Assembly (NCBI RefSeq): GCF_014203325.1
Contig: NZ_JACHIV010000001.1
Span: 5,395,501-5,459,500 of the forward strand
Source of the DNA: Saccharopolyspora gloriosae
GTDB lineage: Bacteria > Actinomycetota > Actinomycetes > Mycobacteriales > Pseudonocardiaceae
Direction of reading: 5' to 3'
DNA length: 64,000 nt
The translations under genes and the position numbers were made by a program. Shown here in pieces: positions 1 through 64,000 of the stretch; the first letter of the stretch is position 1; each line of letters starts with the position of its first letter. Below the pieces are notes generated by a model, which was not told the origin of the DNA, searched no databases, and saw nothing but the letters and a program-made list of their open reading frames with translations.

Positions 1-917
1 ATGTCCTGGCGTCCCCCGACGAGGAAGCTTTCCATCATGACGCCGCGGATGGCGTCGACCCCGCTGGCGAGCTGGGCTCCGACTGCCGAGACCACCTTCG
101 GCTGCTTGGTGTGGTCCTTTCCGCTGTTCCCGTGGCTCGCGTCGATGACCACCGCGGGCGGTAAGCCAGCGGCCCGCAACATGGCAGCCGCACGCCGCAC
201 CGAGGTGATCCCGTAGTTGGGTCCGCTCTTCCCGCCTCGCAGGATCACGTGCGCGGCTCCGTTCCCCGAGCTGCGCACCCAGTTCACCGCCCCGTCGGGG
301 CCGGACGCGAGGAAGCGGTGCGGGTGCCTCGCGGTGATCACCGCGTCGACCGCGGCCTGGAGCGATCCGCTGGTGCCGTTCTTCATGCCGATCGGCATCG
401 GCAGTGCGCTGGCGAGCTGGCGGTGGACCTGGCTCTCCACTGTTCGAGCACCGATGGCGCCGTAGCTGACGAGGTCTCCGAGGTAGTCCGCCGCGAAGGG
501 ACTGACCCATTCCGTGGCGACAGGGAGATCGAGTTCGACCAGGTCGAGCAGCAACCGGCGAGACAGACGGAGCCCGGTTTCGATGTCCGAGGTGTCGTCC
601 AGCGCCGGGTCGGCGAGCAGACCCGTCCAACCGACGGTGGTGCGCGGCTTCTCGAAATAGGCGCGCATGACGATGAGGAGCTCGTCATCGAGTTCAGCGG
701 CCAGTTCGCGCAGGTGGTTCGCGTAGTGCCTCGTCGCCGCCACGTCGTGCACCGAGCACGGCCCCGCGACCACGAGGACGCGGTCGTCTCGGCCGGCGAG
801 GACGCCTTCGATCGACCGGCGCCATGTCGCGACTCTGGTTGCGACCTCGTCGCCGGCGGGGAACTCCGCCAACAGCCGGGCAGGCGAGGTGACCTCGACG
901 ACGGACTTCCCACTCAC
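1..917 (-). CDS. aroG: Class I DAHP synthase (3-deoxy-7-phosphoheptulonate synthase), 3' end off the window
   Basis: Catalyses PEP plus erythrose-4-phosphate condensation, the first step of the shikimate pathway. Reading the minus strand gives the AroF/G/H family motifs in order: a GPCSVHD phosphate/PEP loop, YFEKPRTTVGWTG, ESQVHRQLAS, and IDASHGNSGKDHTKQ. These match the E. coli-type enzyme rather than the class II plant type usual in actinomycetes, so it may be a second isozyme. About 305 codons are present; roughly 45 C-terminal residues of a typical 350-residue enzyme lie beyond base 1. A GTG at 917 has GGAG 8 nt upstream; an in-frame ATG at 983 would add 22 residues and lacks a clear ribosome-binding site. 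The family call is firm, the start less so. Confidence 0.88.
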   Translation of the reverse strand, partial: MSGKSVVEVTSPARLLAEFPAGDEVATRVATWRRSIEGVLAGRDDRVLVVAGPCSVHDVAATRHYANHLRELAAELDDELLIVMRAYFEKPRTTVGWTGLLADPALDDTSDIETGLRLSRRLLLDLVELDLPVATEWVSPFAADYLGDLVSYGAIGARTVESQVHRQLASALPMPIGMKNGTSGSLQAAVDAVITARHPHRFLASGPDGAVNWVRSSGNGAAHVILRGGKSGPNYGITSVRRAAAMLRAAGLPPAVVIDASHGNSGKDHTKQPKVVSAVGAQLASGVDAIRGVMMESFLVGGRQD

Positions 918-994
918 AGGCACGACTCCGATCGACGGCTGCGCGATCAACCCACCCAACAGAGGGCAGCCTAACCTAACCATCGCCCACTGGG

Positions 995-1048
995 TGCGAG
1001 GAAGGGAACCTTTCTGCCACTGGTGGCAGAAAGGTTCCCTTCCTCGCA
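995..1048. repeat. 29-bp repeat family, head-to-head pair
   Basis: Perfect inverted repeat with 26-bp arms around a 2-nt centre. Each arm is one unit, and within each unit AGGAAGG is separated by GAA from a CCTTTCT complement. It lies between the stop of the serine hydrolase gene and the start of aroG, both on the minus strand, so it could act as a terminator or belong to the upstream region of aroG. Confidence 0.9.
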
Positions 1049-1061
1049 TCGAACAACGGGG

Positions 1062-2420
1062 TCAGGGGGTGGGGGTCCAGGGGGTTGCGCCGCCGGGGAT
1101 GGGGGCGTTCGGGTCGTACGGGGTTCGGGTGAAGATGAAGGTGTTCAGGTTCAGGTGGGTCGCGGTTCCGTCGGAGGAACGGCCCACGTGGAGTCGCTCG
1201 CCCGAGTAGTAGCCGTCCAGGCCGGTCCAGGTGCCGTCCTCGTTCCGGCGGAAACGAGATGCTCGGCCGCGCCCCTGCCACGGCACCAGATCCAGCAGGC
1301 CGTCCGGAAGAATCCGCAGCACGTAAGGAGACGGCCCCCAGTACCACTGACCGGTGAGTTCGAGCAGATCAGGCTCGACCCGCGTGCTCGGAGCCCACGC
1401 CTCCGGAATCCGCGGTTCGTGCTCGTCGAGCAGGCCGAGCAAGTCCGTGATGAGCGCCGACGACACTCCCGCAGTCGTGTTGGCCATGAAGATGACACCG
1501 GTCCGATCCGCGGGATCGGCCATCACGGTCGCCAGGAAGCCGGGCATCGAGCCGGTGTGCCCGGCGAGGCGCCGCCCCTGGTTCCTGATCAGCTGAAATC
1601 CGAGTCCGTACCCGGCACGCCAGACGTCTCCGTCGTCCACCGCACCGGCAGCCCGCATCTCCGCGACCGTGTCCGGATGCAGCACCTCGGCCGTCTCACC
1701 GGCGATGAACCGCGCCCACCGCAGCATGTCGTCCAAGGTCGACCACAGCTGTCCCGCAGGGGCCATGGCCCCGCCGTCTTCCGCCGGCTCCGGCAACAAC
1801 ACGTCGGCCCACGGGTGGACCGCCCAGCCTTGCGCATGAGGACTTTCCGGGCCGAAGGTGGTCCGGTTCATGCCCAGCGGCAGGAGGATCTCCTCCCGCA
1901 CCGACTCGTACCAAGAGCGTCCCCGCAGCCGGGCGACGAGCTCCCCCAGAACCCCGAATCCGGTGTTGGAGTAGTGGAAGCCGTGCCGGGGGCTCGGGCG
2001 GACGGCGTCTTCGTCGACACCGGCGATCAGTTCTTCGACCGGGCCGCCTTCGGTGCGTTCCCACCACTGGCCCGCCGGTTCCGCGCTCATCCCGCTGGTG
2101 TGCGTCAGCAGGCGGGTGATGCTGCGGTCTCCGATGGCGGTACCTGGGACGTGCTGGTCCAGCCTGTCTTCGAGGTTGAGAAGGCCTTCGTCGCGCAGCC
2201 GCAGCACCAGGACCGCGATGAACGATTTGGTGATCGAGCCGATTCGGTACTGGGTGTTCGAGGTCGGGGCTTCACCCGACACGAGTCCTCTGCTGCCGGT
2301 CCAGAGCGTTTCCCCGTCGCGGACCAGCCCGGCTATCAGCGAGGGGACGCGGTTCTGGCTCTGCTCAACGGCCAGCCGTCTGAGCAGCGCGCGATCAGTG
2401 GAAGGCAGCAAGGTCGTCAT
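1062..2420 (-). CDS. Serine hydrolase of the beta-lactamase/D-alanyl-D-alanine carboxypeptidase (class C) family
   Basis: A 452-residue penicillin-binding-type serine hydrolase. The three active-site motifs are visible: SxxK as S62-I-T-K65, YxN as Y150-S-N152, and the KTG-equivalent HTG at H288-T-G290. The C-terminal region, about residues 330-452, resembles the lipocalin-like extension of many class C esterases. There is no signal peptide, so a cytoplasmic esterase, amidase or peptidase is as likely as resistance to a beta-lactam. The true substrate cannot be read from the sequence. It is a single gene, flanked on both sides by 29-bp repeat pairs. Confidence 0.85.
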   Translation of the reverse strand: MTTLLPSTDRALLRRLAVEQSQNRVPSLIAGLVRDGETLWTGSRGLVSGEAPTSNTQYRIGSITKSFIAVLVLRLRDEGLLNLEDRLDQHVPGTAIGDRSITRLLTHTSGMSAEPAGQWWERTEGGPVEELIAGVDEDAVRPSPRHGFHYSNTGFGVLGELVARLRGRSWYESVREEILLPLGMNRTTFGPESPHAQGWAVHPWADVLLPEPAEDGGAMAPAGQLWSTLDDMLRWARFIAGETAEVLHPDTVAEMRAAGAVDDGDVWRAGYGLGFQLIRNQGRRLAGHTGSMPGFLATVMADPADRTGVIFMANTTAGVSSALITDLLGLLDEHEPRIPEAWAPSTRVEPDLLELTGQWYWGPSPYVLRILPDGLLDLVPWQGRGRASRFRRNEDGTWTGLDGYYSGERLHVGRSSDGTATHLNLNTFIFTRTPYDPNAPIPGGATPWTPTP

Positions 2421-2445
2421 GGGCTCATGCTGTCACGCCTTTTCC

Positions 2446-2497
2446 GCGAGGAAGGGAACCTTCCTGTCACTGGTGACAGGAAGGTTCCCTTCCTCGC
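2446..2497. repeat. 29-bp repeat family, head-to-head pair in a divergent promoter region
   Basis: Perfect inverted repeat with two 25-bp arms and a TG centre. It sits between the start of the serine hydrolase (minus) and the start of the CPBP gene (plus). A terminator is not expected there, which argues that the family is not simply a transcription terminator. Confidence 0.9.
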
Positions 2498-2538
2498 CGG
2501 GTGGGCGGGAGGGGCGGGGGCGTTGGCAGGATGGGGGT

Positions 2539-3483
2539 GTGGGTGATCGAGTTGATGTTCGGGGTGTGGTGAGCTTCGTCGGGCTGAGCTACCTGGGTAC
2601 GTGGGTGCTGAGCATTCCGTTGTGGCTGACGGGCGCCGGTTTGACGTGGACGTGGGCGCCACTGCTGCTGGTGGTGATGATGTTCGTGCCCGCGGCGTCC
2701 GCGTTCGCGGTCACGAAGTGGATCAGCCCGCGGGACGCGCCGGTGCGCGACCTCGGCGTCACCAATGCCGGTGGCGTCCGGGAGTGGTGGGGCCGGGCGT
2801 TGATCTCGTGGTTCGGCCCACCGGTTCTGATGCTGGTCGCGCTGGGTCTCGGCGCGCTGCTCGGGGTTTATCACGCGGACTGGACCGGTTTCTCCGGCCT
2901 TTCGGAGCAGTTCGGTCTTGAGGCGGGCGGGGTGGGCGCGCCGTCGCTGTCGTCGTTGGCGCTGATGCAGCTCGTGCAGGTGATGCTGCTCGGCTGGTTG
3001 AACGTCATCCCTGCGTTCGGGGAGGAAGTCGGCTGGCGCGGTTACCTGACCACCGCTTTGCTGCCGTTGGGGCAGCCGGCCGCGTTCCTGGTGACGGGCG
3101 TCCTGTGGGGCCTGTGGCACGCTCCGCTGCTCGTCCTCGGATACAACTACCCCAATGCCCCGATCGTCGTCGCGTTCATCATGATGGTGTGCTTCTGCGC
3201 TCTGCTGAGCGCGCTGCTCGGGTGGTTGAGGTTGGCGACCGGCAGCGTGTGGCCCGCCGCGATCGGGCACGGTTTCGTCAACGCCGCGGCCGGTTTCGGC
3301 ATTCTGTTCAGCGCCGCGGGGCACCCGGTGGACAACGTCACGTCGGGCCTGCTCGGCTGGTCCGGATGGATCGTGCTGGCGCTGGCGATTCTGCTGCTGG
3401 TGCTGCTCGGCAAGCTCCCGGTGGTGCTGGTTCGGGAGGCGTCGGGATTGACGCGCGGAGTTCGCCGGCTCAGCCGCCGCTGA
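2539..3483 (+). CDS. CPBP-family intramembrane glutamic protease
   Basis: A polytopic membrane protein of 314 residues in the CPBP (CaaX protease/bacteriocin-processing, Abi) family. The conserved motifs are EExxxR at E162-E163-V-G-W-R167, followed by a membrane-embedded His in GLWHAPL (H194) and the third motif GHGFVN (H244). About eight hydrophobic segments are visible. The substrate is unknown; relatives include prenyl-protein endopeptidases and immunity-type proteins. The GTG at 2539 follows a G-rich purine run; further GTGs at about 2566-2569 are possible starts. A strong hairpin directly follows the stop codon. Confidence 0.83.
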   Translation: MGDRVDVRGVVSFVGLSYLGTWVLSIPLWLTGAGLTWTWAPLLLVVMMFVPAASAFAVTKWISPRDAPVRDLGVTNAGGVREWWGRALISWFGPPVLMLVALGLGALLGVYHADWTGFSGLSEQFGLEAGGVGAPSLSSLALMQLVQVMLLGWLNVIPAFGEEVGWRGYLTTALLPLGQPAAFLVTGVLWGLWHAPLLVLGYNYPNAPIVVAFIMMVCFCALLSALLGWLRLATGSVWPAAIGHGFVNAAAGFGILFSAAGHPVDNVTSGLLGWSGWIVLALAILLLVLLGKLPVVLVREASGLTRGVRRLSRR

Positions 3484-3532
3484 ACGCGAAGAGGGGCCGT
3501 CCGCAGCTCAGCGGACGGCCCCTCTTCGCGTT
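3483..3532. terminator. Bidirectional hairpin terminator between convergent genes
   Basis: A near-perfect 22-bp stem around a 6-nt loop (AGCTCA) begins at the CPBP stop codon and ends 10 bp before the stop of the convergent penicillin-binding-protein gene. It would serve both strands. Confidence 0.8.
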
Positions 3533-3541
3533 CGAGCTCGC

Positions 3542-5650
3542 TTACGGGGCGGGCGGGCCACCCGGCAGCGGCGCGGCCGGAAGGCCTTCGTGGATTCTCG
3601 TCATGGCGTCGAACCAGGTCCGGGCAGGCACCTTGCCACCGAAGATGTTGCCTTCACCGCAGAGGAACGGCGGCGACTCGCCACCGCCGTCGCAGATCCC
3701 GCGGGGACGCGAGCCGTCGGCGTAGGTCAGCACCGCACCGGCCATCTGCGGGGTCGCCGCCAGGAAGGCCGCGGACTTGCTCTCCTGCGTGGTTCCGGTC
3801 TTGCCGATCATGGGCCGGGTCCAGCCCGCCGCGCTCGCCGCGACCTTGGAGGTGCCTTCGGTGTCGTCCTTGCTCATGCCTTGCGCGAGCTGACCGGCGA
3901 CCTCCGGCGAGATGACCTGCTCGCACGGAGCTTCCTTGATCGGGACCTCGTTGCCGTTGCGGTCGCGGATCTCTTCCAGCGGAGTCGGCGGGCAGTAGGT
4001 GCCGCCGCTCATGATGGTGGCGGCCACGTTCGACAGCTCCAGCACGCTGGTGGGCGTGTAGCCGAGGGTGAAGGCACCGCGCTTGTTCTTCTTGACCGCC
4101 TCGGCCTGGGACGGCCCGTTGGAACCGTCGTCGTCGAGGGTGGAGCCGCTGCTGTTCACGCCGTTCATGCCTTGGCGCAGACCGAGCTTGGAGGCCATGT
4201 CGACGGTGGCGTTGAGGCCGACCTTCTCCTGCAGTGCGACGAAGCCGGTGTTGGGCGAGGTCGCGAGCGCCATCTGCAGGGTGCGGTCCCCTGGCTGGAC
4301 GCCCTCGGCGTTGCCGACCGTGTACGGGTTCGTCCCGTTCTTGTACACGCTGGAGGTGTAGGTCGCGGGCACGGGGACGTTGTCGTGGATCGTCATGCCC
4401 TGCTCGAGCGCGGCGGCGGCGGTGAAGACCTTGTAGATCGACCCCGCACCGAAGGGCTGCACCCGGCTGACGATGTCGTAGGCCGTCTGCCCCGCGTTGG
4501 GGTCGTTGCCGAAGTCGCGGTTGGCGACCAGCGCGCGAACCTTGTGCTTGTCCGTTCCCGGTTCGACGACGGACATGGCGTTGGCGATGCCGTCGGTCTG
4601 CGTGGGGACCTGCTTCTTCGCGGCTTCCTTCGCCGCGTCGCTGGACTTGCGGTCCAGCGTGGTGCGGATCGTGTAGCCGCCGGTTTCCAGCTTCTCGTCG
4701 TCGATGCCGGAACGTTCCAGGTAGTGGCGCACGTACTCGCAGAAGAACCCGTCGGTGGTGCCGTCGCCGATGCCGACGCAACCGTTCGGCGGGCGGCCCA
4801 GCTGCGGCGTCAACCCGAGCGGCTCGTTCTTCGCGATCTGAGCGTCTTCCTCGCTGATCCGGAGGCTGTTGTGCGGATCCGTCATCAGGTCGATCACCAG
4901 GTTGCGGCGTTCCAGCGCCTCATCCGGGTTGGACCGCGGGTTCAGCGAACCGGGCTGGTTGACGACCGCGGCGAGCAGCGCCGATTGGGAGACCGTCAGC
5001 TTGTCCGGGGTGGTGCCGAAGTAGGTCTGCGCGCCGGCGCCCACGCCGAAGGTCTGGTTCCCGACCGGCACCACGTTCAGGTAGCCGGTGAGGATCTCCT
5101 CCTTGGTCATGGTGCGTTCGAGCTCAACGGCGATCTTCGCTTCGCGCAGCTTCCGCGCGATCGTCGTCTCCTTGGCCTTCTCCGCGTCGACCTCGTTCTG
5201 GGCGACGACGTGCACCAGGTAGTTCTTCACGTACTGCTGCGTGATCGTCGACGCGCCCTGCGCCGTGCCACCGGTGCTGACGTTCTTCGCGAGCGCACGC
5301 ATCGTGCCCTGCCAGTCGACGCCGTCGTGGTTCCAGAAGCGCTTGTCCTCCACCGCGGTGATCGCGGCCTTCATGTAGCCGGAGATCTGCTCGGGCTTCG
5401 TCTCGACCCGGTAGTCCTCGAAGAAGTGCGCGATCGGCTCGCCGTCCTTGTCGGTCACCACCGACACCTGAGGCATGTCCCGCTTGGCCAGTGAACTGGA
5501 CATGCTCGACATCGCGTCGGTGGCCTGGTTCACCACCGCCCCGGCGCCGGTCGCCATCGGCATCATCAGGAACGCCACCAGCACACCGGCCAGTACGCAC
5601 AGCCCGAACATCTTCAACAGCACGCCGCTGCGCACGCCTGCCCCAATCAC
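3542..5650 (-). CDS. ponA: Class A penicillin-binding protein (bifunctional transglycosylase/transpeptidase)
   Basis: A 702-residue peptidoglycan synthase. An N-terminal membrane anchor spans about residues 11-35. The GT51 glycosyltransferase domain has catalytic E101 in EDKRFWNHDG and the GASTITQQ motif at 132-139. The transpeptidase domain carries S404-I-Y-K407, the SxN motif S465-P-N467 and K617-T-G619. All catalytic motifs are intact. There is no C-terminal PASTA domain; the protein ends in a short Pro/Ala/Gly tail outside the membrane. GTG at 5650 is the start, as no in-frame ATG lies nearby upstream. It is a single gene, convergent with the CPBP gene. Mycobacterial PonA-type enzymes are the closest comparison I recall. 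Confidence 0.93.
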   Translation of the reverse strand: MIGAGVRSGVLLKMFGLCVLAGVLVAFLMMPMATGAGAVVNQATDAMSSMSSSLAKRDMPQVSVVTDKDGEPIAHFFEDYRVETKPEQISGYMKAAITAVEDKRFWNHDGVDWQGTMRALAKNVSTGGTAQGASTITQQYVKNYLVHVVAQNEVDAEKAKETTIARKLREAKIAVELERTMTKEEILTGYLNVVPVGNQTFGVGAGAQTYFGTTPDKLTVSQSALLAAVVNQPGSLNPRSNPDEALERRNLVIDLMTDPHNSLRISEEDAQIAKNEPLGLTPQLGRPPNGCVGIGDGTTDGFFCEYVRHYLERSGIDDEKLETGGYTIRTTLDRKSSDAAKEAAKKQVPTQTDGIANAMSVVEPGTDKHKVRALVANRDFGNDPNAGQTAYDIVSRVQPFGAGSIYKVFTAAAALEQGMTIHDNVPVPATYTSSVYKNGTNPYTVGNAEGVQPGDRTLQMALATSPNTGFVALQEKVGLNATVDMASKLGLRQGMNGVNSSGSTLDDDGSNGPSQAEAVKKNKRGAFTLGYTPTSVLELSNVAATIMSGGTYCPPTPLEEIRDRNGNEVPIKEAPCEQVISPEVAGQLAQGMSKDDTEGTSKVAASAAGWTRPMIGKTGTTQESKSAAFLAATPQMAGAVLTYADGSRPRGICDGGGESPPFLCGEGNIFGGKVPARTWFDAMTRIHEGLPAAPLPGGPPAP

Positions 5651-6009
5651 CGCATGTCTTTGACGACCTGGTCTCGACCGCTAGCCGCGGGCCCGGCGCA
5701 TGCGCCAAGGCGGCGGTTCCGAGCGTTCCGGGAAGGCGCGGCAACTCTGCCGTGAGGTCGCCGAACCTGCTCCGTCGGTCCCTCCGTTGATATCACACCG
5801 GCCTGTCAAGGCCGACCTCCGGCCGACCTTCCGAAAACGGCATTCGCCCTGGCACCGCGCAGAAAATCGACCGTGCGGCGCAACCGTCGCATTCTTCCGC
5901 CGCGACGCGCGGCCACCCGGGCGACGGTCGCGGCGGATAGACCGAAGTCACGGCGAACTCCGTGATCGAGCGCCTACACTTGGTCACAACGAACCGTGCG
6001 GAGGAACCA
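5651..6009. other. Divergent intergenic region without a gene
   Basis: About 360 bp separate ponA (minus) from the small plus-strand gene. It must hold both promoters. A possible -10 hexamer TACACT lies at about 5972-5977 for the plus-strand gene. I see no 29-bp repeat and no convincing reading frame. Confidence 0.4.
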
Positions 6010-6381
6010 ATGATCGACCCGTTCTTCGATTCCCTCGCCACCGCGCTCGGCGGTCAGATCGCCGTCGCACTGGGCAGCGCCGCGCAGGGCGCGCTGGACA
6101 AGGTGCGCGGCCTGCTGCGCCGCCGGGACGACCCGACGACGCTGGCCGCGCTCGAGGCCGCGGAGAGCGGTGCGGGACGACCGCAGATCGAGGCGTTGGC
6201 CGAACGGCTGGACCAGGTCGCTCAGGACGATCCGGAGTTCGGCGCGGAGCTGCGCGAGGCGGGCGCGGAAGTGCACCACGAGCTGTCCGCGACGCAGAAC
6301 CGGGTGGTCAACCAGAACTCCGGCACCGTGCGCACCTTGATCCAAGGCGAGCAGATCAACGGCGACATCACCTTCAACTGA
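6010..6381 (+). CDS. Small protein with a C-terminal RHIM/amyloid-signalling-like tail
   Basis: A 123-residue soluble protein of unknown function. The first 45 residues are Ala/Leu-rich and probably helical, a charged helix-rich middle follows, and the last 25 residues are Asn/Gln/Gly-rich, with VVNQNSGTV then TLIQG and INGDITF. That tail resembles the short amyloid motifs (RHIM-like, BASS) found on actinobacterial NLR and effector-associated proteins; this is pattern recognition, not a database match. The ATG at 6010 follows CGGAGGA at good spacing; an in-frame GTG at 5962 is an unlikely earlier start. The neighbours, ponA and a membrane-protein gene, do not reveal a partner. Confidence 0.7.
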   Translation: MIDPFFDSLATALGGQIAVALGSAAQGALDKVRGLLRRRDDPTTLAALEAAESGAGRPQIEALAERLDQVAQDDPEFGAELREAGAEVHHELSATQNRVVNQNSGTVRTLIQGEQINGDITFN

Positions 6382-6398
6382 CGCCGGATCCGGCCCGG

Positions 6399-6800
6399 TC
6401 AGCCCGCCCGCTGGTCGGCGTCGTTGAGTTCCGCGAGGTAGCGGTTGTACTCGGCCAGCTGCGGGTCCTCGCCCACCTCTACGGGAGGTGCGGGCGGCGG
6501 CACGAGCGGACGCCTGCGGCGCGCGGCGCCGTCGTCCTCCGGTTCCGCCGGCTCCGCGGGTTCCGAAGTGTCCGACGCGGCCTGCGGCGGGTCGTGCTGC
6601 TGCAGCTCCATGCGGATCAACCACACCCACATGCAGAGCGTGAACACCCCGAACAGCGGCCACTGCAGCGCGTAACCCAGGTTCTGGAAGCTGCCGCCCG
6701 CTTCGTGCGCACGATCCCACTGCCACCACGCCAGGAAGGCCGTTGCGATCACCGCGGCGATGAACACCGCGTGCAGCAGCAACCAGCGTGGAGTCAGCAT
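6399..6800 (-). CDS. Conserved actinobacterial two-pass membrane protein
   Basis: 133 residues with two hydrophobic segments (about residues 5-22 and 44-62) joined by a short loop containing WWQWDRA, a signature of a small, widely conserved actinobacterial membrane protein family of unknown role. The C-terminal half is acidic and Pro-rich, with a conserved-looking end (EVGEDPQLAEYNRYLAELN). The ATG at 6800 has GAGGG about 10 nt upstream and is preferred over a GTG at 6809. It converges with the small amyloid-tail gene, whose stop is only 17 bp away. I do not recognise a function. Confidence 0.75.
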   Translation of the reverse strand: MLTPRWLLLHAVFIAAVIATAFLAWWQWDRAHEAGGSFQNLGYALQWPLFGVFTLCMWVWLIRMELQQHDPPQAASDTSEPAEPAEPEDDGAARRRRPLVPPPAPPVEVGEDPQLAEYNRYLAELNDADQRAG

Positions 6801-6942
6801 CCGAGTCACGCCCTCGATTCTAGGCGTTGCTCCCGGCGACCTTGAGCTGGTGAGCGCACAGCACCGCCATCGACGGCACGTCCGGCCACCACCAGGCCCG
6901 GCCCCGGAACTCGAGGCGCCGCCGCAGCACGAGCCGATGACT

Positions 6943-7025
6943 GCGAGCAAGGGAACCTTTCTGTCACCGACGCGAGGAAGGGAACCTTTCTGTCACCGAC
7001 GCGAGCAAGGGAACCTTCCTGTCAC
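6943..7025. repeat. 29-bp repeat family, three direct copies
   Basis: Units start at 6943, 6972 and 7001, exactly 29 bp apart, with no spacer. They lie 28 bp after the stop of the next minus-strand gene (7054) and upstream of the membrane-protein gene. Confidence 0.9.
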
Positions 7026-7053
7026 GTCTCGCGTGCGCTCGGTGCCAGTGGGG

Positions 7054-7746
7054 TCACTCGGTGAGTTCGTGGAGCATGCGCTGGGCGTCGGCGAGCTGCT
7101 GCTCGAGCTGCTCGACGCGTTCGCGCTGCTGTTCCCGCGCGGCCTCCAGCAGCGGTTCGACGGCGGCGGCGACCTCTTCGTGCAACGACTTGGCCGCCTG
7201 GGCCACGGCCGAGGTCGACACGGGCGTGGGGCGCAGGACCCGCTTCTTCCCGGTGCTGACCTCGACGTTCCACTGGCCCGCCTGGTCGGCCGTCAAGATC
7301 ACGGTGGCGCCCGCCGGCGGCTTCGGCTTACGCCGGTTCGCCGCCGCGGCCGGTTTCGGAGCGGATTCGGCGCCGGCGTTCGGCGCGGAACGCGCGGGCT
7401 CCGGAGGGCGAGCGGGGGCGGCAGCAGGCTTCGGCTCCGGTGCCTTCGCCGCCGCCTGGGGGGCTTCGGCGACGGGGGCGACCGGCTCCGGCTCCTTGCG
7501 CTTGCGCGGCGGCTTGACCGTCGTGACCTCCGCCGCCGAGAAGGACAGGACGTCCTTGGATCCGGCCGGGCGGATCTGGATGAAGTCGCCCTCGGCCGGT
7601 TCGTCCAGCGCGATGACCTTGCCGGACCGCCCCTCCGGCACACCGACCGCTGCTGAGGTGAACCACAGCGTCGGTGTACCGCCGGAGGACAGTTCTTCGC
7701 GGAGTCCCCGGATCTCGTCGGACGACAACGTGCGGGCCTGTGGCAT
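7054..7746 (-). CDS. Conserved hypothetical protein (resembles DUF6319)
   Basis: A 230-residue protein in three parts. The N-terminal 80 residues form a conserved globular segment with LWFTSAAVGVPEGRSGKV and FIQIRPAGSKDVLSF, which I associate with the actinobacterial DUF6319 family from memory. A long Ala/Pro/Lys-rich linker follows (about 80-145). The C-terminal part has a short beta-like segment with QAGQWNVEV and then a predicted coiled coil (about 180-230, rich in Glu, Gln and Leu). No catalytic residues are evident. ATG at 7746. Neighbours on both sides are unrelated single genes. Function unknown; the coiled coil suggests self-association. Confidence 0.75.
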   Translation of the reverse strand: MPQARTLSSDEIRGLREELSSGGTPTLWFTSAAVGVPEGRSGKVIALDEPAEGDFIQIRPAGSKDVLSFSAAEVTTVKPPRKRKEPEPVAPVAEAPQAAAKAPEPKPAAAPARPPEPARSAPNAGAESAPKPAAAANRRKPKPPAGATVILTADQAGQWNVEVSTGKKRVLRPTPVSTSAVAQAAKSLHEEVAAAVEPLLEAAREQQRERVEQLEQQLADAQRMLHELTE

Positions 7747-7857
7747 CGGAGCCCCTAGCTCAAGATGCGCCCCGCCCTCCGGCCCAACACCGGTGAACTC
7801 AGCCGGGGCTGTTCCAACAACGACGCCCGGAACTATATCGAACGCCCGTGCGAAGCA

Positions 7858-9351
7858 TCAATGGCGCCCGGTCGCCGCTTTGATCTCGAAGTCCGCCGGG
7901 TCGGCCTTGCGCGTCCGAAGCCAGTAGTTCCAGGTGAAACCGGGCCAGACCGTGCGGTTGACGCCGTTGACGTCCAGGTACCAGCTCTGGCATCCGCCCG
8001 AGGACCACACCGCGTCGGAGAGCTGGTGCTGGATCTTGCCGTTGAACTCGTCCTGCACGGATTGCCGCACATCGATCTGATCGACCTCACCGCGGTGAAT
8101 CGGCCGCAGGCAGCTCAGCACGTAGTTGATCTGCGACTCGATCATGAACACGACGGAGTTGTGCCCGAGGCCGGTGTTCGGGCCGAGCAGGAAGAACAGA
8201 TTGGGGAAACCGGACACGGTCATGCCCAGGTGGGCGTGCATCCCGTCCTTCCAGGTGTCCCGCAACTTCCGCCCGTTCCGCCCGATGATGTCGAGGTGGT
8301 CGAAGGCGTCGGTCACGTGGAACCCGGTGCCGAAGATGATGGCGTCGACCGGGTACTCCTCGCCGTCGCCGGTGACGACCGAATTCTCCTTGATCTCTGC
8401 GACACCGCTCGTGCGGAGGTCGACGTTCGGCCTGTTGAGCGCCGGGTAGTAATCGCTGGAGAGCAGAATCCGCTTGCACCCCATGGAGTACTTGGGCACG
8501 ACGGCCTCGCGCGTGTCGGGGTCCTGCACGACCCGGCGGATGTAGCGCTTGGCGAGGTGCTCGGAGATCTTGCCGAGCACCTTGCTGCGCAGCACCGCGA
8601 CCGAGCGGAACTCGAGGGTCCAGTAGACCGCGGTGCGCGCGACGCGCTGCAGGAACGGGACCCGGCGGAACCACTTCCGCACCTTCTCCGGGATCTCCCG
8701 GTCGGGCTTGGGCTGCACCCATGGGGGCGTCCGCTGGAACAGGTGCAGCCTGGACGCCTGCGCCGCCACCTTCGGCACGAACTGGATGGCGCTGGCGCCC
8801 GTTCCGACGACGGCGACCCGCTTGCCCTCCAGGTCGTAGTCGTGGTTCCACTTCGCCGAGTGGAAGACCTCGCCTTGGAAGCGCTCCAGCCCGTTCAGCT
8901 CCGGGTAGCTGGGAATGTGCAGCGCACCGACGCCGGAGACCAGTGCGCGACCGACGTAGGAGTCGCCGGAGGCCGTGGACACGCGCCAGGTGTGGGTGTC
9001 CTCGTCGTAGTCCGCGCCGGTGAACTCGACGCCGTAGCGGATGTGCTCGCGGATGCCGTACTTGTCGGCGCAGCGCTGGAGGTAGTCGGAGATCTCCTGC
9101 TGCTCGGCGAACAACCGGGACCAGTCCGGGTTCTGCTCGAACGAGAAGGAGTACATCAGCGACGGCACGTCGCACGCGCATCCGGGATAGGTGTTGTCGC
9201 GCCAGGTGCCGCCGAGGTCGTCGCTCTTCTCCAGCACGACGAAATCGTGGATGCCCGCTTCCTTGAGCTTGATCGCCGTGCCGAGTCCGGCGAATCCGGT
9301 GCCCACGATGACGACGGACGTGTCGTGCCGCTGCGGTGGCGCCTGTGCCAT
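7858..9351 (-). CDS. Flavin-dependent Baeyer-Villiger-type monooxygenase
   Basis: A 497-residue FAD/NADPH-dependent class B monooxygenase. A first Rossmann motif (VGTGFAGLG) lies at about residues 15-23, the Baeyer-Villiger fingerprint FxGxxxHxxxW appears as FQGEVFHSAKW, and a second nucleotide-binding motif (VGTGASAI) follows it. The length is normal for cyclohexanone- or steroid-type BVMOs and for EthA-like enzymes. The substrate is not predictable. The ATG at 9351 is preceded by GGGAGGG at ideal spacing, so longer upstream extensions are rejected. It is transcribed divergently from a TetR regulator, separated by two small dyads, and is its likely target. Confidence 0.9.
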   Translation of the reverse strand: MAQAPPQRHDTSVVIVGTGFAGLGTAIKLKEAGIHDFVVLEKSDDLGGTWRDNTYPGCACDVPSLMYSFSFEQNPDWSRLFAEQQEISDYLQRCADKYGIREHIRYGVEFTGADYDEDTHTWRVSTASGDSYVGRALVSGVGALHIPSYPELNGLERFQGEVFHSAKWNHDYDLEGKRVAVVGTGASAIQFVPKVAAQASRLHLFQRTPPWVQPKPDREIPEKVRKWFRRVPFLQRVARTAVYWTLEFRSVAVLRSKVLGKISEHLAKRYIRRVVQDPDTREAVVPKYSMGCKRILLSSDYYPALNRPNVDLRTSGVAEIKENSVVTGDGEEYPVDAIIFGTGFHVTDAFDHLDIIGRNGRKLRDTWKDGMHAHLGMTVSGFPNLFFLLGPNTGLGHNSVVFMIESQINYVLSCLRPIHRGEVDQIDVRQSVQDEFNGKIQHQLSDAVWSSGGCQSWYLDVNGVNRTVWPGFTWNYWLRTRKADPADFEIKAATGRH

Positions 9352-9390
9352 TCGAGCCCTCCCTGATGGACCACACCTTCCTACCTCAAA

Positions 9391-9413
9391 GTAGCCTACT
9401 ATGAGTAAGTTAC
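9391..9413. promoter_or_regulatory. Paired dyads, candidate TetR operator
   Basis: Two short palindromes, GTAG-C-CTAC (9391-9399) and GTAA-G-TTAC (9405-9413), sit in the 105-bp divergent region between the monooxygenase and tetR genes. The position is typical of an autoregulated TetR operator. Binding is inferred only from position and symmetry. Confidence 0.5.
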
Positions 9414-9456
9414 CTCCGGTAGGGTTCGTCGCGGCCATTCTCGGTAGGGTTGGATC

Positions 9457-10086
9457 GTGAATGTTGAGCAGGCCGCCGGGAACTCCGCGACGAACGGGCG
9501 ACGCAAGCGTCTCCCCAGGGCAGAGCGGGAACAGCAGATACTGGCCGTCGCCGAGCAGGTGTTCGCAACCAACAGCTACCAGGCCACCTCGATGGACGAC
9601 ATCGCCCACCGCGTCGGCCTGTCCAAGCCGATGCTCTACGAGTACTTCGGTTCGAAGGAAGGCCTCCTGGTCGCCTGCGTCGAACGCGCACGGCGGGAAC
9701 TGCTCGACGCCACCACCGAGGCGGCGGCCGGCGCGGCCGGGGACTCCGCCCAGCTGCTGCACGACTGCCTGCTCGCGTTCTTCCGCTTCAGCGATGACCA
9801 CGCCCAGTCCTGGGCGCTGCTGCGCAACGAGGCAGCCATCCCCGTCGCGACCGTGAACACCGAACTCGAAGCGACCCGGGAGCAGCAGACGGAGCTCACC
9901 GCCCGGCTGCTCGAGGCCAGCCGTCCCGAACTGGACCAGGTCCGCCTGGAGGCGTTCGCCGAATCGATCATCGGGGCGTGCGAGCGGCTGGCGATGTGGC
10001 GCGAGAAGCGGCCCGAGATCACCGCCGAGCACGCGACCCAGCACCTCATGGCCCTGATCAGCCCGAGCCTCATGCCGCAGGCCTGA
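9457..10086 (+). CDS. TetR-family transcriptional regulator
   Basis: A 209-residue repressor. The N-terminal helix-turn-helix (about residues 24-70) has the family pattern: ILAVAEQVFATNSYQATSMD, then IAHRVGLSKPMLYEYFGSKEGLL. The all-helical C-terminal half should bind a ligand and dimerise. It starts with GTG at 9457. It is divergent from the Baeyer-Villiger monooxygenase, with two dyads between the genes, so it probably represses that enzyme and itself. The ligand is unknown but would plausibly be the enzyme's substrate. Confidence 0.9.
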   Translation: MNVEQAAGNSATNGRRKRLPRAEREQQILAVAEQVFATNSYQATSMDDIAHRVGLSKPMLYEYFGSKEGLLVACVERARRELLDATTEAAAGAAGDSAQLLHDCLLAFFRFSDDHAQSWALLRNEAAIPVATVNTELEATREQQTELTARLLEASRPELDQVRLEAFAESIIGACERLAMWREKRPEITAEHATQHLMALISPSLMPQA

Positions 10087-10351
10087 ACAGGCCCCGCCTC
10101 CTCCGCCGCCCGCAGCACGAGCGGCCGAATACCACTCGATCGAGGGGCATCTCCACCCAAGGGATCAAGAGCGGTGTTCGGAGTGCCGATGTGGAGCGCG
10201 TTGATCGTCTGGCGTGGCACGTGGCTCCGCGCGACCCCGTCGGGTCGTCGACACCCGCACCGGACGGCCTCACCAGGTTCCCGTCCCGGCACCGCACCCC
10301 GGCGCCGGGCCGGGAACCGAGCCCCACTCGCGACACCAAGGAGAACTGATC

Positions 10352-11113
10352 TTGCGCCCCTGGACCACGCGCACGTTGCAAGCAGCCGTCGTGGCCGCGG
10401 GATTCGCCGCAGTCGGGGCCGGCACCGCCTCGGCAGCGCCAGGACCCGAACTCGTCAAGCCTGACCTTTCCTCGGTGCCCGACGACATCGGCGTCACCGT
10501 GCCGGTGGACGCCTGCCGCATGCAGGACGCTCCTGGTTTCAACAGCACCAAAGCCCCCTGCCTGGACGCACAGCTGCGCGCGGGCGTTCCGAACGTGGTC
10601 AAGCAGGTCGGCGCGAACATCGTCACCACCACGCACGGCATCGCCGGCGAGCTGCGCGACGGCGAACCGCTGCTGAGCGAAGGCAAGCCCGCCCGCATCA
10701 CCAGGCACATCGGCCAGGCGCGGCTGGACGTCGAAGACCTCACCAAGACCCGGCCGACCATCGGCGTCGCGGCGAACCCGCAGCACACCGGCATCGTCGA
10801 CAGGCACGCCCCCGACGGCAAGTTCCTCGACGCCGAGATCGGGCCGCGCCAGCCCGACCACCAAGGCGTCTCCGCCGGAGACACCTCCTTCGCCCTCGAC
10901 GCCGCGCACGGCTACACCGTGGGCCCCGTCGCCCGGCCCGAAGCGGTGCTCCAACACGACCTGCGCGGCGGGAACCTGCCGAAGGTCGGCGATGTCGTGC
11001 CCGCCGCCGGCAAGGTGGCCGACATGACCAAGGCGGACGAGCTCACCGCCGTACCCGGTCAGATCGTGCACAACGTCGCCACCGGGCTGCCGCAGATCCC
11101 CGCGCAGCGGTGA
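10352..11113 (+). CDS. Secreted protein of unknown function
   Basis: A 253-residue exported protein. TTG at 10352 is chosen because AAGGAG lies 8-9 nt upstream and it begins a typical signal peptide: basic WTTRT region, hydrophobic core of Ala/Val, and a likely Ala-Ser-Ala cleavage near residue 28. The mature protein has only two cysteines, close together (VDACRMQD and KAPCLD), suggesting one disulfide. The rest is hydrophilic and rich in His, Asp, Gly and Pro with no motif I recognise. A strong terminator follows. It appears monocistronic. Confidence 0.75.
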   Translation: MRPWTTRTLQAAVVAAGFAAVGAGTASAAPGPELVKPDLSSVPDDIGVTVPVDACRMQDAPGFNSTKAPCLDAQLRAGVPNVVKQVGANIVTTTHGIAGELRDGEPLLSEGKPARITRHIGQARLDVEDLTKTRPTIGVAANPQHTGIVDRHAPDGKFLDAEIGPRQPDHQGVSAGDTSFALDAAHGYTVGPVARPEAVLQHDLRGGNLPKVGDVVPAAGKVADMTKADELTAVPGQIVHNVATGLPQIPAQR

Positions 11114-11147
11114 TCCCTCCAGCGGAGGCTCGATAAGCGCACCGCCC

Positions 11148-11185
11148 AGAAGGGGCGCCGGACCACGTGGTCCGGCGCCCCTTCT
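11148..11185. terminator. Hairpin terminator after the secreted-protein gene
   Basis: A perfect 19-bp stem built from AGAAGGGGCGCCGGACCAC and its complement, with no unpaired loop in the DNA. It lies 35 bp after the stop codon and before the convergent fadB gene. Confidence 0.8.
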
Positions 11186-11201
11186 TCATGCCCGGGTCGG
11201 T

Positions 11202-11254
11202 GCGAGGAAGGGAACCTTTCTGTCACCGGTGACAGGAAAGCGACCTTCCTGTCA
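11202..11254. repeat. 29-bp repeat family, pair whose second half is degenerate and contains the fadB stop
   Basis: The left unit is canonical. The right unit has AGCGACC where GGTTCCC is usual. The TGA stop codon of fadB (11252-11254) lies in the last bases of the right unit. Confidence 0.8.
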
Positions 11255-13468
11255 TGCCGCGGTGGAGTTGACGATTTCGTCGTCGGGCTCGCCGAGTGCG
11301 AACGGCTCGCCGGCCTCGGCGCGGCGCACCAGGGATTCCGGCGGGGTGAAGCGCTGCCCGTAGTTGTCGGCGAGCTCCTTCGCCCGCTCGACGAAACCGG
11401 CGAGGCCACCGGCGTAGCCGTTCATGTACTGCACCACTCCCCCGCTCCACGCCGGGAAGCCGATGCCGAAGATCGACCCGATGTTGGCGTCCGGAACGGA
11501 CCGCAGCACGCCTTCGTCCAAGCACCGCACGGTCTCGATGGCCTGGATGAACAGCAACCGCTCGGTGAGGTCGACGAGCGCGACCTTCGTCGGGTCGACG
11601 CTGCCCGCTCCCAGCCGATCGACCAGTCCGGACCACAGCCCGCCGCGCACACCGTCGGTGTACTCGTAGAACCCGGCACCGCCCGAGCGTCCGGGCCGCT
11701 CGAACTCCTCGACCATGCGGTCGAGGATCTCGTCGGCGGGATGCGGGGTCCAGGTCCCACCGGCTTCCTCGATGGCCCGCTTCGTCTCCTCCCGGATCTT
11801 GCGCGGGAGGGTCAGGGTGAGCTCGTCGAACAGCTGCAGGACCGGCGCGGGGAACCCGGCCTGGTTCGACGCCTGCTCGATCGTCGCGGGGTGGATGCCC
11901 TCGCCGAGCATCGACACGCCCTCGTGCAGGAAGGTCCCGATGACGCGGCTGGTGAAGAACCCGCGGCTGTCGTTGACGACGATCGGCGTCTTCTTGATCT
12001 GTTGCACCACGTCGAACGCCCTGGCCAGCGCGCGCTCGTTGGTCTGCTCGCCGCAGATGATCTCCACGAGCGGCATCTTGTCGACCGGGGAGAAGAAGTG
12101 CAGCCCGATGAAGTCCTCGCGGCGCCGCACGCCCTCGGCGAGCGAGGTGATCGGCAGCGTCGAGGTGTTCGAGGCGATCAGCGCGTCGCCGTCGATGACG
12201 TCCTCGATCTCGCTGTACACCTGGTGCTTGAGCCTGGTGTCCTCGAAGACGGCTTCGATGACCAGGTCGCAGCCGCTGAGCTGGTCGTTCTGGTCGGTCG
12301 CGGTGATGCGGGCGAGCACCTCGTCCCGCTCGGCCGCGGTGCTGCGGCCCTTGTCCACGGCCTTGCCGAGGATCTTCTCCGAGTAGGCCTTGCCCTTCTC
12401 GGCGGCGGCGAGGGAGATGTCCTTGAGCACCACCTGCATGCCGGCCTTCGCGCAGACGTAGGCGATGCCCGCGCCCATCATGCCGCCACCGAGCACGGCG
12501 ACCTTGCTCGCCTTCCACCGCTCGATGCCGTCGGGTCGGCTGCCGCCGGAGTTGATGTGCTGGAGGTCGAAGAAGAAGGCCTTGCTCATGTTCTTCGCCG
12601 TCTGGCCGCTGGCCAGGTCCACGAAGTAGCGGCCTTCGATCTCGAGCGCGGTGTCGAAGTCGACCTGGGCGCCTTCGACCGCCGCGGCGAGGATGTTCTT
12701 CGGCGCGGGCATCGGCGCGCCCTTGAGCTGCTTGCGCAGGTTCGCCGGGAACGCCGGCAGGTTCGCGGCGAACTTCGGGTTCGACGGGGTGCCGCCGGGG
12801 ATCTTGTAGCCCTTCTGATCCCAGGGCTGCACGGCCTGCGGGTTGGCCTTGATCCACTCCTTCGCGCGGTTCAGCAGCGCGTCGGCGTCCTCCACGACCT
12901 CGTCGATCAGGCCGAGCTCGCGTGCCTTCTCCGGGCGCAGCCGCTGGCCCTGGGTGAGGACCTTGAGCAGTGCGTCGGCGATGCCGAGCATGCGGACGGT
13001 GCGGACGACGCCGCCCGCGCCGGGCAGCAGCCCCAGGGTCACTTCGGGCAGGCCGAAGCGGGTCTTCGCGCCGTTGAGCGCGATGCGGTGGTGGCAGGCC
13101 AGCGCGATTTCGAGCCCGCCGCCGAGCGCGGTGCCGTTGAGCGCGGCGACGACCGGCACGCCGAGCGTCTCCAGGGCGCGCAGTTGCCGCTTGGTCGTGG
13201 CGCTGACCTCGGCGAACTCTTCGACGTTCTCCGGGCGCACCCGCACCAGGTCACGCAGGTCGCCGCCGGCGAAGAAGGTGCTCTTCGCCGAGGTGAGCAC
13301 CACGCCGGTGATCTTGTCGCGTTCGTCCTGGAGGCGCTGCAGCGTCTCTTCCATCGACCGCACGTAGCGGTCGTTCATCGTGTTCGCCTGCTGCTGGGGG
13401 TCGTCGAGGGTCAGCACGACGATGCCGTCGGCGTCCTGGTCCCAGCGAATGGTGCTCTGATCGCTCAT
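11252..13468 (-). CDS. fadB: Fatty-acid oxidation multifunctional protein (enoyl-CoA hydratase/3-hydroxyacyl-CoA dehydrogenase)
   Basis: A 738-residue alpha subunit of the beta-oxidation complex. The N-terminal crotonase domain (about 1-200) has both acid/base glutamates, in GGGLEIALA and LPEVTLGLLPGAGG. A linker leads to the NAD-binding dehydrogenase domain, beginning with VLGGGMMGAGIAY and containing the catalytic His in GLHFFSPVDKMPLVE; two C-terminal 3HCDH domains follow. It converts enoyl-CoA to 3-ketoacyl-CoA. The start is ATG at 13468. It lies directly downstream of fadA in the same direction, with a 143-bp gap holding a repeat pair. The arrangement matches mycobacterial fadA/fadB. Confidence 0.93.
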   Translation of the reverse strand: MSDQSTIRWDQDADGIVVLTLDDPQQQANTMNDRYVRSMEETLQRLQDERDKITGVVLTSAKSTFFAGGDLRDLVRVRPENVEEFAEVSATTKRQLRALETLGVPVVAALNGTALGGGLEIALACHHRIALNGAKTRFGLPEVTLGLLPGAGGVVRTVRMLGIADALLKVLTQGQRLRPEKARELGLIDEVVEDADALLNRAKEWIKANPQAVQPWDQKGYKIPGGTPSNPKFAANLPAFPANLRKQLKGAPMPAPKNILAAAVEGAQVDFDTALEIEGRYFVDLASGQTAKNMSKAFFFDLQHINSGGSRPDGIERWKASKVAVLGGGMMGAGIAYVCAKAGMQVVLKDISLAAAEKGKAYSEKILGKAVDKGRSTAAERDEVLARITATDQNDQLSGCDLVIEAVFEDTRLKHQVYSEIEDVIDGDALIASNTSTLPITSLAEGVRRREDFIGLHFFSPVDKMPLVEIICGEQTNERALARAFDVVQQIKKTPIVVNDSRGFFTSRVIGTFLHEGVSMLGEGIHPATIEQASNQAGFPAPVLQLFDELTLTLPRKIREETKRAIEEAGGTWTPHPADEILDRMVEEFERPGRSGGAGFYEYTDGVRGGLWSGLVDRLGAGSVDPTKVALVDLTERLLFIQAIETVRCLDEGVLRSVPDANIGSIFGIGFPAWSGGVVQYMNGYAGGLAGFVERAKELADNYGQRFTPPESLVRRAEAGEPFALGEPDDEIVNSTAA

Positions 13469-13522
13469 CGCGGAAATGTCCTTCGTGGTTCACGAGCGCC
13501 CGGCACGAGCTGCGGCGGTGGT

Positions 13523-13574
13523 GCGAGCAAGGGAACCTTTCTGTCACCGGTGACAGGATGGTTCCCTTCCTCGC
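13523..13574. repeat. 29-bp repeat pair inside the fadA-fadB intergenic gap
   Basis: Head-to-head pair around a CACCGGTG centre. It lies between two genes that would be expected to form one transcript, so the RNA would carry a long hairpin between fadA and fadB. Confidence 0.9.
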
Positions 13575-13611
13575 GGCGCAGCGGCCGGTGCGGCTTCGAT
13601 CCGGGGTGGGG

Positions 13612-14826
<1,215 letters not shown>

Positions 14827-14869
14827 GGGCGACGTGCCTCCTCGTTGCGGCCTAGTACTCCACCCAGAG

Positions 14870-14890
14870 TGTGACACCAACACTGTCACA
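14870..14890. promoter_or_regulatory. Inverted-repeat operator upstream of fadA
   Basis: A perfect inverted repeat, TGTGACA-N7-TGTCACA, 44 bp upstream of the fadA start codon. The same architecture recurs at 26384-26404 between a MerR-family regulator and the racemase operon. Confidence 0.65.
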
Positions 14891-14906
14891 GTCAATGCCC
14901 GTCGGT

Positions 14907-15040
14907 GCGAGGAAGGGAACTTTCCTGCCACCGGTGACAGAAAGGTTCCCTTCCTCGCAGCCGGAAGGGCGTGCAACGTGCGCCTCGGTGACCGGAAGGT
15001 TCCCTTCCTCGCCTCGGTGACAGAAAGGTTCCCTTGCTCA
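14907..15040. repeat. 29-bp repeat family, one pair plus two direct units overlapping the permease stop
   Basis: A head-to-head pair occupies 14907-14958. Two units in the reverse direction begin at about 14988 and 15017, 29 bp apart. The last one runs into the stop codon of the permease gene (15038-15040). Confidence 0.88.
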
Positions 15041-16627
15041 CATCACGGTCATCCAGGACAGGACCGGGGTCGCTTGCAGGGCGATGAGGGCGCACATCAG
15101 CAGGAGGAAGCCGAGGCTGAACGGGAGGACTCGACGGAAGAGGTCGCCCTCGCGCCCGGCCATGCCGACGGCTCCGGCGGCGATCGCCAGGTTCTGCGGC
15201 GAGATCATCTTGCCGAGCACCCCGCCCGAGCCGTTGGCGGCGGCGGCCAGCATCGGATCGATCCCCGCCTGTTCGGCCGCGGTGACCTGCAGCGCGCCGA
15301 ACAGCGAGTTGGACGAGGTGTCCGAGCCGGTGACGGCGACGCCCAGCCACCCGAGGATCGGCGAGAGGAAGGCGAACAACCCACCGGTGGCCGCCATCCA
15401 GGTGCCGAGCGTCGCGGTCTGTCCGGAGGTGTTCATGACGTAGGCGATGGCGAGCACGGTCATCACCGTCACGATCGCCCAGGCGAGCTGCCGGTAGGTC
15501 GCGGCGTAGCGGCCGAGGGCGGCGCGCGCGCTGATGCCGATCACGGGGATGGTGAGCAGTCCCGCGATCAGCAGCAGCGAGCCCGCTCCGGACAGCCAGT
15601 TGAACTTGAACTCGGTGAGCGAGAGCGCTTCACCGCCGGCATCGCGGATGTCGAGTCCGGGCCAGTTGAACTTGAGCGTGACGGCGTCGAGCAGGTCGGC
15701 GATCGGTCCCAGCTGGGCGACGACGAACACCGCGATGATGATCAGGTAGGGCGCGTAGGCGCGCAGCACCTCCGCTCGGCTGCCCGCGGGTTCGGAGGTG
15801 GGCGGTTCGGCGCCGCGCGGGGTCCACACCCGCATCAGCAGCACCGTCGCTCCCGCCGCCAGGAGCGCGGCGATGATGTCGGTCAGCGGGACGGAGACGT
15901 AGTTGGACGCCGCGAACTGGGCGACGGCGAAGGTGATCCCGCAGGTGAGGGTCGCCGGCAGGGTCTCCCGGACGCCGCGCACGCCGTCGATGATGCCGAC
16001 GAGGACCATCGGCACGAACAGCGCGAGCAGCGGGGTCTGCCTCCCGGTCATGGCGCCGAGGTCGGCCAGCGGCAGCTCGGTGACGCTCGCCAGCGTCACC
16101 AGCGGCGAAGCGAGAGCTCCGTAGGCGACGGGCGCGGTGTTGGCGACCAACGCGACGACGGCCGACGTCATCGGGCTGATGCCGAGCGCCAGCAGCATCA
16201 CCGTGGTGATCGCGACCGGTGTGCCGAAGCCGGCGAGGGCTTCGAGCAGCGCGCCGAAGCAGAACGCGATGATCATGGCTTGGATCCGGCGGTCGCCGCT
16301 GATCCTGGAGAAGCTGCGTTGCAGCACGTCGAAATGCCCGGTCGTAACGGTCATCTGGTAGATCCAGATGGCGTTGATGACGATCCACAGGATCGGGAAG
16401 AAGCCGAACGCCGCCCCGAGCGTCGCCGACAGCAGCGCCTGGTCCACGGGCATCGGGTAGACGAACATCGCGATCGCGAGCGCGACGGCCAGCGCGATGA
16501 GCGAGGCCTTCCACGCCGTCATGCGCACGAGGCCCAGCAGGGCGAACAGCACGAGCAACGGCAGTGCCGCCGCTACCGCGCTCCAGCCGAGCGAACCGAA
16601 CAACGGGGCCAGGATCTGTTGGTACAC
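15038..16627 (-). CDS. lctP: L-lactate/glycolate permease (LctP family)
   Basis: A 529-residue polytopic transporter of the LctP/GlcA family that imports lactate or glycolate with protons. About 13 hydrophobic segments are visible. Family stretches include [32 protein letters not shown] and, near the C-terminus, [14 protein letters not shown] and [16 protein letters not shown]. The GTG at 16627 has AAAGGAG 5 nt upstream. It follows glcD-glcE-glcF on the same strand after a 328-bp gap with repeat units, which points to uptake of the substrate oxidised by those genes. Lactate versus glycolate specificity cannot be told. Confidence 0.88.
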
Positions 16628-16825
16628 GACCACTCCTTTGTGGCGGAGACCCGACGTGTCGAGACGGCGACGATAACCGCGCGTGGGCACGTCCGGTAGT
16701 GCTGACCAGACGCCGCGGAGGGGTTCACCCGGCGCCTTGACCGGCTTCGTCCCCACTGGACTCGCGACCGCTGCCGGCCCGCTTGGAGAAGCCCGTCGAG
16801 CGGGCCCACGCGTTCGCCCACTGGT

Positions 16826-16950
16826 GCGAGGAAGGGAACCTTCCTGTCACCAGTGCGAGCAAGGGAACCTTTCTGTCACCGATGCATAAGAGGGACCCTC
16901 GCTCGGCCGGGGCTCATCGGACTCGGCGAGGAAGGGAACCTTCCTGTCAC
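16826..16950. repeat. 29-bp repeat family, two direct units plus one single unit
   Basis: Units begin at 16826 and 16855 (29 bp apart) and at 16926. They lie in the gap between glcF and lctP; the third ends 5 bp before the glcF stop. The 45 bp between the second and third units contain no recognisable unit. Confidence 0.85.
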
Positions 16951-16954
16951 GCGG

Positions 16955-18286
16955 TCAGGTGTGCAGGAGGGTGTCGACTGCTTCGCCGCGGATCGAGGCG
17001 TCGAGCACTTGCACGGTGTGGGCCATCGGGAGCGCTTCGCCGCGTCGTTCGAGCGCGGCGCGGATCTGCATGGAGCAGCCGGGGTTGGCGGTGACGAGCA
17101 GGTCGGCCCGGGTGTCCTGGACGTGGGCGGCTTTGCGGTCGCCGAGTTCCTGGGCGGCTTCGGGCTGCAGCAGGTTGTAGATCCCGGCCGAGCCGCAGCA
17201 CAGTTCGCCGCGGTTGATCTCGCGGAGTTCGAGGCCGGGGATGCCGCGGAGCAGGTCGCGCGGCTGGGAGCGGATGCCTTGGCCGTGGCTGAGGTGGCAG
17301 GCGTCGTGGTAGGCGATGGCGGCGGGCAGGGGGTGGCGGGTGGCGGTGGGGCCGAGTTCGGTGAGCAGTTCGGCGATGTCGCGCACCTTGGCGGCGAACC
17401 GTTCGGCTTTGGCGGCGTAGTGCGGGTCGTCGCGCAGCAGCTGCGGGTATTCCTTGAGGGTGGATCCGCAGCCCGCCGAGTTGATCACGATGTGGTCCAC
17501 GCGGGACTCGTCGAAGGTGTCGAGCAGGGTCCGTGCGAACGCCACGGCTTCCTCTTCGCGGCCGGAGTGTTCGCTGAGCGCTCCGCAGCATCCTTGCGCG
17601 GGCGGGATGACTACGTCGCAGCCTTCGGCGGCGAGCACGCGGGCGGTGGCGGCGTTGACGTCGGGGAAGAAGGCGCTCTGCACGCAGCCGGTGATCATGC
17701 CGACGGTGGCGCGGCGGGCTCCTCGCGCGGGCACCCGGTGGCCGAGCCGGGGGGCCCGGTTGATCGGCGGCGCGAGCGATTCCATGGTGCGCAGGTGCGG
17801 CGGCAGCGCGGCGGTGATGCCGGTGCGCCGCAGCAGTGCGCCGAGGCGGAGGCGTTGGTAGAGGGCGAGGGGGCCGCGCATCGCGCGGAGCCTGCGCGGG
17901 TAGGGGAACACCGTGAAGATCGCGGTGCGCAGCAGCTTCTCCCACCGGCTCCGGGTGTGGTTGCGTTCGATCTGGGCGCGGGTCTCGTTGATGAGGGTGC
18001 CGTAGCGCACCCCGGAGGGGCAGGCGCTGACGCAGGCCATGCAGCCGAGGCAGGCGTCCATGTGACCGACCATGGTGTCGGTCATGGGTTCGCCTTCGAG
18101 CCCTTCCTTCATGAGGTAGATCCGCCCGCGCGGCGAGTCCATCTCCTCGCCCCACAGGTCGTAGGTGGGGCAGCTGGGCAGGCAGAATCCGCAGTGGACG
18201 CAGTCATCGATGAGTTCGCGCTGCGGCGGGTGCTGCGCGTCGAACGCGCCGCTGCGCAGCAGGTCGTGCGGTGGGGTGTCGCTCAT
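16955..18286 (-). CDS. glcF: Glycolate oxidase iron-sulfur subunit
   Basis: A 443-residue Fe-S subunit. The N-terminal ferredoxin-like region has two 4Fe-4S motifs, CVHCGFCLPSCP (about 29-40) and CLGCMACVSACP. Two CCG domains follow, with GCCGALSEH and ELCCGSAG, as in GlcF and LutA-like proteins. It would transfer electrons from the GlcD/GlcE flavoproteins towards the membrane quinone pool. The ATG at 18286 overlaps the glcE stop codon (TGATG), indicating translational coupling. The length is normal. Confidence 0.9.
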   Translation of the reverse strand: MSDTPPHDLLRSGAFDAQHPPQRELIDDCVHCGFCLPSCPTYDLWGEEMDSPRGRIYLMKEGLEGEPMTDTMVGHMDACLGCMACVSACPSGVRYGTLINETRAQIERNHTRSRWEKLLRTAIFTVFPYPRRLRAMRGPLALYQRLRLGALLRRTGITAALPPHLRTMESLAPPINRAPRLGHRVPARGARRATVGMITGCVQSAFFPDVNAATARVLAAEGCDVVIPPAQGCCGALSEHSGREEEAVAFARTLLDTFDESRVDHIVINSAGCGSTLKEYPQLLRDDPHYAAKAERFAAKVRDIAELLTELGPTATRHPLPAAIAYHDACHLSHGQGIRSQPRDLLRGIPGLELREINRGELCCGSAGIYNLLQPEAAQELGDRKAAHVQDTRADLLVTANPGCSMQIRAALERRGEALPMAHTVQVLDASIRGEAVDTLLHT

Positions 18287-19542
18287 CAGATTCCTCCCGC
18301 GAAACGGCCGGGGGCGAGTCGGTGTCCGGGGTCGAAGTGGTCTTTGATCCGCCTCGTCAGGCTGCGGATCCCGGCGGGTTGCGGTCCCCACGGGTCGAGG
18401 GCGTCGCGCACGGCGGCGGTTCCGCGTTCCAGCACGGCGTAGTCGAGCCGGTCGCGCAGTGCGGCGACGAGGTCGGCGACGGCGCGGGGGTCGGCGTCGG
18501 CGGGCAGTCCGGCGTGGAGCACGCCGAGTCCGGCGGCTCCGCGCAGCGCGGGCGACAGGCCGGTGTCGGCGGCGGCGCGGTCGGTGGCGGTGAGCAGCGC
18601 GGTCAGCGCGGCGGGTTCGGCGCCGAGCCGCAGCGCGTTGTCCGCGGGCCCGAACGGGTGCTGCCCCCACCAGTCGGGCGTGCGGTCGGTGACGGTGCCG
18701 CCGACGTCGCGGGCGAGCGCTTCGGCGCGGTCGTGGGTGGCGTCGGGGCGTCCTTCGAGCTGCGCGCTCACGGTGATGGCGCCGCCGGGTTCGGGGCGGT
18801 CGAGTTCGATGGCGGTGGGCATCGCCTGGCAGTGCCGGTAGGTGTCGACGATGGCGGCCGCGTCGGCGGCGCCTTCGACGGTGCTGCTGATCCAGCGGTG
18901 TTCGGCGGCGAGGGGGTGCAGCCGGAACACCACTTCGGTGATCACTCCGAGGGTGCCGAACGATCCGGTGTAGAGCTTGCCGAGGTCGTAGCCCGCGACG
19001 TTCTTGACGACTTTGCCGCCGGAGGTCGTGACGGTGCCGTCGGCGCGCACCACGGTGATGCCGATGAGCAGGTCGCGCACGCCGCCGAAGAAGTACCGGC
19101 CGGGACCGGAGGTCGCGGTGGCCACGACGCCGCCCGCGGTGGCGGTGCGGGCCGGCGGGTCGATGGGCAGTTGCTGGCCGGCTTCGGCGGCGGTGGCGTG
19201 CAGGGTGGCCAGCGGGGTGCCGGCTCGGGCGCTGAGCACCAGGTCACCGGCGGCGTGTTCGACGATCCCGCTGTCGGTGGACAGGTCCAGCAGAAGGTCC
19301 GCGGAGCGCGGCGCGGCGCCCCAGTCGAGTTTGCTGCCGGATCCGCGCGGCACGACGGTGAGTTCGTGTTCGGCGGCGGCGCGCAGGATCGCCGAGACGT
19401 CTTCGGTGCCCGCGGCCGCGGCGACCCACGTGGGCCGGACGCCGGCGACCTCGTCGGCGGCCGTCGCGTCGCGGATCTTGCCGGTGCCCGCCGCGGATTC
19501 CAGCGCGGCGCGGGCGGCGGGGGTGGTGGTGTTCGCGGGCAT
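18286..19542 (-). CDS. glcE: Glycolate oxidase FAD-binding subunit
   Basis: A 418-residue FAD_binding_4 protein. The N-terminal flavin domain shows VPRGSGSKLDWG, TATSGPGRYFFGGVRD and VKNVAGYDLGKLYTGSFGTLG; the C-terminal portion is less conserved. It is shorter than GlcD and lacks the complete GlcD C-terminal substrate domain, as expected for GlcE. Its ATG at 19542 overlaps the glcD stop (TGATG), and its stop overlaps the glcF start in the same way, so the three genes are tightly coupled. Confidence 0.88.
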   Translation of the reverse strand: MPANTTTPAARAALESAAGTGKIRDATAADEVAGVRPTWVAAAAGTEDVSAILRAAAEHELTVVPRGSGSKLDWGAAPRSADLLLDLSTDSGIVEHAAGDLVLSARAGTPLATLHATAAEAGQQLPIDPPARTATAGGVVATATSGPGRYFFGGVRDLLIGITVVRADGTVTTSGGKVVKNVAGYDLGKLYTGSFGTLGVITEVVFRLHPLAAEHRWISSTVEGAADAAAIVDTYRHCQAMPTAIELDRPEPGGAITVSAQLEGRPDATHDRAEALARDVGGTVTDRTPDWWGQHPFGPADNALRLGAEPAALTALLTATDRAAADTGLSPALRGAAGLGVLHAGLPADADPRAVADLVAALRDRLDYAVLERGTAAVRDALDPWGPQPAGIRSLTRRIKDHFDPGHRLAPGRFAGGI

Positions 19543-21032
19543 CAGAACTGGTCCGCCAATCCTGCTTCGGTGAGCGGGTGCACTCCGCGGCGCGGGCCGG
19601 GCACTTCGCCGCACAGCCGCGGTGTCGGGAACACCTTGCCGGGGTTGCAGATCCCGGCGGGGTCGAACGCGCACCGCACGAGTTGCATGGTGTCGAGGTC
19701 GTCGTCGGTGAACATCCGGCCCATGTACTTGACCTTGTCGGTGCCGACGCCGTGTTCTCCGGTGATGGAGCCGCCGTGTTCGATGCACAGGTCGAGGATC
19801 GCTCCCGAGACCGCTTCGGCGCGTTCCGCCGCGCCCCGCTCGGCGTCGTCGAACAGCACCAGGGGGTGCAGGTTGCCGTCTCCGGCGTGGAAGACGTTGG
19901 CGACGCGGACCCCGGAGTCGGCGGAGAGCCGGGCGATGCGGCCGAGGACTTCGGGCAGCGCGGTCCGCGGGATCACCCCGTCCTGCACGATGTAGTCGGG
20001 GCTGATGCGGCCGACGGCGGCGAACGCGGATTTGCGGCCCTTCCAGATCATGGCGCGTTCGTGGTCGTCGGCGGCGACGCGGATCTCGAAGGCGCCGTGC
20101 TCGTCGCAGTGCCGCCGCACTTCGGCGAAGGTGTGCTCGACTTCGGCGGCGGGGCCGTCGAGTTCGACGACGAGGACGGCGCCCGCGCCGTCGGGGTATC
20201 CGCAGTGGACGGCTTGTTCGGCGGCTTCGATGGCGAGCGCGTCCATCATTTCGATGGCGGCGGGCGTGACGCCGGCGCTGATGATGGCGGAGACGGCGGC
20301 GCCCGCGTCGTCGGTGGAGGCGAATCCGGCGAGCAGGGTCTGCACGACTTCCGGTTTTCGCAGCAACCGCACGGTGATCCGGGTGACGACGCCGAGCGTG
20401 CCTTCGCTGCCGATGAACGCGCCGAGCAGGTCGTAGCCGGGTGCTTCCCGCGCGGTGCCGCCGAGTTCGACGAGTTCGCCGTCGGGTGTCACGACCTGCA
20501 GTCCGAGGATGTGGTGGGTGGTGAACCCGTACTTGAGGCAGTGCGCGCCACCGGAGTTCTCGGCGACGTTGCCGCCGACGGAGCACACCTGCTGGCTCGA
20601 CGGGTCGGGCGCGAAGTAGTAGCCGTGCGGGGCGGCGGCGCCGGTGACGTCGAGGTTGATCACGCCGGGTTCGACGACGGCGCGCTGGTTGGCGACGTCG
20701 ACCTCCAGGATGCGGCGCATCTTCGAGGTCACGATGAGCACGCCTTCGGAGTGCGGCAGCGCCCCGCCGGACAGGCCGGTGCCGGAGCCGCGCGCGACGA
20801 AGGGCACCTGCTGTTCGGCGCAGGCCGCGACGACGTGCTGGACCTGCTCGGTGTTCTCCGGCAGGACGACCAGGGCGGGCACCACCCGGTAGCTGGCCAG
20901 GCCGTCGCATTCGTAGGTGCGGCGCCGTTGCGGGTCGGTGATCACCGCGTTCTCCGGGAGCACGTCGCGGATGCGCCGCACCAACCGGTCGAGGTCGGCG
21001 CCGGGGACCGCGGTGATGCCGGTCGAGGACAT
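19542..21032 (-). CDS. glcD: Glycolate oxidase FAD-linked catalytic subunit
   Basis: A 496-residue flavoprotein oxidising glycolate (or D-lactate) to glyoxylate (or pyruvate). The PP-loop FAD domain is seen in VARGSGTGLSGGA and GGNVAENSGGAHCLKYG, and the FAD-oxidase C-terminal domain in NVFHAGDGNLHP and ITGEHGVGTDKVKYM. The ATG at 21032 has GGAGG 7 nt upstream; a GTG six bases earlier is possible. It is the first gene of glcD-glcE-glcF, followed by lctP. A promoter and operator-like dyad lie just upstream. Confidence 0.92.
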   Translation of the reverse strand: MSSTGITAVPGADLDRLVRRIRDVLPENAVITDPQRRRTYECDGLASYRVVPALVVLPENTEQVQHVVAACAEQQVPFVARGSGTGLSGGALPHSEGVLIVTSKMRRILEVDVANQRAVVEPGVINLDVTGAAAPHGYYFAPDPSSQQVCSVGGNVAENSGGAHCLKYGFTTHHILGLQVVTPDGELVELGGTAREAPGYDLLGAFIGSEGTLGVVTRITVRLLRKPEVVQTLLAGFASTDDAGAAVSAIISAGVTPAAIEMMDALAIEAAEQAVHCGYPDGAGAVLVVELDGPAAEVEHTFAEVRRHCDEHGAFEIRVAADDHERAMIWKGRKSAFAAVGRISPDYIVQDGVIPRTALPEVLGRIARLSADSGVRVANVFHAGDGNLHPLVLFDDAERGAAERAEAVSGAILDLCIEHGGSITGEHGVGTDKVKYMGRMFTDDDLDTMQLVRCAFDPAGICNPGKVFPTPRLCGEVPGPRRGVHPLTEAGLADQF

Positions 21033-21067
21033 GGGCACGCCTCCTCAGCATCGAGGATTTCGCTATG

Positions 21068-21122
21068 CGGAATTGCCATTCCGAACATCGGGAACTTTAG
21101 GCGGATCTGCGCATAGATACAA
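21068..21122 (-). promoter_or_regulatory. Candidate glcD promoter with overlapping dyad operator
   Basis: On the minus strand a -35-like TTGTAT and a -10-like TAAAGT are separated by 17 bp (21117-21122 and 21094-21099). Ten bases downstream of the -10 lies a perfect dyad, CGGAAT-N4-ATTCCG (21068-21083), positioned over the expected transcription start, as for a repressor. No regulator gene is adjacent. Confidence 0.55.
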
Positions 21123-21271
21123 GAGGTCGACAAGGCCTCCCGCTCCCCCTATTGTGCCTCGCACCACTGTGATCGACACCGCGCGCGACGGCCGAATCGG
21201 TGGAACCCACCCGGTGATCGGACCGCACTGGCTACGCTCCCTGAAAACGTTCGGATCTGGGGAGATTTTTC

Positions 21272-21796
21272 ATGTCCAGTGCTCAGCAGCGCATCCAGGA
21301 GATGCTGGCCCGCTTCGAGGAGCAGGCGACCGCCGCGGCACAGCTCAAGGACAAGATGGGCGCGATCCGCGGTGAGGCGCGCAGCCAGGACGGCGCGGTC
21401 ACGGTCGCCGTCGCCCCCTCCGGAGCCGTCCTCGACCTGCGCCTGAGCCAGCAGGCGATGCGCCAGTCCCACACCGCCCTGCAGCAAGCGATCATGCAGA
21501 CCATCCGGCAGGCCACCCAGCAGGCCGCGGAGACGATGAACGCCACCGTGGAACCGGTGCTGGGCGACCGCGCCGAGCAGTTCCGCGAGGCCTACAACGC
21601 CCACGGCGCCCAGCCCCCGGCCGGTCTCGACGACCAGCCCGCGGCTCGCCCGGAACCGCCCGCCGCACCGCCGCGCGCGGAAACCCCGCCCGCCGCGCCG
21701 AACCGCCCCGCCCCGAACGCGCCGAGCACCCCGCCGACCCGCCGCGGCCAGGACTGGGACGACGAGGACTTCTCCCGGGACTCGTTCCTGCGCTGA
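21272..21796 (+). CDS. YbaB/EbfC-family nucleoid-associated-type protein
   Basis: A 174-residue protein. The N-terminal 100 residues fit the YbaB/EbfC fold: an initial helix (QRIQEMLARFEEQA), a beta hairpin (AVTVAVAPSGAVLDLRL) and long helices. An Ala/Pro-rich disordered stretch follows, ending in an acidic/aromatic tail (DWDDEDFSRDSFLR), typical of the actinobacterial version often found near ESX-type genes; no ESX gene is present here. ATG at 21272 after GGGGAG. It is monocistronic and divergent from glcD. DNA binding is a family-level inference only. Confidence 0.82.
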   Translation: MSSAQQRIQEMLARFEEQATAAAQLKDKMGAIRGEARSQDGAVTVAVAPSGAVLDLRLSQQAMRQSHTALQQAIMQTIRQATQQAAETMNATVEPVLGDRAEQFREAYNAHGAQPPAGLDDQPAARPEPPAAPPRAETPPAAPNRPAPNAPSTPPTRRGQDWDDEDFSRDSFLR

Positions 21797-21802
21797 ACCC
21801 GC

Positions 21803-22678
21803 CTACGCCGCTCCCAGCGCCGCGACGGCGCGGGCCGACGGGTACGCGGGTTCGCCGAGGCGTTCCACGGCGCGCAGCACGTGATCGGCGGGGAAGCGCC
21901 AGCGGATCGCCCCCGGCACCGCGAGACCCGTCGCTCTGGCGGCCCGCAGCCCCGCCGTCACCGCGGCGCGCGGGAACGCGGGCCGGCCGTAGATCCGCCG
22001 CGCCCACCCGGGCAGCAGCGAGTAGGCGAGGTGCCCTACAGGCCGGTAGGCCAGGTTCACCCCGGACCGCCACCACTCGGGGAACGGCCGGTGCAGGAAG
22101 CGGTAGATCAGCTCGGCGTCCTCGGTCCGCGCGAGCAGCGGCCGCATCCGGGCGAAGTAGGCCGCCATCTCCCGCCGGGAACCGGGCACGGTCGCCGGGT
22201 CGAGGCCGACGAGCCCCGCGCCGCGGCGCTGCTCGTCGAAGTACCGGTCGAGCAGCGCACCGGTGAGCGGGAATCCGCCGCGCCGCACCACCGACGCGAA
22301 CGAGGCGACCTCGGCGCAGTGCACCCACCGCAGCAGTTCCGGCTCGTCGAGCCGGATCGGTGAGCCGTCGCGGGGGTCGGTGGCGGTGAGGATCGAATGC
22401 ACGTGCCGCACCCGCGCCGCGGCGCGGTCCACTTCGGCGCGGCCACCGTAGGTGGCGAGTCCGACGAACGCGCTGGTGCGCCGCAGCCTGCCGAGCGGGT
22501 CGCGCTGGAAATCGGAGTTCTGCACGACGCCCGCGACCGCGCGCGGGTGCAGCGCCTGCAGGTACAGGCTGCAGATCCCGGCCGCCCACATGGCCGGGTC
22601 GCCGTGCAGGTGCCAGCTCACCGCATCCGGGCCGAAGTAGCCCCGGCCCGGGGTGTCGAACGCGTCCTCGCCGGTCAT
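21803..22678 (-). CDS. MpaB-family (DUF2236) putative oxygenase
   Basis: A 291-residue protein of the DUF2236/MpaB family, which includes haem-dependent latex-clearing proteins and fungal MpaB. Typical stretches are the N-terminal SWHLHGDPAMWAAGI and LQALHPRAVAG, a central VHCAEVASF and a Trp/Arg-rich C-terminal region. No signal peptide is seen. It is the second gene after the phosphatase gene, 32 bp apart, and so probably co-transcribed. It converges with the ybaB-like gene, only 6 bp from stop to stop. The actual reaction is unknown. Confidence 0.82.
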   Translation of the reverse strand: MTGEDAFDTPGRGYFGPDAVSWHLHGDPAMWAAGICSLYLQALHPRAVAGVVQNSDFQRDPLGRLRRTSAFVGLATYGGRAEVDRAAARVRHVHSILTATDPRDGSPIRLDEPELLRWVHCAEVASFASVVRRGGFPLTGALLDRYFDEQRRGAGLVGLDPATVPGSRREMAAYFARMRPLLARTEDAELIYRFLHRPFPEWWRSGVNLAYRPVGHLAYSLLPGWARRIYGRPAFPRAAVTAGLRAARATGLAVPGAIRWRFPADHVLRAVERLGEPAYPSARAVAALGAA

Positions 22679-22710
22679 CGTCGACCTCCGTCGCCGTCAC
22701 GCCACCGCGA

Positions 22711-23871
22711 TCACCCTTGCGCCACGAGCAAGGGGACGAACTGCTCGGCCGCGGTGAGCGAACCGTGGTGCCCGCGCAGCGAGGACTCCCCCGGTTCCAC
22801 CGCGGAGCGAATCACCGCCGTATCGCGCAGCACCGCCAGCACGTCGCCGATGCGCGGGCGCACCGAGTCGGCCACGACGGGGCCGAACCAGCCTTCGTCG
22901 ACGGCCTGCTCACCGGTCACCACCGCGCCGCGCTCCCCCAGCACCCCGCGCCACGCATGCAGCACGTCGTCGCGCGCACCGGGTTCGGAGTAGACGTGGC
23001 GGGCTCGGGCGTCGCCGCCGAGCAGCCGGACACCGGCGCTCAACGCGGGATCGGTGTCGGCGTCGACCGTGTCCGCCGGGTCGACGGTGACCATGCCGTG
23101 GTCGGCGACGACGAGCAGCTGGGAGCCGCCGGGCAGTCGCTGCGCGATCGAGGACACCAGCGTGTCGACCTGCGCGAGCTGGATCCGCCAGGGCAGCGAG
23201 CCGGGCCCGTGCCCGTGCCCGACGAGGTCGAGGTGGCCGTGGTAGGCGTAGCACAGCGCGGGGCCGGGTTCGGCGAGCGCGGCGAGCACTTCCGCGCCGA
23301 GGTCGCCGAGCGCGTGCACCCCGCGGAAGTCGCCGCCGCGCAGCGCGGCCCTGGTCAGCCCGGTGCCGCCGAACTCGGCGGGAGCCACCGAGCGCACCTG
23401 GACGCCCGCGTCGGCGGCGCGTTGCAGCATCGTCGGCTCGGGCTGCGCGGTCTCCGGCGGCCACGCGTCGAGCAGGCTGCGCCGCTTCCCGCGCGCGTCG
23501 CGGGCGGTGCCGTGGGTGGCCCAGGCCAGCGGGTGCAGCAGGCCGCCGGACGGTTCGGCGAAGGTGTAGCCGACGATGCCGTGCGCCCCGGCTGCCAAGC
23601 CGGTGCCGAGCGAGGTGATGCTGGTGGCCGTCGTGGTGGGGAACCCGGCCAGCAGCGGCTCGCGGGTCGCCAGCGCGGCCAGGAACGGGGCGTCGGCGGC
23701 GTGCTCGTGCAGCAGGGACCAGCCGAGCCCGTCGACGAGCAGCACCGCCGCCGCCCGGCATCGCGGAATCCCGAGGGTGTCGGTGAATCCCGCGACGCCG
23801 AGGGCGGCGAGCGTCGAGGGCAGCACGTCGGACAGCGCACGATCCGCGCCGGGAGTGACCATCCAGTCCAT
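22711..23871 (-). CDS. Alkaline-phosphatase-superfamily phosphodiesterase/pyrophosphatase
   Basis: A 386-residue metal-dependent hydrolase resembling nucleotide pyrophosphatase/phosphodiesterases. The first metal Asp is in AVLLVDGLGW, the Thr nucleophile region is FPTTTATS, and the remaining metal ligands are in HLDLVGHGHG, VVADHGM and LRGHHGS. No signal peptide is visible. ATG at 23871. It leads a likely two-gene unit with the downstream MpaB-family gene. Upstream is a fragment of the second repeat family. Substrate unknown. Confidence 0.87.
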   Translation of the reverse strand: MDWMVTPGADRALSDVLPSTLAALGVAGFTDTLGIPRCRAAAVLLVDGLGWSLLHEHAADAPFLAALATREPLLAGFPTTTATSITSLGTGLAAGAHGIVGYTFAEPSGGLLHPLAWATHGTARDARGKRRSLLDAWPPETAQPEPTMLQRAADAGVQVRSVAPAEFGGTGLTRAALRGGDFRGVHALGDLGAEVLAALAEPGPALCYAYHGHLDLVGHGHGPGSLPWRIQLAQVDTLVSSIAQRLPGGSQLLVVADHGMVTVDPADTVDADTDPALSAGVRLLGGDARARHVYSEPGARDDVLHAWRGVLGERGAVVTGEQAVDEGWFGPVVADSVRPRIGDVLAVLRDTAVIRSAVEPGESSLRGHHGSLTAAEQFVPLLVAQG

Positions 23872-23880
23872 GCCGCACCT

Positions 23881-23936
23881 CTCCGGTGGTCGACCTGCTC
23901 AAGCCGGTCACTGCTCAGCGGCTCCGCCGCTGGCAG
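23881..23936. repeat. Fragment of the second (hairpin) repeat family
   Basis: About 50 bases closely match the right-hand part of the element at 52.7 kb (52808-52858), including TGCTCAAGCCGGTCACTGCT and then CAGCGGCTCCGC. It lies in the 99-bp gap before the phosphatase gene. No terminal inverted repeats are present here, so it is a partial copy. Confidence 0.75.
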
Positions 23937-23970
23937 GACGCGGACGAACAATGCCCGCCCGGACAGGTTC

Positions 23971-25113
23971 TCAGATTCCCAGCGAGCGCCCCACGATCTC
24001 CTTCATGATCTCGGTGGTGCCGCCGTAGATCGTCTGCACCCGCGAGTCCAGGAAGGCCTTCGCGACCGGGTACTCCATCATGTAGCCGTACCCGCCGTGC
24101 AGCTGCAGGCAGCGGTCCACGACGCGCTTGTTCATCTCGGTGAGCCACCACTTGGCCATGGCGGCGTGCTCCACGCTCAGTTCACCGCGAACGTGGTCGG
24201 CGACGCAACGGTCGGTGAACACGCGGCCGATCTGCACTTCGGTGGCCATCTCCGCCAGCTCGAAGCGGGTGTTCTGGAACTTGCCGATGGGGCGGCCGAA
24301 CGCGGTGCGGTCCCGGCAGTACTGCTTGGTGATCTCCAGGACCTTCTCGGCGCTGGCGATCGCGGCGACGGCGATGGACAGCCGCTCCTGCGGCAGGTTC
24401 TGCATCAGGTAGATGAAGCCCTGGCCCTCTTCGCCGAGCAGGTTCGTCGCGGGCACCCGCACGTCGTTGAAGTACAACTCCGCGGTGTCCTGCGACTTCT
24501 GGCCGATCTTGTCCAGGTTCCGGCCGCGCTCGAAGCCCTCCATGCCGCGTTCCACCACCAGTAGGCTGATGCCCTGGGCGCCCGCGTCCGGGTCGGTGCG
24601 GGCCGCGACGATCACCAGGTCGGCGTTGATGCCGTTGGAGATGAACGTCTTCTGCCCGTTGAGGACGTAGTGGTCGCCGTCGCGGACCGCCGTGGTGCGC
24701 ATGCCCTGCAGGTCGCTGCCCGCGCCCGGCTCGGTCATGGCGATCGCGGTGATCGTCTCGCCGGAGCAGAAACCGGGCAGCCACCGCCGCTTCTGCTCCT
24801 CGGTGCCCAGCCGCGTCAGGTACGGGAGGTTGATGTCGGTGTGCACCGGCGAGCCGAATCCGTTGATCCCGGCGTTGACCAGCTCTTCGTCGAGCACGAC
24901 GTTGAACCGGAAGTCGTCGACGCCGCCACCGCCGTACTCCTCGTCGACGGCCATGCCCAGCAGGCCCTGCTTGCCTGCGGCCAGCCACGCTTCGCGACTG
25001 ACCACGCCCGCCGCTTCCCACTCCTCCTGGTGGGGCAGCAGTTCCTTGGCGATGAACGCCTTGGCGGCCTCGCGGAACGCTTCGTGCTCCGCCTCGAACA
25101 GATCCCTGCGCAT
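23971..25113 (-). CDS. Acyl-CoA dehydrogenase
   Basis: A 380-residue FAD enzyme introducing the alpha-beta double bond into an acyl-CoA. Family signatures are AMTEPGAGSDLQ (about 125-136), NGQKTFISNG and the C-terminal LHGGYGYMMEYPVAK with IYGGTTEIMKEIV. The likely catalytic base is E243 in LPQERLSIA, the position used by long-chain and isovaleryl-CoA dehydrogenases, rather than a C-terminal Glu. It lies 78 bp after the racemase gene on the same strand and is probably co-transcribed with it. Chain-length or branched specificity is unknown. Confidence 0.92.
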   Translation of the reverse strand: MRRDLFEAEHEAFREAAKAFIAKELLPHQEEWEAAGVVSREAWLAAGKQGLLGMAVDEEYGGGGVDDFRFNVVLDEELVNAGINGFGSPVHTDINLPYLTRLGTEEQKRRWLPGFCSGETITAIAMTEPGAGSDLQGMRTTAVRDGDHYVLNGQKTFISNGINADLVIVAARTDPDAGAQGISLLVVERGMEGFERGRNLDKIGQKSQDTAELYFNDVRVPATNLLGEEGQGFIYLMQNLPQERLSIAVAAIASAEKVLEITKQYCRDRTAFGRPIGKFQNTRFELAEMATEVQIGRVFTDRCVADHVRGELSVEHAAMAKWWLTEMNKRVVDRCLQLHGGYGYMMEYPVAKAFLDSRVQTIYGGTTEIMKEIVGRSLGI

Positions 25114-25191
25114 CTGAGGTTCACGCTTCCTTTCAACAGCCCGTGCAGAACGTGTCGTCGTGGTCTTGGCAGCGGCGGAGCCCGAACTCGC

Positions 25192-26322
25192 TCACGCCTC
25201 GTGGATCGCTCCGGAGGCCAGCAGGTCGGCGGCGCCGGACACCTGCCAGTCCGCCAGCACCGCGGTGTCCGGCACGGCGACCGGGCGCGGCGGTGAACTC
25301 GGGGTGTGGGAGAAGCGCGGCGCGGGAGCGGGTTGCAGCACGCCGTCGGGGCTCGGCAACGTGCCGCGGGCGCGGATGTGCGGGTGGTTCTGGGCTTCGG
25401 TCATCGACAGCACCGGTGCGACGCAGGCGTCCGATCCGTCGAACACCTCCGTCCACTCCGCGCGGGTGCGCCGGGCGAAGACCTCCGCGAGCCGCTCGCG
25501 CAGCTCGGGCCAGTTCGCCGGGTCGTCGCGGTCCGGGGCCTGCTCGGTCAGGTCGAGGCGGGCGAGCAGTTCCGCGTAGAACTGCGGTTCCAGCGCGCCG
25601 ACCGCCATGTACTCGCCGTCGGAGGTCTCGTACACGTCGTAGTACGGGGCGCCGGTGTCGAGCATGTTCGTGCCGCGCTCGGTGTTCCACACGCCCGCAG
25701 CGTGGAAGCCGAACAGCATCGACCCCAGGTGCGCCGCACCGTCCACGATGGACGCGTCGACGACCTGGCCCTGCCCGCTGGTGCGCGCCTGCAGCACCGC
25801 CGCCAGCACGCCGACCGCCAGGTACATCGCACCGCCGCCGAAGTCGCCGAGCAGGTTCGCCGGGACCTGCGGGGGTCCGCCCTTGCGGCCGATGGCGTGC
25901 AGCATGCCGCTCAGCGCGATGTAGCCGACGTCGTGTCCCGCGGTCAACGCCAGCGGCCCGTCCTGGCCCCAGCCGGTCATCCGGCCGAACACGAGCTTCG
26001 GGTTGACCTCCCAGCACTGCTCCGGGCCCACTCCGAGCCGTTCGGCGACGCCCGGGCGGAAACCCTCGATCAGCACGTCGGCCTGCTCCACCAGCGCCAG
26101 CACCGCCGCCGGGCCCTGCTCGTGCTTGAGGTTCACCGACACCGCGCGCTTGCCGCGGTCCAGCAGGTCGTGCTGGTTCGGCCCGCCACCGGGCCGCCCC
26201 ACGCGCACCACGTCCGCGCCCAGGTCGGCCAGCAGCATGCCGCAGAACGGAGCAGGCCCGATGCCCGCCAGCTCCACCACTCGCACGCCCGCCAACGGAC
26301 CGCCGTTGCCTTCTGCCGTCAC
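25192..26322 (-). CDS. mcr: Alpha-methylacyl-CoA racemase (class III CoA-transferase fold)
   Basis: A 376-residue family III CoA-transferase protein. The residues specific to the mycobacterial racemase MCR are present: H130 in AGHDVGY, D160 in LLGDFGGG and E245 in ALEPQFYAEL. These favour a racemase over a formyl-CoA-type transferase. It would interconvert (R)- and (S)-2-methylacyl-CoA so that branched fatty acids or sterol side chains can enter beta-oxidation. The GTG at 26322 has GGAGAGG upstream. It is first in an operon with an acyl-CoA dehydrogenase and divergent from a MerR regulator. Confidence 0.88.
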   Translation of the reverse strand: MTAEGNGGPLAGVRVVELAGIGPAPFCGMLLADLGADVVRVGRPGGGPNQHDLLDRGKRAVSVNLKHEQGPAAVLALVEQADVLIEGFRPGVAERLGVGPEQCWEVNPKLVFGRMTGWGQDGPLALTAGHDVGYIALSGMLHAIGRKGGPPQVPANLLGDFGGGAMYLAVGVLAAVLQARTSGQGQVVDASIVDGAAHLGSMLFGFHAAGVWNTERGTNMLDTGAPYYDVYETSDGEYMAVGALEPQFYAELLARLDLTEQAPDRDDPANWPELRERLAEVFARRTRAEWTEVFDGSDACVAPVLSMTEAQNHPHIRARGTLPSPDGVLQPAPAPRFSHTPSSPPRPVAVPDTAVLADWQVSGAADLLASGAIHEA

Positions 26323-26383
26323 GCCTGCACCTCTCCGCCGGCGGCTGCCCGCCACGCACGACACCGTGTCGCGACGCAATTAG

Positions 26384-26404
26384 TGTTACATCGTTGGTGT
26401 CACA
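26384..26404. promoter_or_regulatory. Inverted-repeat operator between racemase and merR genes
   Basis: TGTTACA-N7-TGTCACA, one mismatch from a perfect dyad, 27 bp upstream of the merR start and 62 bp upstream of the racemase start. It has the same arms and spacer length as the site before fadA. Confidence 0.65.
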
Positions 26405-26430
26405 GCGGTCAAGGAGTAAGCTCCTCGACC

Positions 26431-27150
26431 ATGCTCCGAACCGCGGACGAAGAGCTCACCATCGACGAATTGGCCGCCCGCGCCGGCGTCACCGTGCGCA
26501 CCGTTCGCTTCTACGCGTCCCGAGGCCTGCTCCCCCCGCCGCGGCTGCGCGGCCGGCTCGGCCTCTACGGCGGCGACCACCTCGCGCGGCTCGACCTCAT
26601 CCGAGAACTGCAAGCGCTCGGGTTCACCCTCTCCGCCATCGAGCGCCACCTCGAGCGAATCCCCGACGACGCCACCCCCGAAGACCTCGCCCTGCAACGC
26701 GCCCTGCTCGCGCCGTGGACCAGCGACCAGAGCGAGGACCTCACCCGGCACGAGCTCAGCCAGCGCGCCGGCCGCCAGCTCGACGACGAACTGGTCCAGC
26801 AGCTCGTCGCCCTCGGCATCCTGCACGGCCTCGACGACGAACTCACCAGGGTGCGGCTGCCCAACACCGCGATGCTCGGCGTCGGCCTGCAGATACTCGA
26901 CCTGGGACTGCCCCTCGAAATGCTGTTGCAGGCCAAGGGGATCGTCGAGCAGCACACCACGCAGATCGCCGTCGAGCTGCGCGAACTGTTCGCCGCCAAC
27001 GTGCTGCGCCCCTACGTCGAACGCGGCCGCCCCGACGACGAGCGGGAACACGTCCGCGTCGCCACCGACCAGCTCCGGCCGCTGACCATCCAAGTGCTCG
27101 TCAACGGATTCCAGAACGCCGTCAACGACGTCATCCGCGACCACGTCTGA
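26431..27150 (+). CDS. MerR-family transcriptional regulator
   Basis: A 239-residue regulator. The winged helix-turn-helix (about residues 8-75) reads TIDELAARAGVTVRTVRFYA, then GLLPPPRLRGRLGLYGGDH, the standard MerR DNA-binding pattern. The C-terminal 150 residues are helical and larger than the metal-binding tails of classical MerR proteins, with no Cys cluster, so an organic or acyl-CoA effector is more likely. ATG at 26431; AAGGAG lies 14 nt upstream, a rather long spacing. It is divergent from the racemase/acyl-CoA dehydrogenase operon, with an operator between them, and so is probably its regulator. Confidence 0.88.
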   Translation: MLRTADEELTIDELAARAGVTVRTVRFYASRGLLPPPRLRGRLGLYGGDHLARLDLIRELQALGFTLSAIERHLERIPDDATPEDLALQRALLAPWTSDQSEDLTRHELSQRAGRQLDDELVQQLVALGILHGLDDELTRVRLPNTAMLGVGLQILDLGLPLEMLLQAKGIVEQHTTQIAVELRELFAANVLRPYVERGRPDDEREHVRVATDQLRPLTIQVLVNGFQNAVNDVIRDHV

Positions 27151-27157
27151 CCCCTCC

Positions 27158-27351
27158 GCGAGGAAGGGAACCTTTCTGTCACCGGCGTGAGCACGGGAAC
27201 CTTTCTGCCACGGTCGACCGCGGCGGCTCACGCGCCGAAGCGAGCAAGGGAACCTTTCTGCCACCAGTGCGAGCAAGGGGACTTTTCTGTCACCGGTTCG
27301 AACAAGGGAACCTTTCTGTCACCGGCGCGAGGAAGGGAACCTTCCTGTCAC
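27158..27351. repeat. 29-bp repeat family, six direct units
   Basis: Units begin at 27158 and 27187, then after a 24-bp interruption at 27240, 27269, 27298 and 27327. Within each run the spacing is exactly 29 bp even though the units have diverged (GCACGGG and AACAAGG variants). Confidence 0.88.
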
Positions 27352-27585
27352 GGTCGTGAGATCCATCCGGACGTGACGGGCGCGCGGCGCGCGGCATCTC
27401 CGGACGTCGCGACGCCGTCGTCACCCGAAGCGAGTGCGGCAGGACCCGAACGAGCGAAGCGGCTCCCCTGACAGCCGAACGCGGCCGCCGGATCACGAAC
27501 CCAGGGCGAACCGGGGACGAGCGCACCGCACCCGTCCGCCTACTGGCCAAGTCGGCCCTTCGTGCGGTTTCATCGGCGAGGTCAC

Positions 27586-27601
27586 CGTGACTCATGTCAC
27601 G
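27586..27601. promoter_or_regulatory. Dyad upstream of the acyl-CoA-synthetase-like gene
   Basis: A perfect inverted repeat CGTGAC-TCAT-GTCACG, 31 bp before the start codon at 27633. It differs from the fadA and merR sites in spacing. A regulatory role is inferred from position only. Confidence 0.4.
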
Positions 27602-27632
27602 AAGGTGGCCGCCTCGTGAGTGGAGGAGCCAC

Positions 27633-29330
27633 ATGAGCACACCCGCGGAGACTGCGGTGCAGGCACCGACCGCGACCATTCCGCACCTGTTCCGCCGCAA
27701 CGCCGTCGAGCACCGCGACCACCCGGCGCTGACCGCCGACGGTCGCACCTGGACCTGGCACGAAGCCGCCGAAGCCGTGCACGACCTCGCAGCCGGGTTC
27801 GCCGAACTCGGCCTGCAAGCCGGCCAGACCGTGGTGCTGATGATGTCCAACAGCGCCGAGCAGTGGCTGGCCGACGTGGCCGTCACCCACCTCGGAGCGG
27901 TGCCGATCGCGGTGCACCCCGCGCTGAACTCCGGGGAAGTGCGCGACGTCACCAAGCACAGCCGCGCGCACATCGCCGTGCTGAGCAACGCCCACCACGT
28001 GCGGCGCTGGTCGGCGGCGCTGCGCGAACCGGACTCGCTCAGCCACGTCATCGTCGTCGACCACGACGCGATCCCCGAGGAGGACGACCGCTTCCTCACC
28101 TGGCGGACCTTGCGCGACCGCGGCGCGCACCACCTGCGCCGCGATCCGTCGATCGTGGACCGGCACGCCGCGAACGTCACCCCCGACGCCGCGGCCACGG
28201 TGCTCTACTCCCCCGACGCGATCGGCGTGCAGCGCGCCGTCGTGCTCACCCACCGCAACGTGCTCGCCGCCGCCTCCGCCCGGCAGCGGGTCACCTGCGT
28301 TCCGCCGCACACCAGCACCCTCTGCTACCTGCCGATGGCGCACATCTCCGAACGCGCGGGCAACCTCTACAGCGCGATCCACGACGTCACCCACGTCCAC
28401 TTCTGCAACGGCATCACGCAGGCCATCCGGCAACTGCCCGCGGTGCGCCCGCACACCTTCTTCGGGGTGCCGAGGATGTGGGAGAAGCTCGCCGCGATCG
28501 CTCGCGCGCTCCCCGCCGCGCACAACGCTGCGGAGAAGCAGGACGTCCTCAGCGGACTCGGGCTGGACGGCACCGCGTGGGGCGCCAGCGGGGCCGCCCC
28601 GATCGGCCGCGACGTCCTCGACCTGTTCGCCGGGCTCGGCTTCCACATCTTCGAGACCTGGGGATCGACGGAGACGAGCGGCTGGGCAGCCACCAACCGG
28701 CCCGGCGCCGTCCGCTTCGGCACCGTCGGCAAGTCGCTGCCCGACGTCGAGATCCGCACCGACGAGGACGGCGAAGTGCTGGTCCGCGGCCCCCTCGTCT
28801 GCGCAGGGCACCTGCAGGAGGACGGCCTGATCCGGGTGGCCACCGACGCCGACGGCTGGCTGCGCACCGGGGACGTCGGCAGCGTCGAGGACGGCTACCT
28901 CACCGTCACCGACCGCAAGAGCGAGCTCATCGTCAGCTCCCACGGGGAGAGCGTCGCGCCCAGCGTCGTGGAGCACGCCTTGCGCGCGCATCCGCTGATC
29001 GGCCACGCGCTGGCCTTCGGCGAAGGGCGACCGCACGTCGTCGCGCTGCTCGTGCTCGACGAGGACGCCGCGCCCGAGTGGGCCCGCGCGCACGGGATCT
29101 CCGAGACCGGCCTGGCAGAGCTGGCCCGGCATCCCGACGTCGTGGCCGAAGTGGACCGCGCGGTGGAATCGGCCAACGCCGCGCTGGGCCAGTCCGGCCA
29201 GGTGCTCGCCCACCGCCTGCTCGACCGGCAGTGGGGCGCCGAGGGCGGCGAGCTCAGCCCGGCGCTGAAGTTGCGCCGCCGCGTCATCCACGACAAGTAC
29301 GCCCACACCCTCGAAGCCCTCTACGACTGA
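27633..29330 (+). CDS. Long-chain acyl-CoA synthetase-like protein with a degenerate phosphate loop
   Basis: A 565-residue AMP-binding-fold protein closest to FadD15-type long-chain acyl-CoA synthetases. It keeps the A5-like ETWGSTETSGW, the A7 region WLRTGDVG followed by YLTVTDRKSELIVSSHG, and a C-terminal lysine K546 in PALKLRRRVI. The P-loop, normally TSGTTGxPKGV, reads SPDAIGVQRAV at residues 193-203, with no gap in the alignment: the Ser/Thr/Gly residues and the Lys are lost. ATP activation may be weak or absent. ATG at 27633 after GGAGGAG. It is monocistronic and followed by a seven-unit 29-bp repeat array. Confidence 0.85.
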   Translation: MSTPAETAVQAPTATIPHLFRRNAVEHRDHPALTADGRTWTWHEAAEAVHDLAAGFAELGLQAGQTVVLMMSNSAEQWLADVAVTHLGAVPIAVHPALNSGEVRDVTKHSRAHIAVLSNAHHVRRWSAALREPDSLSHVIVVDHDAIPEEDDRFLTWRTLRDRGAHHLRRDPSIVDRHAANVTPDAAATVLYSPDAIGVQRAVVLTHRNVLAAASARQRVTCVPPHTSTLCYLPMAHISERAGNLYSAIHDVTHVHFCNGITQAIRQLPAVRPHTFFGVPRMWEKLAAIARALPAAHNAAEKQDVLSGLGLDGTAWGASGAAPIGRDVLDLFAGLGFHIFETWGSTETSGWAATNRPGAVRFGTVGKSLPDVEIRTDEDGEVLVRGPLVCAGHLQEDGLIRVATDADGWLRTGDVGSVEDGYLTVTDRKSELIVSSHGESVAPSVVEHALRAHPLIGHALAFGEGRPHVVALLVLDEDAAPEWARAHGISETGLAELARHPDVVAEVDRAVESANAALGQSGQVLAHRLLDRQWGAEGGELSPALKLRRRVIHDKYAHTLEALYD

Positions 29331-29342
29331 CCCACCGACTCC

Positions 29343-29545
29343 GCGAGCAAGGGAACCCTCCTGTCACCGGTGCGAGCAAGGGAACCTTCCTGTCACCGGT
29401 GCGAGCAAGGGAACCTTCCTGTCACCGGTGCGAGCAAGGGAACCTTCCTGTCACCGGTGCGAGCAAGGGAACCTTCCTGTCACCGGTGCGAGCAAGGGAA
29501 CCTTCCTGTCACCGGTGCGAGCAAGGGAACCTTCCTGTCATCGGT
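29343..29545. repeat. 29-bp repeat family, seven uninterrupted tandem copies
   Basis: Units start at 29343, 29372, 29401, 29430, 29459, 29488 and 29517. The middle five are identical; the first and last have one change each (CCCTCC and TCATCGG). There is no spacer, so it is not a CRISPR array. It begins 12 bp after the acyl-CoA-synthetase-like gene. The following 230 bp to the inhibitor gene hold no gene and presumably that gene's promoter. Confidence 0.95.
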
Positions 29546-29778
29546 CGCTGTGCGCCCCGGTGCGGCTTCCTCGTCGGGGCGCTCATCAACCCAGGCACAA
29601 CACTCACTTTGGGGTGACTTGAAGCAACCAGAAAGCCCTGGATAGATCACCCGAGGGTCACCGCGATCCACGACCGAGAACCACGATCTGGTGATCTTCG
29701 GTCTCGGGTGCGGAAATCGTCGGGGCACTGCCGATAAATCTGTGCGGAACCTTCCCCAACCCCTTGGAGCGCACAGAC

Positions 29779-30177
29779 ATGTCCGGCACCCGGTTCGTTC
29801 GTGGCTTTCTGCTCGCGGCGATGGCCGCTCTCCTGCTCACCCCGGCGATGGCGAACGCCACCGCGACGACGAGCCACCTGACGCTCACGATCGCGAGCAA
29901 GAACCGCGCCGAGGAGCCGCGCACCGTGCAGCTGCGGTGCGAGCCGACGGGCGGCACGCACCCGAAGGCCGCCGAGGCCTGCAAGACCCTGCTCGCCGCG
30001 GGGGGCAACTTCGATCAGATCGGCCAGTCCCAGACCGGTGCGCAGTGCACGATGGTGCTCCGGCCGGTGATCGCCAGCGCGCACGGAACCTGGCAGGGCA
30101 AGCCGGTGCACTTCGACAAGGAATTCGGCAACAGCTGCCAGGCGACGTCGAACTTGGGCACCGTCTTCGACTTCTGA
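29779..30177 (+). CDS. Secreted subtilisin inhibitor (SSI family, I16)
   Basis: A 132-residue secreted protease inhibitor. ATG at 29779 with GGAG 9 nt upstream; the signal peptide ends near AMANA (about 26). The four conserved cysteines of SSI are present (LRCEP, EACKT, QCTMV, NSCQA), as are the family signatures RTVQLRCEPTGGTHP, HGTWQGKPV and the C-terminal VFDF. By alignment with Streptomyces SSI, the reactive-site P1 residue falls on Met in CTMV, the same as classic SSI, predicting inhibition of subtilisin-like proteases. It is monocistronic. Confidence 0.93.
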   Translation: MSGTRFVRGFLLAAMAALLLTPAMANATATTSHLTLTIASKNRAEEPRTVQLRCEPTGGTHPKAAEACKTLLAAGGNFDQIGQSQTGAQCTMVLRPVIASAHGTWQGKPVHFDKEFGNSCQATSNLGTVFDF

Positions 30178-30290
30178 GGCTCGCCGCCGGACACCGGCTC
30201 TCGCACGGCGCGGGCGCCGGTGTCCGCGTGGAGCAGCGGGTGCGCGCACTCTGCAGCGGCTCGTTGCGCCGGTCGCACTACGGTGGCCGC

Positions 30291-30689
30291 ATGGCTTCCG
30301 AGAACGACGACCCCGCTTGTAGGCGCTGGCCACATCGGCTCTACGGGGTAGGTGACGAACCCGATCCCCGGTTCACGCTCGCCAACGAACGAACGTTCCT
30401 GGCGTGGATCCGGACCGCGCTGGCCCTGATGGCCGCGGGAGTCGGCGTCGAGGCCCTGAACGCCGCGGCGGGCACCGGCTCGGATCCGCTGCGCACCTCG
30501 TTGGCGGTGCTCCTGCTGCTGGCGGGCGTCGTGTGCAGCGTGGCGGCGTTCGGCCGGTGGATGACCATGGAGCGGGCGCTGCGCACGAACTCCCCGCTGC
30601 CACCGCCGAAGCTGGCGCCGATCCTCGGGTTCGGCCTGGGCTTGATCGGGCTCGGCGCGCTCGCGCTGCTGCTGATCAGCGGGTTCTGA
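30291..30689 (+). CDS. DUF202 (YidH-like) membrane protein
   Basis: A 132-residue inner-membrane protein with the DUF202 hallmark RFTLANERTFLAWIRTALALMA (split here across the cytosolic face and first membrane segment) and three hydrophobic segments (about 38-58, 68-88, 108-130). Function is unknown in the family; E. coli yidH/yidG are paired homologues. It is followed after 2 bp by a second, divergent DUF202 gene, so the pair is co-transcribed. ATG at 30291. Confidence 0.88.
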   Translation: MASENDDPACRRWPHRLYGVGDEPDPRFTLANERTFLAWIRTALALMAAGVGVEALNAAAGTGSDPLRTSLAVLLLLAGVVCSVAAFGRWMTMERALRTNSPLPPPKLAPILGFGLGLIGLGALALLLISGF

Positions 30690-30691
30690 GG

Positions 30692-31024
30692 ATGCCGGAC
30701 GAACGGCGGGGTCCGTGGGATCCCGGTTTGCAGATCGAACGCACGACGCTCGCCTGGTTGCGCACCGGGCTGACGTTCGTCGTGGGCCTGATGGTGCTGC
30801 TGCGGTTGCTGGTGCACCGCAGCGCGGTGGCCGCCGCCGTGTGCGCCGCGGTGGCGATCCCGCTCGCGGTCGCGATCACCGTGCTGTCGTGGAGCAGGCA
30901 TCGGCAGGCGGAGCGCAGGTTGCGCGCCGAGGACCCGTTGCCGGACGGCGCGCTGCACGCTTCGCTCACCGCGCTGGCGGTGCTGGCCGGGCTGATCGGA
31001 ACGGTGTACGTGCTGCTGATGTGA
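30692..31024 (+). CDS. Second DUF202 (YidG-like) membrane protein
   Basis: A 110-residue protein with a shorter DUF202 signature (LQIERTTLAWLRTGLTF) and three membrane segments. The ATG at 30692 lies 2 bp after the stop of the preceding DUF202 gene, with its ribosome-binding purines inside that gene. It is paralogous to its neighbour but well diverged, matching the yidH-yidG arrangement; a hetero-oligomer is plausible. A strong terminator hairpin follows. Confidence 0.86.
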   Translation: MPDERRGPWDPGLQIERTTLAWLRTGLTFVVGLMVLLRLLVHRSAVAAAVCAAVAIPLAVAITVLSWSRHRQAERRLRAEDPLPDGALHASLTALAVLAGLIGTVYVLLM

Positions 31025-31025
31025 C

Positions 31026-31063
31026 CGTGCCGCGCCGGGGCCGTCGAGGCCCGGCGCGGCACG
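31026..31063. terminator. Bidirectional hairpin terminator between DUF202 and ohr genes
   Basis: A GC-rich stem (CGTGCCGCGCCGGG paired with its complement) around a 10-nt loop sits between two convergent genes whose stops are 53 bp apart. Confidence 0.75.
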
Positions 31064-31077
31064 ACCGGTTCACGTCG

Positions 31078-31497
31078 TCAGGCCACCGCGAGTTCGATCT
31101 CGACGTTGCCGCGGATGGCGTTCGAGTACGGGCACACCGAGTCGGCCTGCTCGGTCAGCTGCTGCGCCTGCTCGCGGTCGATGCCGGGCAGGCTCACCGA
31201 CAGCGAGACGTTCAGGCCGTAACCGCCCGCACCGTTGCTGCCGATGCCGACCTGGGCGGTCACCGAGGAATCGGTGATGTCGGCCTTCGCCTTGCGCGCC
31301 ACCAGCTGCAGCGCGCTGTGGAAGCACGCGGCGTAGCCGGCGGCGAACAGCTGCTCGGGGTTCGTGGAGTCCCCGCCGGGGCCACCCATCTCGCGCGGCA
31401 CCGCGAGGTCCAGGTCGAGCACGCCGTCGGACGAGCGGGTGCGTCCGCCCCTGCCCTCGCCGGTCGCGGTCGCCTCGGCCGTGTACAGCGCTGCCAT
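31078..31497 (-). CDS. ohr: Organic hydroperoxide resistance protein
   Basis: A 139-residue thiol-dependent peroxidase of the Ohr/OsmC family that reduces organic and fatty-acid hydroperoxides. The two redox cysteines are present, C58 in AAGYAACFHSAL and C122 in SVCPYSNAIRGN, which separates Ohr from plain OsmC. ATG at 31497 begins one base after the ohrR stop codon, so the two genes are co-transcribed and OhrR is encoded first. Induction by organic peroxide through OhrR is expected. Confidence 0.95.
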   Translation of the reverse strand: MAALYTAEATATGEGRGGRTRSSDGVLDLDLAVPREMGGPGGDSTNPEQLFAAGYAACFHSALQLVARKAKADITDSSVTAQVGIGSNGAGGYGLNVSLSVSLPGIDREQAQQLTEQADSVCPYSNAIRGNVEIELAVA

Positions 31498-31498
31498 C

Positions 31499-32017
31499 TC
31501 AGTCTCCTTCTGTCGTGGTCCCGCGCAGGAGCTCGTCGGTGATGGGAACGCCCGCCGCCACCGCGGCCCGAGCCCGCTCCGCGGCCTCGTCCACGTTCGC
31601 CGTGAGCCGTTCGAGCGTCGAGCGCAGTTCGCGCACTTCGTCGAGTCCCATGCCGATCGCGGCGAGGACTCGATGCGGCACGACCGCCGCCCGTTCCCGG
31701 AGTTCGCGCCCCTCATCGGTCAGCCCGACCTCGACGGAACGCTCGTCCCGAGCGCTGCGCCGCCGCGCGACCAGGCCACCGGCTTCGAGCCGCTTCACCA
31801 ACGGCGACAACGTCCCGGAATCGAGCCGGAGCGTCGCCCCGAGATCCTTGACCGCCAGCGAATCGCGTTCCCAGAGCACCAGCATCACGAGGTACTGCGG
31901 GTAGGTCAGCCCCAGCTCGTCGAGGAACGGCCGATACAGGTTGGTGAACGAGCGCGACGCGCTGTAGAGCGCGAAGCACACCTGCCGATCCAGCGACAGC
32001 ACCGAGTCCGAACTCAT
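31499..32017 (-). CDS. ohrR: Organic hydroperoxide sensor, MarR-family repressor
   Basis: A 172-residue MarR-type repressor. The peroxide-sensing cysteine is C14 in LDRQVCFALYSASR, the diagnostic OhrR N-terminus; the winged helix follows with LGATLRLDSGTLSPLVKRLEAGGL and RRRSARDERSVEV. It lacks an obvious second, resolving cysteine, so it is probably of the one-Cys type that uses a small thiol. It lies upstream of ohr with a 1-bp gap, and a clear double-dyad operator is in its promoter region (32053-32087). Confidence 0.94.
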   Translation of the reverse strand: MSSDSVLSLDRQVCFALYSASRSFTNLYRPFLDELGLTYPQYLVMLVLWERDSLAVKDLGATLRLDSGTLSPLVKRLEAGGLVARRRSARDERSVEVGLTDEGRELRERAAVVPHRVLAAIGMGLDEVRELRSTLERLTANVDEAAERARAAVAAGVPITDELLRGTTTEGD

Positions 32018-32052
32018 CCCGCCTCCTGCACGAGATCGACACTAGCCCCAAT

Positions 32053-32087
32053 TTGAGTTGCCCGCAACTGAGTTGTGCGCAACTCAA
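32053..32087. promoter_or_regulatory. OhrR operator (two adjacent dyads)
   Basis: Two copies of AGTTG-N4-CAACT (32057-32070 region and 32071-32084), enclosed by outer arms TTGAGTTG and CAACTCAA, 36 bp upstream of ohrR. The repeated half-site and location fit autoregulation by OhrR. Confidence 0.7.
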
Positions 32088-32088
32088 T

Positions 32089-32262
32089 GCGAGGAAGGGA
32101 ACCTTCCTGTCACCCGGTGCCGCCACGCTCCACCGACCCGGGCACGCGACGATCGGAATCGGCACCTCACCACACCGGCTCACCGCGACGAGCGCGGACG
32201 AGCAGACCGTGACAGGAAGGTTCCCTTCCTCACGTGGATGACAGGAAGGTTCCCTTGCTCGC
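32089..32262. repeat. 29-bp repeat family, one unit plus two reverse units
   Basis: A single unit starts at 32089, touching the end of the OhrR operator. Two reverse-direction units start at 32209 and 32238, 29 bp apart. The roughly 95 bp between them contain no gene. Confidence 0.85.
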
Positions 32263-32306
32263 CCTGCCCGCCCGGAGCGGGCCTGCGTTCGGGCAGGGCG
32301 GCGGGA

Positions 32307-33659
32307 TCAGCACTCGATGACGTTGACGGCGAGGCCGCCGCGAGCCGTCTCCTTGTACTTGGCCTTCATGTCGCGGCCGGTGTCGCGCATGGTCTTGATG
32401 ACCTTGTCGAGCGAGACGACGTGGCTGCCGTTCCCGCGCAGGGCCATCCGCGCGGCGGTGACCGCCTTGACCGAGGCGACGGCGTTGCGCTCGATGCACG
32501 GAATCTGCACCAGGCCACCGATCGGATCGCAGGTGAGCCCGAGGTTGTGCTCCATCGCGATCTCGGCGGCGTTCTCCACCTGCCACGGCGTCGCACCGAG
32601 CGCCTCGGCGAGCCCGGCCGCCGCCATCGAGCACGCCGAGCCGACCTCGCCCTGGCACCCGACCTCGGCACCGGAGATCGAGGCGTTCTCCTTGAACAGC
32701 ACGCCGATCGCCCCCGCCGCCAGCAGGAAGCGGATCACGCCGTCCTCGCTGGCGCCGGGAACGAAGCGCACGTAGTAGTGCAGCACCGCGGGAACGATGC
32801 CCGCGGCCCCGTTCGTGGGCGCGGTGACGACCCGGCCGCCCGCCGCGTTCTCCTCGTTGACCGCGAGGGCGAACAAGGTGAGCCACTCCATCGGATCGTC
32901 CTGCTCGGTGAGGCTCGCCCGCAGCGCCGCCGCGCGCCGGTTCACCTTCAGCCCGCCGGGCAGCACTCCATCGTTGCTGCACCCGTTGTCGACGCATTCG
33001 CGCATCACGCCCCAGATGTGCAGCAGCTGCGCGCGGATGTCCGCCGCGGAACGCCACGACAGCTCGTTGTCGAACATGACGTCGCTGATCCGCGATCCCG
33101 AATCGGCCGCCCTCGCGAGCAGTTCCTGCCCGGTGCGGAACGGGTGCCGGACCGCGGTCTCGTCCGGTTTGATCCGGTCGGTCCCGGTGGCGCCGTCGTC
33201 GACCACGAACCCGCCGCCGACGGAGTAGAACACCGCGGCGCGCAGTTCACCCGAGGTACCGAACGCGGTGAACCGCATGCCGTTGGGATGCAGCGGCAGC
33301 GATTTCCGCCGGTGCATCACGAGGTCGCGATCGACGGAGAAGGCGATGTCGTGCTCGCCCGCCAGCGACAGCCGGCCACCGGTGCGGACGGCGTCCACTC
33401 GGTGTTCGACCGCGGCCGGATCCACCGTCTCCGGATCGTGCCCTTCGAGCCCGAGCAGCACCGCTTTCGGACTCCCATGACCATGCCCGGTCGCTCCGAG
33501 CGACCCGAACAGCTCGGCTTTCACCCTGGTGACCTCGCCGAGCAGACCCTCGGTGCGCAGGCGTGCCGTGAACATCCCGGCGGCCCGCATCGGGCCGACG
33601 GTGTGCGAACTGGACGGCCCGATGCCCACTGAGAAGAGGTCGAAGACGCTGATCGTCAC
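32307..33659 (-). CDS. sdaA: L-serine ammonia-lyase (iron-sulfur, single chain)
   Basis: A 450-residue L-serine dehydratase converting serine to pyruvate and ammonia. The N-terminal beta domain has [13 protein letters not shown], and the alpha domain carries the 4Fe-4S cysteines (in [14 protein letters not shown] and [12 protein letters not shown]) plus APTNGAAG. The size matches the fused single-chain type of E. coli. ATG at 33659, 23 bp downstream of gcvH, so it is likely in the same transcript under the glycine riboswitch. This couples glycine use to serine breakdown. Confidence 0.94.
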
Positions 33660-33682
33660 AGATCCGTCCCCCTCAGCCCGGC

Positions 33683-34057
33683 TTACTCACCACCGGTCAA
33701 CTGGGCGTATTCCTGCGCCGTGAGCACAGCACCGGTCTGCTCGGCACGCACGTCGAGCAGCCAGCCCTCACCGAACGGGTCCCCGTTGACCACCGCGGGG
33801 TCGTCCGCCGCCGCCTCGTTGATCGCCACGACCTCGCCGGTCACGGGCGCGTACAGGTCGCTGACCGACTTCGTCGATTCCAGCTCGCCGCAGGTCTGGC
33901 CCGATTCGATCCGCTCGCCCACCTCGGGGAGCTGCACGTACACGATGTCGCCGAGCGCTTCGGCCGCGAAGGGCGTGATGCCGATGCGGACCAGGTCACC
34001 GCGGTCCTCGATCCACTCGTGTTCCTCGGTGTAGCGCAGCTGCTCGGGCAGGGACAT
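33683..34057 (-). CDS. gcvH: Glycine cleavage system H protein
   Basis: A 124-residue lipoyl carrier protein. The lipoylated lysine is K63 in [12 protein letters not shown], and the HEWIE start and [13 protein letters not shown] stretch are canonical. It shuttles the methylamine group between GcvP and GcvT. Neither gcvP nor gcvT is in the window; the next gene is sdaA. ATG at 34057 follows GAGGAG. The 5' leader contains a tandem glycine riboswitch, so expression should rise with glycine. Confidence 0.95.
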
Positions 34058-34117
34058 GGAGGCTCCTCACCATCGTGGGCACAGGTGTGCCCGGGTTCGT
34101 GGGCCTCCCCCTCTGTT

Positions 34118-34288
34118 GCGGAACCTGAGAGCTTCACCGCGTCGTGCGCGGTTTGCACCGTGGGTGCGGCGCCGGAGCGCGCGCTTTCCAGAGTCGCCTC
34201 GCCCGAGCGGTCATGGGTGCCTGAGAGTTTGCAGGGAGTGTTTGCTCCTTCGGCGCCCCGTCGGCGCGGGGTCTCTCCCGCCCGGGAT
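34118..34288 (-). ncRNA. Tandem glycine riboswitch upstream of gcvH-sdaA
   Basis: On the minus strand the first aptamer starts with CGGGAGAGAC and holds CGCCGAAGGAGCAA and CTCTCAGGCACC. A linker with ACTCTGGAAAG follows, then a second aptamer with GGTGCAAACC and CTCTCAGGTTCC. These are the conserved features of the two-aptamer gcvT-type glycine riboswitch. It ends about 60 nt before the gcvH start codon. An ON-switch is expected by family; the expression platform was not resolved. Boundaries are approximate. Confidence 0.9.
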
Positions 34289-34380
34289 CTGCGGCATATG
34301 CGGTTGTGGACGTGCCCAGCAACGATAAACGGGCACCCGTCGGTGTCAATGCCCCCTCGCTCCGGATCACACGGATCGAG

Positions 34381-34431
34381 AGAGGAAGGGAACCTTCCTG
34401 TCACCGGTGACAGGAAGGTTCCCTTCCTCGC
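34381..34431. repeat. 29-bp repeat family, head-to-head pair
   Basis: Nearly perfect pair around TCACCGGTGA, in the divergent region between the riboswitch promoter and the GH30 gene. Confidence 0.9.
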
Positions 34432-34499
34432 CTCGCGGAGCGCGGGGTTGCGACCGAATGGAGCTACCCGGGCAGGATTGGTCAGACCACCCTGGGCAG

Positions 34500-35960
34500 A
34501 TGGATCACAAGACACGAGGCGGGGTCGCGGCGCCTCGCGCCGGGCGGGCCGCCGCGCTGGTGCTCTCCGCGATCACGCTCAGCACCGGTCTGGTGCTCGC
34601 TCCACCTGCGCACGCGGCCCCGGCGGTGGGGGTCTGGTTGACCACGAAGGACGGCCAGAGCAAGCTCGCGCGCCAGCCCGACGCGGAGTTCGGGGCGGGC
34701 GGCGGGAACGAGACGATCACGGTCGACCCCGGGACGACGTACCAGGCCGTCGACGGGTTCGGGGCGGCGCTGACCGACTCGTCGGCTTGGCTGGTGAACA
34801 ACTCCCCGCGGCGCGACGAGATCATGTCCCGGCTGTTCGACGCGGACACCGGAATCGGCCTGACCGCGTTGCGGCAGGTCGTCGGCGCCTCGGACTTCGC
34901 GCGCTCGACCTACAGCTACGACGACGTGCCCGCCGGGGAGAGCGACTACGAGCTGGCGGAGTTCTCGATCGCTCACGACGAGGCCGACATCCTGCCGCTG
35001 CTACGACGGGCCGGGGAACTGGCTCCGGAGCTGAACGTGGTGGCGACGCCGTGGAGCGCGCCCGCGTGGATGAAGTCCAACGGCTCCATGGTCGGCGGGG
35101 AACTGCCGGCGCAGAACTACCAGGTCTTCGCCGACTACCTGGTCCGCTTCGTGCAGGCATACGAGCAGGCCGGGGTCCCGATCGACTCGCTGACCCCGCA
35201 GAACGAACCGTTGAACGATCCGCCGTCGTACCCGGGCAGCCCGATGTCCCCGGAAGCCCAGGCGGCGTTCATCGGCAACGACCTCGGTCCGAAGCTCGAC
35301 GCCGCGGGCCTGGACACGAAGATCCTGGCCTACGACCACAACTGGGACGACACCGAATACCCGAACCACGTGCTCGGCGACGCCAACGCGGCGCGGTACG
35401 TCGACGGGGCCGCCTTCCACTGCTACGGCGGGACGCCGGACGCGCAGAGCGCCGTGCACGACGCGCATCCGGACGCCGAGATCCACCTCACCGAATGCTC
35501 CGGCACCGAGTCGGAGGATCCGGCGGCGACCTTCGGCGACACGCTGACCTGGCAGGCGAGCAACCTGATCATCGGCGGCACCCGCAACTGGGCCCGCAGC
35601 GTCGTGCTGTGGAACCTGGCGCTGGACCCGGCGCACGGCCCGGTCATGGACGGCGCGTGCGACGACTGCACCGGAGTGACCACCATCGACAACGCCACCG
35701 GCGAGGTGGACTACAACGCCGAGTACTACGCGCTCGGGCACGCCAGCAAGTTCGTGCGGCCCGGAGCGGTCCGGATCGGATCGAACGAGCTCGACGGGGT
35801 GCAGAACGTCGCGTTCCGCAACCCGGACGGTTCCACCGCGCTGATCGCGCTCAACCCCGGCGGTGCCGAACGGCCGATCACCGTGTCCTGGCAGGGCCAG
35901 GAGTTCGACTACGCGCTCCCCGCAGGCGGTCTCGCCACCTTCACCTGGCCCCCGGCCTGA
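34500..35960 (+). CDS. Secreted glycoside hydrolase family 30 enzyme
   Basis: A 486-residue exported glycosidase. The signal peptide spans about residues 1-39, with cleavage near AHA. The catalytic TIM barrel has the acid/base E236 in TPQNEP and the nucleophile E332 in LTECSG; the substrate-binding stretches QAVDGFGAALTDSSAW and ATPWSAPAWMKSNG are typical of GH30 glucosylceramidase-like enzymes. A C-terminal beta domain (about 420-486) completes the family architecture. Beta-1,6-glucanase or beta-glucosidase activity is possible. The ATG at 34500 lacks a clear ribosome-binding site; an in-frame ATG at 34458 is an alternative. A short dyad, TGGTC-A-GACCA, lies at 34479-34489. Confidence 0.88.
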   Translation: MDHKTRGGVAAPRAGRAAALVLSAITLSTGLVLAPPAHAAPAVGVWLTTKDGQSKLARQPDAEFGAGGGNETITVDPGTTYQAVDGFGAALTDSSAWLVNNSPRRDEIMSRLFDADTGIGLTALRQVVGASDFARSTYSYDDVPAGESDYELAEFSIAHDEADILPLLRRAGELAPELNVVATPWSAPAWMKSNGSMVGGELPAQNYQVFADYLVRFVQAYEQAGVPIDSLTPQNEPLNDPPSYPGSPMSPEAQAAFIGNDLGPKLDAAGLDTKILAYDHNWDDTEYPNHVLGDANAARYVDGAAFHCYGGTPDAQSAVHDAHPDAEIHLTECSGTESEDPAATFGDTLTWQASNLIIGGTRNWARSVVLWNLALDPAHGPVMDGACDDCTGVTTIDNATGEVDYNAEYYALGHASKFVRPGAVRIGSNELDGVQNVAFRNPDGSTALIALNPGGAERPITVSWQGQEFDYALPAGGLATFTWPPA

Positions 35961-35970
35961 CCCCGGATCG

Positions 35971-36028
35971 GGTGCGAGGAAGGGAACCTTCCTGTCACCG
36001 GTGACAGGAAGGTTCCCTTCCTCGCACC
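35971..36028. repeat. 29-bp repeat family, perfect 58-bp palindrome
   Basis: Two units face each other with no centre gap, giving 29-bp arms from GGTGCGAGG to CTGTCACC and back. It begins 10 bp after the GH30 stop. This copy defines the full unit length. Confidence 0.95.
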
Positions 36029-36111
36029 CTCGGCAGGCGTGCAGGGGCGCGGGGAGCGGGGTGTGGGCGGATGATGCGGGAGGGGCTCCGGGCGACGGGG
36101 AGGTGTACCGG

Positions 36112-37227
36112 GTGAAGGTCGCAGTGCCGAGGGAGATCAAGAACCACGAGTACCGGGTGGCCTGCACCCCGGCGGGGGTGCACGAGTTGCGGGTGCACGG
36201 GCACGAGGTGTTCGTGGAGGCGAGCGCCGGGGTCGGCTCGTCGATCCCCGACGAGGAGTACGTCGCGGCGGGCGCGACGATCGTCGGCACCGCCGAGGAC
36301 GTGTGGGCGGCGGGCGATCTCGTGTTGAAGGTGAAGGAGCCGATCCGGGAGGAGTTCCCGCGCCTGCGGCCGGGCCAGGTCCTGTTCACCTACCTGCACC
36401 TGGCGGCCTCGGCGGAGCTGACGAACGAGCTGCTGCGCGCCGAGGTCACGGGGCTCGCCTACGAAACGGTGCAGACCGCGACCGGCGGGCTGCCGCTGCT
36501 GGCACCGATGAGCGAGGTCGCCGGGCGGCTGGCTCCGCAGGTGGGCGCGTACGCGCTGCTGCGCCCGCACGGGGGCCGCGGGGTGCTTCCCGGTGGTGTT
36601 CCGGGGGTGCCGCCGGCGCGCGTGGTGGTCATCGGCGGTGGTGTGGCGGGGTTGAACGCGGCGAGCGTCGCGCTGGGCATGGGCTCGGACGTGGAACTGC
36701 TGGACACCAACGTGGACAAGCTGCGGGAGATCGACCGCGATTACCGCGGCACCATCCGCACGGTGACCTCGAACCGGTACGCGGTGGAGACGGCGGTGCG
36801 TTCGGCGGACCTGGTGATCGGCGCGGTCCTGATCCCCGGTGCGAAAGCGCCGAAGCTGGTGTCGAACGAGTTGGTGGCGCAGCTGAAACCGGGCAGCGTG
36901 CTGGTGGACATCGCGATCGATCAGGGCGGGTGCTTCGCCGATTCGCGCCCCACGACGCACGACGATCCGACGTACCGGGTGCACGAGTCGGTGTTCTACT
37001 GCGTGGCGAACATGCCCGGGGCGGTGCCGAACACCTCGACGCACGCCTTGACGAACGTGACCTTGCCGTACGTGCTGCGCATCGCCGATCACGGTTGGCG
37101 GGAGGCGTGCCGGTCGGATCCGGCGCTCGCGGCGGGGTTGAACACGCACGGCGGCCTGCTGGTGAGCGATGCGGTGGCGCGGGCGCACGGCGTGCCGAGC
37201 ACGAGCCCGGGCGCGGTGCTGGTCTAG
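36112..37227 (+). CDS. ald: Alanine dehydrogenase
   Basis: A 371-residue NAD-dependent enzyme interconverting L-alanine and pyruvate plus ammonia. Family features: N-terminal VPREIKNHEYRVACTPAGV, catalytic Lys in VLKVKEP and His in TYLHLA, the Rossmann motif VVIGGGVAGLNAA, and the catalytic Asp in DIAIDQGGCF. GTG at 36112 has GGAGG 8 nt upstream. It is monocistronic, between a 29-bp palindrome and a terminator hairpin. The protein length is the family norm. Confidence 0.95.
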   Translation: MKVAVPREIKNHEYRVACTPAGVHELRVHGHEVFVEASAGVGSSIPDEEYVAAGATIVGTAEDVWAAGDLVLKVKEPIREEFPRLRPGQVLFTYLHLAASAELTNELLRAEVTGLAYETVQTATGGLPLLAPMSEVAGRLAPQVGAYALLRPHGGRGVLPGGVPGVPPARVVVIGGGVAGLNAASVALGMGSDVELLDTNVDKLREIDRDYRGTIRTVTSNRYAVETAVRSADLVIGAVLIPGAKAPKLVSNELVAQLKPGSVLVDIAIDQGGCFADSRPTTHDDPTYRVHESVFYCVANMPGAVPNTSTHALTNVTLPYVLRIADHGWREACRSDPALAAGLNTHGGLLVSDAVARAHGVPSTSPGAVLV

Positions 37228-37315
37228 ATCCGGATCGCTGCACCGAACGAGCGACCGCGCGAGCACACCCGGCGAAATTCACTCGGCGAGGGGAACCGGA
37301 CCCGATCGAACGTAG

Positions 37316-37360
37316 GGCAGCCCGCTCGACCGGCCTGGGGGTCACCGGGAGCGGGCTGCC
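37316..37360. terminator. Hairpin terminator after ald
   Basis: A 12-bp stem (GGCAGCCCGCTC with its complement) around a 21-nt loop, 88 bp beyond the ald stop. The remaining sequence to about 37600 shows no gene. Confidence 0.6.
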
Positions 37361-37602
37361 GATTTCCAGTGTAGGACACGAAGGCCTGATTCCCGACGTG
37401 CGCAGCGTGACCGGTCTCGGCCGCTACTTCGGCCCCGGCACCCACTCGACCAGGTGAGTTCGGTGCAGTTCGTCCGGCGGGCTGCCGATGGGTATGCGCG
37501 AAGCCGCGAAGATCGGTGGCGGTCCTCGTCGCGGGCCTCGATCCGCCGCCCGCGTTCCCGCACCGGTCCTGGCGCGGTCCCCGAACGACGTTGGGAGACC
37601 CG

Positions 37603-38052
37603 TTGGACGACGCGAGGATGCGGGAAGCGGTGCTGGATCGGCTGGCCCGCCTGGAGCGGGTGGCGACCGACGGCGGCACCGAAGCGCTGTTACCCGTGGC
37701 CAGATCCGAACTGCACCGCCTCACCGACGGGTTGCGCGCGCTGCTCAACGCGCACCACCCGGACTCCGACGGCGCGTGCCCGGCCTGTTCCGGCGCGGTG
37801 CGCAGCCGCAGCTGGCCCTGCGAGTCGTGGCTGCTGGTGCACCGCAGGCTCATCGGCGACCGCGGCGCTCCCCCGCCGACAGGACGCGACGACGAACCGG
37901 CGACACGGGCTCCGCATCCGGCCCACGACGGGCCCGTCGCGCCTGCCCGCCGCCACCACCGCTTCGACGAGCGGGCGGAACCCGATCACGCACCTTCCCC
38001 GGCACCGGTGCCGGAACGGCCGATCGCGTGGCCGCAGCACGGTCTCGGCTGA
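37603..38052 (+). CDS. Small conserved protein with a CPxC-type cysteine motif
   Basis: A 149-residue protein. The N-terminal 50 residues form a helical region ([20 protein letters not shown]). The middle has [15 protein letters not shown], an arrangement of three cysteines reminiscent of zinc-binding ribbons in small actinobacterial proteins, followed by [12 protein letters not shown]. The C-terminal 60 residues are Pro/His/Arg-rich and look disordered. A TTG at 37603 with GGGAG 5 nt upstream is chosen; ATG at 37618 is an alternative. Function unknown. Confidence 0.6.
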
Positions 38053-38166
38053 GATTTCCGCACTCCTCCTCACCGGCGCGAGCCGGTCAGGCAGGATGGG
38101 ACGGCCCCGCGCCGCAGCGTGATCGTCCGTGGTCGCCGTAGCGGACCCCGGCGGGGCCGAGCGACG

Positions 38167-39198
38167 ATGGAGGAGCGTGTGCACGACGGCAGTGGCCGGA
38201 TCCTGGTGCAGAACCTGAGCAAGAACTTCGGGCCGGTCAGCGCGGTCCGCGATCTCAGCTTCGCCGTGCATCCCGGTGTGGTCACCGGGTTCCTCGGCCC
38301 GAACGGATCCGGCAAGACGACCACGTTGCGCATGGTGCTGGGACTGGTGAACCCGACGTCGGGAGCGGCCACCGTCAACGGCGTCCCCTTCCACCGGCTG
38401 CGCAACCCCGCCACGGTGGTGGGCGCGGTGCTGGAGGCGCAGAGCTTCCACCCGTCCCGCACCGCCCGCAACCACCTGCGCTGCTACTCGGCGGCGATGA
38501 ACGTGCCCGACCAGCAGGTCGACCACGCGCTGGACCTCGTCGGGCTGAGCAACGCCGCCGACCGCGGAGCCGGTGGGTTCTCGCTGGGCATGCGGCAGCG
38601 CCTGGCGCTGGCGACGGCGCTGCTCGGCGACCCGCAGGTGCTGATCCTCGACGAACCGGCCAACGGGCTCGACCCCGAAGGCATCGCGTGGCTGCGCGGC
38701 TTCCTCAAGTCCTTCGCAGCGTCCGGGCGCACCGTGCTGGTCTCCAGCCACCTGCTGCGCGAGATGGAGCACACCGTCGACCACGTGGTGATCGTCAGCC
38801 GCGGCCAGTGCGTCTACAACGGCGACCTCGACCAGTTGCGCGCGCAGCAGCGCTCCCGGGTGCTCGTGCAGGCCGGTGACCCCACCGCCCTGGTGAACGG
38901 GTTGCAGGCCGCGGGGCTCGCGGTGGAGCTCGTGCCGGACGGCCGGATCGCCGTGACCGGATCCGACTCGCGGTCGGTCGCCGAGCTGGCCTTGCAGGCC
39001 GGGGTCGCGGTCTACGGCATGCAGGAGGAGCAGGTCGACTTGGAGCGGCTGTTCTTCCAGCTCACCAGCGGCCAGTACGTCGGCGGCCGGTTCCCGCCCT
39101 CGGGTGGGCCGCAGCCTCCCGGCCCTGGCGGTTGGGGGCCTCCCGGTGGCGGGGCCAACCCGTACGAGCAGCACGGCGGATTCGGAGGTGGAGCCTGA
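38167..39198 (+). CDS. ABC transporter ATP-binding protein
   Basis: A 343-residue ATPase of the drug/bacitracin exporter (CcmA/YxlF) type. Motifs: Walker A GPNGSGKTTT, signature FSLGMRQRLALA, Walker B VLILDEPANGLDP, followed by the switch His in SSHLL. The last 40 residues are a Gly/Pro-rich tail. ATG at 38167 is used; a GTG at 38179 is equally plausible because the first codons contain GGAGGAG. The permease gene overlaps its stop (TGATG), forming a two-component exporter. Substrate unknown. Confidence 0.9.
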   Translation: MEERVHDGSGRILVQNLSKNFGPVSAVRDLSFAVHPGVVTGFLGPNGSGKTTTLRMVLGLVNPTSGAATVNGVPFHRLRNPATVVGAVLEAQSFHPSRTARNHLRCYSAAMNVPDQQVDHALDLVGLSNAADRGAGGFSLGMRQRLALATALLGDPQVLILDEPANGLDPEGIAWLRGFLKSFAASGRTVLVSSHLLREMEHTVDHVVIVSRGQCVYNGDLDQLRAQQRSRVLVQAGDPTALVNGLQAAGLAVELVPDGRIAVTGSDSRSVAELALQAGVAVYGMQEEQVDLERLFFQLTSGQYVGGRFPPSGGPQPPGPGGWGPPGGGANPYEQHGGFGGGA

Positions 39199-40046
39199 TG
39201 GACGGCCTGGTCAAATCCGAGTTCCGGAAGATCTTCACCACCAACCTGTGGTGGGCGCTGCTCATTCCGGTGGTCGTGCTCAGCTTCGGCGCGAGCTGGC
39301 TGGGCAGCGGTTTCGGCGCCATCTCGTCGATCGAGCAGGAACTCGGGCGGCCGTTGCCGCTGGGCCTGCTGACGATGTCGATGTCGACGAACTTCAGCAC
39401 GATCTTCGCGGGCCTGATGGGTGCGCTGGCGTTCGCCGGCGAGTACCGGAACAAGAGCATCACCACGACGTACCTCACCGGCAATCCGCGCGGCGCGGTC
39501 CTCGGCGCGAAGCTGATCACCTACACGAACCTCGGGCTGCTCTACGGGCTGGCCAACGTGCTGTTCGCGAGCCTCGGGGCCTTGGCGGGCGCCGGGCTCG
39601 ACGGTTTCGGCGAGGGCGCCGACTGGCTCATCGTGTGCGCGGCCGGGTTGCTGGCGATGGTGCTGTGGACACTGCTCGGCGTCGGCTTCGGCGCCGTCGT
39701 GGCCAATCCGGTCATCGTGATCATCGTGCTGCTGGTCTACAAGTTCGTGTTCGAGTTCGTCGTGGACCTGTTCCTGATCGGCTCCGACGCCTCGAGCGTC
39801 AGCTCGTACCTGCCGGGCGCGGCGGGCAGCGGGATCGTCGGCAACCTCGCCGTGCCGATCTTCATCAGCGCGACCGCCGGCGCCAACGAGCAGTACGTGC
39901 CGCAGGAGTTGTTCGAGCTGCTGCACTTCGTGTTCGGCGGGTCCTACGGGCACCCGTGGTGGCTGAGCCTGCTGACCTTCGCCGGGTACGCGGCGGTGTT
40001 CATCCTCGGCGGCTGGTACTTCAGCAAGCGCCGCGACATCACCTAA
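39198..40046 (+). CDS. ABC transporter permease (ABC-2 type)
   Basis: A 282-residue membrane protein with six hydrophobic segments (about 17-35, 65-85, 105-130, 145-180, 190-215, 255-275). It has an N-terminal SEFRKIFTTNLWWAL typical of ABC-2 permeases partnered with CcmA-like ATPases. The ATG overlaps the stop of the ATPase gene, indicating coupling. The charged C-terminus (SKRRDIT) is cytosolic. Natural role unknown; relatives export peptides or antibiotics or serve in self-protection. Confidence 0.88.
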   Translation: MDGLVKSEFRKIFTTNLWWALLIPVVVLSFGASWLGSGFGAISSIEQELGRPLPLGLLTMSMSTNFSTIFAGLMGALAFAGEYRNKSITTTYLTGNPRGAVLGAKLITYTNLGLLYGLANVLFASLGALAGAGLDGFGEGADWLIVCAAGLLAMVLWTLLGVGFGAVVANPVIVIIVLLVYKFVFEFVVDLFLIGSDASSVSSYLPGAAGSGIVGNLAVPIFISATAGANEQYVPQELFELLHFVFGGSYGHPWWLSLLTFAGYAAVFILGGWYFSKRRDIT

Positions 40047-40069
40047 GGCGCCTCGCAGCGCCCGCAGCG

Positions 40070-40291
40070 GAAGGGGACCTTCCTGCCACCGGTGGCAGGA
40101 AGGTCCCCTTCTTCGCGTTCGGGGCCGTGGAGCCGCGCCGCTCGCGCTCGATGACAGGAAGGTTCCCTTCCTCGCACCCGTGACAGAAAGGTTCCCTTCC
40201 TCGCACCCGTGACAGAAAGGTTCCCTTCCTCGCACCCGTGACAGAAAGGTTCCCTTCCTCGCACCCGTGACAGGAAGGTTCCCTTCCTCGC
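40070..40291. repeat. 29-bp repeat family, variant palindrome plus five reverse tandem units
   Basis: 40070-40111 is a perfect 42-bp palindrome in which GGGAACC is replaced by GGGGACC on both arms, a compensated change. Five reverse units then start at 40151, 40180, 40209, 40238 and 40267, each exactly 29 bp apart. Confidence 0.93.
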
Positions 40292-40360
40292 TCGGTCGGG
40301 CGGGGTGGTGCACGTCGCTGATCGGCTCGGAGCGTCGGGGGTGGGACCTAATCTGGATCG

Positions 40361-43300
40361 GTGAGCGACTCCGACAGCGAATGTTCCCGGCCCGGTTGGA
40401 TCCGCCGCTTGGCCGCCGCCTGCTGGCGGCATCCGATCGCCGTGCTGCTGGCGTTGGGCGCGTCGGTGGCGGCGGTGGGGTTGGAGGCGCTGGTCCCGCT
40501 GATCACGAAGACGGCGGTGGACGACGCGCTGGGAGGCGACACGAGCCGCCTGTGGTGGCTGGCCGCGGCGTTGGCGGGGCTGGGGGTGTTCCGGTTCGGC
40601 GCTGCGTTCGTGCGCCGCTACTCGGCGGGCCGGTTGGCGCTGGACGTGCAGCACGACCTGCGGCGCGCGGTGTTCGGTTCGGTGCAGCGGCTCGACGGCG
40701 GCAAGCAGGACGCGCTGCGCACCGGCCAGGTGGCGTCGCGTGCGATCAGCGATCTGCAGCTGGTGAACGCGTTGCTGTCGATGGTGCCGCTGGCGGCGGG
40801 CACGGTGGTGCTGATGGTGTTCGCGCTGGCCGCGATGCTGTGGCTGTCGCCGATGTTGACGTTGGTCATCCTGGTGGTGGTGCCGCTGATCGGGATGGTG
40901 TCGGCGCGCAGCAAGAAGCGGTTGTTCCCGGCGACGTGGTCGGCTCAGCAGCGGGCGGCGGACATCGCGCAGCAGGTCGAGGAGACGGTGGCCGGGGTCC
41001 GGGTGGTGAAGGGCTTCGGGCAGGAGGCCCGTGAGGTCTCCCGGCTGGAGTCGGGTGCTCGCCGGTTGTTCGCGGAGCGGCTGCGCACGGCTCGGATGAC
41101 CTCGTTCCCGCAGGCGAGCTTGTCGGTGCTGCCCGCGGCGGGGCAGGTCGGGGTGCTGGGGCTCGGCGGCTGGATGGCGATGCAGGGCCAGGTCGGCTTG
41201 GGCACGTTCGTGGCGTTCGCCGCGTACGTGGCGATGCTGGGCGGCCCGGCTCGGATGATGGCGAGCGTGCTGGTGCAGGGCCAGTTGACCCGCGCGGGCA
41301 TGGAGCGGATCACGGATCTGATCGATTCGCGTCCGGACGTGCGCGACCGGCCGGGTGCGGTGGACCTGCCGGAGGCTCCGCTGCGGGTGCGGCTGGACGG
41401 GGCGGGGTTCGGCTACACGCGCGACCAGCAGGTGCTGCGGGACGTGTCGTTGCGGGTGGAGCCGGGCGAGACGGTGGCGCTGGTGGGTCCGGCGGGTTCG
41501 GGCAAGTCGACGGTGTCGTTGCTGCTGCCGCGCTTCTACGACGTGCAGCAGGGTTCGGTGCGGATCGGGCCCGCCGACGCCGAGCCGGATCACGACGTGC
41601 GCGATGTGCGGCTGGAGTCGCTGCGCTCGGCGGTGGGGGTGGTGTTCGAGGAGGCGTTCCTGTTCTCGGACACGATCCGCGGCAACATCGCCTACGGGCG
41701 GCCGGACGCGTCGGAGGCGGAGGTGGTCGCGGCGGCGCGGGCGGCGGAGGCGCACGGCTTCATCTCGGCGTTGCCCGACGGGTACGAGACGGCGGTCGGC
41801 GAGCGCGGTTTGACGTTGTCCGGCGGGCAGCGGCAGCGGGTGGCGTTGGCGCGGGCGTTGCTGTCGGATCCGCGGATCCTGGTGCTCGACGATGCGACGT
41901 CGGCGGTGGATCCGGCCACGGAGGCCGCCATCCACGACACGTTGCGGTCGGTGACGGCGCAGCGCACGACGTTGTTGATCGCGCACCGCCGTTCGACGCT
42001 GGCGTTGGCGGACCGGATCGCGGTGCTCGACGCGGGCCGGGTCGTCGACGTGGGCACGCAGGACGAGCTGGAGCGGCGGTGCGGGTTGTTCCGCTCGTTG
42101 CTGGCGGGGCCGGGCGAGTCGATCGACACGGCGAGCGCGGGCGAACCGGACGCGGCCGAGTCCGCGCCGACTCCGGCGTGGTGGCCGGAGGACGTGCCGG
42201 AACGGGAACCGCAGGCGGTGGTGACGCCGGGCGGCGTGCGCGGCACGCGCGGGGACGGCGGGGGCACCGCCACTCCGCTGACCCCGGAGCTGGCGGCGGG
42301 CCTGCGCCGGTTGCCCGCGGCCGGGGACGCGCCCCGGTTGCCGGGGGTGGATGCGACGGCACCCGATCCGGGGTTCCGGCTGGCCCGGTTGCTGCGGCCG
42401 ATCCGCTGGGGGCTGGCGCTGACGGTGCTGCTGGTGGCGGCGGACGCGCTGGGCTCGGTCGCGTTGCCCTCGCTGGTGCGCCACGGCGTGGACGGCGGTG
42501 TCGACGCGGGCCACGCCGGGACGTTGTGGCTGGTCACGGCGATCGCCGGGGTGATCGTGCTGGTCAGCTGGCTGGTGATCAAGGTGCAGACGGTGGTGAC
42601 GGCCCGCACGGGTGAGACGTTGCTGTACTTGCTGCGGGTGCGCAGCTACGCGCACCTGCAGCGGCTCGGGCTGGACTACTACGAGCGCGAGCTCGCGGGC
42701 CGGATCATGACGCGGATGACCACCGACGTGGACGCGTTGTCCTCGTTCTTGCAGACGGGCCTGGCCACGGCGGTGGTGAGCCTGTTCACGATCGTCGGCA
42801 TCGCGGTCGCGCTGCTGGTCACGGACCTGTCGCTGGCACTGGTGGCGTTGTCGGTGCTGCCGCCGCTGATCGTCGCCACGGTGATCTTCCGCCGGGTGTC
42901 GTCGACCGCGTACGCGGAGGCCCGCGAACGGGTCAGCACGGTGAACGCGGACCTGCAGGAGAACGTGTCGGGGCTGCGGGTGGCGCAGGCGCACCGCCGC
43001 GAGCGGTACTCGGCGAAGTTGTTCGCGCAGCGCAGCGACGCGTACCGGCGGTCGCGGCTGCGCGCGCAGCGCTACATCGCCACGTACTTCCCGTTCACGG
43101 CGCTGCTCTCGGAGCTGGCGCAGGCGGTGGTGCTGGGCGTGGGCGCGACGCGGGTGGCGGCCGGTGAGATGTCGGCCGGGGTGCTGGTGGCGTTCTTGCT
43201 GTACCTGGGCATGTTCTTCTCCCCGGTGCAGCAGTTGTCGGGCGTGTTCGACGCCTACCAGCAGGCTCGGGTCGGGTTGCGCCGCATCGGTGACCTGCTG

Positions 43301-44146
43301 CGCACTCCCACGTCGGTGCCGCAGGCGGCGGAGCCGGTGGTGGTGCCGGACCGGTTCGCCGGTGAGGTCGAGCTGCGTTCGGTGTCGTTCCGCTATCCGG
43401 GCACCGAGCGGCCCGCGTTGCGCGACGTGTCGTTGAAGGTCGATCCGGGCACCACGGTGGCGCTGGTGGGGCCGACGGGTGCGGGCAAGTCGACGCTGGT
43501 GAAGCTGCTGGCCCGGTTCTACGACGCCACCGGCGGCGCGGTGCTGGTCGACGGGGTGGACGTGCGGGACTACGAGCTCACCGGCTACCACCACCGCTTG
43601 GCGGTGGTGCCGCAGGAGGGTTACCTGTTCGCCGGGGATGTCGCGTCGAACATCTCCTACGGCAGGCCGTCGGCGACGGACGCCGACGTGGAGCGGGCGG
43701 CGCGCGACGTGGGCGCCCTGCCGGGCATCGCGATGTTGCACCGCGGTTTCCGCCAGCAGGTCGGTGAGCGCGGGCGGGAGCTCTCGGCGGGTCAGCGCCA
43801 GCTGGTGGCGCTGGCTCGCGCGGAGCTGGTCCGGCCGGATCTGCTGCTGCTGGACGAGGCGACGGCGGCGCTGGATCCGGCCACGGAGTCACTGGTGGTC
43901 TCGGCGAGTGACCGGGCGGCTTCCCGGCGGACCACGTTCGTGGTGGCGCACCGGCTGGGCACGGCGGCCCGGGCGGACCGGATCGTCGTGATCGACGGCG
44001 GCCGGATCGTGGAGGACGGCACGCATTCGGAGCTGATCGGGCTCGACGGCCACTACGCGCGGCTGTGGCGGGCTGGTGATCACTACACCGAGGAGGACGT
44101 GGTGGGTGGTGACGCAGCGCACGATCCGGTCCACACCTCCCCCTGA
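40361..44146 (+). CDS. Fused full-length ABC exporter (TMD-NBD-TMD-NBD)
   Basis: 1261 residues, two exporter halves in one chain, as in mycobacterial Rv0194. Half 1: six membrane segments (about 20-310), Walker A at G376 (GPAGSGKST), signature LSGGQRQ, Walker B ending D510-D511. Half 2: membrane segments (about 670-950), Walker A at G1037 (GPTGAGKST), signature LSAGQRQ, Walker B D1165-E1166. Half 1 has Asp where the catalytic Glu should be, and half 2 has a non-canonical signature, so one composite ATP site is degenerate. GTG at 40361. It is probably a multidrug or lipid exporter; no neighbouring regulator is evident. Confidence 0.93.
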   Translation: MSDSDSECSRPGWIRRLAAACWRHPIAVLLALGASVAAVGLEALVPLITKTAVDDALGGDTSRLWWLAAALAGLGVFRFGAAFVRRYSAGRLALDVQHDLRRAVFGSVQRLDGGKQDALRTGQVASRAISDLQLVNALLSMVPLAAGTVVLMVFALAAMLWLSPMLTLVILVVVPLIGMVSARSKKRLFPATWSAQQRAADIAQQVEETVAGVRVVKGFGQEAREVSRLESGARRLFAERLRTARMTSFPQASLSVLPAAGQVGVLGLGGWMAMQGQVGLGTFVAFAAYVAMLGGPARMMASVLVQGQLTRAGMERITDLIDSRPDVRDRPGAVDLPEAPLRVRLDGAGFGYTRDQQVLRDVSLRVEPGETVALVGPAGSGKSTVSLLLPRFYDVQQGSVRIGPADAEPDHDVRDVRLESLRSAVGVVFEEAFLFSDTIRGNIAYGRPDASEAEVVAAARAAEAHGFISALPDGYETAVGERGLTLSGGQRQRVALARALLSDPRILVLDDATSAVDPATEAAIHDTLRSVTAQRTTLLIAHRRSTLALADRIAVLDAGRVVDVGTQDELERRCGLFRSLLAGPGESIDTASAGEPDAAESAPTPAWWPEDVPEREPQAVVTPGGVRGTRGDGGGTATPLTPELAAGLRRLPAAGDAPRLPGVDATAPDPGFRLARLLRPIRWGLALTVLLVAADALGSVALPSLVRHGVDGGVDAGHAGTLWLVTAIAGVIVLVSWLVIKVQTVVTARTGETLLYLLRVRSYAHLQRLGLDYYERELAGRIMTRMTTDVDALSSFLQTGLATAVVSLFTIVGIAVALLVTDLSLALVALSVLPPLIVATVIFRRVSSTAYAEARERVSTVNADLQENVSGLRVAQAHRRERYSAKLFAQRSDAYRRSRLRAQRYIATYFPFTALLSELAQAVVLGVGATRVAAGEMSAGVLVAFLLYLGMFFSPVQQLSGVFDAYQQARVGLRRIGDLLRTPTSVPQAAEPVVVPDRFAGEVELRSVSFRYPGTERPALRDVSLKVDPGTTVALVGPTGAGKSTLVKLLARFYDATGGAVLVDGVDVRDYELTGYHHRLAVVPQEGYLFAGDVASNISYGRPSATDADVERAARDVGALPGIAMLHRGFRQQVGERGRELSAGQRQLVALARAELVRPDLLLLDEATAALDPATESLVVSASDRAASRRTTFVVAHRLGTAARADRIVVIDGGRIVEDGTHSELIGLDGHYARLWRAGDHYTEEDVVGGDAAHDPVHTSP

Positions 44147-44512
44147 TCGGCACCTCACCGAACAGGTCATTGCGGACACGCGGTGTCACCGGTTCCCGAC
44201 CTGCGGACTCGGCCGTCCCGCAAGGCGGGAACACGGCTTGTCACCGAAACGTTGTAGTGCTCGTGCGCGACAGACAGGCCGGAGAGCCACCGGGCACACC
44301 GGTGGGCAGTCGGCGCATAGTACGGGGTACCGGTGATCGTCAACGACACCCGAACGGGTCAGGTTTGCCTGGTGGGGAACCTTCCTGATCGATCCTGTGA
44401 CCGAGCTCCTCACCACCAGGTCCGCACTGTGTGCCAATCGCACTAATCGGACCGCTAGCCTGGTACTTGAGTGTGTACATCACGAGCAGATGGATCGAGG
44501 CGAACGCCAGCC
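44147..44512. other. Intergenic region upstream of kgd
   Basis: About 365 bp with no convincing gene and no 29-bp repeat. It must contain the kgd promoter; I could not choose a -35/-10 pair with confidence. Confidence 0.4.
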
Positions 44513-47500
44513 GTGTCCAGCAGCAGCCCTGCGTCACAGTTCGGCCCCAACGAGTGGTTGATCGAGGAGATGTACGAGCAGTACCTCCAAGATCCCGCGT
44601 CGGTGGACTCCGCGTGGCACGAGTTCTTCGCCGACTACAAGCCGGGGCAGGCGACCTCGGTTTCGGTAGCCGCTGACAACTCCGCAGCCGCGTCCGGAGC
44701 CGGGTCGACCGCGACGACGACGGTGTCGGGAACTACGACTGCGACGGCCACGCGCAGCGAGGGCAACGGGCAGGCTCGCCCGGCCGCCGCCGCGCAGGCC
44801 GCGCCGAAGCCGGCCAAGGCGGCCGAGCCGAAGCCCTCCCCGCAGCAGGCCGCGAAGGCCGCTCCGGTGAAGAGCTCGGGCACCGGCGAGGAGGCTAAGC
44901 CGCTGCGCGGCGCGTCCGCGGCGATCGCCAAGAACATGGAGCAGTCGCTGACGGTGCCGACCGCCACGAGCGTGCGCGCGGTGCCGGCGAAGCTGCTGTT
45001 CGACAACCGCATCGTGATCAACAATCACCTGAAGCGGAACAAGGGCGGCAAGGTCTCGTTCACCCACCTCATCGGCTACGCGCTGGTGCGGGCGATGCGG
45101 GACTTCCCGAACATGAACCGCCACTACGGGGAGGACGCCAAGGGCAAGCCCGCGGCGATCACCCCGGAGCACGTGAACCTCGGTCTCGCGATCGACCAGC
45201 CCGGCAAGGACGGGTCGCGCAACCTCGTCGTGGCCTCCATCAAGGGCTGCGAAGAGATGACCTTCCAGCAGTTCTGGCAGGCCTACGAGGAGATCATCCG
45301 CAAGGCCCGCACCGGTGGGCTGACCGCGGACGACTTCTCCGGCACCACGTTCTCGCTGACCAACCCGGGCCCGTCGGGCACGAACCACTCGGTGCCGCGG
45401 CTGACCAAGGGCCAGTCCGCGATCATCGGCGTCGGGGCGATGGACTACCCGGCGGAGTTCCAGGGCGCCTCCGAGCGGGCCCTGGTCGAGATGGGCATCA
45501 GCAAGATCGTCACGCTGACCTCCACCTACGACCACCGGGTCATCCAGGGCGCGGAGTCCGGCGACTTCCTGCGCAAGGTGCACCAGCTGCTGCTGGGCGA
45601 GGACGGGTTCTTCGACGACATCTTCTCGTCGCTGCGCATCCCGTACGAGCCGATCCGCTGGACCCAGGACATCCCGGAAGGCGCCGTCGACAAGACCGCG
45701 CGCGTCCTGGAGCTGATCGACGCCTACCGCACCCGCGGTCACCTGATGGCCGACATCGACCCGCTGAACTACCGGCAGCGCAGGCACGAGGACCTCGACG
45801 TCCTCTCGCACAGCCTCACGCTGTGGGACCTGGACCGGGAGTTCGCCGTCGGCGGCTTCGCGGGCAAGGAGCGCATGACGCTGCGCGACGTGCTCGGCGT
45901 GCTGCGCGACTCGTACTGCCGCACCGTCGGCGTCGAGTACATGCACATCCTCGAACCCGACGAGCGCGACTGGCTGCAGAACCGGGTCGAGAAGCCGCAC
46001 GAGAAGCCGGAGCAGTCCGAGCAGAAGTACATCCTCTCGAAGCTCAACGCCGCCGAGGCGTTCGAGACGTTCCTGCAGACCAAGTACGTCGGGCAGAAGC
46101 GCTTCTCGCTGGAGGGCGCCGAGACGGTCGTGCCGCTGCTGGACGCGGTGCTCGACTCGTCGGCCGCGGCCGACCTCGACGAGGTCGTCATCGGCATGCC
46201 GCACCGCGGTCGCCTCAACGTGCTGGCCAACATCGTCGGCAAGCCGATCTCGCAGATCTTCCGCGAGTTCGAGGGCAACCTGGACCCGGGCCAGGCGCAC
46301 GGGTCCGGTGACGTCAAGTACCACTTGGGCGCGGAGGGCAAGTACTTCCGCATGTTCGGCGACGGCGAGACCAAGGTGTCGCTGACCTCGAACCCCTCCC
46401 ACCTGGAGGCCGTGGACCCGGTGCTGGAAGGCATCGTCCGCGCCAAGCAGGACATCCTGGACAAGGGCCAGGAAGGCTTCACGGTGCTGCCGGTGCTGAT
46501 GCACGGCGACGCCGCGTTCGCCGGGCAGGGCGTGGTCGCCGAGACGCTGAACCTGTCGCTGCTGCGCGGTTACCGCACCGGCGGCACCGTGCACGTGATC
46601 GTGAACAACCAGGTCGGCTACACCACCGCCCCGGAGCACTCGCGGTCGAGCAAGTACTCCACCGACGTGGCGAAGATGATCGGTTCGCCGGTCTTCCACG
46701 TCAACGGCGACGACCCCGAGGCGTGCGTCTGGGTCGCGAAGCTGGCCGTGGAGTACCGCCAGCGGTTCGGCAAGGACGTCGTGATCGACATGGTGTGCTA
46801 CCGCCGCCGCGGGCACAACGAGGGCGACGACCCGTCGATGACGCAGCCCGCGATGTACGACGCCATCGACAAGATGCGCAGCGTCCGCAAGACCTACACC
46901 GAGTCCCTGATCGGCCGCGGTGACATCACCGTCGAAGAGGCCGAGAAGGCGCTCAAGGACTACGCCAGCCAGCTCGAGCACGTCTTCAACGAGGTCCGCG
47001 AGCTGGAGAAGCACCCGCCGGAGCCGAGCCCGTCGGTGGAGTCCGAGCAGGTCGTGCCGACGAAGCTGATCACCGCGATCTCCCCGGAGACGCTGGAGCA
47101 CATCGCCGACGCGCACGTGAACCTGCCCGAGGGCTTCACCCCGCACTCGCGGGTCAAGCCGGTGCTGGAACGCCGCGCGAAGATGGCCCGCGAAGGCGAG
47201 ATCGACTGGGGCTTCGGCGAACTGCTCGCGTTCGGCTCGCTCGCCATGGAAGGCCGACCGGTGCGGCTGACCGGGCAGGACAGCCGGCGCGGCACGTTCG
47301 GCCAGCGGCACTCCGTGCTCATCGACCGCAAGACCGGGTCGGAGTACACCCCGCTGCTGAACCTCGCCGAGGACCAGGCGAAGTTCCTCGCCTACGACTC
47401 GGCGCTGTCCGAGTTCGCCGCGATGGGCTTCGAGTACGGCTACTCCGTCGCCAACCCCGACGCCCTCGTGGCGTGGGAGGCGCAGTTCGGCGACTTCTTC

Positions 47501-48229
47501 AACGGCGCCCAGTCGATCATCGACGAGTTCATCTCGTCCGGTGAGGCCAAGTGGGGCCAGCGCTCCGACGTGGTGCTGCTGCTGCCGCACGGCCACGAGG
47601 GCCAGGGCCCGGACCACAGCTCGGCGCGCATCGAGCGTTGGCTGCAGCTGTGCGCCGAGGGCTCCATGACGGTGGCGCTGCCGTCGACCCCGGCGAACCA
47701 CTTCCACCTGCTGCGCAGGCACTCGCTCGACGGCATCCACCGTCCGCTGATCGTCTTCACACCGAAGTCGATGCTGCGGATGAAGGCCGCGACGAGCTCG
47801 GTCGCCGACTTCACCGAGGGCAAGTTCACCTCGGTCATCGACGACCCGTCGCAGCCGGACCCGTCGGCGGTGCGCCGGATCGTGTTCTGCTCCGGCAAGC
47901 TCTACTACGAGCTGGCCGCCGAGAAGGAGAAGCAGGGCCACACCGACACGGCCGTGGTGCGGCTGGAGCAGCTGTACCCGCTGCCGCACCGCAAGCTCGG
48001 CGCGGTGCTGGAGCGCTACCCCAACGCCACCGACGTCCGGTGGGCGCAGGAGGAGCCGGCGAACCAGGGTCCGTGGCCGTTCCTCGGCCTGGCGCTGCCG
48101 GAGCTGTTCCCAGAGCGGCTGCAGGGCCTCAAGCGCGTGTCGCGGCGCCCGATGGCCGCCCCGGCCACCGGCCTGAAGGCCGTCCACGACGTCGAGCAGG
48201 CCGAGGTCGTGCAGAACGCCTTCAACTGA
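44513..48229 (+). CDS. kgd: Multifunctional 2-oxoglutarate metabolism enzyme (fused E2 acyltransferase and E1 decarboxylase)
   Basis: 1238 residues. The N-terminal [19 protein letters not shown] segment is typical of Kgd/OdhA. An Ala/Pro/Lys-rich linker follows (about 45-140), then an E2-type acyltransferase domain with the active His341 in TYDHRVIQG. The E1 part has the thiamine-diphosphate region [10 protein letters not shown] (about 665) and [12 protein letters not shown]. There is no lipoyl domain, as in other actinobacteria, so E1/E2 must work with another lipoylated partner. It acts at the 2-oxoglutarate to succinyl-CoA step and in carboligation. The GTG at 44513 matches the known N-terminus of the mycobacterial protein. 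A clear terminator follows. Confidence 0.96.
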
Positions 48230-48243
48230 TCTCGTCGTAGATC

Positions 48244-48279
48244 GCGGGCCGTCGGTTCCTCCGGGAACCGGCGGCCCGC
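48244..48279 (+). terminator. Hairpin terminator after kgd
   Basis: A 16-bp stem with one bulge-like mismatch around a TCCG tetraloop, followed by TTTC, 14 bp after the kgd stop. Confidence 0.8.
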
Positions 48280-48300
48280 TTTCGCGTTCAGGGGTGGTGG

Positions 48301-48349
48301 GAGGAAGGGAACCTTCCTGTCATCGGTGACAGTAAAGTTCCCTTGCTGT
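48301..48349. repeat. 29-bp repeat family, degenerate pair
   Basis: Left unit canonical; right unit carries GTAAAG and GCTGTC changes. It lies between kgd and the DUF6104 gene. Confidence 0.8.
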
Positions 48350-48397
48350 CAGGGTCCGGCGGCGTGGGCCGTCGGCGAACGCATGGAGGAGGAAGCG

Positions 48398-48574
48398 GTG
48401 TACTTCACCGACCGTGGCATCGAAGAGCTCGAGGAGCGTCGCGGTGATGACGAGGTGACCTTGGCTTGGCTCGCCGACCGGATGCGGGTCTTCGTCGACC
48501 TCAACCCGGCTTTCGAGGACGCCACGGAGCGCCTCGCGACCTTCCTGGCCCGCGACGACACCGACGAGGACTGA
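48398..48574 (+). CDS. Small DUF6104-type protein
   Basis: A 58-residue acidic protein beginning YFTDRGIEELEERRG and continuing VTLAWLADRMRVFVDLNP. I recognise this as the DUF6104 family, typically encoded right after the 2-oxoglutarate dehydrogenase gene in streptomycetes. The GTG at 48398 is chosen because GGAGGAGG ends 5 nt upstream; an in-frame ATG at 48383 contains that ribosome-binding site. Its conserved position after kgd suggests a related role, but no function is known to me. Confidence 0.82.
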   Translation: MYFTDRGIEELEERRGDDEVTLAWLADRMRVFVDLNPAFEDATERLATFLARDDTDED

Positions 48575-48620
48575 CCACTCCCCCGCCGCACCGACCCCAG
48601 CGACTCCCTCGATCCTCGAT

Positions 48621-48899
48621 GCGAGGAAGGGAACCTTCCTGTCACGGGTGGCAGAAAGGTTCCCTTCCTCGCCTCCGCGCGACGGCGAGACACCGTGCGG
48701 GTTTTCCGAGGAGGCGATCTTCTCTCCCCGGTGACAGGAAGGTTCCCTTCGCCGCAGCATGACAGAAAGGCGACCTTCCTCGCGCCGGTGACAGAAAGGT
48801 TCCCTTCCTCGCCTCCGTGACAGAAAGGTTCCCTTCCTCGCCTCCGTGACAGGAAGGTTCCCTTCCTCGCCTCCGTGACAGGAAGGTTCCCTTCCTCGC
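48621..48899. repeat. 29-bp repeat family, one pair plus six reverse tandem units
   Basis: A pair occupies 48621-48672. Reverse units start at 48731, 48759, 48788, 48817, 48846 and 48875; spacing is 29 bp except the first step (28). The second unit has the same AGGCGACC variant as the degenerate half at 11.2 kb. No further unit is seen to the right in the window. Confidence 0.92.
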
Positions 48900-48912
48900 C
48901 GTGCCCCGGGGG

Positions 48913-50073
48913 TCACCGCGTGCGGGTGCCTGCTCGCCACACGGCGTGGGTGAGGGGGACGCCCGGCCGGTAGGCCAGCCAGGAGGTGCTCGGCGCGTCG
49001 AGCACGTGCACGTCGGCGCGCGCGCCGGGGCGCAGCACGCCGACGGCCCCGTCGCCGGTGTCGCGCCGCAGCGCCCGCGCGCCGCCGAGGGTGGCGGCGC
49101 GGATCGCTTCGGGCACGGTCATCCGCATCTGCAGCACGGCGGTCGTGACGCAGAACGCCATGGACGACGTGTAGGAGGAGCCGGGGTTGCAGTTGGAGGC
49201 GAGCGCCACGGTGGCGCCGGCGTCGAGCAGTTCCCGGGCGGGCGGCAGCGGTTGCCGGGTGGAGAGGTCGCACGCGGGCAGCAGGGTGGCGACGGTGCCG
49301 GATCCGGCGAGGGCGGCGATGTCGTCGGGTTCGAGGTGCGTGCAGTGGTCGACGCTGGCGGCGCCGAGTTCCACCGCGAGCCGCACTCCGGGGCCGGGTC
49401 CGAGCTGGTTGCCGTGCACGCGCAGGCCGAGTCCGCGGTCGGCCGCGGCGCGCAGCACCCGCCGGGATTGCTCGGCGTCGAACGCGCCGCGTTCGCAGAA
49501 CACGTCGCACCAGCCGACGTGGTCGGCGACGGCGTCGAGCATGTCGCCGCTGACCAGGTCGACGTAGTCGTCGGCGTCTTGGCCGGGTGGCACGAGGTGC
49601 GCGCCGAGGAAGGTGACCTCGTCGACTTCGGCGGCGGCGATCCGGGCTGCGCGGAGTTCGTCGGCGACGGTGAGCCCGTAGCCGGTTTTCGTCTCCAGGC
49701 AGGTGGTGCCGTGCGCGGTGGCTTCGGCGACGTGGCGGCGAAGGGTCGCGGTGAGCTCGTCGTCGGCGGCGGCGCGGGTGGCGTCGACGGTGACGGCGAT
49801 GCCGCCGGCGGCGTAGGGCTCGCCGTTCATGCGGGCGGTGAATTCTGCGGTGCGGTCGCCTGCGAACAGCAGGTGGGTGTGGCTGTCGACCCAGCCGGGC
49901 AGCACGGCCCGTCCTGCGACGTCGATGGCGTGGTCTGCGGCGGGCGCCGCCGCGGCCGGCCCGGCCCAGACGATCCGATCGCCGTCGAGGACGAGTGCGG
50001 CGTCGGTGAGGTCGCCGAGTTCGTCGTCGTTCGTCGTCAGCTCACCGATCCCGGTGATAGCAGTGGATGTCAT
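48913..50073 (-). CDS. hutI: Imidazolonepropionase
   Basis: A 386-residue metal-dependent amidohydrolase opening the imidazolone ring to N-formimino-L-glutamate, the third step of histidine breakdown. Metal-site motif [12 protein letters not shown], the diagnostic LETKTGYGL, and a second His in GAHLVPPG are visible. ATG at 50073, though the ribosome-binding site is weak. It is the last gene of the hut cluster, 55 bp after hutF. Length and motifs are normal. Confidence 0.94.
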
Positions 50074-50128
50074 CGCTCACCCGTCCTCAACGCTTGATCT
50101 TGCTTGGTGCACGCGATCGTCGGTGCCG

Positions 50129-51439
50129 TCACAGGAGTTCGTCGACGAGCCGCCGGAGTCGTCGTCCGGGGTCGGGGACGTGTTCGTGCTCGCCGTCGCG
50201 CACGATGCCGCGGCCGTTCGCGATGACGTGCCGGACGTCGTCGGCGCGGGCCACCGCGGGCACCGCTTCGAGGGGCACGGCCGCGAGCCGCGGGCCGTCG
50301 AGCGCGACGGCGACGAGGTCCGCGCGGTGTCCGGGGGCGATGCGTCCGGCGTCGAGCCAGCCGAGTGCGCGGTGCCCGGTGGTGGTCGCCATCTCCAGCA
50401 GCCGTTCGGCGCCGAAGTGCCCGCGCCGTTCGGTGTTCAGCCGCTGCCCGGCTTCGACGGCGTGGGCTTCGGCGAGCACGTCGATGGTGGAGTGCCCGTC
50501 GCTGCCGAGCGACAGCGGGCTGCCCGCGGCGTCCAGTTGGAGGGCGGGGCCGATGCCGTCGCCGAGGTCGGCTTCGGTCGTGGGGCACAGGCAGGTTCCG
50601 GTGCCGCTGCCGCCGAGCAGCCGGAGGTCGTCGTCGGTGAGGTGGGTGGCGTGCACGGCGGTGGTGTTCGCGCCGAGCGCTCCCGCGTCGGCGAGCAGTC
50701 GAGCCGGGGTGCGGCCGTGCGCGGCGAGGCACGCCTCGTTCTCCTTGCGCTGTTCGGAGAGGTGGACGTGCAGCGGCGTGCCGTAGCGGTGCGCCCAGGC
50801 GGCGACGTCGGCGATCTGCTCGGCGGGCACCGCGCGCACCGAGTGCACCGCGGCGCCGAGCCGCACTCGCGCGCAGTCGACGGTGAACCGGTCGGCCCGG
50901 TCGGCCCAGGCCCGCGCGTCCCCGTCGGAGAACCGCTGCTGCACTCCTTCGACCGGGGTGTCGAATCCGCTGGTCAGGTAGCACGTGTCGAGCAGGGTGA
51001 GGCGGATTCCGGCGTCGTGGGCGGCTTGGGCGAGCGCCGCGCTCATCTCGTTCGGGTCGTCGTAGCGTCCGCCGCCCGGCGGGTGGTGCAGGTAGTGGAA
51101 CTCGCCGACGCAGGTGATGCCGGCCAGCGCCATCTCGGTGTAGACGGCGGTGGCGAGCCGCCGGTAGGTGTCGGGGTCGAGCGCGCCCGCGACGGCGTAC
51201 ATCTGCTCGCGCCAGGTCCAGAAGGTGCCGCCGCCGGTGGCCCTGCCGCGCAGCGCGCGGTGGAAGGCGTGGGAGTGCGCGTTGGCGAGGCCGGGCAGCA
51301 CGAGTCCGGGCAGCCGGGTCGCGCCGGGTGGCGGCGTCTCCGCGGTGGTCACGGCGGTGATGGCGGTGCCGTCGGTCTCCACGAGCACCCCGGTTCGGGG
51401 GCCGTCGTCCAGCCAGGCGTGTTCGCACCAGTACTTCAT
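50129..51439 (-). CDS. hutF: Formimidoylglutamate deiminase
   Basis: A 436-residue amidohydrolase converting N-formimino-L-glutamate to N-formyl-L-glutamate and ammonia. The metal motif is NAHSHAFHRALRG, with further ligands in HVHLSEQ, HATHLT and LGSDGHST. Its presence means the five-step (formylglutamate) histidine route is used, not direct HutG formiminoglutamase. ATG at 51439 overlaps the stop of the upstream M20 gene (ATGA), showing translational coupling. Confidence 0.94.
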   Translation of the reverse strand: MKYWCEHAWLDDGPRTGVLVETDGTAITAVTTAETPPPGATRLPGLVLPGLANAHSHAFHRALRGRATGGGTFWTWREQMYAVAGALDPDTYRRLATAVYTEMALAGITCVGEFHYLHHPPGGGRYDDPNEMSAALAQAAHDAGIRLTLLDTCYLTSGFDTPVEGVQQRFSDGDARAWADRADRFTVDCARVRLGAAVHSVRAVPAEQIADVAAWAHRYGTPLHVHLSEQRKENEACLAAHGRTPARLLADAGALGANTTAVHATHLTDDDLRLLGGSGTGTCLCPTTEADLGDGIGPALQLDAAGSPLSLGSDGHSTIDVLAEAHAVEAGQRLNTERRGHFGAERLLEMATTTGHRALGWLDAGRIAPGHRADLVAVALDGPRLAAVPLEAVPAVARADDVRHVIANGRGIVRDGEHEHVPDPGRRLRRLVDELL

Positions 51440-52635
51440 GCGGCCCACCTCCGGAGCACGTCGGCCAGCGCGGAGCCGCCCGCGTCGCAGTCGCCGGGTT
51501 CGGCGTGTTCGTCGGGCGCGTGGCTGATTCCGGTGGGATTGCGGACGAACAGCATCGAGGCGGGCACCTGCGCGGAGAGCACGCCCGCGTCGTGCCCGGC
51601 TCCGGTGGCCAGCGCGGGCGCATCGCCGAGCGAGGCGCACAGCTCGTCGCGCAACGCCGGGTCGAAGTGCACGGTGCCGCTGTAGGACTCCTCGGTCACC
51701 TCTAGTTCGCACCCTTCGTCGTGGGCGAATTCCGCGGCCCGCTCGGACAGTTCCGCGACGAGCGACCGGGTGGCGTCGGCCGCGGGCGCCCGCGCGTCCA
51801 GCCACATGTCCACTGTGGACGCGATGACGTTGGTGCCGCCCGGGTTGGGCACGAGCCTGCCCACGGTGGCGCGGGCCTGGTCGTGCGCGGCGGCGGTCTC
51901 CCTGGCGGCGAGCACCGCGCGGGCCGCGGGCAGCATCGGGTCGCGGCGGTCGGCGAGCAACGTGGCTCCGGCGTGGTTTCCCTGGCCGCGGAAGCGGAAT
52001 CGCCACCGGCCGTGGGCGAGGATCGAGGAGGCGACGGCCACCGGCCGGTCCAGGTCCACCAGGCCCCGGCCCTGTTCCACGTGCAGTTCCACGAAGCGCC
52101 CGATGCGCCGCAGCGCCGCCTCGTCCGCGCCCGCGTGCTCCGGGTCGCCGCCCGCTCCGCGCAGCGCTTCGGCGAAGGTGACGCCGTCCGGGTCGCGCAG
52201 CGCGTTCGCCGCGTCCCGCGTGATCGTCCCGCTGAGCAGCCGCGATCCGAGGCACGGCACCCCGAACCGGCCGCCTTCCTCCTCGGCGAACACCACGATC
52301 GCGATGGGGCGCCGGGGCTGGAATCCGGTGGCGCGCAACGATTCCACGGCGCTGAGCGCGGCGGCGACACCGAGCGGGCCGTCGAACGCGCCACCACCCG
52401 GCACCGAGTCGAGGTGGCTGCCGGTCACGATGGCCTGATCGCCCGGTTCACCCCACCACGCCCACAGGTTCGCGTTGCGGTCGGTGTGCACGTCGAGTCC
52501 GCGCGCCCGCGCCTGCTCGGTGAACCACTCGCGCAGTTCCCGCTCACCGCCGTCGAACACGTGCCGCGAGTAGCCGCCGCGTCGCCGGTCCCGCCCCACT
52601 TGGTCGATCTGCGCCAGCAGCGCACTGGTGCTCAT
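51436..52635 (-). CDS. M20-family amidohydrolase (allantoate amidohydrolase-like) in the hut operon
   Basis: A 399-residue zinc amidohydrolase of the allantoate/N-carbamoyl-amino-acid hydrolase group. Metal and catalytic residues: GSHLDSV, FDGPLGV, FAEEEGGRFG, ELHVEQG and GAGHDAGVLS. By similarity it would be called allantoate amidohydrolase (AllC). Its position, translationally coupled to hutF and downstream of hutU, and the absence of hutG suggest that it hydrolyses N-formyl-L-glutamate or an analogue to finish histidine degradation; that is inference. ATG at 52635. Confidence 0.9.
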   Translation of the reverse strand: MSTSALLAQIDQVGRDRRRGGYSRHVFDGGERELREWFTEQARARGLDVHTDRNANLWAWWGEPGDQAIVTGSHLDSVPGGGAFDGPLGVAAALSAVESLRATGFQPRRPIAIVVFAEEEGGRFGVPCLGSRLLSGTITRDAANALRDPDGVTFAEALRGAGGDPEHAGADEAALRRIGRFVELHVEQGRGLVDLDRPVAVASSILAHGRWRFRFRGQGNHAGATLLADRRDPMLPAARAVLAARETAAAHDQARATVGRLVPNPGGTNVIASTVDMWLDARAPAADATRSLVAELSERAAEFAHDEGCELEVTEESYSGTVHFDPALRDELCASLGDAPALATGAGHDAGVLSAQVPASMLFVRNPTGISHAPDEHAEPGDCDAGGSALADVLRRWAA

Positions 52636-52663
52636 CGGTTCTCCTCCCGCACGACTAAGAAGT

Positions 52664-52890
52664 CCTTTCAGAATGACCTGCGTAGCTGGTCGCTCAGCGG
52701 AACCTCAGCGGCTTCCTCGCTGCCCTCTGCCAGCGTGATCGCGATTTCTCATGCATGTCCGTACACAGCGAAATCGCTGTCCTCGCGAGGAAGCCGCTGA
52801 GAACCCGCCGGTGGTCACCTTGCTCAAGCCGGTCACTGCTCAGCGGCTCCGCAGCTGACAAGGCACCGATCGAAAGATCATTCTGAAAGG
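52664..52890. mobile_element. 227-bp MITE-like element of the second repeat family
   Basis: Bounded by perfect 13-bp terminal inverted repeats, CCTTTCAGAATGA (52664-52676) and its complement (52878-52890). Inside are a perfect 17-bp dyad (52704-52720 and 52785-52801) and a central hairpin with GCGATTTC arms (52741-52777). No target-site duplication or reading frame is apparent. It lies between hutU and the M20 gene. The inner dyad recurs at 62.2 kb and the right flank at 23.9 kb. Confidence 0.75.
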
Positions 52891-53054
52891 CCCCCTACCG
52901 TCGACCGCCTGCTGTTGTCGCCCTGCTCGGGGCAGGTGCCCCGCCCGGTGGCCGCGACCGCCGGGCTTCGCGGCGAACCGGCCGTTCCCTCGCGCGGGCG
53001 GCGATCCCGTCGTGAGCCGGGAAGAACGTCCCCACAACGAGGGGGTTCCGCCCG

Positions 53055-54704
53055 TCAGGTCGGAATGCGCAGGCCGCGCTCCGCGGCGACGGTGCGGGCC
53101 CGGTCGTAGCCGGCGTCGGCGTGGCGCAGCACCCCGGTGCCGGGGTCGTTGGTGAGCACCCGCTCCAGCTTGGCCGCGGCCAGTTCGGTGCCGTCGGCGA
53201 CCGTGACCTGCCCGGCGTGCAGCGACCGCCCCATGCCGACTCCCCCGCCCTGGTGCACCGACACCCAGGTGGCCCCGGAGGAGGTGTTGACCAGCGCGTT
53301 GAGCAGCGGCCAGTCCGCCACCGCGTCGGAACCGTCGGCCATCCCCTCGGTCTCCCGGTACGGCGAGGCGACCGAGCCGCTGTCGAGGTGGTCGCGCCCC
53401 AGCACCAGCGGCGCCGACACCTCGCCGGAGGCGACGAGCTCGTTGAACCGCAGGCCCGCGCGGTGCCGTTCGCCGTAGCCGAGCCAGCAGATCCGCGACG
53501 GCAGCCCTTGGAAGGACACCTTCTCCCCTGCCATCCGGATCCAGCGGGCCAAGTGCTCGTCCTCGCCGAACTCCTCGAGGATCGCCCGGTCGGTCACCGC
53601 GATGTCCTTCGGGTCGCCCGACAGCGCCGCCCACCGGAACGGTCCTTTGCCCTCGCAGAACAGCGGGCGCAGGTAGGCGGGCACGAAGCCCGGGTAGTCG
53701 AAGGCCCGCGCGTAGCCCGCTTCGGCGGCCTCGCCGCGCAGCGAGTTGCCGTAGTCGAAGACTTCGGCGCCGGCGTCGAGGAATCCGACCATGGCTTCGA
53801 CGTGCTCGGCGATGGAGTCGCGGGCGCGGGCGGTGAACTCGTCGGGCTTCTTGTCCGCGTAGTCCGCCCAGTCCTCGACGTCCACGCCGCGCGGCAGGTA
53901 CGACAGCGGGTCGTGCGCGGAGGTCTGGTCGGTGACGATGTCGGCGGGCAGGCCGCGGCGCAGCAGTTCGGGCAGCACTTCGCAGGCGTTGCCGATGACG
54001 CCGATCGACACGGCCCGCCGCTGCTGCTTCGCCGCGACGGCCTGTTCGATCGCCTCGTCGAGGTTCTCGGCGAGCACGTCGAGGTAGCCGTGGCGCACGC
54101 GCCGCCGCGCCCGCTCCGGGTCGCACTCGACGACGAGCGCGGCACCTTCGTTCATGGTCACCGCCAGCGGCTGGGCGCCGCCCATGCCGCCGAGCCCGGC
54201 GGTCAGCGTCAGGGTGCCCGCGAGGGTCCCGCCGAAGCGCTTCGCGGCGACGGCGCCGAACGTCTCGTAGGTGCCCTGCAGGATGCCCTGGGTGCCGATG
54301 TAGATCCACGATCCGGCGGTCATCTGCCCGTACATCATGAGTCCGAGCGCGTCGAGCTTGCGGTATTCGGGCCAGCTCGCCCAGTTGCCCACCAGGTTCG
54401 AGTTCGCCAGCAGCACTCGCGGCGCCCACTCGTGGGTGCGCAGCACGCCGACGGGTTTGCCGGACTGCACCAGCAACGTCTCGTCCTCGGCGAGGGCGGT
54501 CAGTTCGGCGACGATGGCGTCGTAGCTGGCCCAGTTGCGGGCGGCGCGGCCGGTGCCGCCGTAGACGACGAGGTCTTCGGGCCGCTCGGCGACCTCCGGG
54601 TCGAGGTTGTTCTGCAGCATCCGCAGCGGGGCCTCGGTGCTCCAGGAACGTGCGGTCAACGTGGTGCCGCGCGCGGCGCGCACGGGACGGGCTCCGGCAC
54701 TCAT
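53055..54704 (-). CDS. hutU: Urocanate hydratase
   Basis: A 549-residue NAD-dependent enzyme converting urocanate to imidazolone propionate. Family stretches: [18 protein letters not shown], the dinucleotide site [28 protein letters not shown], and ARDHxDxGS-like [18 protein letters not shown]. Length is typical (about 550). ATG at 54704 overlaps the hutH stop (ATGA), so the pair is coupled. The gap to the next hut gene, 420 bp, contains the MITE-like element. Confidence 0.96.
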
Positions 54705-56248
54705 GACTGGCCTCCCAGGTGGTCTTGCACGGTGGAGTTCACGGCACCGGAGCGCAGCAGCGCCTCGGTTTCGGCGATCTGCGGCGCCAGGTGGGCGTCG
54801 GGGCCCGGTCCGGCGACGCGGGTGCGCAGCAGGTCCCGCACCGCGCCGGTGGCGGGCGCGGGCGTGAGCGGGGCGCGCAGGTCGAGGGCGCGGGCCGCGG
54901 TGAGCAGTTCCACCGCGAGCACGGTGCGCAGCCCGTCCACGGCGCGGCGCAGCTTGCGGGCCGCCGCCCAGCCCATCGACACGTGGTCCTCCTGCATCGC
55001 GCTGGTGGGGATGGAGTCCACGGAGGCGGGCGCGGCGAGGCGCTTGAGCTCGGCGACGACCCCGGCCTGGGTGTAGTGCGCGATCATGTGCCCGGAGTCC
55101 ACGCCGGGGTCGTCGGCGAGGAACGCGGGCAGCCCGTGCGAGCGCGCCACGTCGAGCATCCGGTCGGTGCGGCGCTCGGCCATGCTCGCCACGTCGGCCA
55201 GCGGGATCGCCAGGTAGTCCAGGGCGTGCGCCAGCGGTGCGCCGTGGAAGTTGCCGTTGGATTCGACGCGGCCGTCGTCGAGCACCACGGGGTTGTCGAT
55301 GGCCGCGGCGAGTTCCCGTTCGGCCACCATCTCGGCGAACGCGACCGTGTCGCCCGCCGATCCGTGCACCTGCGGGGCGCAGCGCAGCGAGTACGCGTCC
55401 TGCACCCGGGTGCAGTCGGGGCCGCGGTGGCTGGCGACGATGCCGGATCCGGCCAGCAGCCGGTGGATCCGGGCCGCCGACCGTGCCTGGCCGGGGTGCG
55501 GGCGCAGCGCCTGCAGGTCTGCGGCGAAGACGCGGTCGGTGCCCAGCAGCGCTTCCACGCTCATCGCCGCGGTGAGGTCGGCGATCTCCAGCAGGCCGGT
55601 CAGGTCGTGCAGGGCCAGCACCAGCATGCCGAGCATGCCGTCGGTGCCGTTGGTCAGCGACAGCCCTTCCTTCTCGGCGAGCACGATCGGTTCGATACCC
55701 GCCTCGGCGAGGGCTTGCGCGGCGGGGCGCGTCGAACCCGCCGGGTCGAGGACGTCGCCTTCACCGGTGAGGGCGAGCGCGACGGCGGCCAGCGGTGCCA
55801 GGTCGCCGGAGCAGCCCAGCGATCCGTATTCGTGCACGACGGGCACGATCCCGGCGTTGAGCATCGCGGCGAGCGCGCGGGCGGTGTCGAGGCGGGCGCC
55901 GGTGCGCCCGGTGGAGATCGTGCGCAGCCGCAGCAGCATCAGGGCGCGCACCACTTCGGGTTCGACGGCGGAGCCCGCGCCCGCCGCGTGCGAGCGCACG
56001 AACGACTGCTGCAGCGCCGCGCGCCGCTCCGCGGGGATGTGGCGCACCGCGAGCGCGCCGAATCCGGTGGAGACCCCGTAGGTGGGTTGTTCGGCGGCGG
56101 CGAGCGCGTCGATGTGCTTGCGGGTGGCGTCGATGTCGCGTTCGGTGGCCGCGTCCAGTTCCACCGTCGCCCCGCCGCGGGCGATGTCGACGACCTGCCG
56201 CCCCGTCAGCGCCCCCGACTCGATCTTGTGCACCTGAGCCTGTTGCAT
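54701..56248 (-). CDS. hutH: Histidine ammonia-lyase
   Basis: A 515-residue enzyme deaminating histidine to urocanate, the first hut step. The MIO cofactor should form from C146-S147-G148 in [12 protein letters not shown]; Cys replaces the more common Ala at the first position. Other conserved parts: [20 protein letters not shown], and [15 protein letters not shown] at 56248 is preceded almost directly by GGAGGA, a short spacing; a GTG at 56263 is an alternative. It leads the cluster and is divergent from an IclR regulator, with a dyad operator between. Confidence 0.95.
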
Positions 56249-56300
56249 TCCTCCATGCCACACGTGCGCGGCGCGGCGCAGAAGCCCGGTTAGAGTGGTT

Positions 56301-56320
56301 CTGTCTGAGATACCAGACAG
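56301..56320. promoter_or_regulatory. Dyad operator between hutH and its IclR regulator
   Basis: A perfect inverted repeat, CTGTCTG-N6-CAGACAG, in the 83-bp divergent region, 11 bp before the regulator start and 52 bp before hutH. Expected target of the neighbouring IclR protein. Confidence 0.65.
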
Positions 56321-56331
56321 CGGGGTGCGGC

Positions 56332-57114
56332 ATGGGAGACAGCAGCGAGGTACCCGCGCTGCGGCGCGGGCTGGCGATCTTGACGGCGATGGGCGGCCGG
56401 GCCGGACCGGTGTCGGCGGCGACCTTGGCCCGCGAGCTGGACCTGCCGCGTTCGACGACCTACCACCTGCTCGCGGAGCTCACCGCCGCCGGTTTCGCGG
56501 TGCGGCTGCCCGAGGAGCGCCGGTACGCGCTGGGCGTGGCGGCGTTCGAGCTCGGTTCCGCCTACCTGCGCCACGATCCGCTGGAGCGCCTCGCGGGCCC
56601 GGTGCTGCGCAGGCTCGTCGACGAGGTGGATTGCACGGCGCACCTCGGCGTGCTGCACGGCGGCGAACTGCTGTACCTGATCAAGGAACGTCCGTCGCGT
56701 CCGCAGACGCTGGTCACCGACGTCGGGGTGCGGCTGCCCGCGCACCTGACCGCGTCGGGGCGGGCGATGCTGGCGCACCTGCCCGCCGCGCAGGTGCGCG
56801 CGTCGTTCCCGGCCGGGTTCGCGCGCCGCACGGGGCGCGGCCCGCGCACGTTGCCGGAACTGCGGCGCACCCTGGCCGCGGAGCGCCGCCTGGGCTGGGC
56901 GGTGGAGGACGGGCACGTGACCGGCGAGTTCGCCTCGGTGGCCTGCCCCGTGTTCGGCCCGGACCAGTGGCCGTCGGCGGCGATCAGCCTCACGTTCCGC
57001 CACGTGTGCGAGCCGGGCGGCCGTGCGGACTGCGGTTCGACCTGGCCGCACCTGGCCGCGGAGGTGCGCCGGGCCGCCGACGATCTGAGCGGTCGAATCG
57101 GCGGGCGCCGCTGA
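56332..57114 (+). CDS. IclR-family regulator of the hut cluster
   Basis: A 260-residue IclR-type regulator. The N-terminal winged helix-turn-helix (about 8-70) includes AATLARELDLPRSTTYHLL and the wing to about 70; the C-terminal effector domain has LGVLHGGELLYLIKE and LTASGRAMLAHLP, as in IclR proteins. It is divergent from hutH with one operator dyad between, so it probably controls the hut genes and itself. Urocanate or histidine is the expected effector by analogy with other hut regulators; not shown by the sequence. Confidence 0.9.
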   Translation: MGDSSEVPALRRGLAILTAMGGRAGPVSAATLARELDLPRSTTYHLLAELTAAGFAVRLPEERRYALGVAAFELGSAYLRHDPLERLAGPVLRRLVDEVDCTAHLGVLHGGELLYLIKERPSRPQTLVTDVGVRLPAHLTASGRAMLAHLPAAQVRASFPAGFARRTGRGPRTLPELRRTLAAERRLGWAVEDGHVTGEFASVACPVFGPDQWPSAAISLTFRHVCEPGGRADCGSTWPHLAAEVRRAADDLSGRIGGRR

Positions 57115-57184
57115 ATTCGCCGGTCGAATCACGAACTCGCGGTGTCACCGGCGCCCGTCGTCCGGGAAGGGCGCGCGCAGCGAT

Positions 57185-57218
57185 GTGCCCGGCCCCCTTC
57201 GAAAAGGGGACCGGGCAC
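57185..57218 (-). terminator. Hairpin terminator of the left secreted-protein gene
   Basis: GTGCCCGG arms with a C/G-rich stem, 29 bp after the stop codon on the minus strand. The same structure follows the paralogue. Confidence 0.65.
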
Positions 57219-57247
57219 TTCTTTCCCGCGGCGGAAAGTTCGGGCTG

Positions 57248-57514
57248 TCAGCCCTCGTTGCCGACACCGGTCTCGGAGTCGGAGTCACCACCGTTGCCAC
57301 CGTCGGCGGCGGTGCACGTGCCCTCACCCAGAATGCCGATGCCGCAGAGCAGGTTGAGGCCGGTGCCCCCGGAACCGCCGGAACCGCCGTCACCGGACTC
57401 GCTGGTGATCGACGGCTTGTCGTCGTCTCCGCCGGCGAACGCCGCGGTGGATCCGGCGCCGAGCAGGGCCACGGCGACGGCGGTCGCACCAAGGAGGCGA
57501 GTAGAAGTGCGCAT
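57248..57514 (-). CDS. Small secreted Gly/Ser-rich protein (copy A)
   Basis: An 88-residue precursor with a classic signal peptide (basic RTSTR, hydrophobic core, cleavage near AFA at about 27). The mature 60 residues are acidic and Gly/Ser-rich: SGDGGSGGSGG, a hydrophobic GLNLLCGIGILGEGTC centre with two cysteines 10 apart, then GGNGGDSDSETGVGN. A single disulfide is likely. Twin of the gene at 57897-58163. Function unknown; I do not match it to chaplins or rodlins, although size and Cys count recall such surface proteins. ATG at 57514 after GGGGAAA. Confidence 0.78.
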   Translation of the reverse strand: MRTSTRLLGATAVAVALLGAGSTAAFAGGDDDKPSITSESGDGGSGGSGGTGLNLLCGIGILGEGTCTAADGGNGGDSDSETGVGNEG

Positions 57515-57833
57515 GCGAGTTTCCCCTCGTTGTTGCTGAATCGGATTCAACCGATTCCCGGCGAAGTCCGCGGAACGAACCTCTCGGTGATCGGCGAAAG
57601 AACCATCGCACCGATACCGGACTCCAGCAGCTCGGGTAGCGCTAAAGTGGGTTTCGAATGCCCCGTTGGTGCCATTTTCACGCTGCGTCGATCCGCGGCT
57701 CGATGACTGGGAGAAGACCGGGGAGTTCGCGATGACACCCCGACGCATTCCTGAATAATCCGAATTCATTCGCCGCTGATTCGTCGGCTCCACCTCGCCG
57801 ATCCCCTCCCGTGAAATGGATGCGCACAGCGAT

Positions 57834-57867
57834 GTGCCCGGCCCCCTCCAGGAAGGGGGCCGGGCAC
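57834..57867 (-). terminator. Hairpin terminator of the right secreted-protein gene
   Basis: Paralogous to the hairpin at 57185-57218, here with a perfect GTGCCCGGCCCCCT stem and a short loop. Its loop and stem bases differ from the left copy in a way that keeps pairing. Confidence 0.68.
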
Positions 57868-57896
57868 TTCTTTCCCGCGGCGGAAAGTTCGGGCTG

Positions 57897-58163
57897 TCAG
57901 CCCTCGGTGTTGCCGACGCCGGTCTCGGAGTCGGAGTCGCCACCGCTGCCGCCGTTGGCTGCGTCGCACGAGCCCGAGCCCAGAACGCCGATGCCGCAGA
58001 TCAGGTTGAGGCCGATGCCGCCACTGCCACCGTTGCCGCCGTCGCCGGACTCGCTGGTGATCTCCGGGTCGTCGTGCCCGCCGGCGAACGCCGCGGTGGA
58101 TCCGGCGCCGAGCAGGGCCACGGCGGCGACGGTCGCACCAAGGAGGCGAGTAGAAGTACGCAT
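57897..58163 (-). CDS. Small secreted Gly/Ser-rich protein (copy B)
   Basis: 88 residues, about four-fifths identical to copy A. The signal peptide is nearly unchanged; the core reads GLNLICGIGVLGSGSC with the same two cysteines, and the acidic Gly-rich tail ends GVGNTEG. Conservation of frame, cysteines and signal peptide while the linkers vary suggests that both copies are expressed and under selection. ATG at 58163; the upstream region shares the TGAATCGGATTCA palindrome with copy A. Confidence 0.78.
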   Translation of the reverse strand: MRTSTRLLGATVAAVALLGAGSTAAFAGGHDDPEITSESGDGGNGGSGGIGLNLICGIGVLGSGSCDAANGGSGGDSDSETGVGNTEG

Positions 58164-58424
58164 GCGAGTTTCCCCTCGTTGTTGCTGAATCGGATTCAAC
58201 CGATTCCCGGCGAAGTCCGCGGAACGAACCTCTCGGTGATCGGCCAGAAAACCATCGCACCGATCCGCCACTACAGCAGCTCCAGTAGCGCCAAAGTGGG
58301 TCGCGAATGACCCCTTGGTTGCACGTGTCACGCTGCGTGGACCGGTTGCTCGCACGATGCGGCGACAGCGGGCGCTCCCGAAAGGGAATCAGATTTCCCG
58401 CACCGAAGAATCCGATCTTCGAAT

Positions 58425-58465
58425 GCACCGGTGGCCGCGCCCTCGCGGGACGCGGCCACCGGTGC
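58425..58465. terminator. Hairpin terminator after the osmolyte-transporter operon
   Basis: A perfect 15-bp stem (GCACCGGTGGCCGCG with its complement) around an 11-nt loop, 18 bp downstream of the binding-protein stop on the minus strand. Confidence 0.75.
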
Positions 58466-58482
58466 GGCTCGACCGAGCGGGA

Positions 58483-59382
58483 TCACAGGCCCGCTTCGGC
58501 GATGAACTCCCTCGCGACGTCGGTCGGGTTGGCCTTGTCGACCTCCAGGCGCCGGTTGAGCTCGGTGAGCTTCTCCGTTGTCAACGCCCGCGACGCCCGG
58601 TTCACGACGTCGGTCTGCGCCGGGGTGAGCTTGCCTTCGCCCGCCAGCGGCACCACGTGCTGCGCCGGGAACATGTCCTGCGGGTCGTCCAACTGCACCA
58701 GGTCGTTCGTGCTGATCTGCGAGGACGTGGTGAACAGGTTCGCGACCTGCACGGTGTCGCCGGTCAGCGCGTCCACCGTGACGGTGCCCGCTTCGAGGTT
58801 GCGGATCTCGCGGAACTCGCAGCCGTAGACCTCGGCGATGCGCTTCTCCCAGCGGGTCTTCCACTCGGCGGGGGCGCCGAGCACGAACTCGCCGCAGCGC
58901 GGCCCGAGGTCGGTCAGCGAGCGGATCCCGGTGCCCGCGGTCGCCTTCGTCACCGTGAGCACGTCGGAGTCCTCCGCCGGGGCCTGCTCCAGCACGTCGA
59001 GCCCCGGCGGCAGCTTCTGCTCCAGCGCGGCGTAGACCTGTTGCGACTCCGTCGCCGGGTCCTGCTCGTCGACGTACTGCAGCAGGTTCCCGGTGTAGTC
59101 CGGGATGAGCGAGAGCTCGCCTTGGGCGACCGCGTTGACGTAGGTCTCCCGCGAGCCGATGCGCGGTTTGGTCTCCACCTCGGCTCCGGTGCCGCGCAGC
59201 GCCTCGGCGTAGATGTTCATGATCAGTTCGCTCTCGGTGAAGTCGGCGGAGCCGACCACCAGCGATCCGTCCGTGCCGTCCCCCGCTTGGAACGGGTCTC
59301 CGCCGCAGCCGGTCAGTCCGGCCAACGCCAAGCCGGCCAAGGCCAGCGCACCCCATCGCTTCACGGCAGTTCTCTTTTCCAT
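58483..59382 (-). CDS. Glycine betaine/choline-type ABC transporter substrate-binding lipoprotein
   Basis: A 299-residue lipoprotein: signal peptide with lipobox LTGC (Cys at about 26), then an OpuAC/ProX-type periplasmic-binding fold with VVGSADFTESELIMNIYAEAL and SLIPDYTGNLLQYV, which are typical of OpuCC-like proteins. It captures quaternary amines or similar solutes outside the cell. ATG at 59382. It is the last of four co-directional genes forming a complete importer (ATPase, two permeases, binding protein). Confidence 0.9.
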   Translation of the reverse strand: MEKRTAVKRWGALALAGLALAGLTGCGGDPFQAGDGTDGSLVVGSADFTESELIMNIYAEALRGTGAEVETKPRIGSRETYVNAVAQGELSLIPDYTGNLLQYVDEQDPATESQQVYAALEQKLPPGLDVLEQAPAEDSDVLTVTKATAGTGIRSLTDLGPRCGEFVLGAPAEWKTRWEKRIAEVYGCEFREIRNLEAGTVTVDALTGDTVQVANLFTTSSQISTNDLVQLDDPQDMFPAQHVVPLAGEGKLTPAQTDVVNRASRALTTEKLTELNRRLEVDKANPTDVAREFIAEAGL

Positions 59383-59403
59383 CTCAGTGACGAGTTCCGG
59401 GCT

Positions 59404-60093
59404 TCACGCGCCGCCCGCGGCGGCCGCCGGGCGCCCCACCCGGATGCCCCGCGGAGTGAGGATCCGCGACAGCCTGCTCAGCAGCGCGTCGAGCAGCACG
59501 GCGAGCAGCGCGATGAACAGCGCCGCCGCGAGGGTCTGGCCGTAGGAGTACGTCTTGATGCCTTCGAGCAGGATGCTGCCCAGCCCGCCGAGGCCCACGT
59601 ACGCGGCGACGGAGGCGGTGGCGACCACCTGCAGCATCGCGGTGCGCACCCCGCCGAACAGCAGCGGCGCCGCGTTCGGCAGTTCCACCTGCCACAGCTG
59701 CTGCAGCGGCGTCATGCCCATGCCCTTCGCCGCGTCGCGCACGTCCTTCGGCACGCTCTGCACGCCCGCGTAGGCACCGGAGAGCACCGCGGGGATCGCC
59801 AGGATCACCAGTCCGGCCAGGGTGGGCGCTTCGCCGATGCCCGCGAGCAGCACGAACAGCGTCACCAGGCCCAGCGTCGGCAGCGCGCGCATCGAGTTGC
59901 TCAGCACGACGACCGTGGCGCCGCCGCGCCCGGTGTGCCCGATCCACAGCCCGATGGGCATCGCGATGATCGAGGCGACCAGCACCGAGAGCACGCAGTA
60001 GTACAGGTGCCACAGGGTCTGCACGAGCAGGCCGGTGGAGGAGAACCAGTTGTCCGGGTCGGACAGCCAGCCCAGCAGCTCCGTGATGATCAT
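59404..60093 (-). CDS. ABC transporter permease (OpuC/ProW type)
   Basis: A 229-residue permease with about six membrane segments and the binding-protein-dependent transport signature in GAYAGVQSVPKDVRDAAKGMGMTP followed by LPNAAPLLFGG (positions about 105-145). It partners with the second permease encoded just upstream (one base between stop and start) and is followed by the binding-protein gene. Role: osmoprotectant uptake, inferred from family and operon. ATG at 60093. Confidence 0.9.
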   Translation of the reverse strand: MIITELLGWLSDPDNWFSSTGLLVQTLWHLYYCVLSVLVASIIAMPIGLWIGHTGRGGATVVVLSNSMRALPTLGLVTLFVLLAGIGEAPTLAGLVILAIPAVLSGAYAGVQSVPKDVRDAAKGMGMTPLQQLWQVELPNAAPLLFGGVRTAMLQVVATASVAAYVGLGGLGSILLEGIKTYSYGQTLAAALFIALLAVLLDALLSRLSRILTPRGIRVGRPAAAAGGA

Positions 60094-60094
60094 G

Positions 60095-60763
60095 TCAGCG
60101 TCCCCCCGAGGTCGCCCGCTGCCACGGGGTGCACAGCCTGCGCAGCGCCACGATCAGCAGGTCGCCCGCCATCGCCAGCAGCAGTGTCAGCACCACCCCG
60201 ATGAGGATCGGGGTCAGGTAGTCGCGCTGGAACCCGTCGGTGAACAACCGGCCCAGCCCGCCGATGCCGATGAGCGCACCGACGCTGACGAGGCTCACGT
60301 TGCTGACCGAGGCGACGCGCAGCGAGGTGCTCAGCACCGGCAGCGCCAGCGGCACTTCGACGGCGAAGAACCGGCGCCGCGACCGGTATCCGAGCGCGGT
60401 GGCGGCGGTGACGATGTGCTCGGGCACCGAGTCGAGCCCTTCCATCACCGGGCGGGCCAGCAGCGCCGCGTTGTAGATCGTCAGGGCGATGACCACGTTG
60501 ATCGACGCCGTCGCACCGGTACCGATCAGCGCCGGGATGATCACGAACAGGGCCAGCGACGGGATGGTGTAGAGGATGTTCGCCGAGCCCAGCAGCACTC
60601 CCCGCACCTTCGGCACCCGCTGCGCGAACCGTCCCGCGGGAACGGCGAGCAGCGCGCCCAGCACCAGCGGCACCAGCGCCAGGTAGATGTGCTGGCCCAG
60701 CGACTCCAGCACCACTTCGCGGTTGCTGGGGCTGGAGAAGTAGTGCGTGAGCTCGTCGATCAC
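60095..60763 (-). CDS. ABC transporter permease (OpuC/ProW type)
   Basis: A 222-residue permease paralogous to the next gene. Signature stretches: ILYTIPSLALFVIIPAL and GLDSVPEHIVTAATALGY, plus VSVGALIGIGGLG. GTG at 60763 overlaps the stop of the ATPase gene (GTGA), showing coupling. Two different permeases in one operon are typical of OpuB/OpuC systems. Confidence 0.9.
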   Translation of the reverse strand: MIDELTHYFSSPSNREVVLESLGQHIYLALVPLVLGALLAVPAGRFAQRVPKVRGVLLGSANILYTIPSLALFVIIPALIGTGATASINVVIALTIYNAALLARPVMEGLDSVPEHIVTAATALGYRSRRRFFAVEVPLALPVLSTSLRVASVSNVSLVSVGALIGIGGLGRLFTDGFQRDYLTPILIGVVLTLLLAMAGDLLIVALRRLCTPWQRATSGGR

Positions 60764-61842
60764 GGCCGCTCCCCGCGGCCGCCCTCGATGACGTCGAGCA
60801 CGTGCCGCGCGCCGACGACGCCGACGTAGCCGCCGTGCTCGTCGACGACGACGCCGAGTCCCGACGGCGCCGACAGCGCCGCGTCGAGCGCCCCGCGCAG
60901 CGCCGTGCCCCTCGTGTACAGCGACCCGCCCGCGACCAGGCCGTCTTCGGTGACGGGTCCGTCGGGCGCGGCACCGGGCGGCAGCCAGCCGCGCGGCCGG
61001 CGGTCGCCGTCGAGCACCAGCACCCAGCCGGTGGCGGTGCTGCGTTCGCCGAGCGCGATCGTGTCGACCTCGCCGGGTTCGATGCCGTCGCTGTCCACGA
61101 AGGACAGCCGCCGGTAGCCGCGGTCGCGGCCGATGAACGAGGTGACGAAGTCGTCGGCGGGGCGGGCGAGCAGCTCGTCCGGGGCCGCGTACTGCGCGAC
61201 GTGCCCGCCGGTGCGCAGCACCGCGACCTTCTCGCCCAGCTTCACCGCTTCGTCGATGTCGTGGGTGACGAACAGGACGGTCTTGCCGAGTTCGCCTTGC
61301 AGCCGCAGCAGTTCGTCCTGCAGCCCTTCGCGCACCACCGGGTCGACGGCGCTGAACGGTTCGTCCATCAGCAGCACCGGCGGGTCCGCGGCCAGCGCCC
61401 GCGCCACGCCGACGCGCTGCTGCTGACCACCGGAGAGCTGCGCCGGGTAGCGGTCGGCGAGCGTCGCGGGCAGCCCCACCAGGTCCAGCAGTTCCTGCGC
61501 GCGCCGCCGCGTGTCGCGGCGGGAGGCGCGGTACAGCCGGGGCACGGTGGCGATGTTGTCGACCACGGTGCGGTGCGGGAACAGCCCGGCCTGCTGGATG
61601 ACGTAGCCGATGCCGCGGCGCAGCAGCGCCGGGTCGGCTTCGCGCACGTCGCGGCCGTCCACGAGCACGGTGCCTGCGCTCGGGTCGATCATGCGGTTGA
61701 CCATGCGCAGCAAGGTGGTCTTGCCGCAGCCGGAGGGCCCGACGAGCACGGTGATCGTGCCCGCCTCGACCTTCAGGTCCACGTCGTCGACGGCCACCGC
61801 GCCACCAGGGTATTCCTTGCGCACGGACCGGAACTCGATCAA
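60760..61842 (-). CDS. ABC transporter ATP-binding protein with CBS domain (OpuCA type)
   Basis: A 360-residue ATPase. Walker A GPSGCGKTTLL (about 35-45), signature QLSGGQQQRVGVARAL, Walker B VLLMDEPFSAVDP, and a C-terminal regulatory region with CBS-like repeats (about 245-355, including LGVVVDEHGGYVGVV). CBS domains in OpuCA-type ATPases sense ionic strength or cyclic dinucleotides; which applies here is unknown. TTG at 61842 with GAGGGGG 5 nt upstream. First gene of the operon. Confidence 0.9.
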   Translation of the reverse strand: MIEFRSVRKEYPGGAVAVDDVDLKVEAGTITVLVGPSGCGKTTLLRMVNRMIDPSAGTVLVDGRDVREADPALLRRGIGYVIQQAGLFPHRTVVDNIATVPRLYRASRRDTRRRAQELLDLVGLPATLADRYPAQLSGGQQQRVGVARALAADPPVLLMDEPFSAVDPVVREGLQDELLRLQGELGKTVLFVTHDIDEAVKLGEKVAVLRTGGHVAQYAAPDELLARPADDFVTSFIGRDRGYRRLSFVDSDGIEPGEVDTIALGERSTATGWVLVLDGDRRPRGWLPPGAAPDGPVTEDGLVAGGSLYTRGTALRGALDAALSAPSGLGVVVDEHGGYVGVVGARHVLDVIEGGRGERP

Positions 61843-62330
61843 CCGAGCCCCCTCGGATCACCGACAGTCACTTGCCGACCGCCGCAAACCTGGCCGACCC
61901 TAACCCGAACGCCGGAATCTTGCGATGATCCGCAACGCCTGCGTGATCTTTTTACCCGTACTCAACAGCAAGATCCCACGATCCGGGAGCCCCCCTTCCC
62001 CACCCGAACACCCCGACCGACGAAGCCGAGCAGGGCGCGAAGCCGTACTTCAGGCGCCAAAGCAAGCCCGCTCGACGACCGAAGGCCGTGCCTTCGCGGC
62101 GTAGCCGTGCCTAGGGCGGCGAAGCAAGCCCGCCTTGCGGCGAAGCCGTGCCTGTATGTGCGAAGCACATAGCCCACGTCGAAAAGGTGACGACCCGCGG
62201 GTTCTCAGTGGCTTCCTCGCGAGGACAGCTTTTTCCCTCGTGGCGGAGCCACTTGGGAAAAAGATCCCGCAGCGAGGAAGGCACTGAGGTTCCGCCACCC
62301 GACCCCCAAAGCAAAAAGAGCCCGGCACCC
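61843..62330. other. Intergenic region with dense short inverted repeats
   Basis: About 490 bp without a gene. It contains related motifs: AAGCAAGCCCGC twice (about 62060 and 62121), several GCGAAGCCGTGCC-like segments, a TATGTGC-GAA-GCACATA hairpin (62155-62171) and the second-family element at 62200-62296. It must also hold the promoter of the transporter operon. Confidence 0.6.
62200..62296. repeat. Second repeat family, hairpin element
   Basis: Outer arms CTCAGTGGCTTCCTCGC (62204-62220) and its near-complement (62272-62288, 16 of 17 pairs) enclose a strong hairpin with CTTTTTCCC arms (62229-62263). The outer arm differs by one base from the inner dyad of the element at 52.7 kb. It lies 35 bp after the stop of the GGDEF-EAL gene and could also act as its terminator. 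Confidence 0.72.
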
Positions 62331-64000
62331 TCACCGATCGTTAAGCAGCGGAAGTGGTCCGGTTTCCAGCAGCGCGCGGAATTCGCGTGACGGCATGGGC
62401 CGGGAGAACAGCCAGCCCTGGTAGGCGTCAACGCCCACTCCGGAGAGCACGTGGAACTGGGTCGCGGTCTCGACGCCTTCCGCCACGCACAACCGGCCCA
62501 TGGCGCGCGCCATGCCGACCACGGCCTGCGCCACCGCGAAGTCCGACGGATCGCCGCCGACGCCGGCCACGAACCTCCGGTCGACCTTGATGATCTGCGC
62601 GGGCAGGTCCTTGAGCCGGGCCAGCGACGAGTACCCGGTGCCGAAGTCGTCGACGGCGAACCGCACGCCGCGCGCCACCAGTTCTCCCATCGCCTGCCTG
62701 GTGCGTGAGGGCAGGTCGACCAGCGCTGTCTCGACGAGTTCCAGGATCACCCGGTTCCAGTCGAGCCCGCATTCGGCGACGGTGTCGGCGACGACGTCGA
62801 CGAAGTCGGCGCCGCCCGGCACCAGACCGGCGAGGTTCACCGCGATGCCCACTTGGCGCCCGTTCGGGGTCGGCCACGTCGACGCTTCCCGCAGCGCGGT
62901 GCGCAGCACCCAGCGGTCCAGTTCGCGCAGCAGGTCGCCCTGCTCGGCGACCGGCAGGAACGCGTCGGGGCTCAGCAGCCCGCGGTCGGGGTGCGGCCAG
63001 CGCACCAGGGCTTCGGCGGTGAGCACCGTGCCGTCGGAGGCGACCACGGGCTGGTAGTGCAGGGTCAGGCCGTCGTTGTTCAACGCTTCCCGCAGCTGCC
63101 CCTCCAGGTGCAGCTGCCGGTCGGCGGACGCCATGAGCGCGGGGCTGGCCAACGACACCTTGCCCGCGCCGCGCCGCTTCGCCTCGAACATCGCGGCGTC
63201 GGCGAACCGCAGCAGGTCCTCCCCGCCGGAGCCGCCGCCGCTGGGCACCGCGGCCCCGATCGACGCCGACACGCGGATCAGCTGGCCGTGCACCGGCACC
63301 GCCGTGCGCAGCAGGCCCGCGACCCGCGTGGCGAGCGAGTCGAGCCCGCCGACGGCGCTGATGTCGGAGCAGATGATGAGGAATTCGTCGCCGGACAACC
63401 GGGCCGCCGTGCACCCTTCGGGCAGGCCGCCTTCCAGTCTTCGGGCAAGCGCGACCAGCAGTTCGTCGCCCGCGTCGTGGCCCAGTGAATCGTTTACCCG
63501 CTTGAAGTTGTCGATGTCGCAGAACAGCACCGCGACCCCCGCGGAGTCGGCGCGGCCGAGCAGCTGCCCCAGCAGCTGCTTCACCGCAGCGCGGTTCGGC
63601 AGCCCGGTGAGGTCGTCGTGGGTGGCCTGGTAGCGCAGCGCTTCCGCGGCGCGGCGGCGTTCGGTGATGTCCTGGAACACCACCAGCCAGAACCGGGTGC
63701 CGTCGTCCTGCACGGACAGCGCCACGTGCAGCTCGCAGTACACCGGTTCGCCGTCGGAGCGGATCAGCAGCCGCTGCGGCACCTTCCGGCGTCCCGAGCG
63801 CGACGAGGCGCTCTCGTCGGAGGCCGCGCGCAGCCCCGAATCCCGCTCGTCGGGGTGCGTCATCTGCCGGGCGCTCATGCCGCGCAACTGCTCCAGCCGG
63901 TAGCCGAGCAGGTCGCAGAGCGCGTCGTTGGCGTCCACCAGGTGCTCGTCCTGGTCGAACAGGCCGATGCCGACGGGGGTGACCGCCACCAGGTCGGTGA
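62331..64000 (-). CDS. PAS-GGDEF-EAL cyclic-di-GMP protein, 5' end off the window
   Basis: At least 556 residues; the frame remains open to the right edge, so the N-terminus is missing. A PAS domain with PAC motif comes first (GIGLFDQDEHLVDANDALCD to VFQDITERRR), then a GGDEF domain with SGDEF as active-site loop (RLSGDEFLII) and FCDIDNFKRVND, then an EAL domain with EALVRWPHP, AVDDFGTGYSSL, KVDRRFV and VAEGVET. All catalytic EAL residues appear present, so phosphodiesterase activity is likely; the GGDEF domain may be active or regulatory. It signals through c-di-GMP, sensing something via PAS. It converges on nothing; a repeat element follows its stop. Confidence 0.92.
   Translation of the reverse strand, partial: TDLVAVTPVGIGLFDQDEHLVDANDALCDLLGYRLEQLRGMSARQMTHPDERDSGLRAASDESASSRSGRRKVPQRLLIRSDGEPVYCELHVALSVQDDGTRFWLVVFQDITERRRAAEALRYQATHDDLTGLPNRAAVKQLLGQLLGRADSAGVAVLFCDIDNFKRVNDSLGHDAGDELLVALARRLEGGLPEGCTAARLSGDEFLIICSDISAVGGLDSLATRVAGLLRTAVPVHGQLIRVSASIGAAVPSGGGSGGEDLLRFADAAMFEAKRRGAGKVSLASPALMASADRQLHLEGQLREALNNDGLTLHYQPVVASDGTVLTAEALVRWPHPDRGLLSPDAFLPVAEQGDLLRELDRWVLRTALREASTWPTPNGRQVGIAVNLAGLVPGGADFVDVVADTVAECGLDWNRVILELVETALVDLPSRTRQAMGELVARGVRFAVDDFGTGYSSLARLKDLPAQIIKVDRRFVAGVGGDPSDFAVAQAVVGMARAMGRLCVAEGVETATQFHVLSGVGVDAYQGWLFSRPMPSREFRALLETGPLPLLNDR

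What the first reader, a model, noticed from the sequence alone, without database searches (positions are those of the whole stretch)
995..48899. Family of about 55 copies of a 29-bp near-palindromic intergenic repeat at 17 loci
Each unit has the dyad form GGTG-N2-AGGAAGG-N3-CCTTCCT-N2-CACC, so one unit can form a hairpin with a GAA loop, and both orientations look alike. Units occur singly, head-to-head, or tandemly with near-exact 29-bp phasing. They lie between convergent, divergent and co-directional genes and never inside a gene, so they are not simple terminators. A binding site for an abundant DNA- or RNA-binding protein, or a REP-like mobile unit, would fit.
Basis: seen in the sequence. 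Interest (0 to 1): 0.8.

Follow-up and report, generated by a model that had tools for sequence, protein, structure and literature searches.

The report
Repeat family marking one chromosome region
In Saccharopolyspora-type soil bacteria a short near-palindromic DNA repeat sits between genes almost only within one stretch of the chromosome, the same stretch in species of several genera, which suggests that an unknown DNA-binding protein marks or organises that stretch.

Summary
The repeat is real: 55 units in 15 intergenic gaps at 996-48899. In the 6.83-Mb genome all 91 pattern matches lie in 180 kb (91 of 91). The same gene block, about 0.8-1.4 Mb from dnaA, holds it in genomes of three genera, Saccharopolyspora among them; a few stray copies lie elsewhere. 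Congeners G004 and G005, and G017, have no match; orthologous gaps of G005 and G017 show no remnant at the thresholds used.

Dyad centres lie 29 bp apart in tandem arrays (76 of 95) and in head-to-head pairs (84 of 86). Units outlast their flanks and are inherited in place within the genus. Compensatory changes are absent within units and patchy within pairs. Six of seven carriers tested have no Y1 transposase match.

I favour binding sites of an unidentified dimeric protein that marks this domain, analogous to matS/MatP but not a member (0.4). The main rival is a locally spread REP-like repeat (0.33). No protein was identified and no function shown. Eight literature searches found no description.

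The parts
996..1047 (.). head-to-head pair (+-), gap between two minus-strand genes
2446..2497 (.). head-to-head pair (+-), divergent gap
6943..7025 (+). three tandem units, 29-bp period
11202..11253 (.). head-to-head pair (+-), convergent gap
13523..13574 (.). head-to-head pair (+-)
14907..15041 (.). four units (+---)
16826..16950 (+). three units (+++)
27158..27351 (+). six units (++++++)
29343..29541 (+). seven tandem units, 29-bp period
32089..32262 (.). three units (+--)
34380..34431 (.). head-to-head pair (+-), divergent gap
35974..36025 (.). head-to-head pair (+-)
40065..40291 (.). seven units (+------)
48299..48350 (.). head-to-head pair (+-) behind the 2-oxoglutarate dehydrogenase gene; its second unit matches the G018 unit at the orthologous place in 28 of 29 bases, its first unit does not stand out
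48621..48899 (.). eight units (+-------), convergent gap; last units before the main edge of the domain (two more lie 28 kb further on)
44513..48229 (+). 2-oxoglutarate dehydrogenase gene at the right edge of the domain (landmark)
   Evidence: Pfam

Best explanation
The units are double-stranded binding sites (dyad AGnAAGG-n3-CCTTnCT with an oriented flank GTCAC) for an unidentified, probably dimeric, sequence-specific DNA-binding protein. Single sites, 29-bp-phased arrays and exact head-to-head pairs lie in some 30 to 40 intergenic gaps of one chromosomal domain of about 120-290 kb, roughly 0.8-1.4 Mb from dnaA, preferentially behind stop codons where they disturb promoters least. The protein would bind neighbouring sites cooperatively, and bound arrays would bridge or otherwise distinguish this domain from the rest of the chromosome, as MatP bound to matS does for the E. 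coli terminus. Shown: sites, confinement, synteny, phasing, inheritance within the genus, conservation above the flanks, lack of general pairing constraint. Inferred: that a protein binds, that it is dimeric and cooperative, that it bridges or marks the domain.
For: Confinement: 91 of 91 genome-wide pattern matches in 5,292,630-5,472,744 of 6,825,909 bp, reversed control 0. The block with units in G002, G003, G018 and G030 is the same set of genes; four further genomes of the Saccharopolyspora genus show one interval each in all rows listed (150 of 277 matches listed). Core starts are 29 bp apart whether units are tandem (76 of 95) or head-to-head (84 of 86; unit offset 27). Units are more alike than flanks in the same gaps: 88.3 v 77.6% (G002), 84.4 v 68.8% (G003). 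Orthologous units of equal layout are more alike than shuffled ones in G002 (0.949 v 0.918, 17 sites) and G003 (0.892 v 0.874, p 0.0035, 13 sites). Pair symmetry ends at the unit edge. Base pairs within units are close to what independent columns give in five genomes, with no change on both sides in the window. One unit behind the 2-oxoglutarate dehydrogenase gene is identical in 28 of 29 bases between G000 and G018, and the outlying place at 5,472,692 carries units behind the orthologous gene in G018 too, in another layout. Two neighbouring genes inside the block in G018, G030, G005 and G017 lie outside it in G000 and have no units there.
Against: No binding protein was found: in the fetched regions no gene of the block is present in G018 and G030 and absent from both G005 and G017; the only such gene lies just outside the edge (371 aa, no Pfam match). 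Genes elsewhere in the genomes were not compared. The domain lies on one chromosome arm, and sites are not evenly spaced. G004, G005 and G017 live without the family. Copy number per site varies. Gaps without units are nearly as conserved as the units (84.4% and 78.5%). The bias to stop codons is also what tolerated repeats would show. Within pairs, unit position 7 covaries (72 v 50.7 expected of 84); without it a weak excess remains in G000 (p 0.02) and G003 (p 0.02) but not in G002 (0.16) or G018 (0.20), which a long hairpin or template-switch repair could give. Site sharing between genera is weak: both, G000 only, other only, neither = 6, 2, 5, 17 for G018 (p 0.03) and 7, 6, 6, 21 for G030 (p 0.07); orthologous units are not more alike than shuffled in G018 (2 sites, p 0.52) or G030 (1 site). 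Neighbouring tandem units are hardly more alike than shuffled ones (p 0.05, 0.36, 0.09), and genome-specific variants exist, so family-wide homogenisation is possible.
Confidence: 0.4

Rival explanations
1. A REP- or REPIN-like, non-autonomous repeat family that spread by copying over short chromosomal distances and is now fixed; the confinement is a trace of local spread, not a function.
For: Short extragenic palindromes, head-to-head doublets at fixed spacing and arrays resemble REPIN and BIME architecture (passages of PMC3116915). Units avoid divergent gaps (22 of 159 gaps with units, 88 of 291 without; odds ratio 0.37). Stray units lie outside the block: G030 C5 (3 units) and G018 4711749 (a pair), S. 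flava L180 (4 units, no match to the 1412 G000 proteins compared). A second palindromic family is also patchy.
Against: No Y1_Tnp match in six of seven carriers tested (G000, G002, G003, G018, G389, G397); the one in G030 lies about 1 kb from stray units but is of IS200 type by my reading of its sequence. Sites hardly move within the genus: of repeat-bearing comparable gaps 30 of 33 are shared with G002 and 25 of 28 with G003. Units outlast their flanks. I recall no mechanism that keeps a REP within 3% of a genome.
Confidence: 0.33
2. Bidirectional transcription terminators or RNA 3'-end stabilisers: a pair folds into a long hairpin behind stop codons.
For: Median 31.5 nt behind stop codons against 123 nt before starts; convergent gaps 29 with and 34 without units, divergent 22 and 88. 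The consensus pair folds with -48.5 kcal/mol. Position 7 covaries within pairs.
Against: Terminator-like sites with a T-run are not in excess: 3 in 26000-45000 against 5.9 expected, one of the 3 lying on a unit. No covariation at unit positions 21 and 23 within pairs (64 v 64.6; 52 v 51.8 of 84), and none on both sides within units. 22 repeat-bearing gaps of 159 are divergent. A terminator should be needed genome-wide, yet all 91 matches lie in 2.6% of the chromosome.
Confidence: 0.13
3. Operator sites of a transcription regulator whose regulon happens to be clustered.
For: The dyad looks like an operator, and sites lie next to many operons.
Against: Genes are functionally mixed: rho and 2-oxoglutarate dehydrogenase by Pfam, ATP synthase and threonine/lysine genes by my reading of protein starts. 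Sites tend to lie behind genes rather than before them.
Confidence: 0.06

Closest known systems
matS / MatP (E. coli Ter macrodomain)
   Same: Short sites repeated only within one chromosomal domain and conserved among relatives; matS is a 13-bp motif with 23 copies in Ter, found in silico, its protein then identified in binding assays (passages of PMC3116907). GTGAC/GTCAC occurs in the unit flanks (a resemblance only).
   Different: The exact matS pattern has 0 matches in the window; the unit has a 17-bp core, occurs in arrays and pairs, and lies about 1 Mb from dnaA on one arm.
REP / BIME / REPIN families with RAYT
   Same: Extragenic short palindromes, doublets, arrays (passages of PMC3116915 and PMC3733652).
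   Different: Confined to one domain, no GTAG or CGTC tag at the ends of the consensus (by inspection), no Y1_Tnp match in 6 of 7 carriers tested, sites stable within the genus.
Noc, SlmA and parS binding sites
   Same: Sequence-specific sites of chromosome-management proteins (recalled; SlmA also in the passages).
   Different: Those cover much of the chromosome or the origin region (recalled); here one interior block.
Intrinsic terminators
   Same: Palindromes behind stop codons.
   Different: No excess of T-runs, no general pairing constraint, confined to one region.

Membership tests
matS/MatP | site GTGACRNYGTCAC | tested here: not met
   0 matches in the window
matS/MatP | sites confined to one chromosomal domain | tested here: met
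   91 of 91 in 180 kb; same gene block in relatives, with a few strays in G018 and G030
matS/MatP | domain is the replication terminus | tested here: not met
   about 0.8-1.4 Mb from dnaA in 8 carriers; the terminus itself was not mapped
matS/MatP | MatP protein in the genome | not tested
REP/REPIN | short extragenic palindrome, often in inverted doublets | tested here: met
REP/REPIN | cognate Y1 (RAYT) transposase | tested here: not met
   no PF01797 match in 6 of 7 carriers; one gene in G030, IS200-like by reading
REP/REPIN | terminal GTAG or CGTC tag | tested here: not met
   inspection of the consensus against the tags in PMC3733652 passages
REP/REPIN | dispersed through extragenic space | tested here: not met
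intrinsic terminator | GC hairpin followed by T-run | tested here: not met
   (26000-45000 only; one of 3 sites lies on a unit)
intrinsic terminator | compensatory base changes in the stem | tested here: inconclusive
   none within units; within pairs at position 7 but not at 21 and 23
Rfam RNA family | match at gathering score | tested here: not met
   only two glycine riboswitch aptamers found in the window

The most novel reading that the evidence does not exclude
Saccharopolyspora-type actinobacteria have an undescribed chromosome-organising system: an unknown protein binds phased palindromic arrays that mark one interior chromosomal domain, on one arm about 1 Mb from the origin. Position in the domain, not the neighbouring genes, decides where the sites persist, and the system can be lost without recognisable remnants.
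Probability: 0.3. Interest if true: 0.88.

Novelty: new variant of a known kind. Interest (0 to 1): 0.7.

Why it matters
A 2011 review named MatP, SeqA and SlmA as the first proteins with macrodomain-specific binding and expected more (abstract and passages of PMC3116907). Here the sites are in hand, with carriers and natural non-carriers in one genus, so the protein can be fished out with the site as bait, as the review says MatP was. If instead the repeat is selfish, its confinement to about 3% of a genome over generic divergence needs a local spreading mechanism that I do not know for REPs.

Tried and rejected
Origin or terminus marker: dnaA is about 1.0-1.2 Mb away in G000, and the block lies on opposite sides of dnaA in different genera. 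RAYT mobilisation: no Y1_Tnp match in G000, G002, G003, G018, G389 and G397; the G030 gene near stray units reads as IS200-like; non-carriers G005 (2 genes) and G017 (1) have matches, G026 none. Horizontal transfer of the whole block: trees of 56 inside and 11 outside genes agree on the window's genus, but G018 joins G030 inside (support 0.88) while G017 joins G030 outside (0.92), so this is only partly tested. Degraded copies in G005 and G017: none over the lowest threshold in 75 and 45 gaps. Discriminating gene in the block: none inside the fetched regions; one just outside the edge without a Pfam match. Even spacing of sites: not seen. Plasmid and virus origin: 3 plasmid records at E 0.05-0.6, 0 viral contigs with an exact pattern. 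Other families bound to one region of G000: in the 1.74 Mb read, 12-mers with at least 7 loci showed one dispersed family (79 loci) and one patchy one (20 loci), none other bound to one region. That survey read 20 kb of each 79 kb up to 4.68 Mb and, beyond that, only 4.80-4.92, 5.2155-5.5195 and 5.80-5.92 Mb, so it is incomplete. Literature: (listings, mostly capped) showed no description of the repeat; PMC3610266 (abstract and passages) is about S. erythraea transcription, and the passages do not mention it.
Full report
OBSERVATION. The dyad core gives 62 matches in the window against a mean of 1.34 in shuffles. Scoring the 25-bp unit gives 55 units from 996 to 48899 in 15 intergenic gaps, 11 co-directional, 2 convergent and 2 divergent. 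One weaker hit in a called gene was dropped. The consensus is GCGAGGAAGGGAACCTTCCTGTCAC, oriented by its centre GAA and by the right flank GTCAC.

CONFINEMENT. The window is 5,395,501-5,459,500 of a 6,825,909-bp single contig. A 22-base pattern with up to 3 mismatches has 91 matches in the whole genome, every one between 5,292,630 and 5,472,744; the control pattern read backwards has none. A shorter, looser pattern has all 46 of its exact matches in the same interval; its matches with 1 or 2 mismatches also occur elsewhere, and its control has 90. With a 29-position profile over 18 bits, 96 units form 34 clusters, 0 of 96 inside called genes (my own gene caller). In 63 stretches (1.74 Mb) of the genome no other 12-mer family with at least 7 loci was bound to one region; a dispersed family (79 loci) and a patchy one (20 loci) are the contrast. 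Only a quarter of 0-4.68 Mb and three continuous pieces beyond it were read for this.

RELATIVES. A sequence-only model of the 55 units finds the family in 6 of 60 genomes including the window's own and in 27 of 390 members of the taxonomic family: 4 of 6 in the window's genus, one genome of g14 (G018), 21 of genus g26, and one single weak hit in g16. In the order 9 of 397 are positive, 8 of them known carriers and one a single weak hit in another family. Searches over more than 40 genomes used stricter filters that lose weak matches. An exact 25-mer in the genome-contig collection (84,980 species) gave 32 stretches, all titled Saccharopolyspora, 13 species or strains; records near the window's genome may be left out there. 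G030 has the contig length 768,785 of S. rhizosphaerae, so g26 is Saccharopolyspora. Three stretches of Saccharopolyspora sp. NFXS83 match proteins of the window's genome at 93-100%, so the window comes from a near relative of that strain. No viral contig had the pattern.

The units are bound to one interval in each relative. G003: rows listed lie in 1,087,412-1,209,223. G018: 3,836,455-4,001,972, with a stray pair at 4.71 Mb. G030: contig C27, with stray units on C5 (203 matches, listing cut). G389 (63 matches), G397 (56), G387 (59) and G381 (99) show one interval each of about 190-290 kb in the 150 of 277 rows listed. The interval is the same gene block: reciprocal best hits to domain genes number 117, 113, 85 and 96 in G002, G003, G018 and G030, at 92, 87, 73 and 75% mean identity. 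For G001 only the neighbouring hut-type gene was located, 2.5 kb from its first listed unit. The block is about 1.0-1.2 Mb from dnaA in G000 and about 0.8-1.4 Mb in seven other carriers, on the opposite side of dnaA in G018 and the Saccharopolyspora genomes (some genome lengths are rounded). Of the 32 named stretches, 27 have at least one best match in the G000 region 5.2155-5.5195 Mb (two of these, L194 and L195, only to genes just left of the unit-bearing part), 6 of the 27 also have matches elsewhere, 4 have matches elsewhere only (L182, L185, L188, L196) and L180 has none. The 1412 proteins compared include that whole region but only a sample of the rest, which favours matches in the region.

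NON-CARRIERS. G004 and G005 (same genus) and G017 have no match. In G005 and G017 the block is present (106 and 86 domain orthologs), but no comparable repeat family and no unit over even the lowest threshold in 75 and 45 orthologous gaps is found. A ten-genome tree places G005 at the base of the window's genus and G017 beside G018 and G030 with support 0.60; the trees of 56 inside and 11 outside genes disagree on G017, G018 and G030. Since one unit behind the 2-oxoglutarate dehydrogenase gene is identical in 28 of 29 bases in G000 and G018, and the place at 5,472,692 carries units in both in different layouts, I prefer an ancestral family lost at least twice. Independent gain is not excluded; other units at shared places were not especially alike.

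SITE EVOLUTION. Gaps with units agree between congeners: both, G000 only, other only, neither = 30, 2, 1, 43 (G002) and 25, 3, 0, 34 (G003). Between genera agreement is weak: 6, 2, 5, 17 (G018, p 0.03); 7, 6, 6, 21 (G030, p 0.07). Units are more conserved than flanks in the same gaps: 88.3 v 77.6% (G002), 84.4 v 68.8% (G003); gaps without units stand at 84.4 and 78.5%. Orthologous units of equal layout resemble each other more than shuffled ones in G002 and G003, not in the few sites of G018 and G030. Copy number per site varies. Genome-specific variants exist, for instance T to G at unit position 21 (counted from 0 in the 29-mer) in about 40 of 100 units of G003, so some concerted or parallel change occurs. 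Two neighbouring genes that lie in the block in G018, G030, G005 and G017 are at 241-243 kb in G000, without units there, while in S. hirsuta, S. indica and S. soli units lie beside them. This is one event, and the G000 copies could be paralogs.

GEOMETRY. In five genomes, neighbours in the order '+ then -' at 22-34 bp number 86, of which 84 have offset 27 (the two in G030 have 29 and 30). Neighbours of one orientation at 20-60 bp number 95, of which 76 have offset 29. The order '- then +' within 60 bp occurs twice. The dyad cores start 29 bp apart in both layouts, as the window list shows directly. The mirror symmetry of pairs ends at the unit edge: positions outside match at about chance.

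STRUCTURE. In the window alignment no pair of the short hairpin changes on both sides, and one pair is broken in 13 of 47 distinct units. In five genomes the base pairs seen within units are close to those expected from independent columns. For the long hairpin of a pair, unit position 7 covaries (72 v 50.7 of 84) and position 19 slightly (58 v 51.7), positions 21 and 23 do not (64 v 64.6; 52 v 51.8); without position 7 a weak excess of similarity remains in G000 and G003 (p 0.02 each) but not in G002 or G018. Pairing is therefore not generally maintained, though a partial constraint on pairs is possible. The same degenerate position in both half-sites (7 and 19) is what a dimeric protein would tolerate (inference).

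PLACEMENT. Over five genomes, gaps of 60-1500 bp with units are 29 convergent, 108 co-directional, 22 divergent; without units 34, 169, 88 (odds ratio for divergent 0.37, p 9e-5). Median distance is 31.5 nt from stop codons and 123 nt from start codons. Terminator-like sites with a T-run are not in excess in 26000-45000; one of the 3 found lies on a unit.

INTERPRETATION. The best fit is a set of protein binding sites that mark one chromosomal domain, working like matS but with its own site, layout and place. The protein is unknown; no block gene tracks the repeat in the regions compared. The chief rival, a REP-like repeat that spreads only locally, shares doublets and extragenic placement but lacks a transposase match in six of seven carriers, a tag and dispersal. 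Terminators and regulon operators are less likely. No description was found in the searches listed under Tried and rejected; the library lacks most subscription journals.

Noticed in passing
window 34103-34290, minus strand: Tandem glycine riboswitch (RF00504, two aptamers) before the glycine cleavage H-protein gene; a repeat pair lies just upstream.
   Followed up: no
G000:C1 5,837,669-5,892,630 and elsewhere; G005:C1 420-467 kb and elsewhere: Second palindromic family GTGAACGGACCGTTCG, 368 hits in G000 and 162 in G005 at up to 1 mismatch, patchy (for example 0.69-0.92 Mb); its core GGTCCGTTCAC does not occur in 5.2155-5.5195 Mb of G000.
   Followed up: partly
G000:C1, for example 5,805,231-5,864,828: Third family, roughly 80 bp with CTGAGGTTCCGC at one end and a stem-like core, 79 loci over the sampled genome, dispersed.
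   Followed up: no
G000:C1 5,361,608-5,376,820 (L039, L040): By reading of protein starts, an integrated element (integrase-like first gene) beside a tRNA-Arg(CCG); its called genes have no counterpart in the G002 region, and no repeat units lie inside it.
   Followed up: partly
G030:C5:19075-20470 (L204): Three stray units about 1 kb from the only Y1_Tnp match of that genome, which looks IS200-like by reading.
   Followed up: partly
window 57248-58121, minus strand: Two similar small proteins of 74 aa in tandem, within direct repeats of 252 nt at 92% identity.
   Followed up: no
window 21272-21796: YbaB/EbfC-type DNA-binding protein gene inside the domain, with orthologs in the G002 and G003 regions but not in the G005, G018, G030 or G017 regions.
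   Followed up: partly
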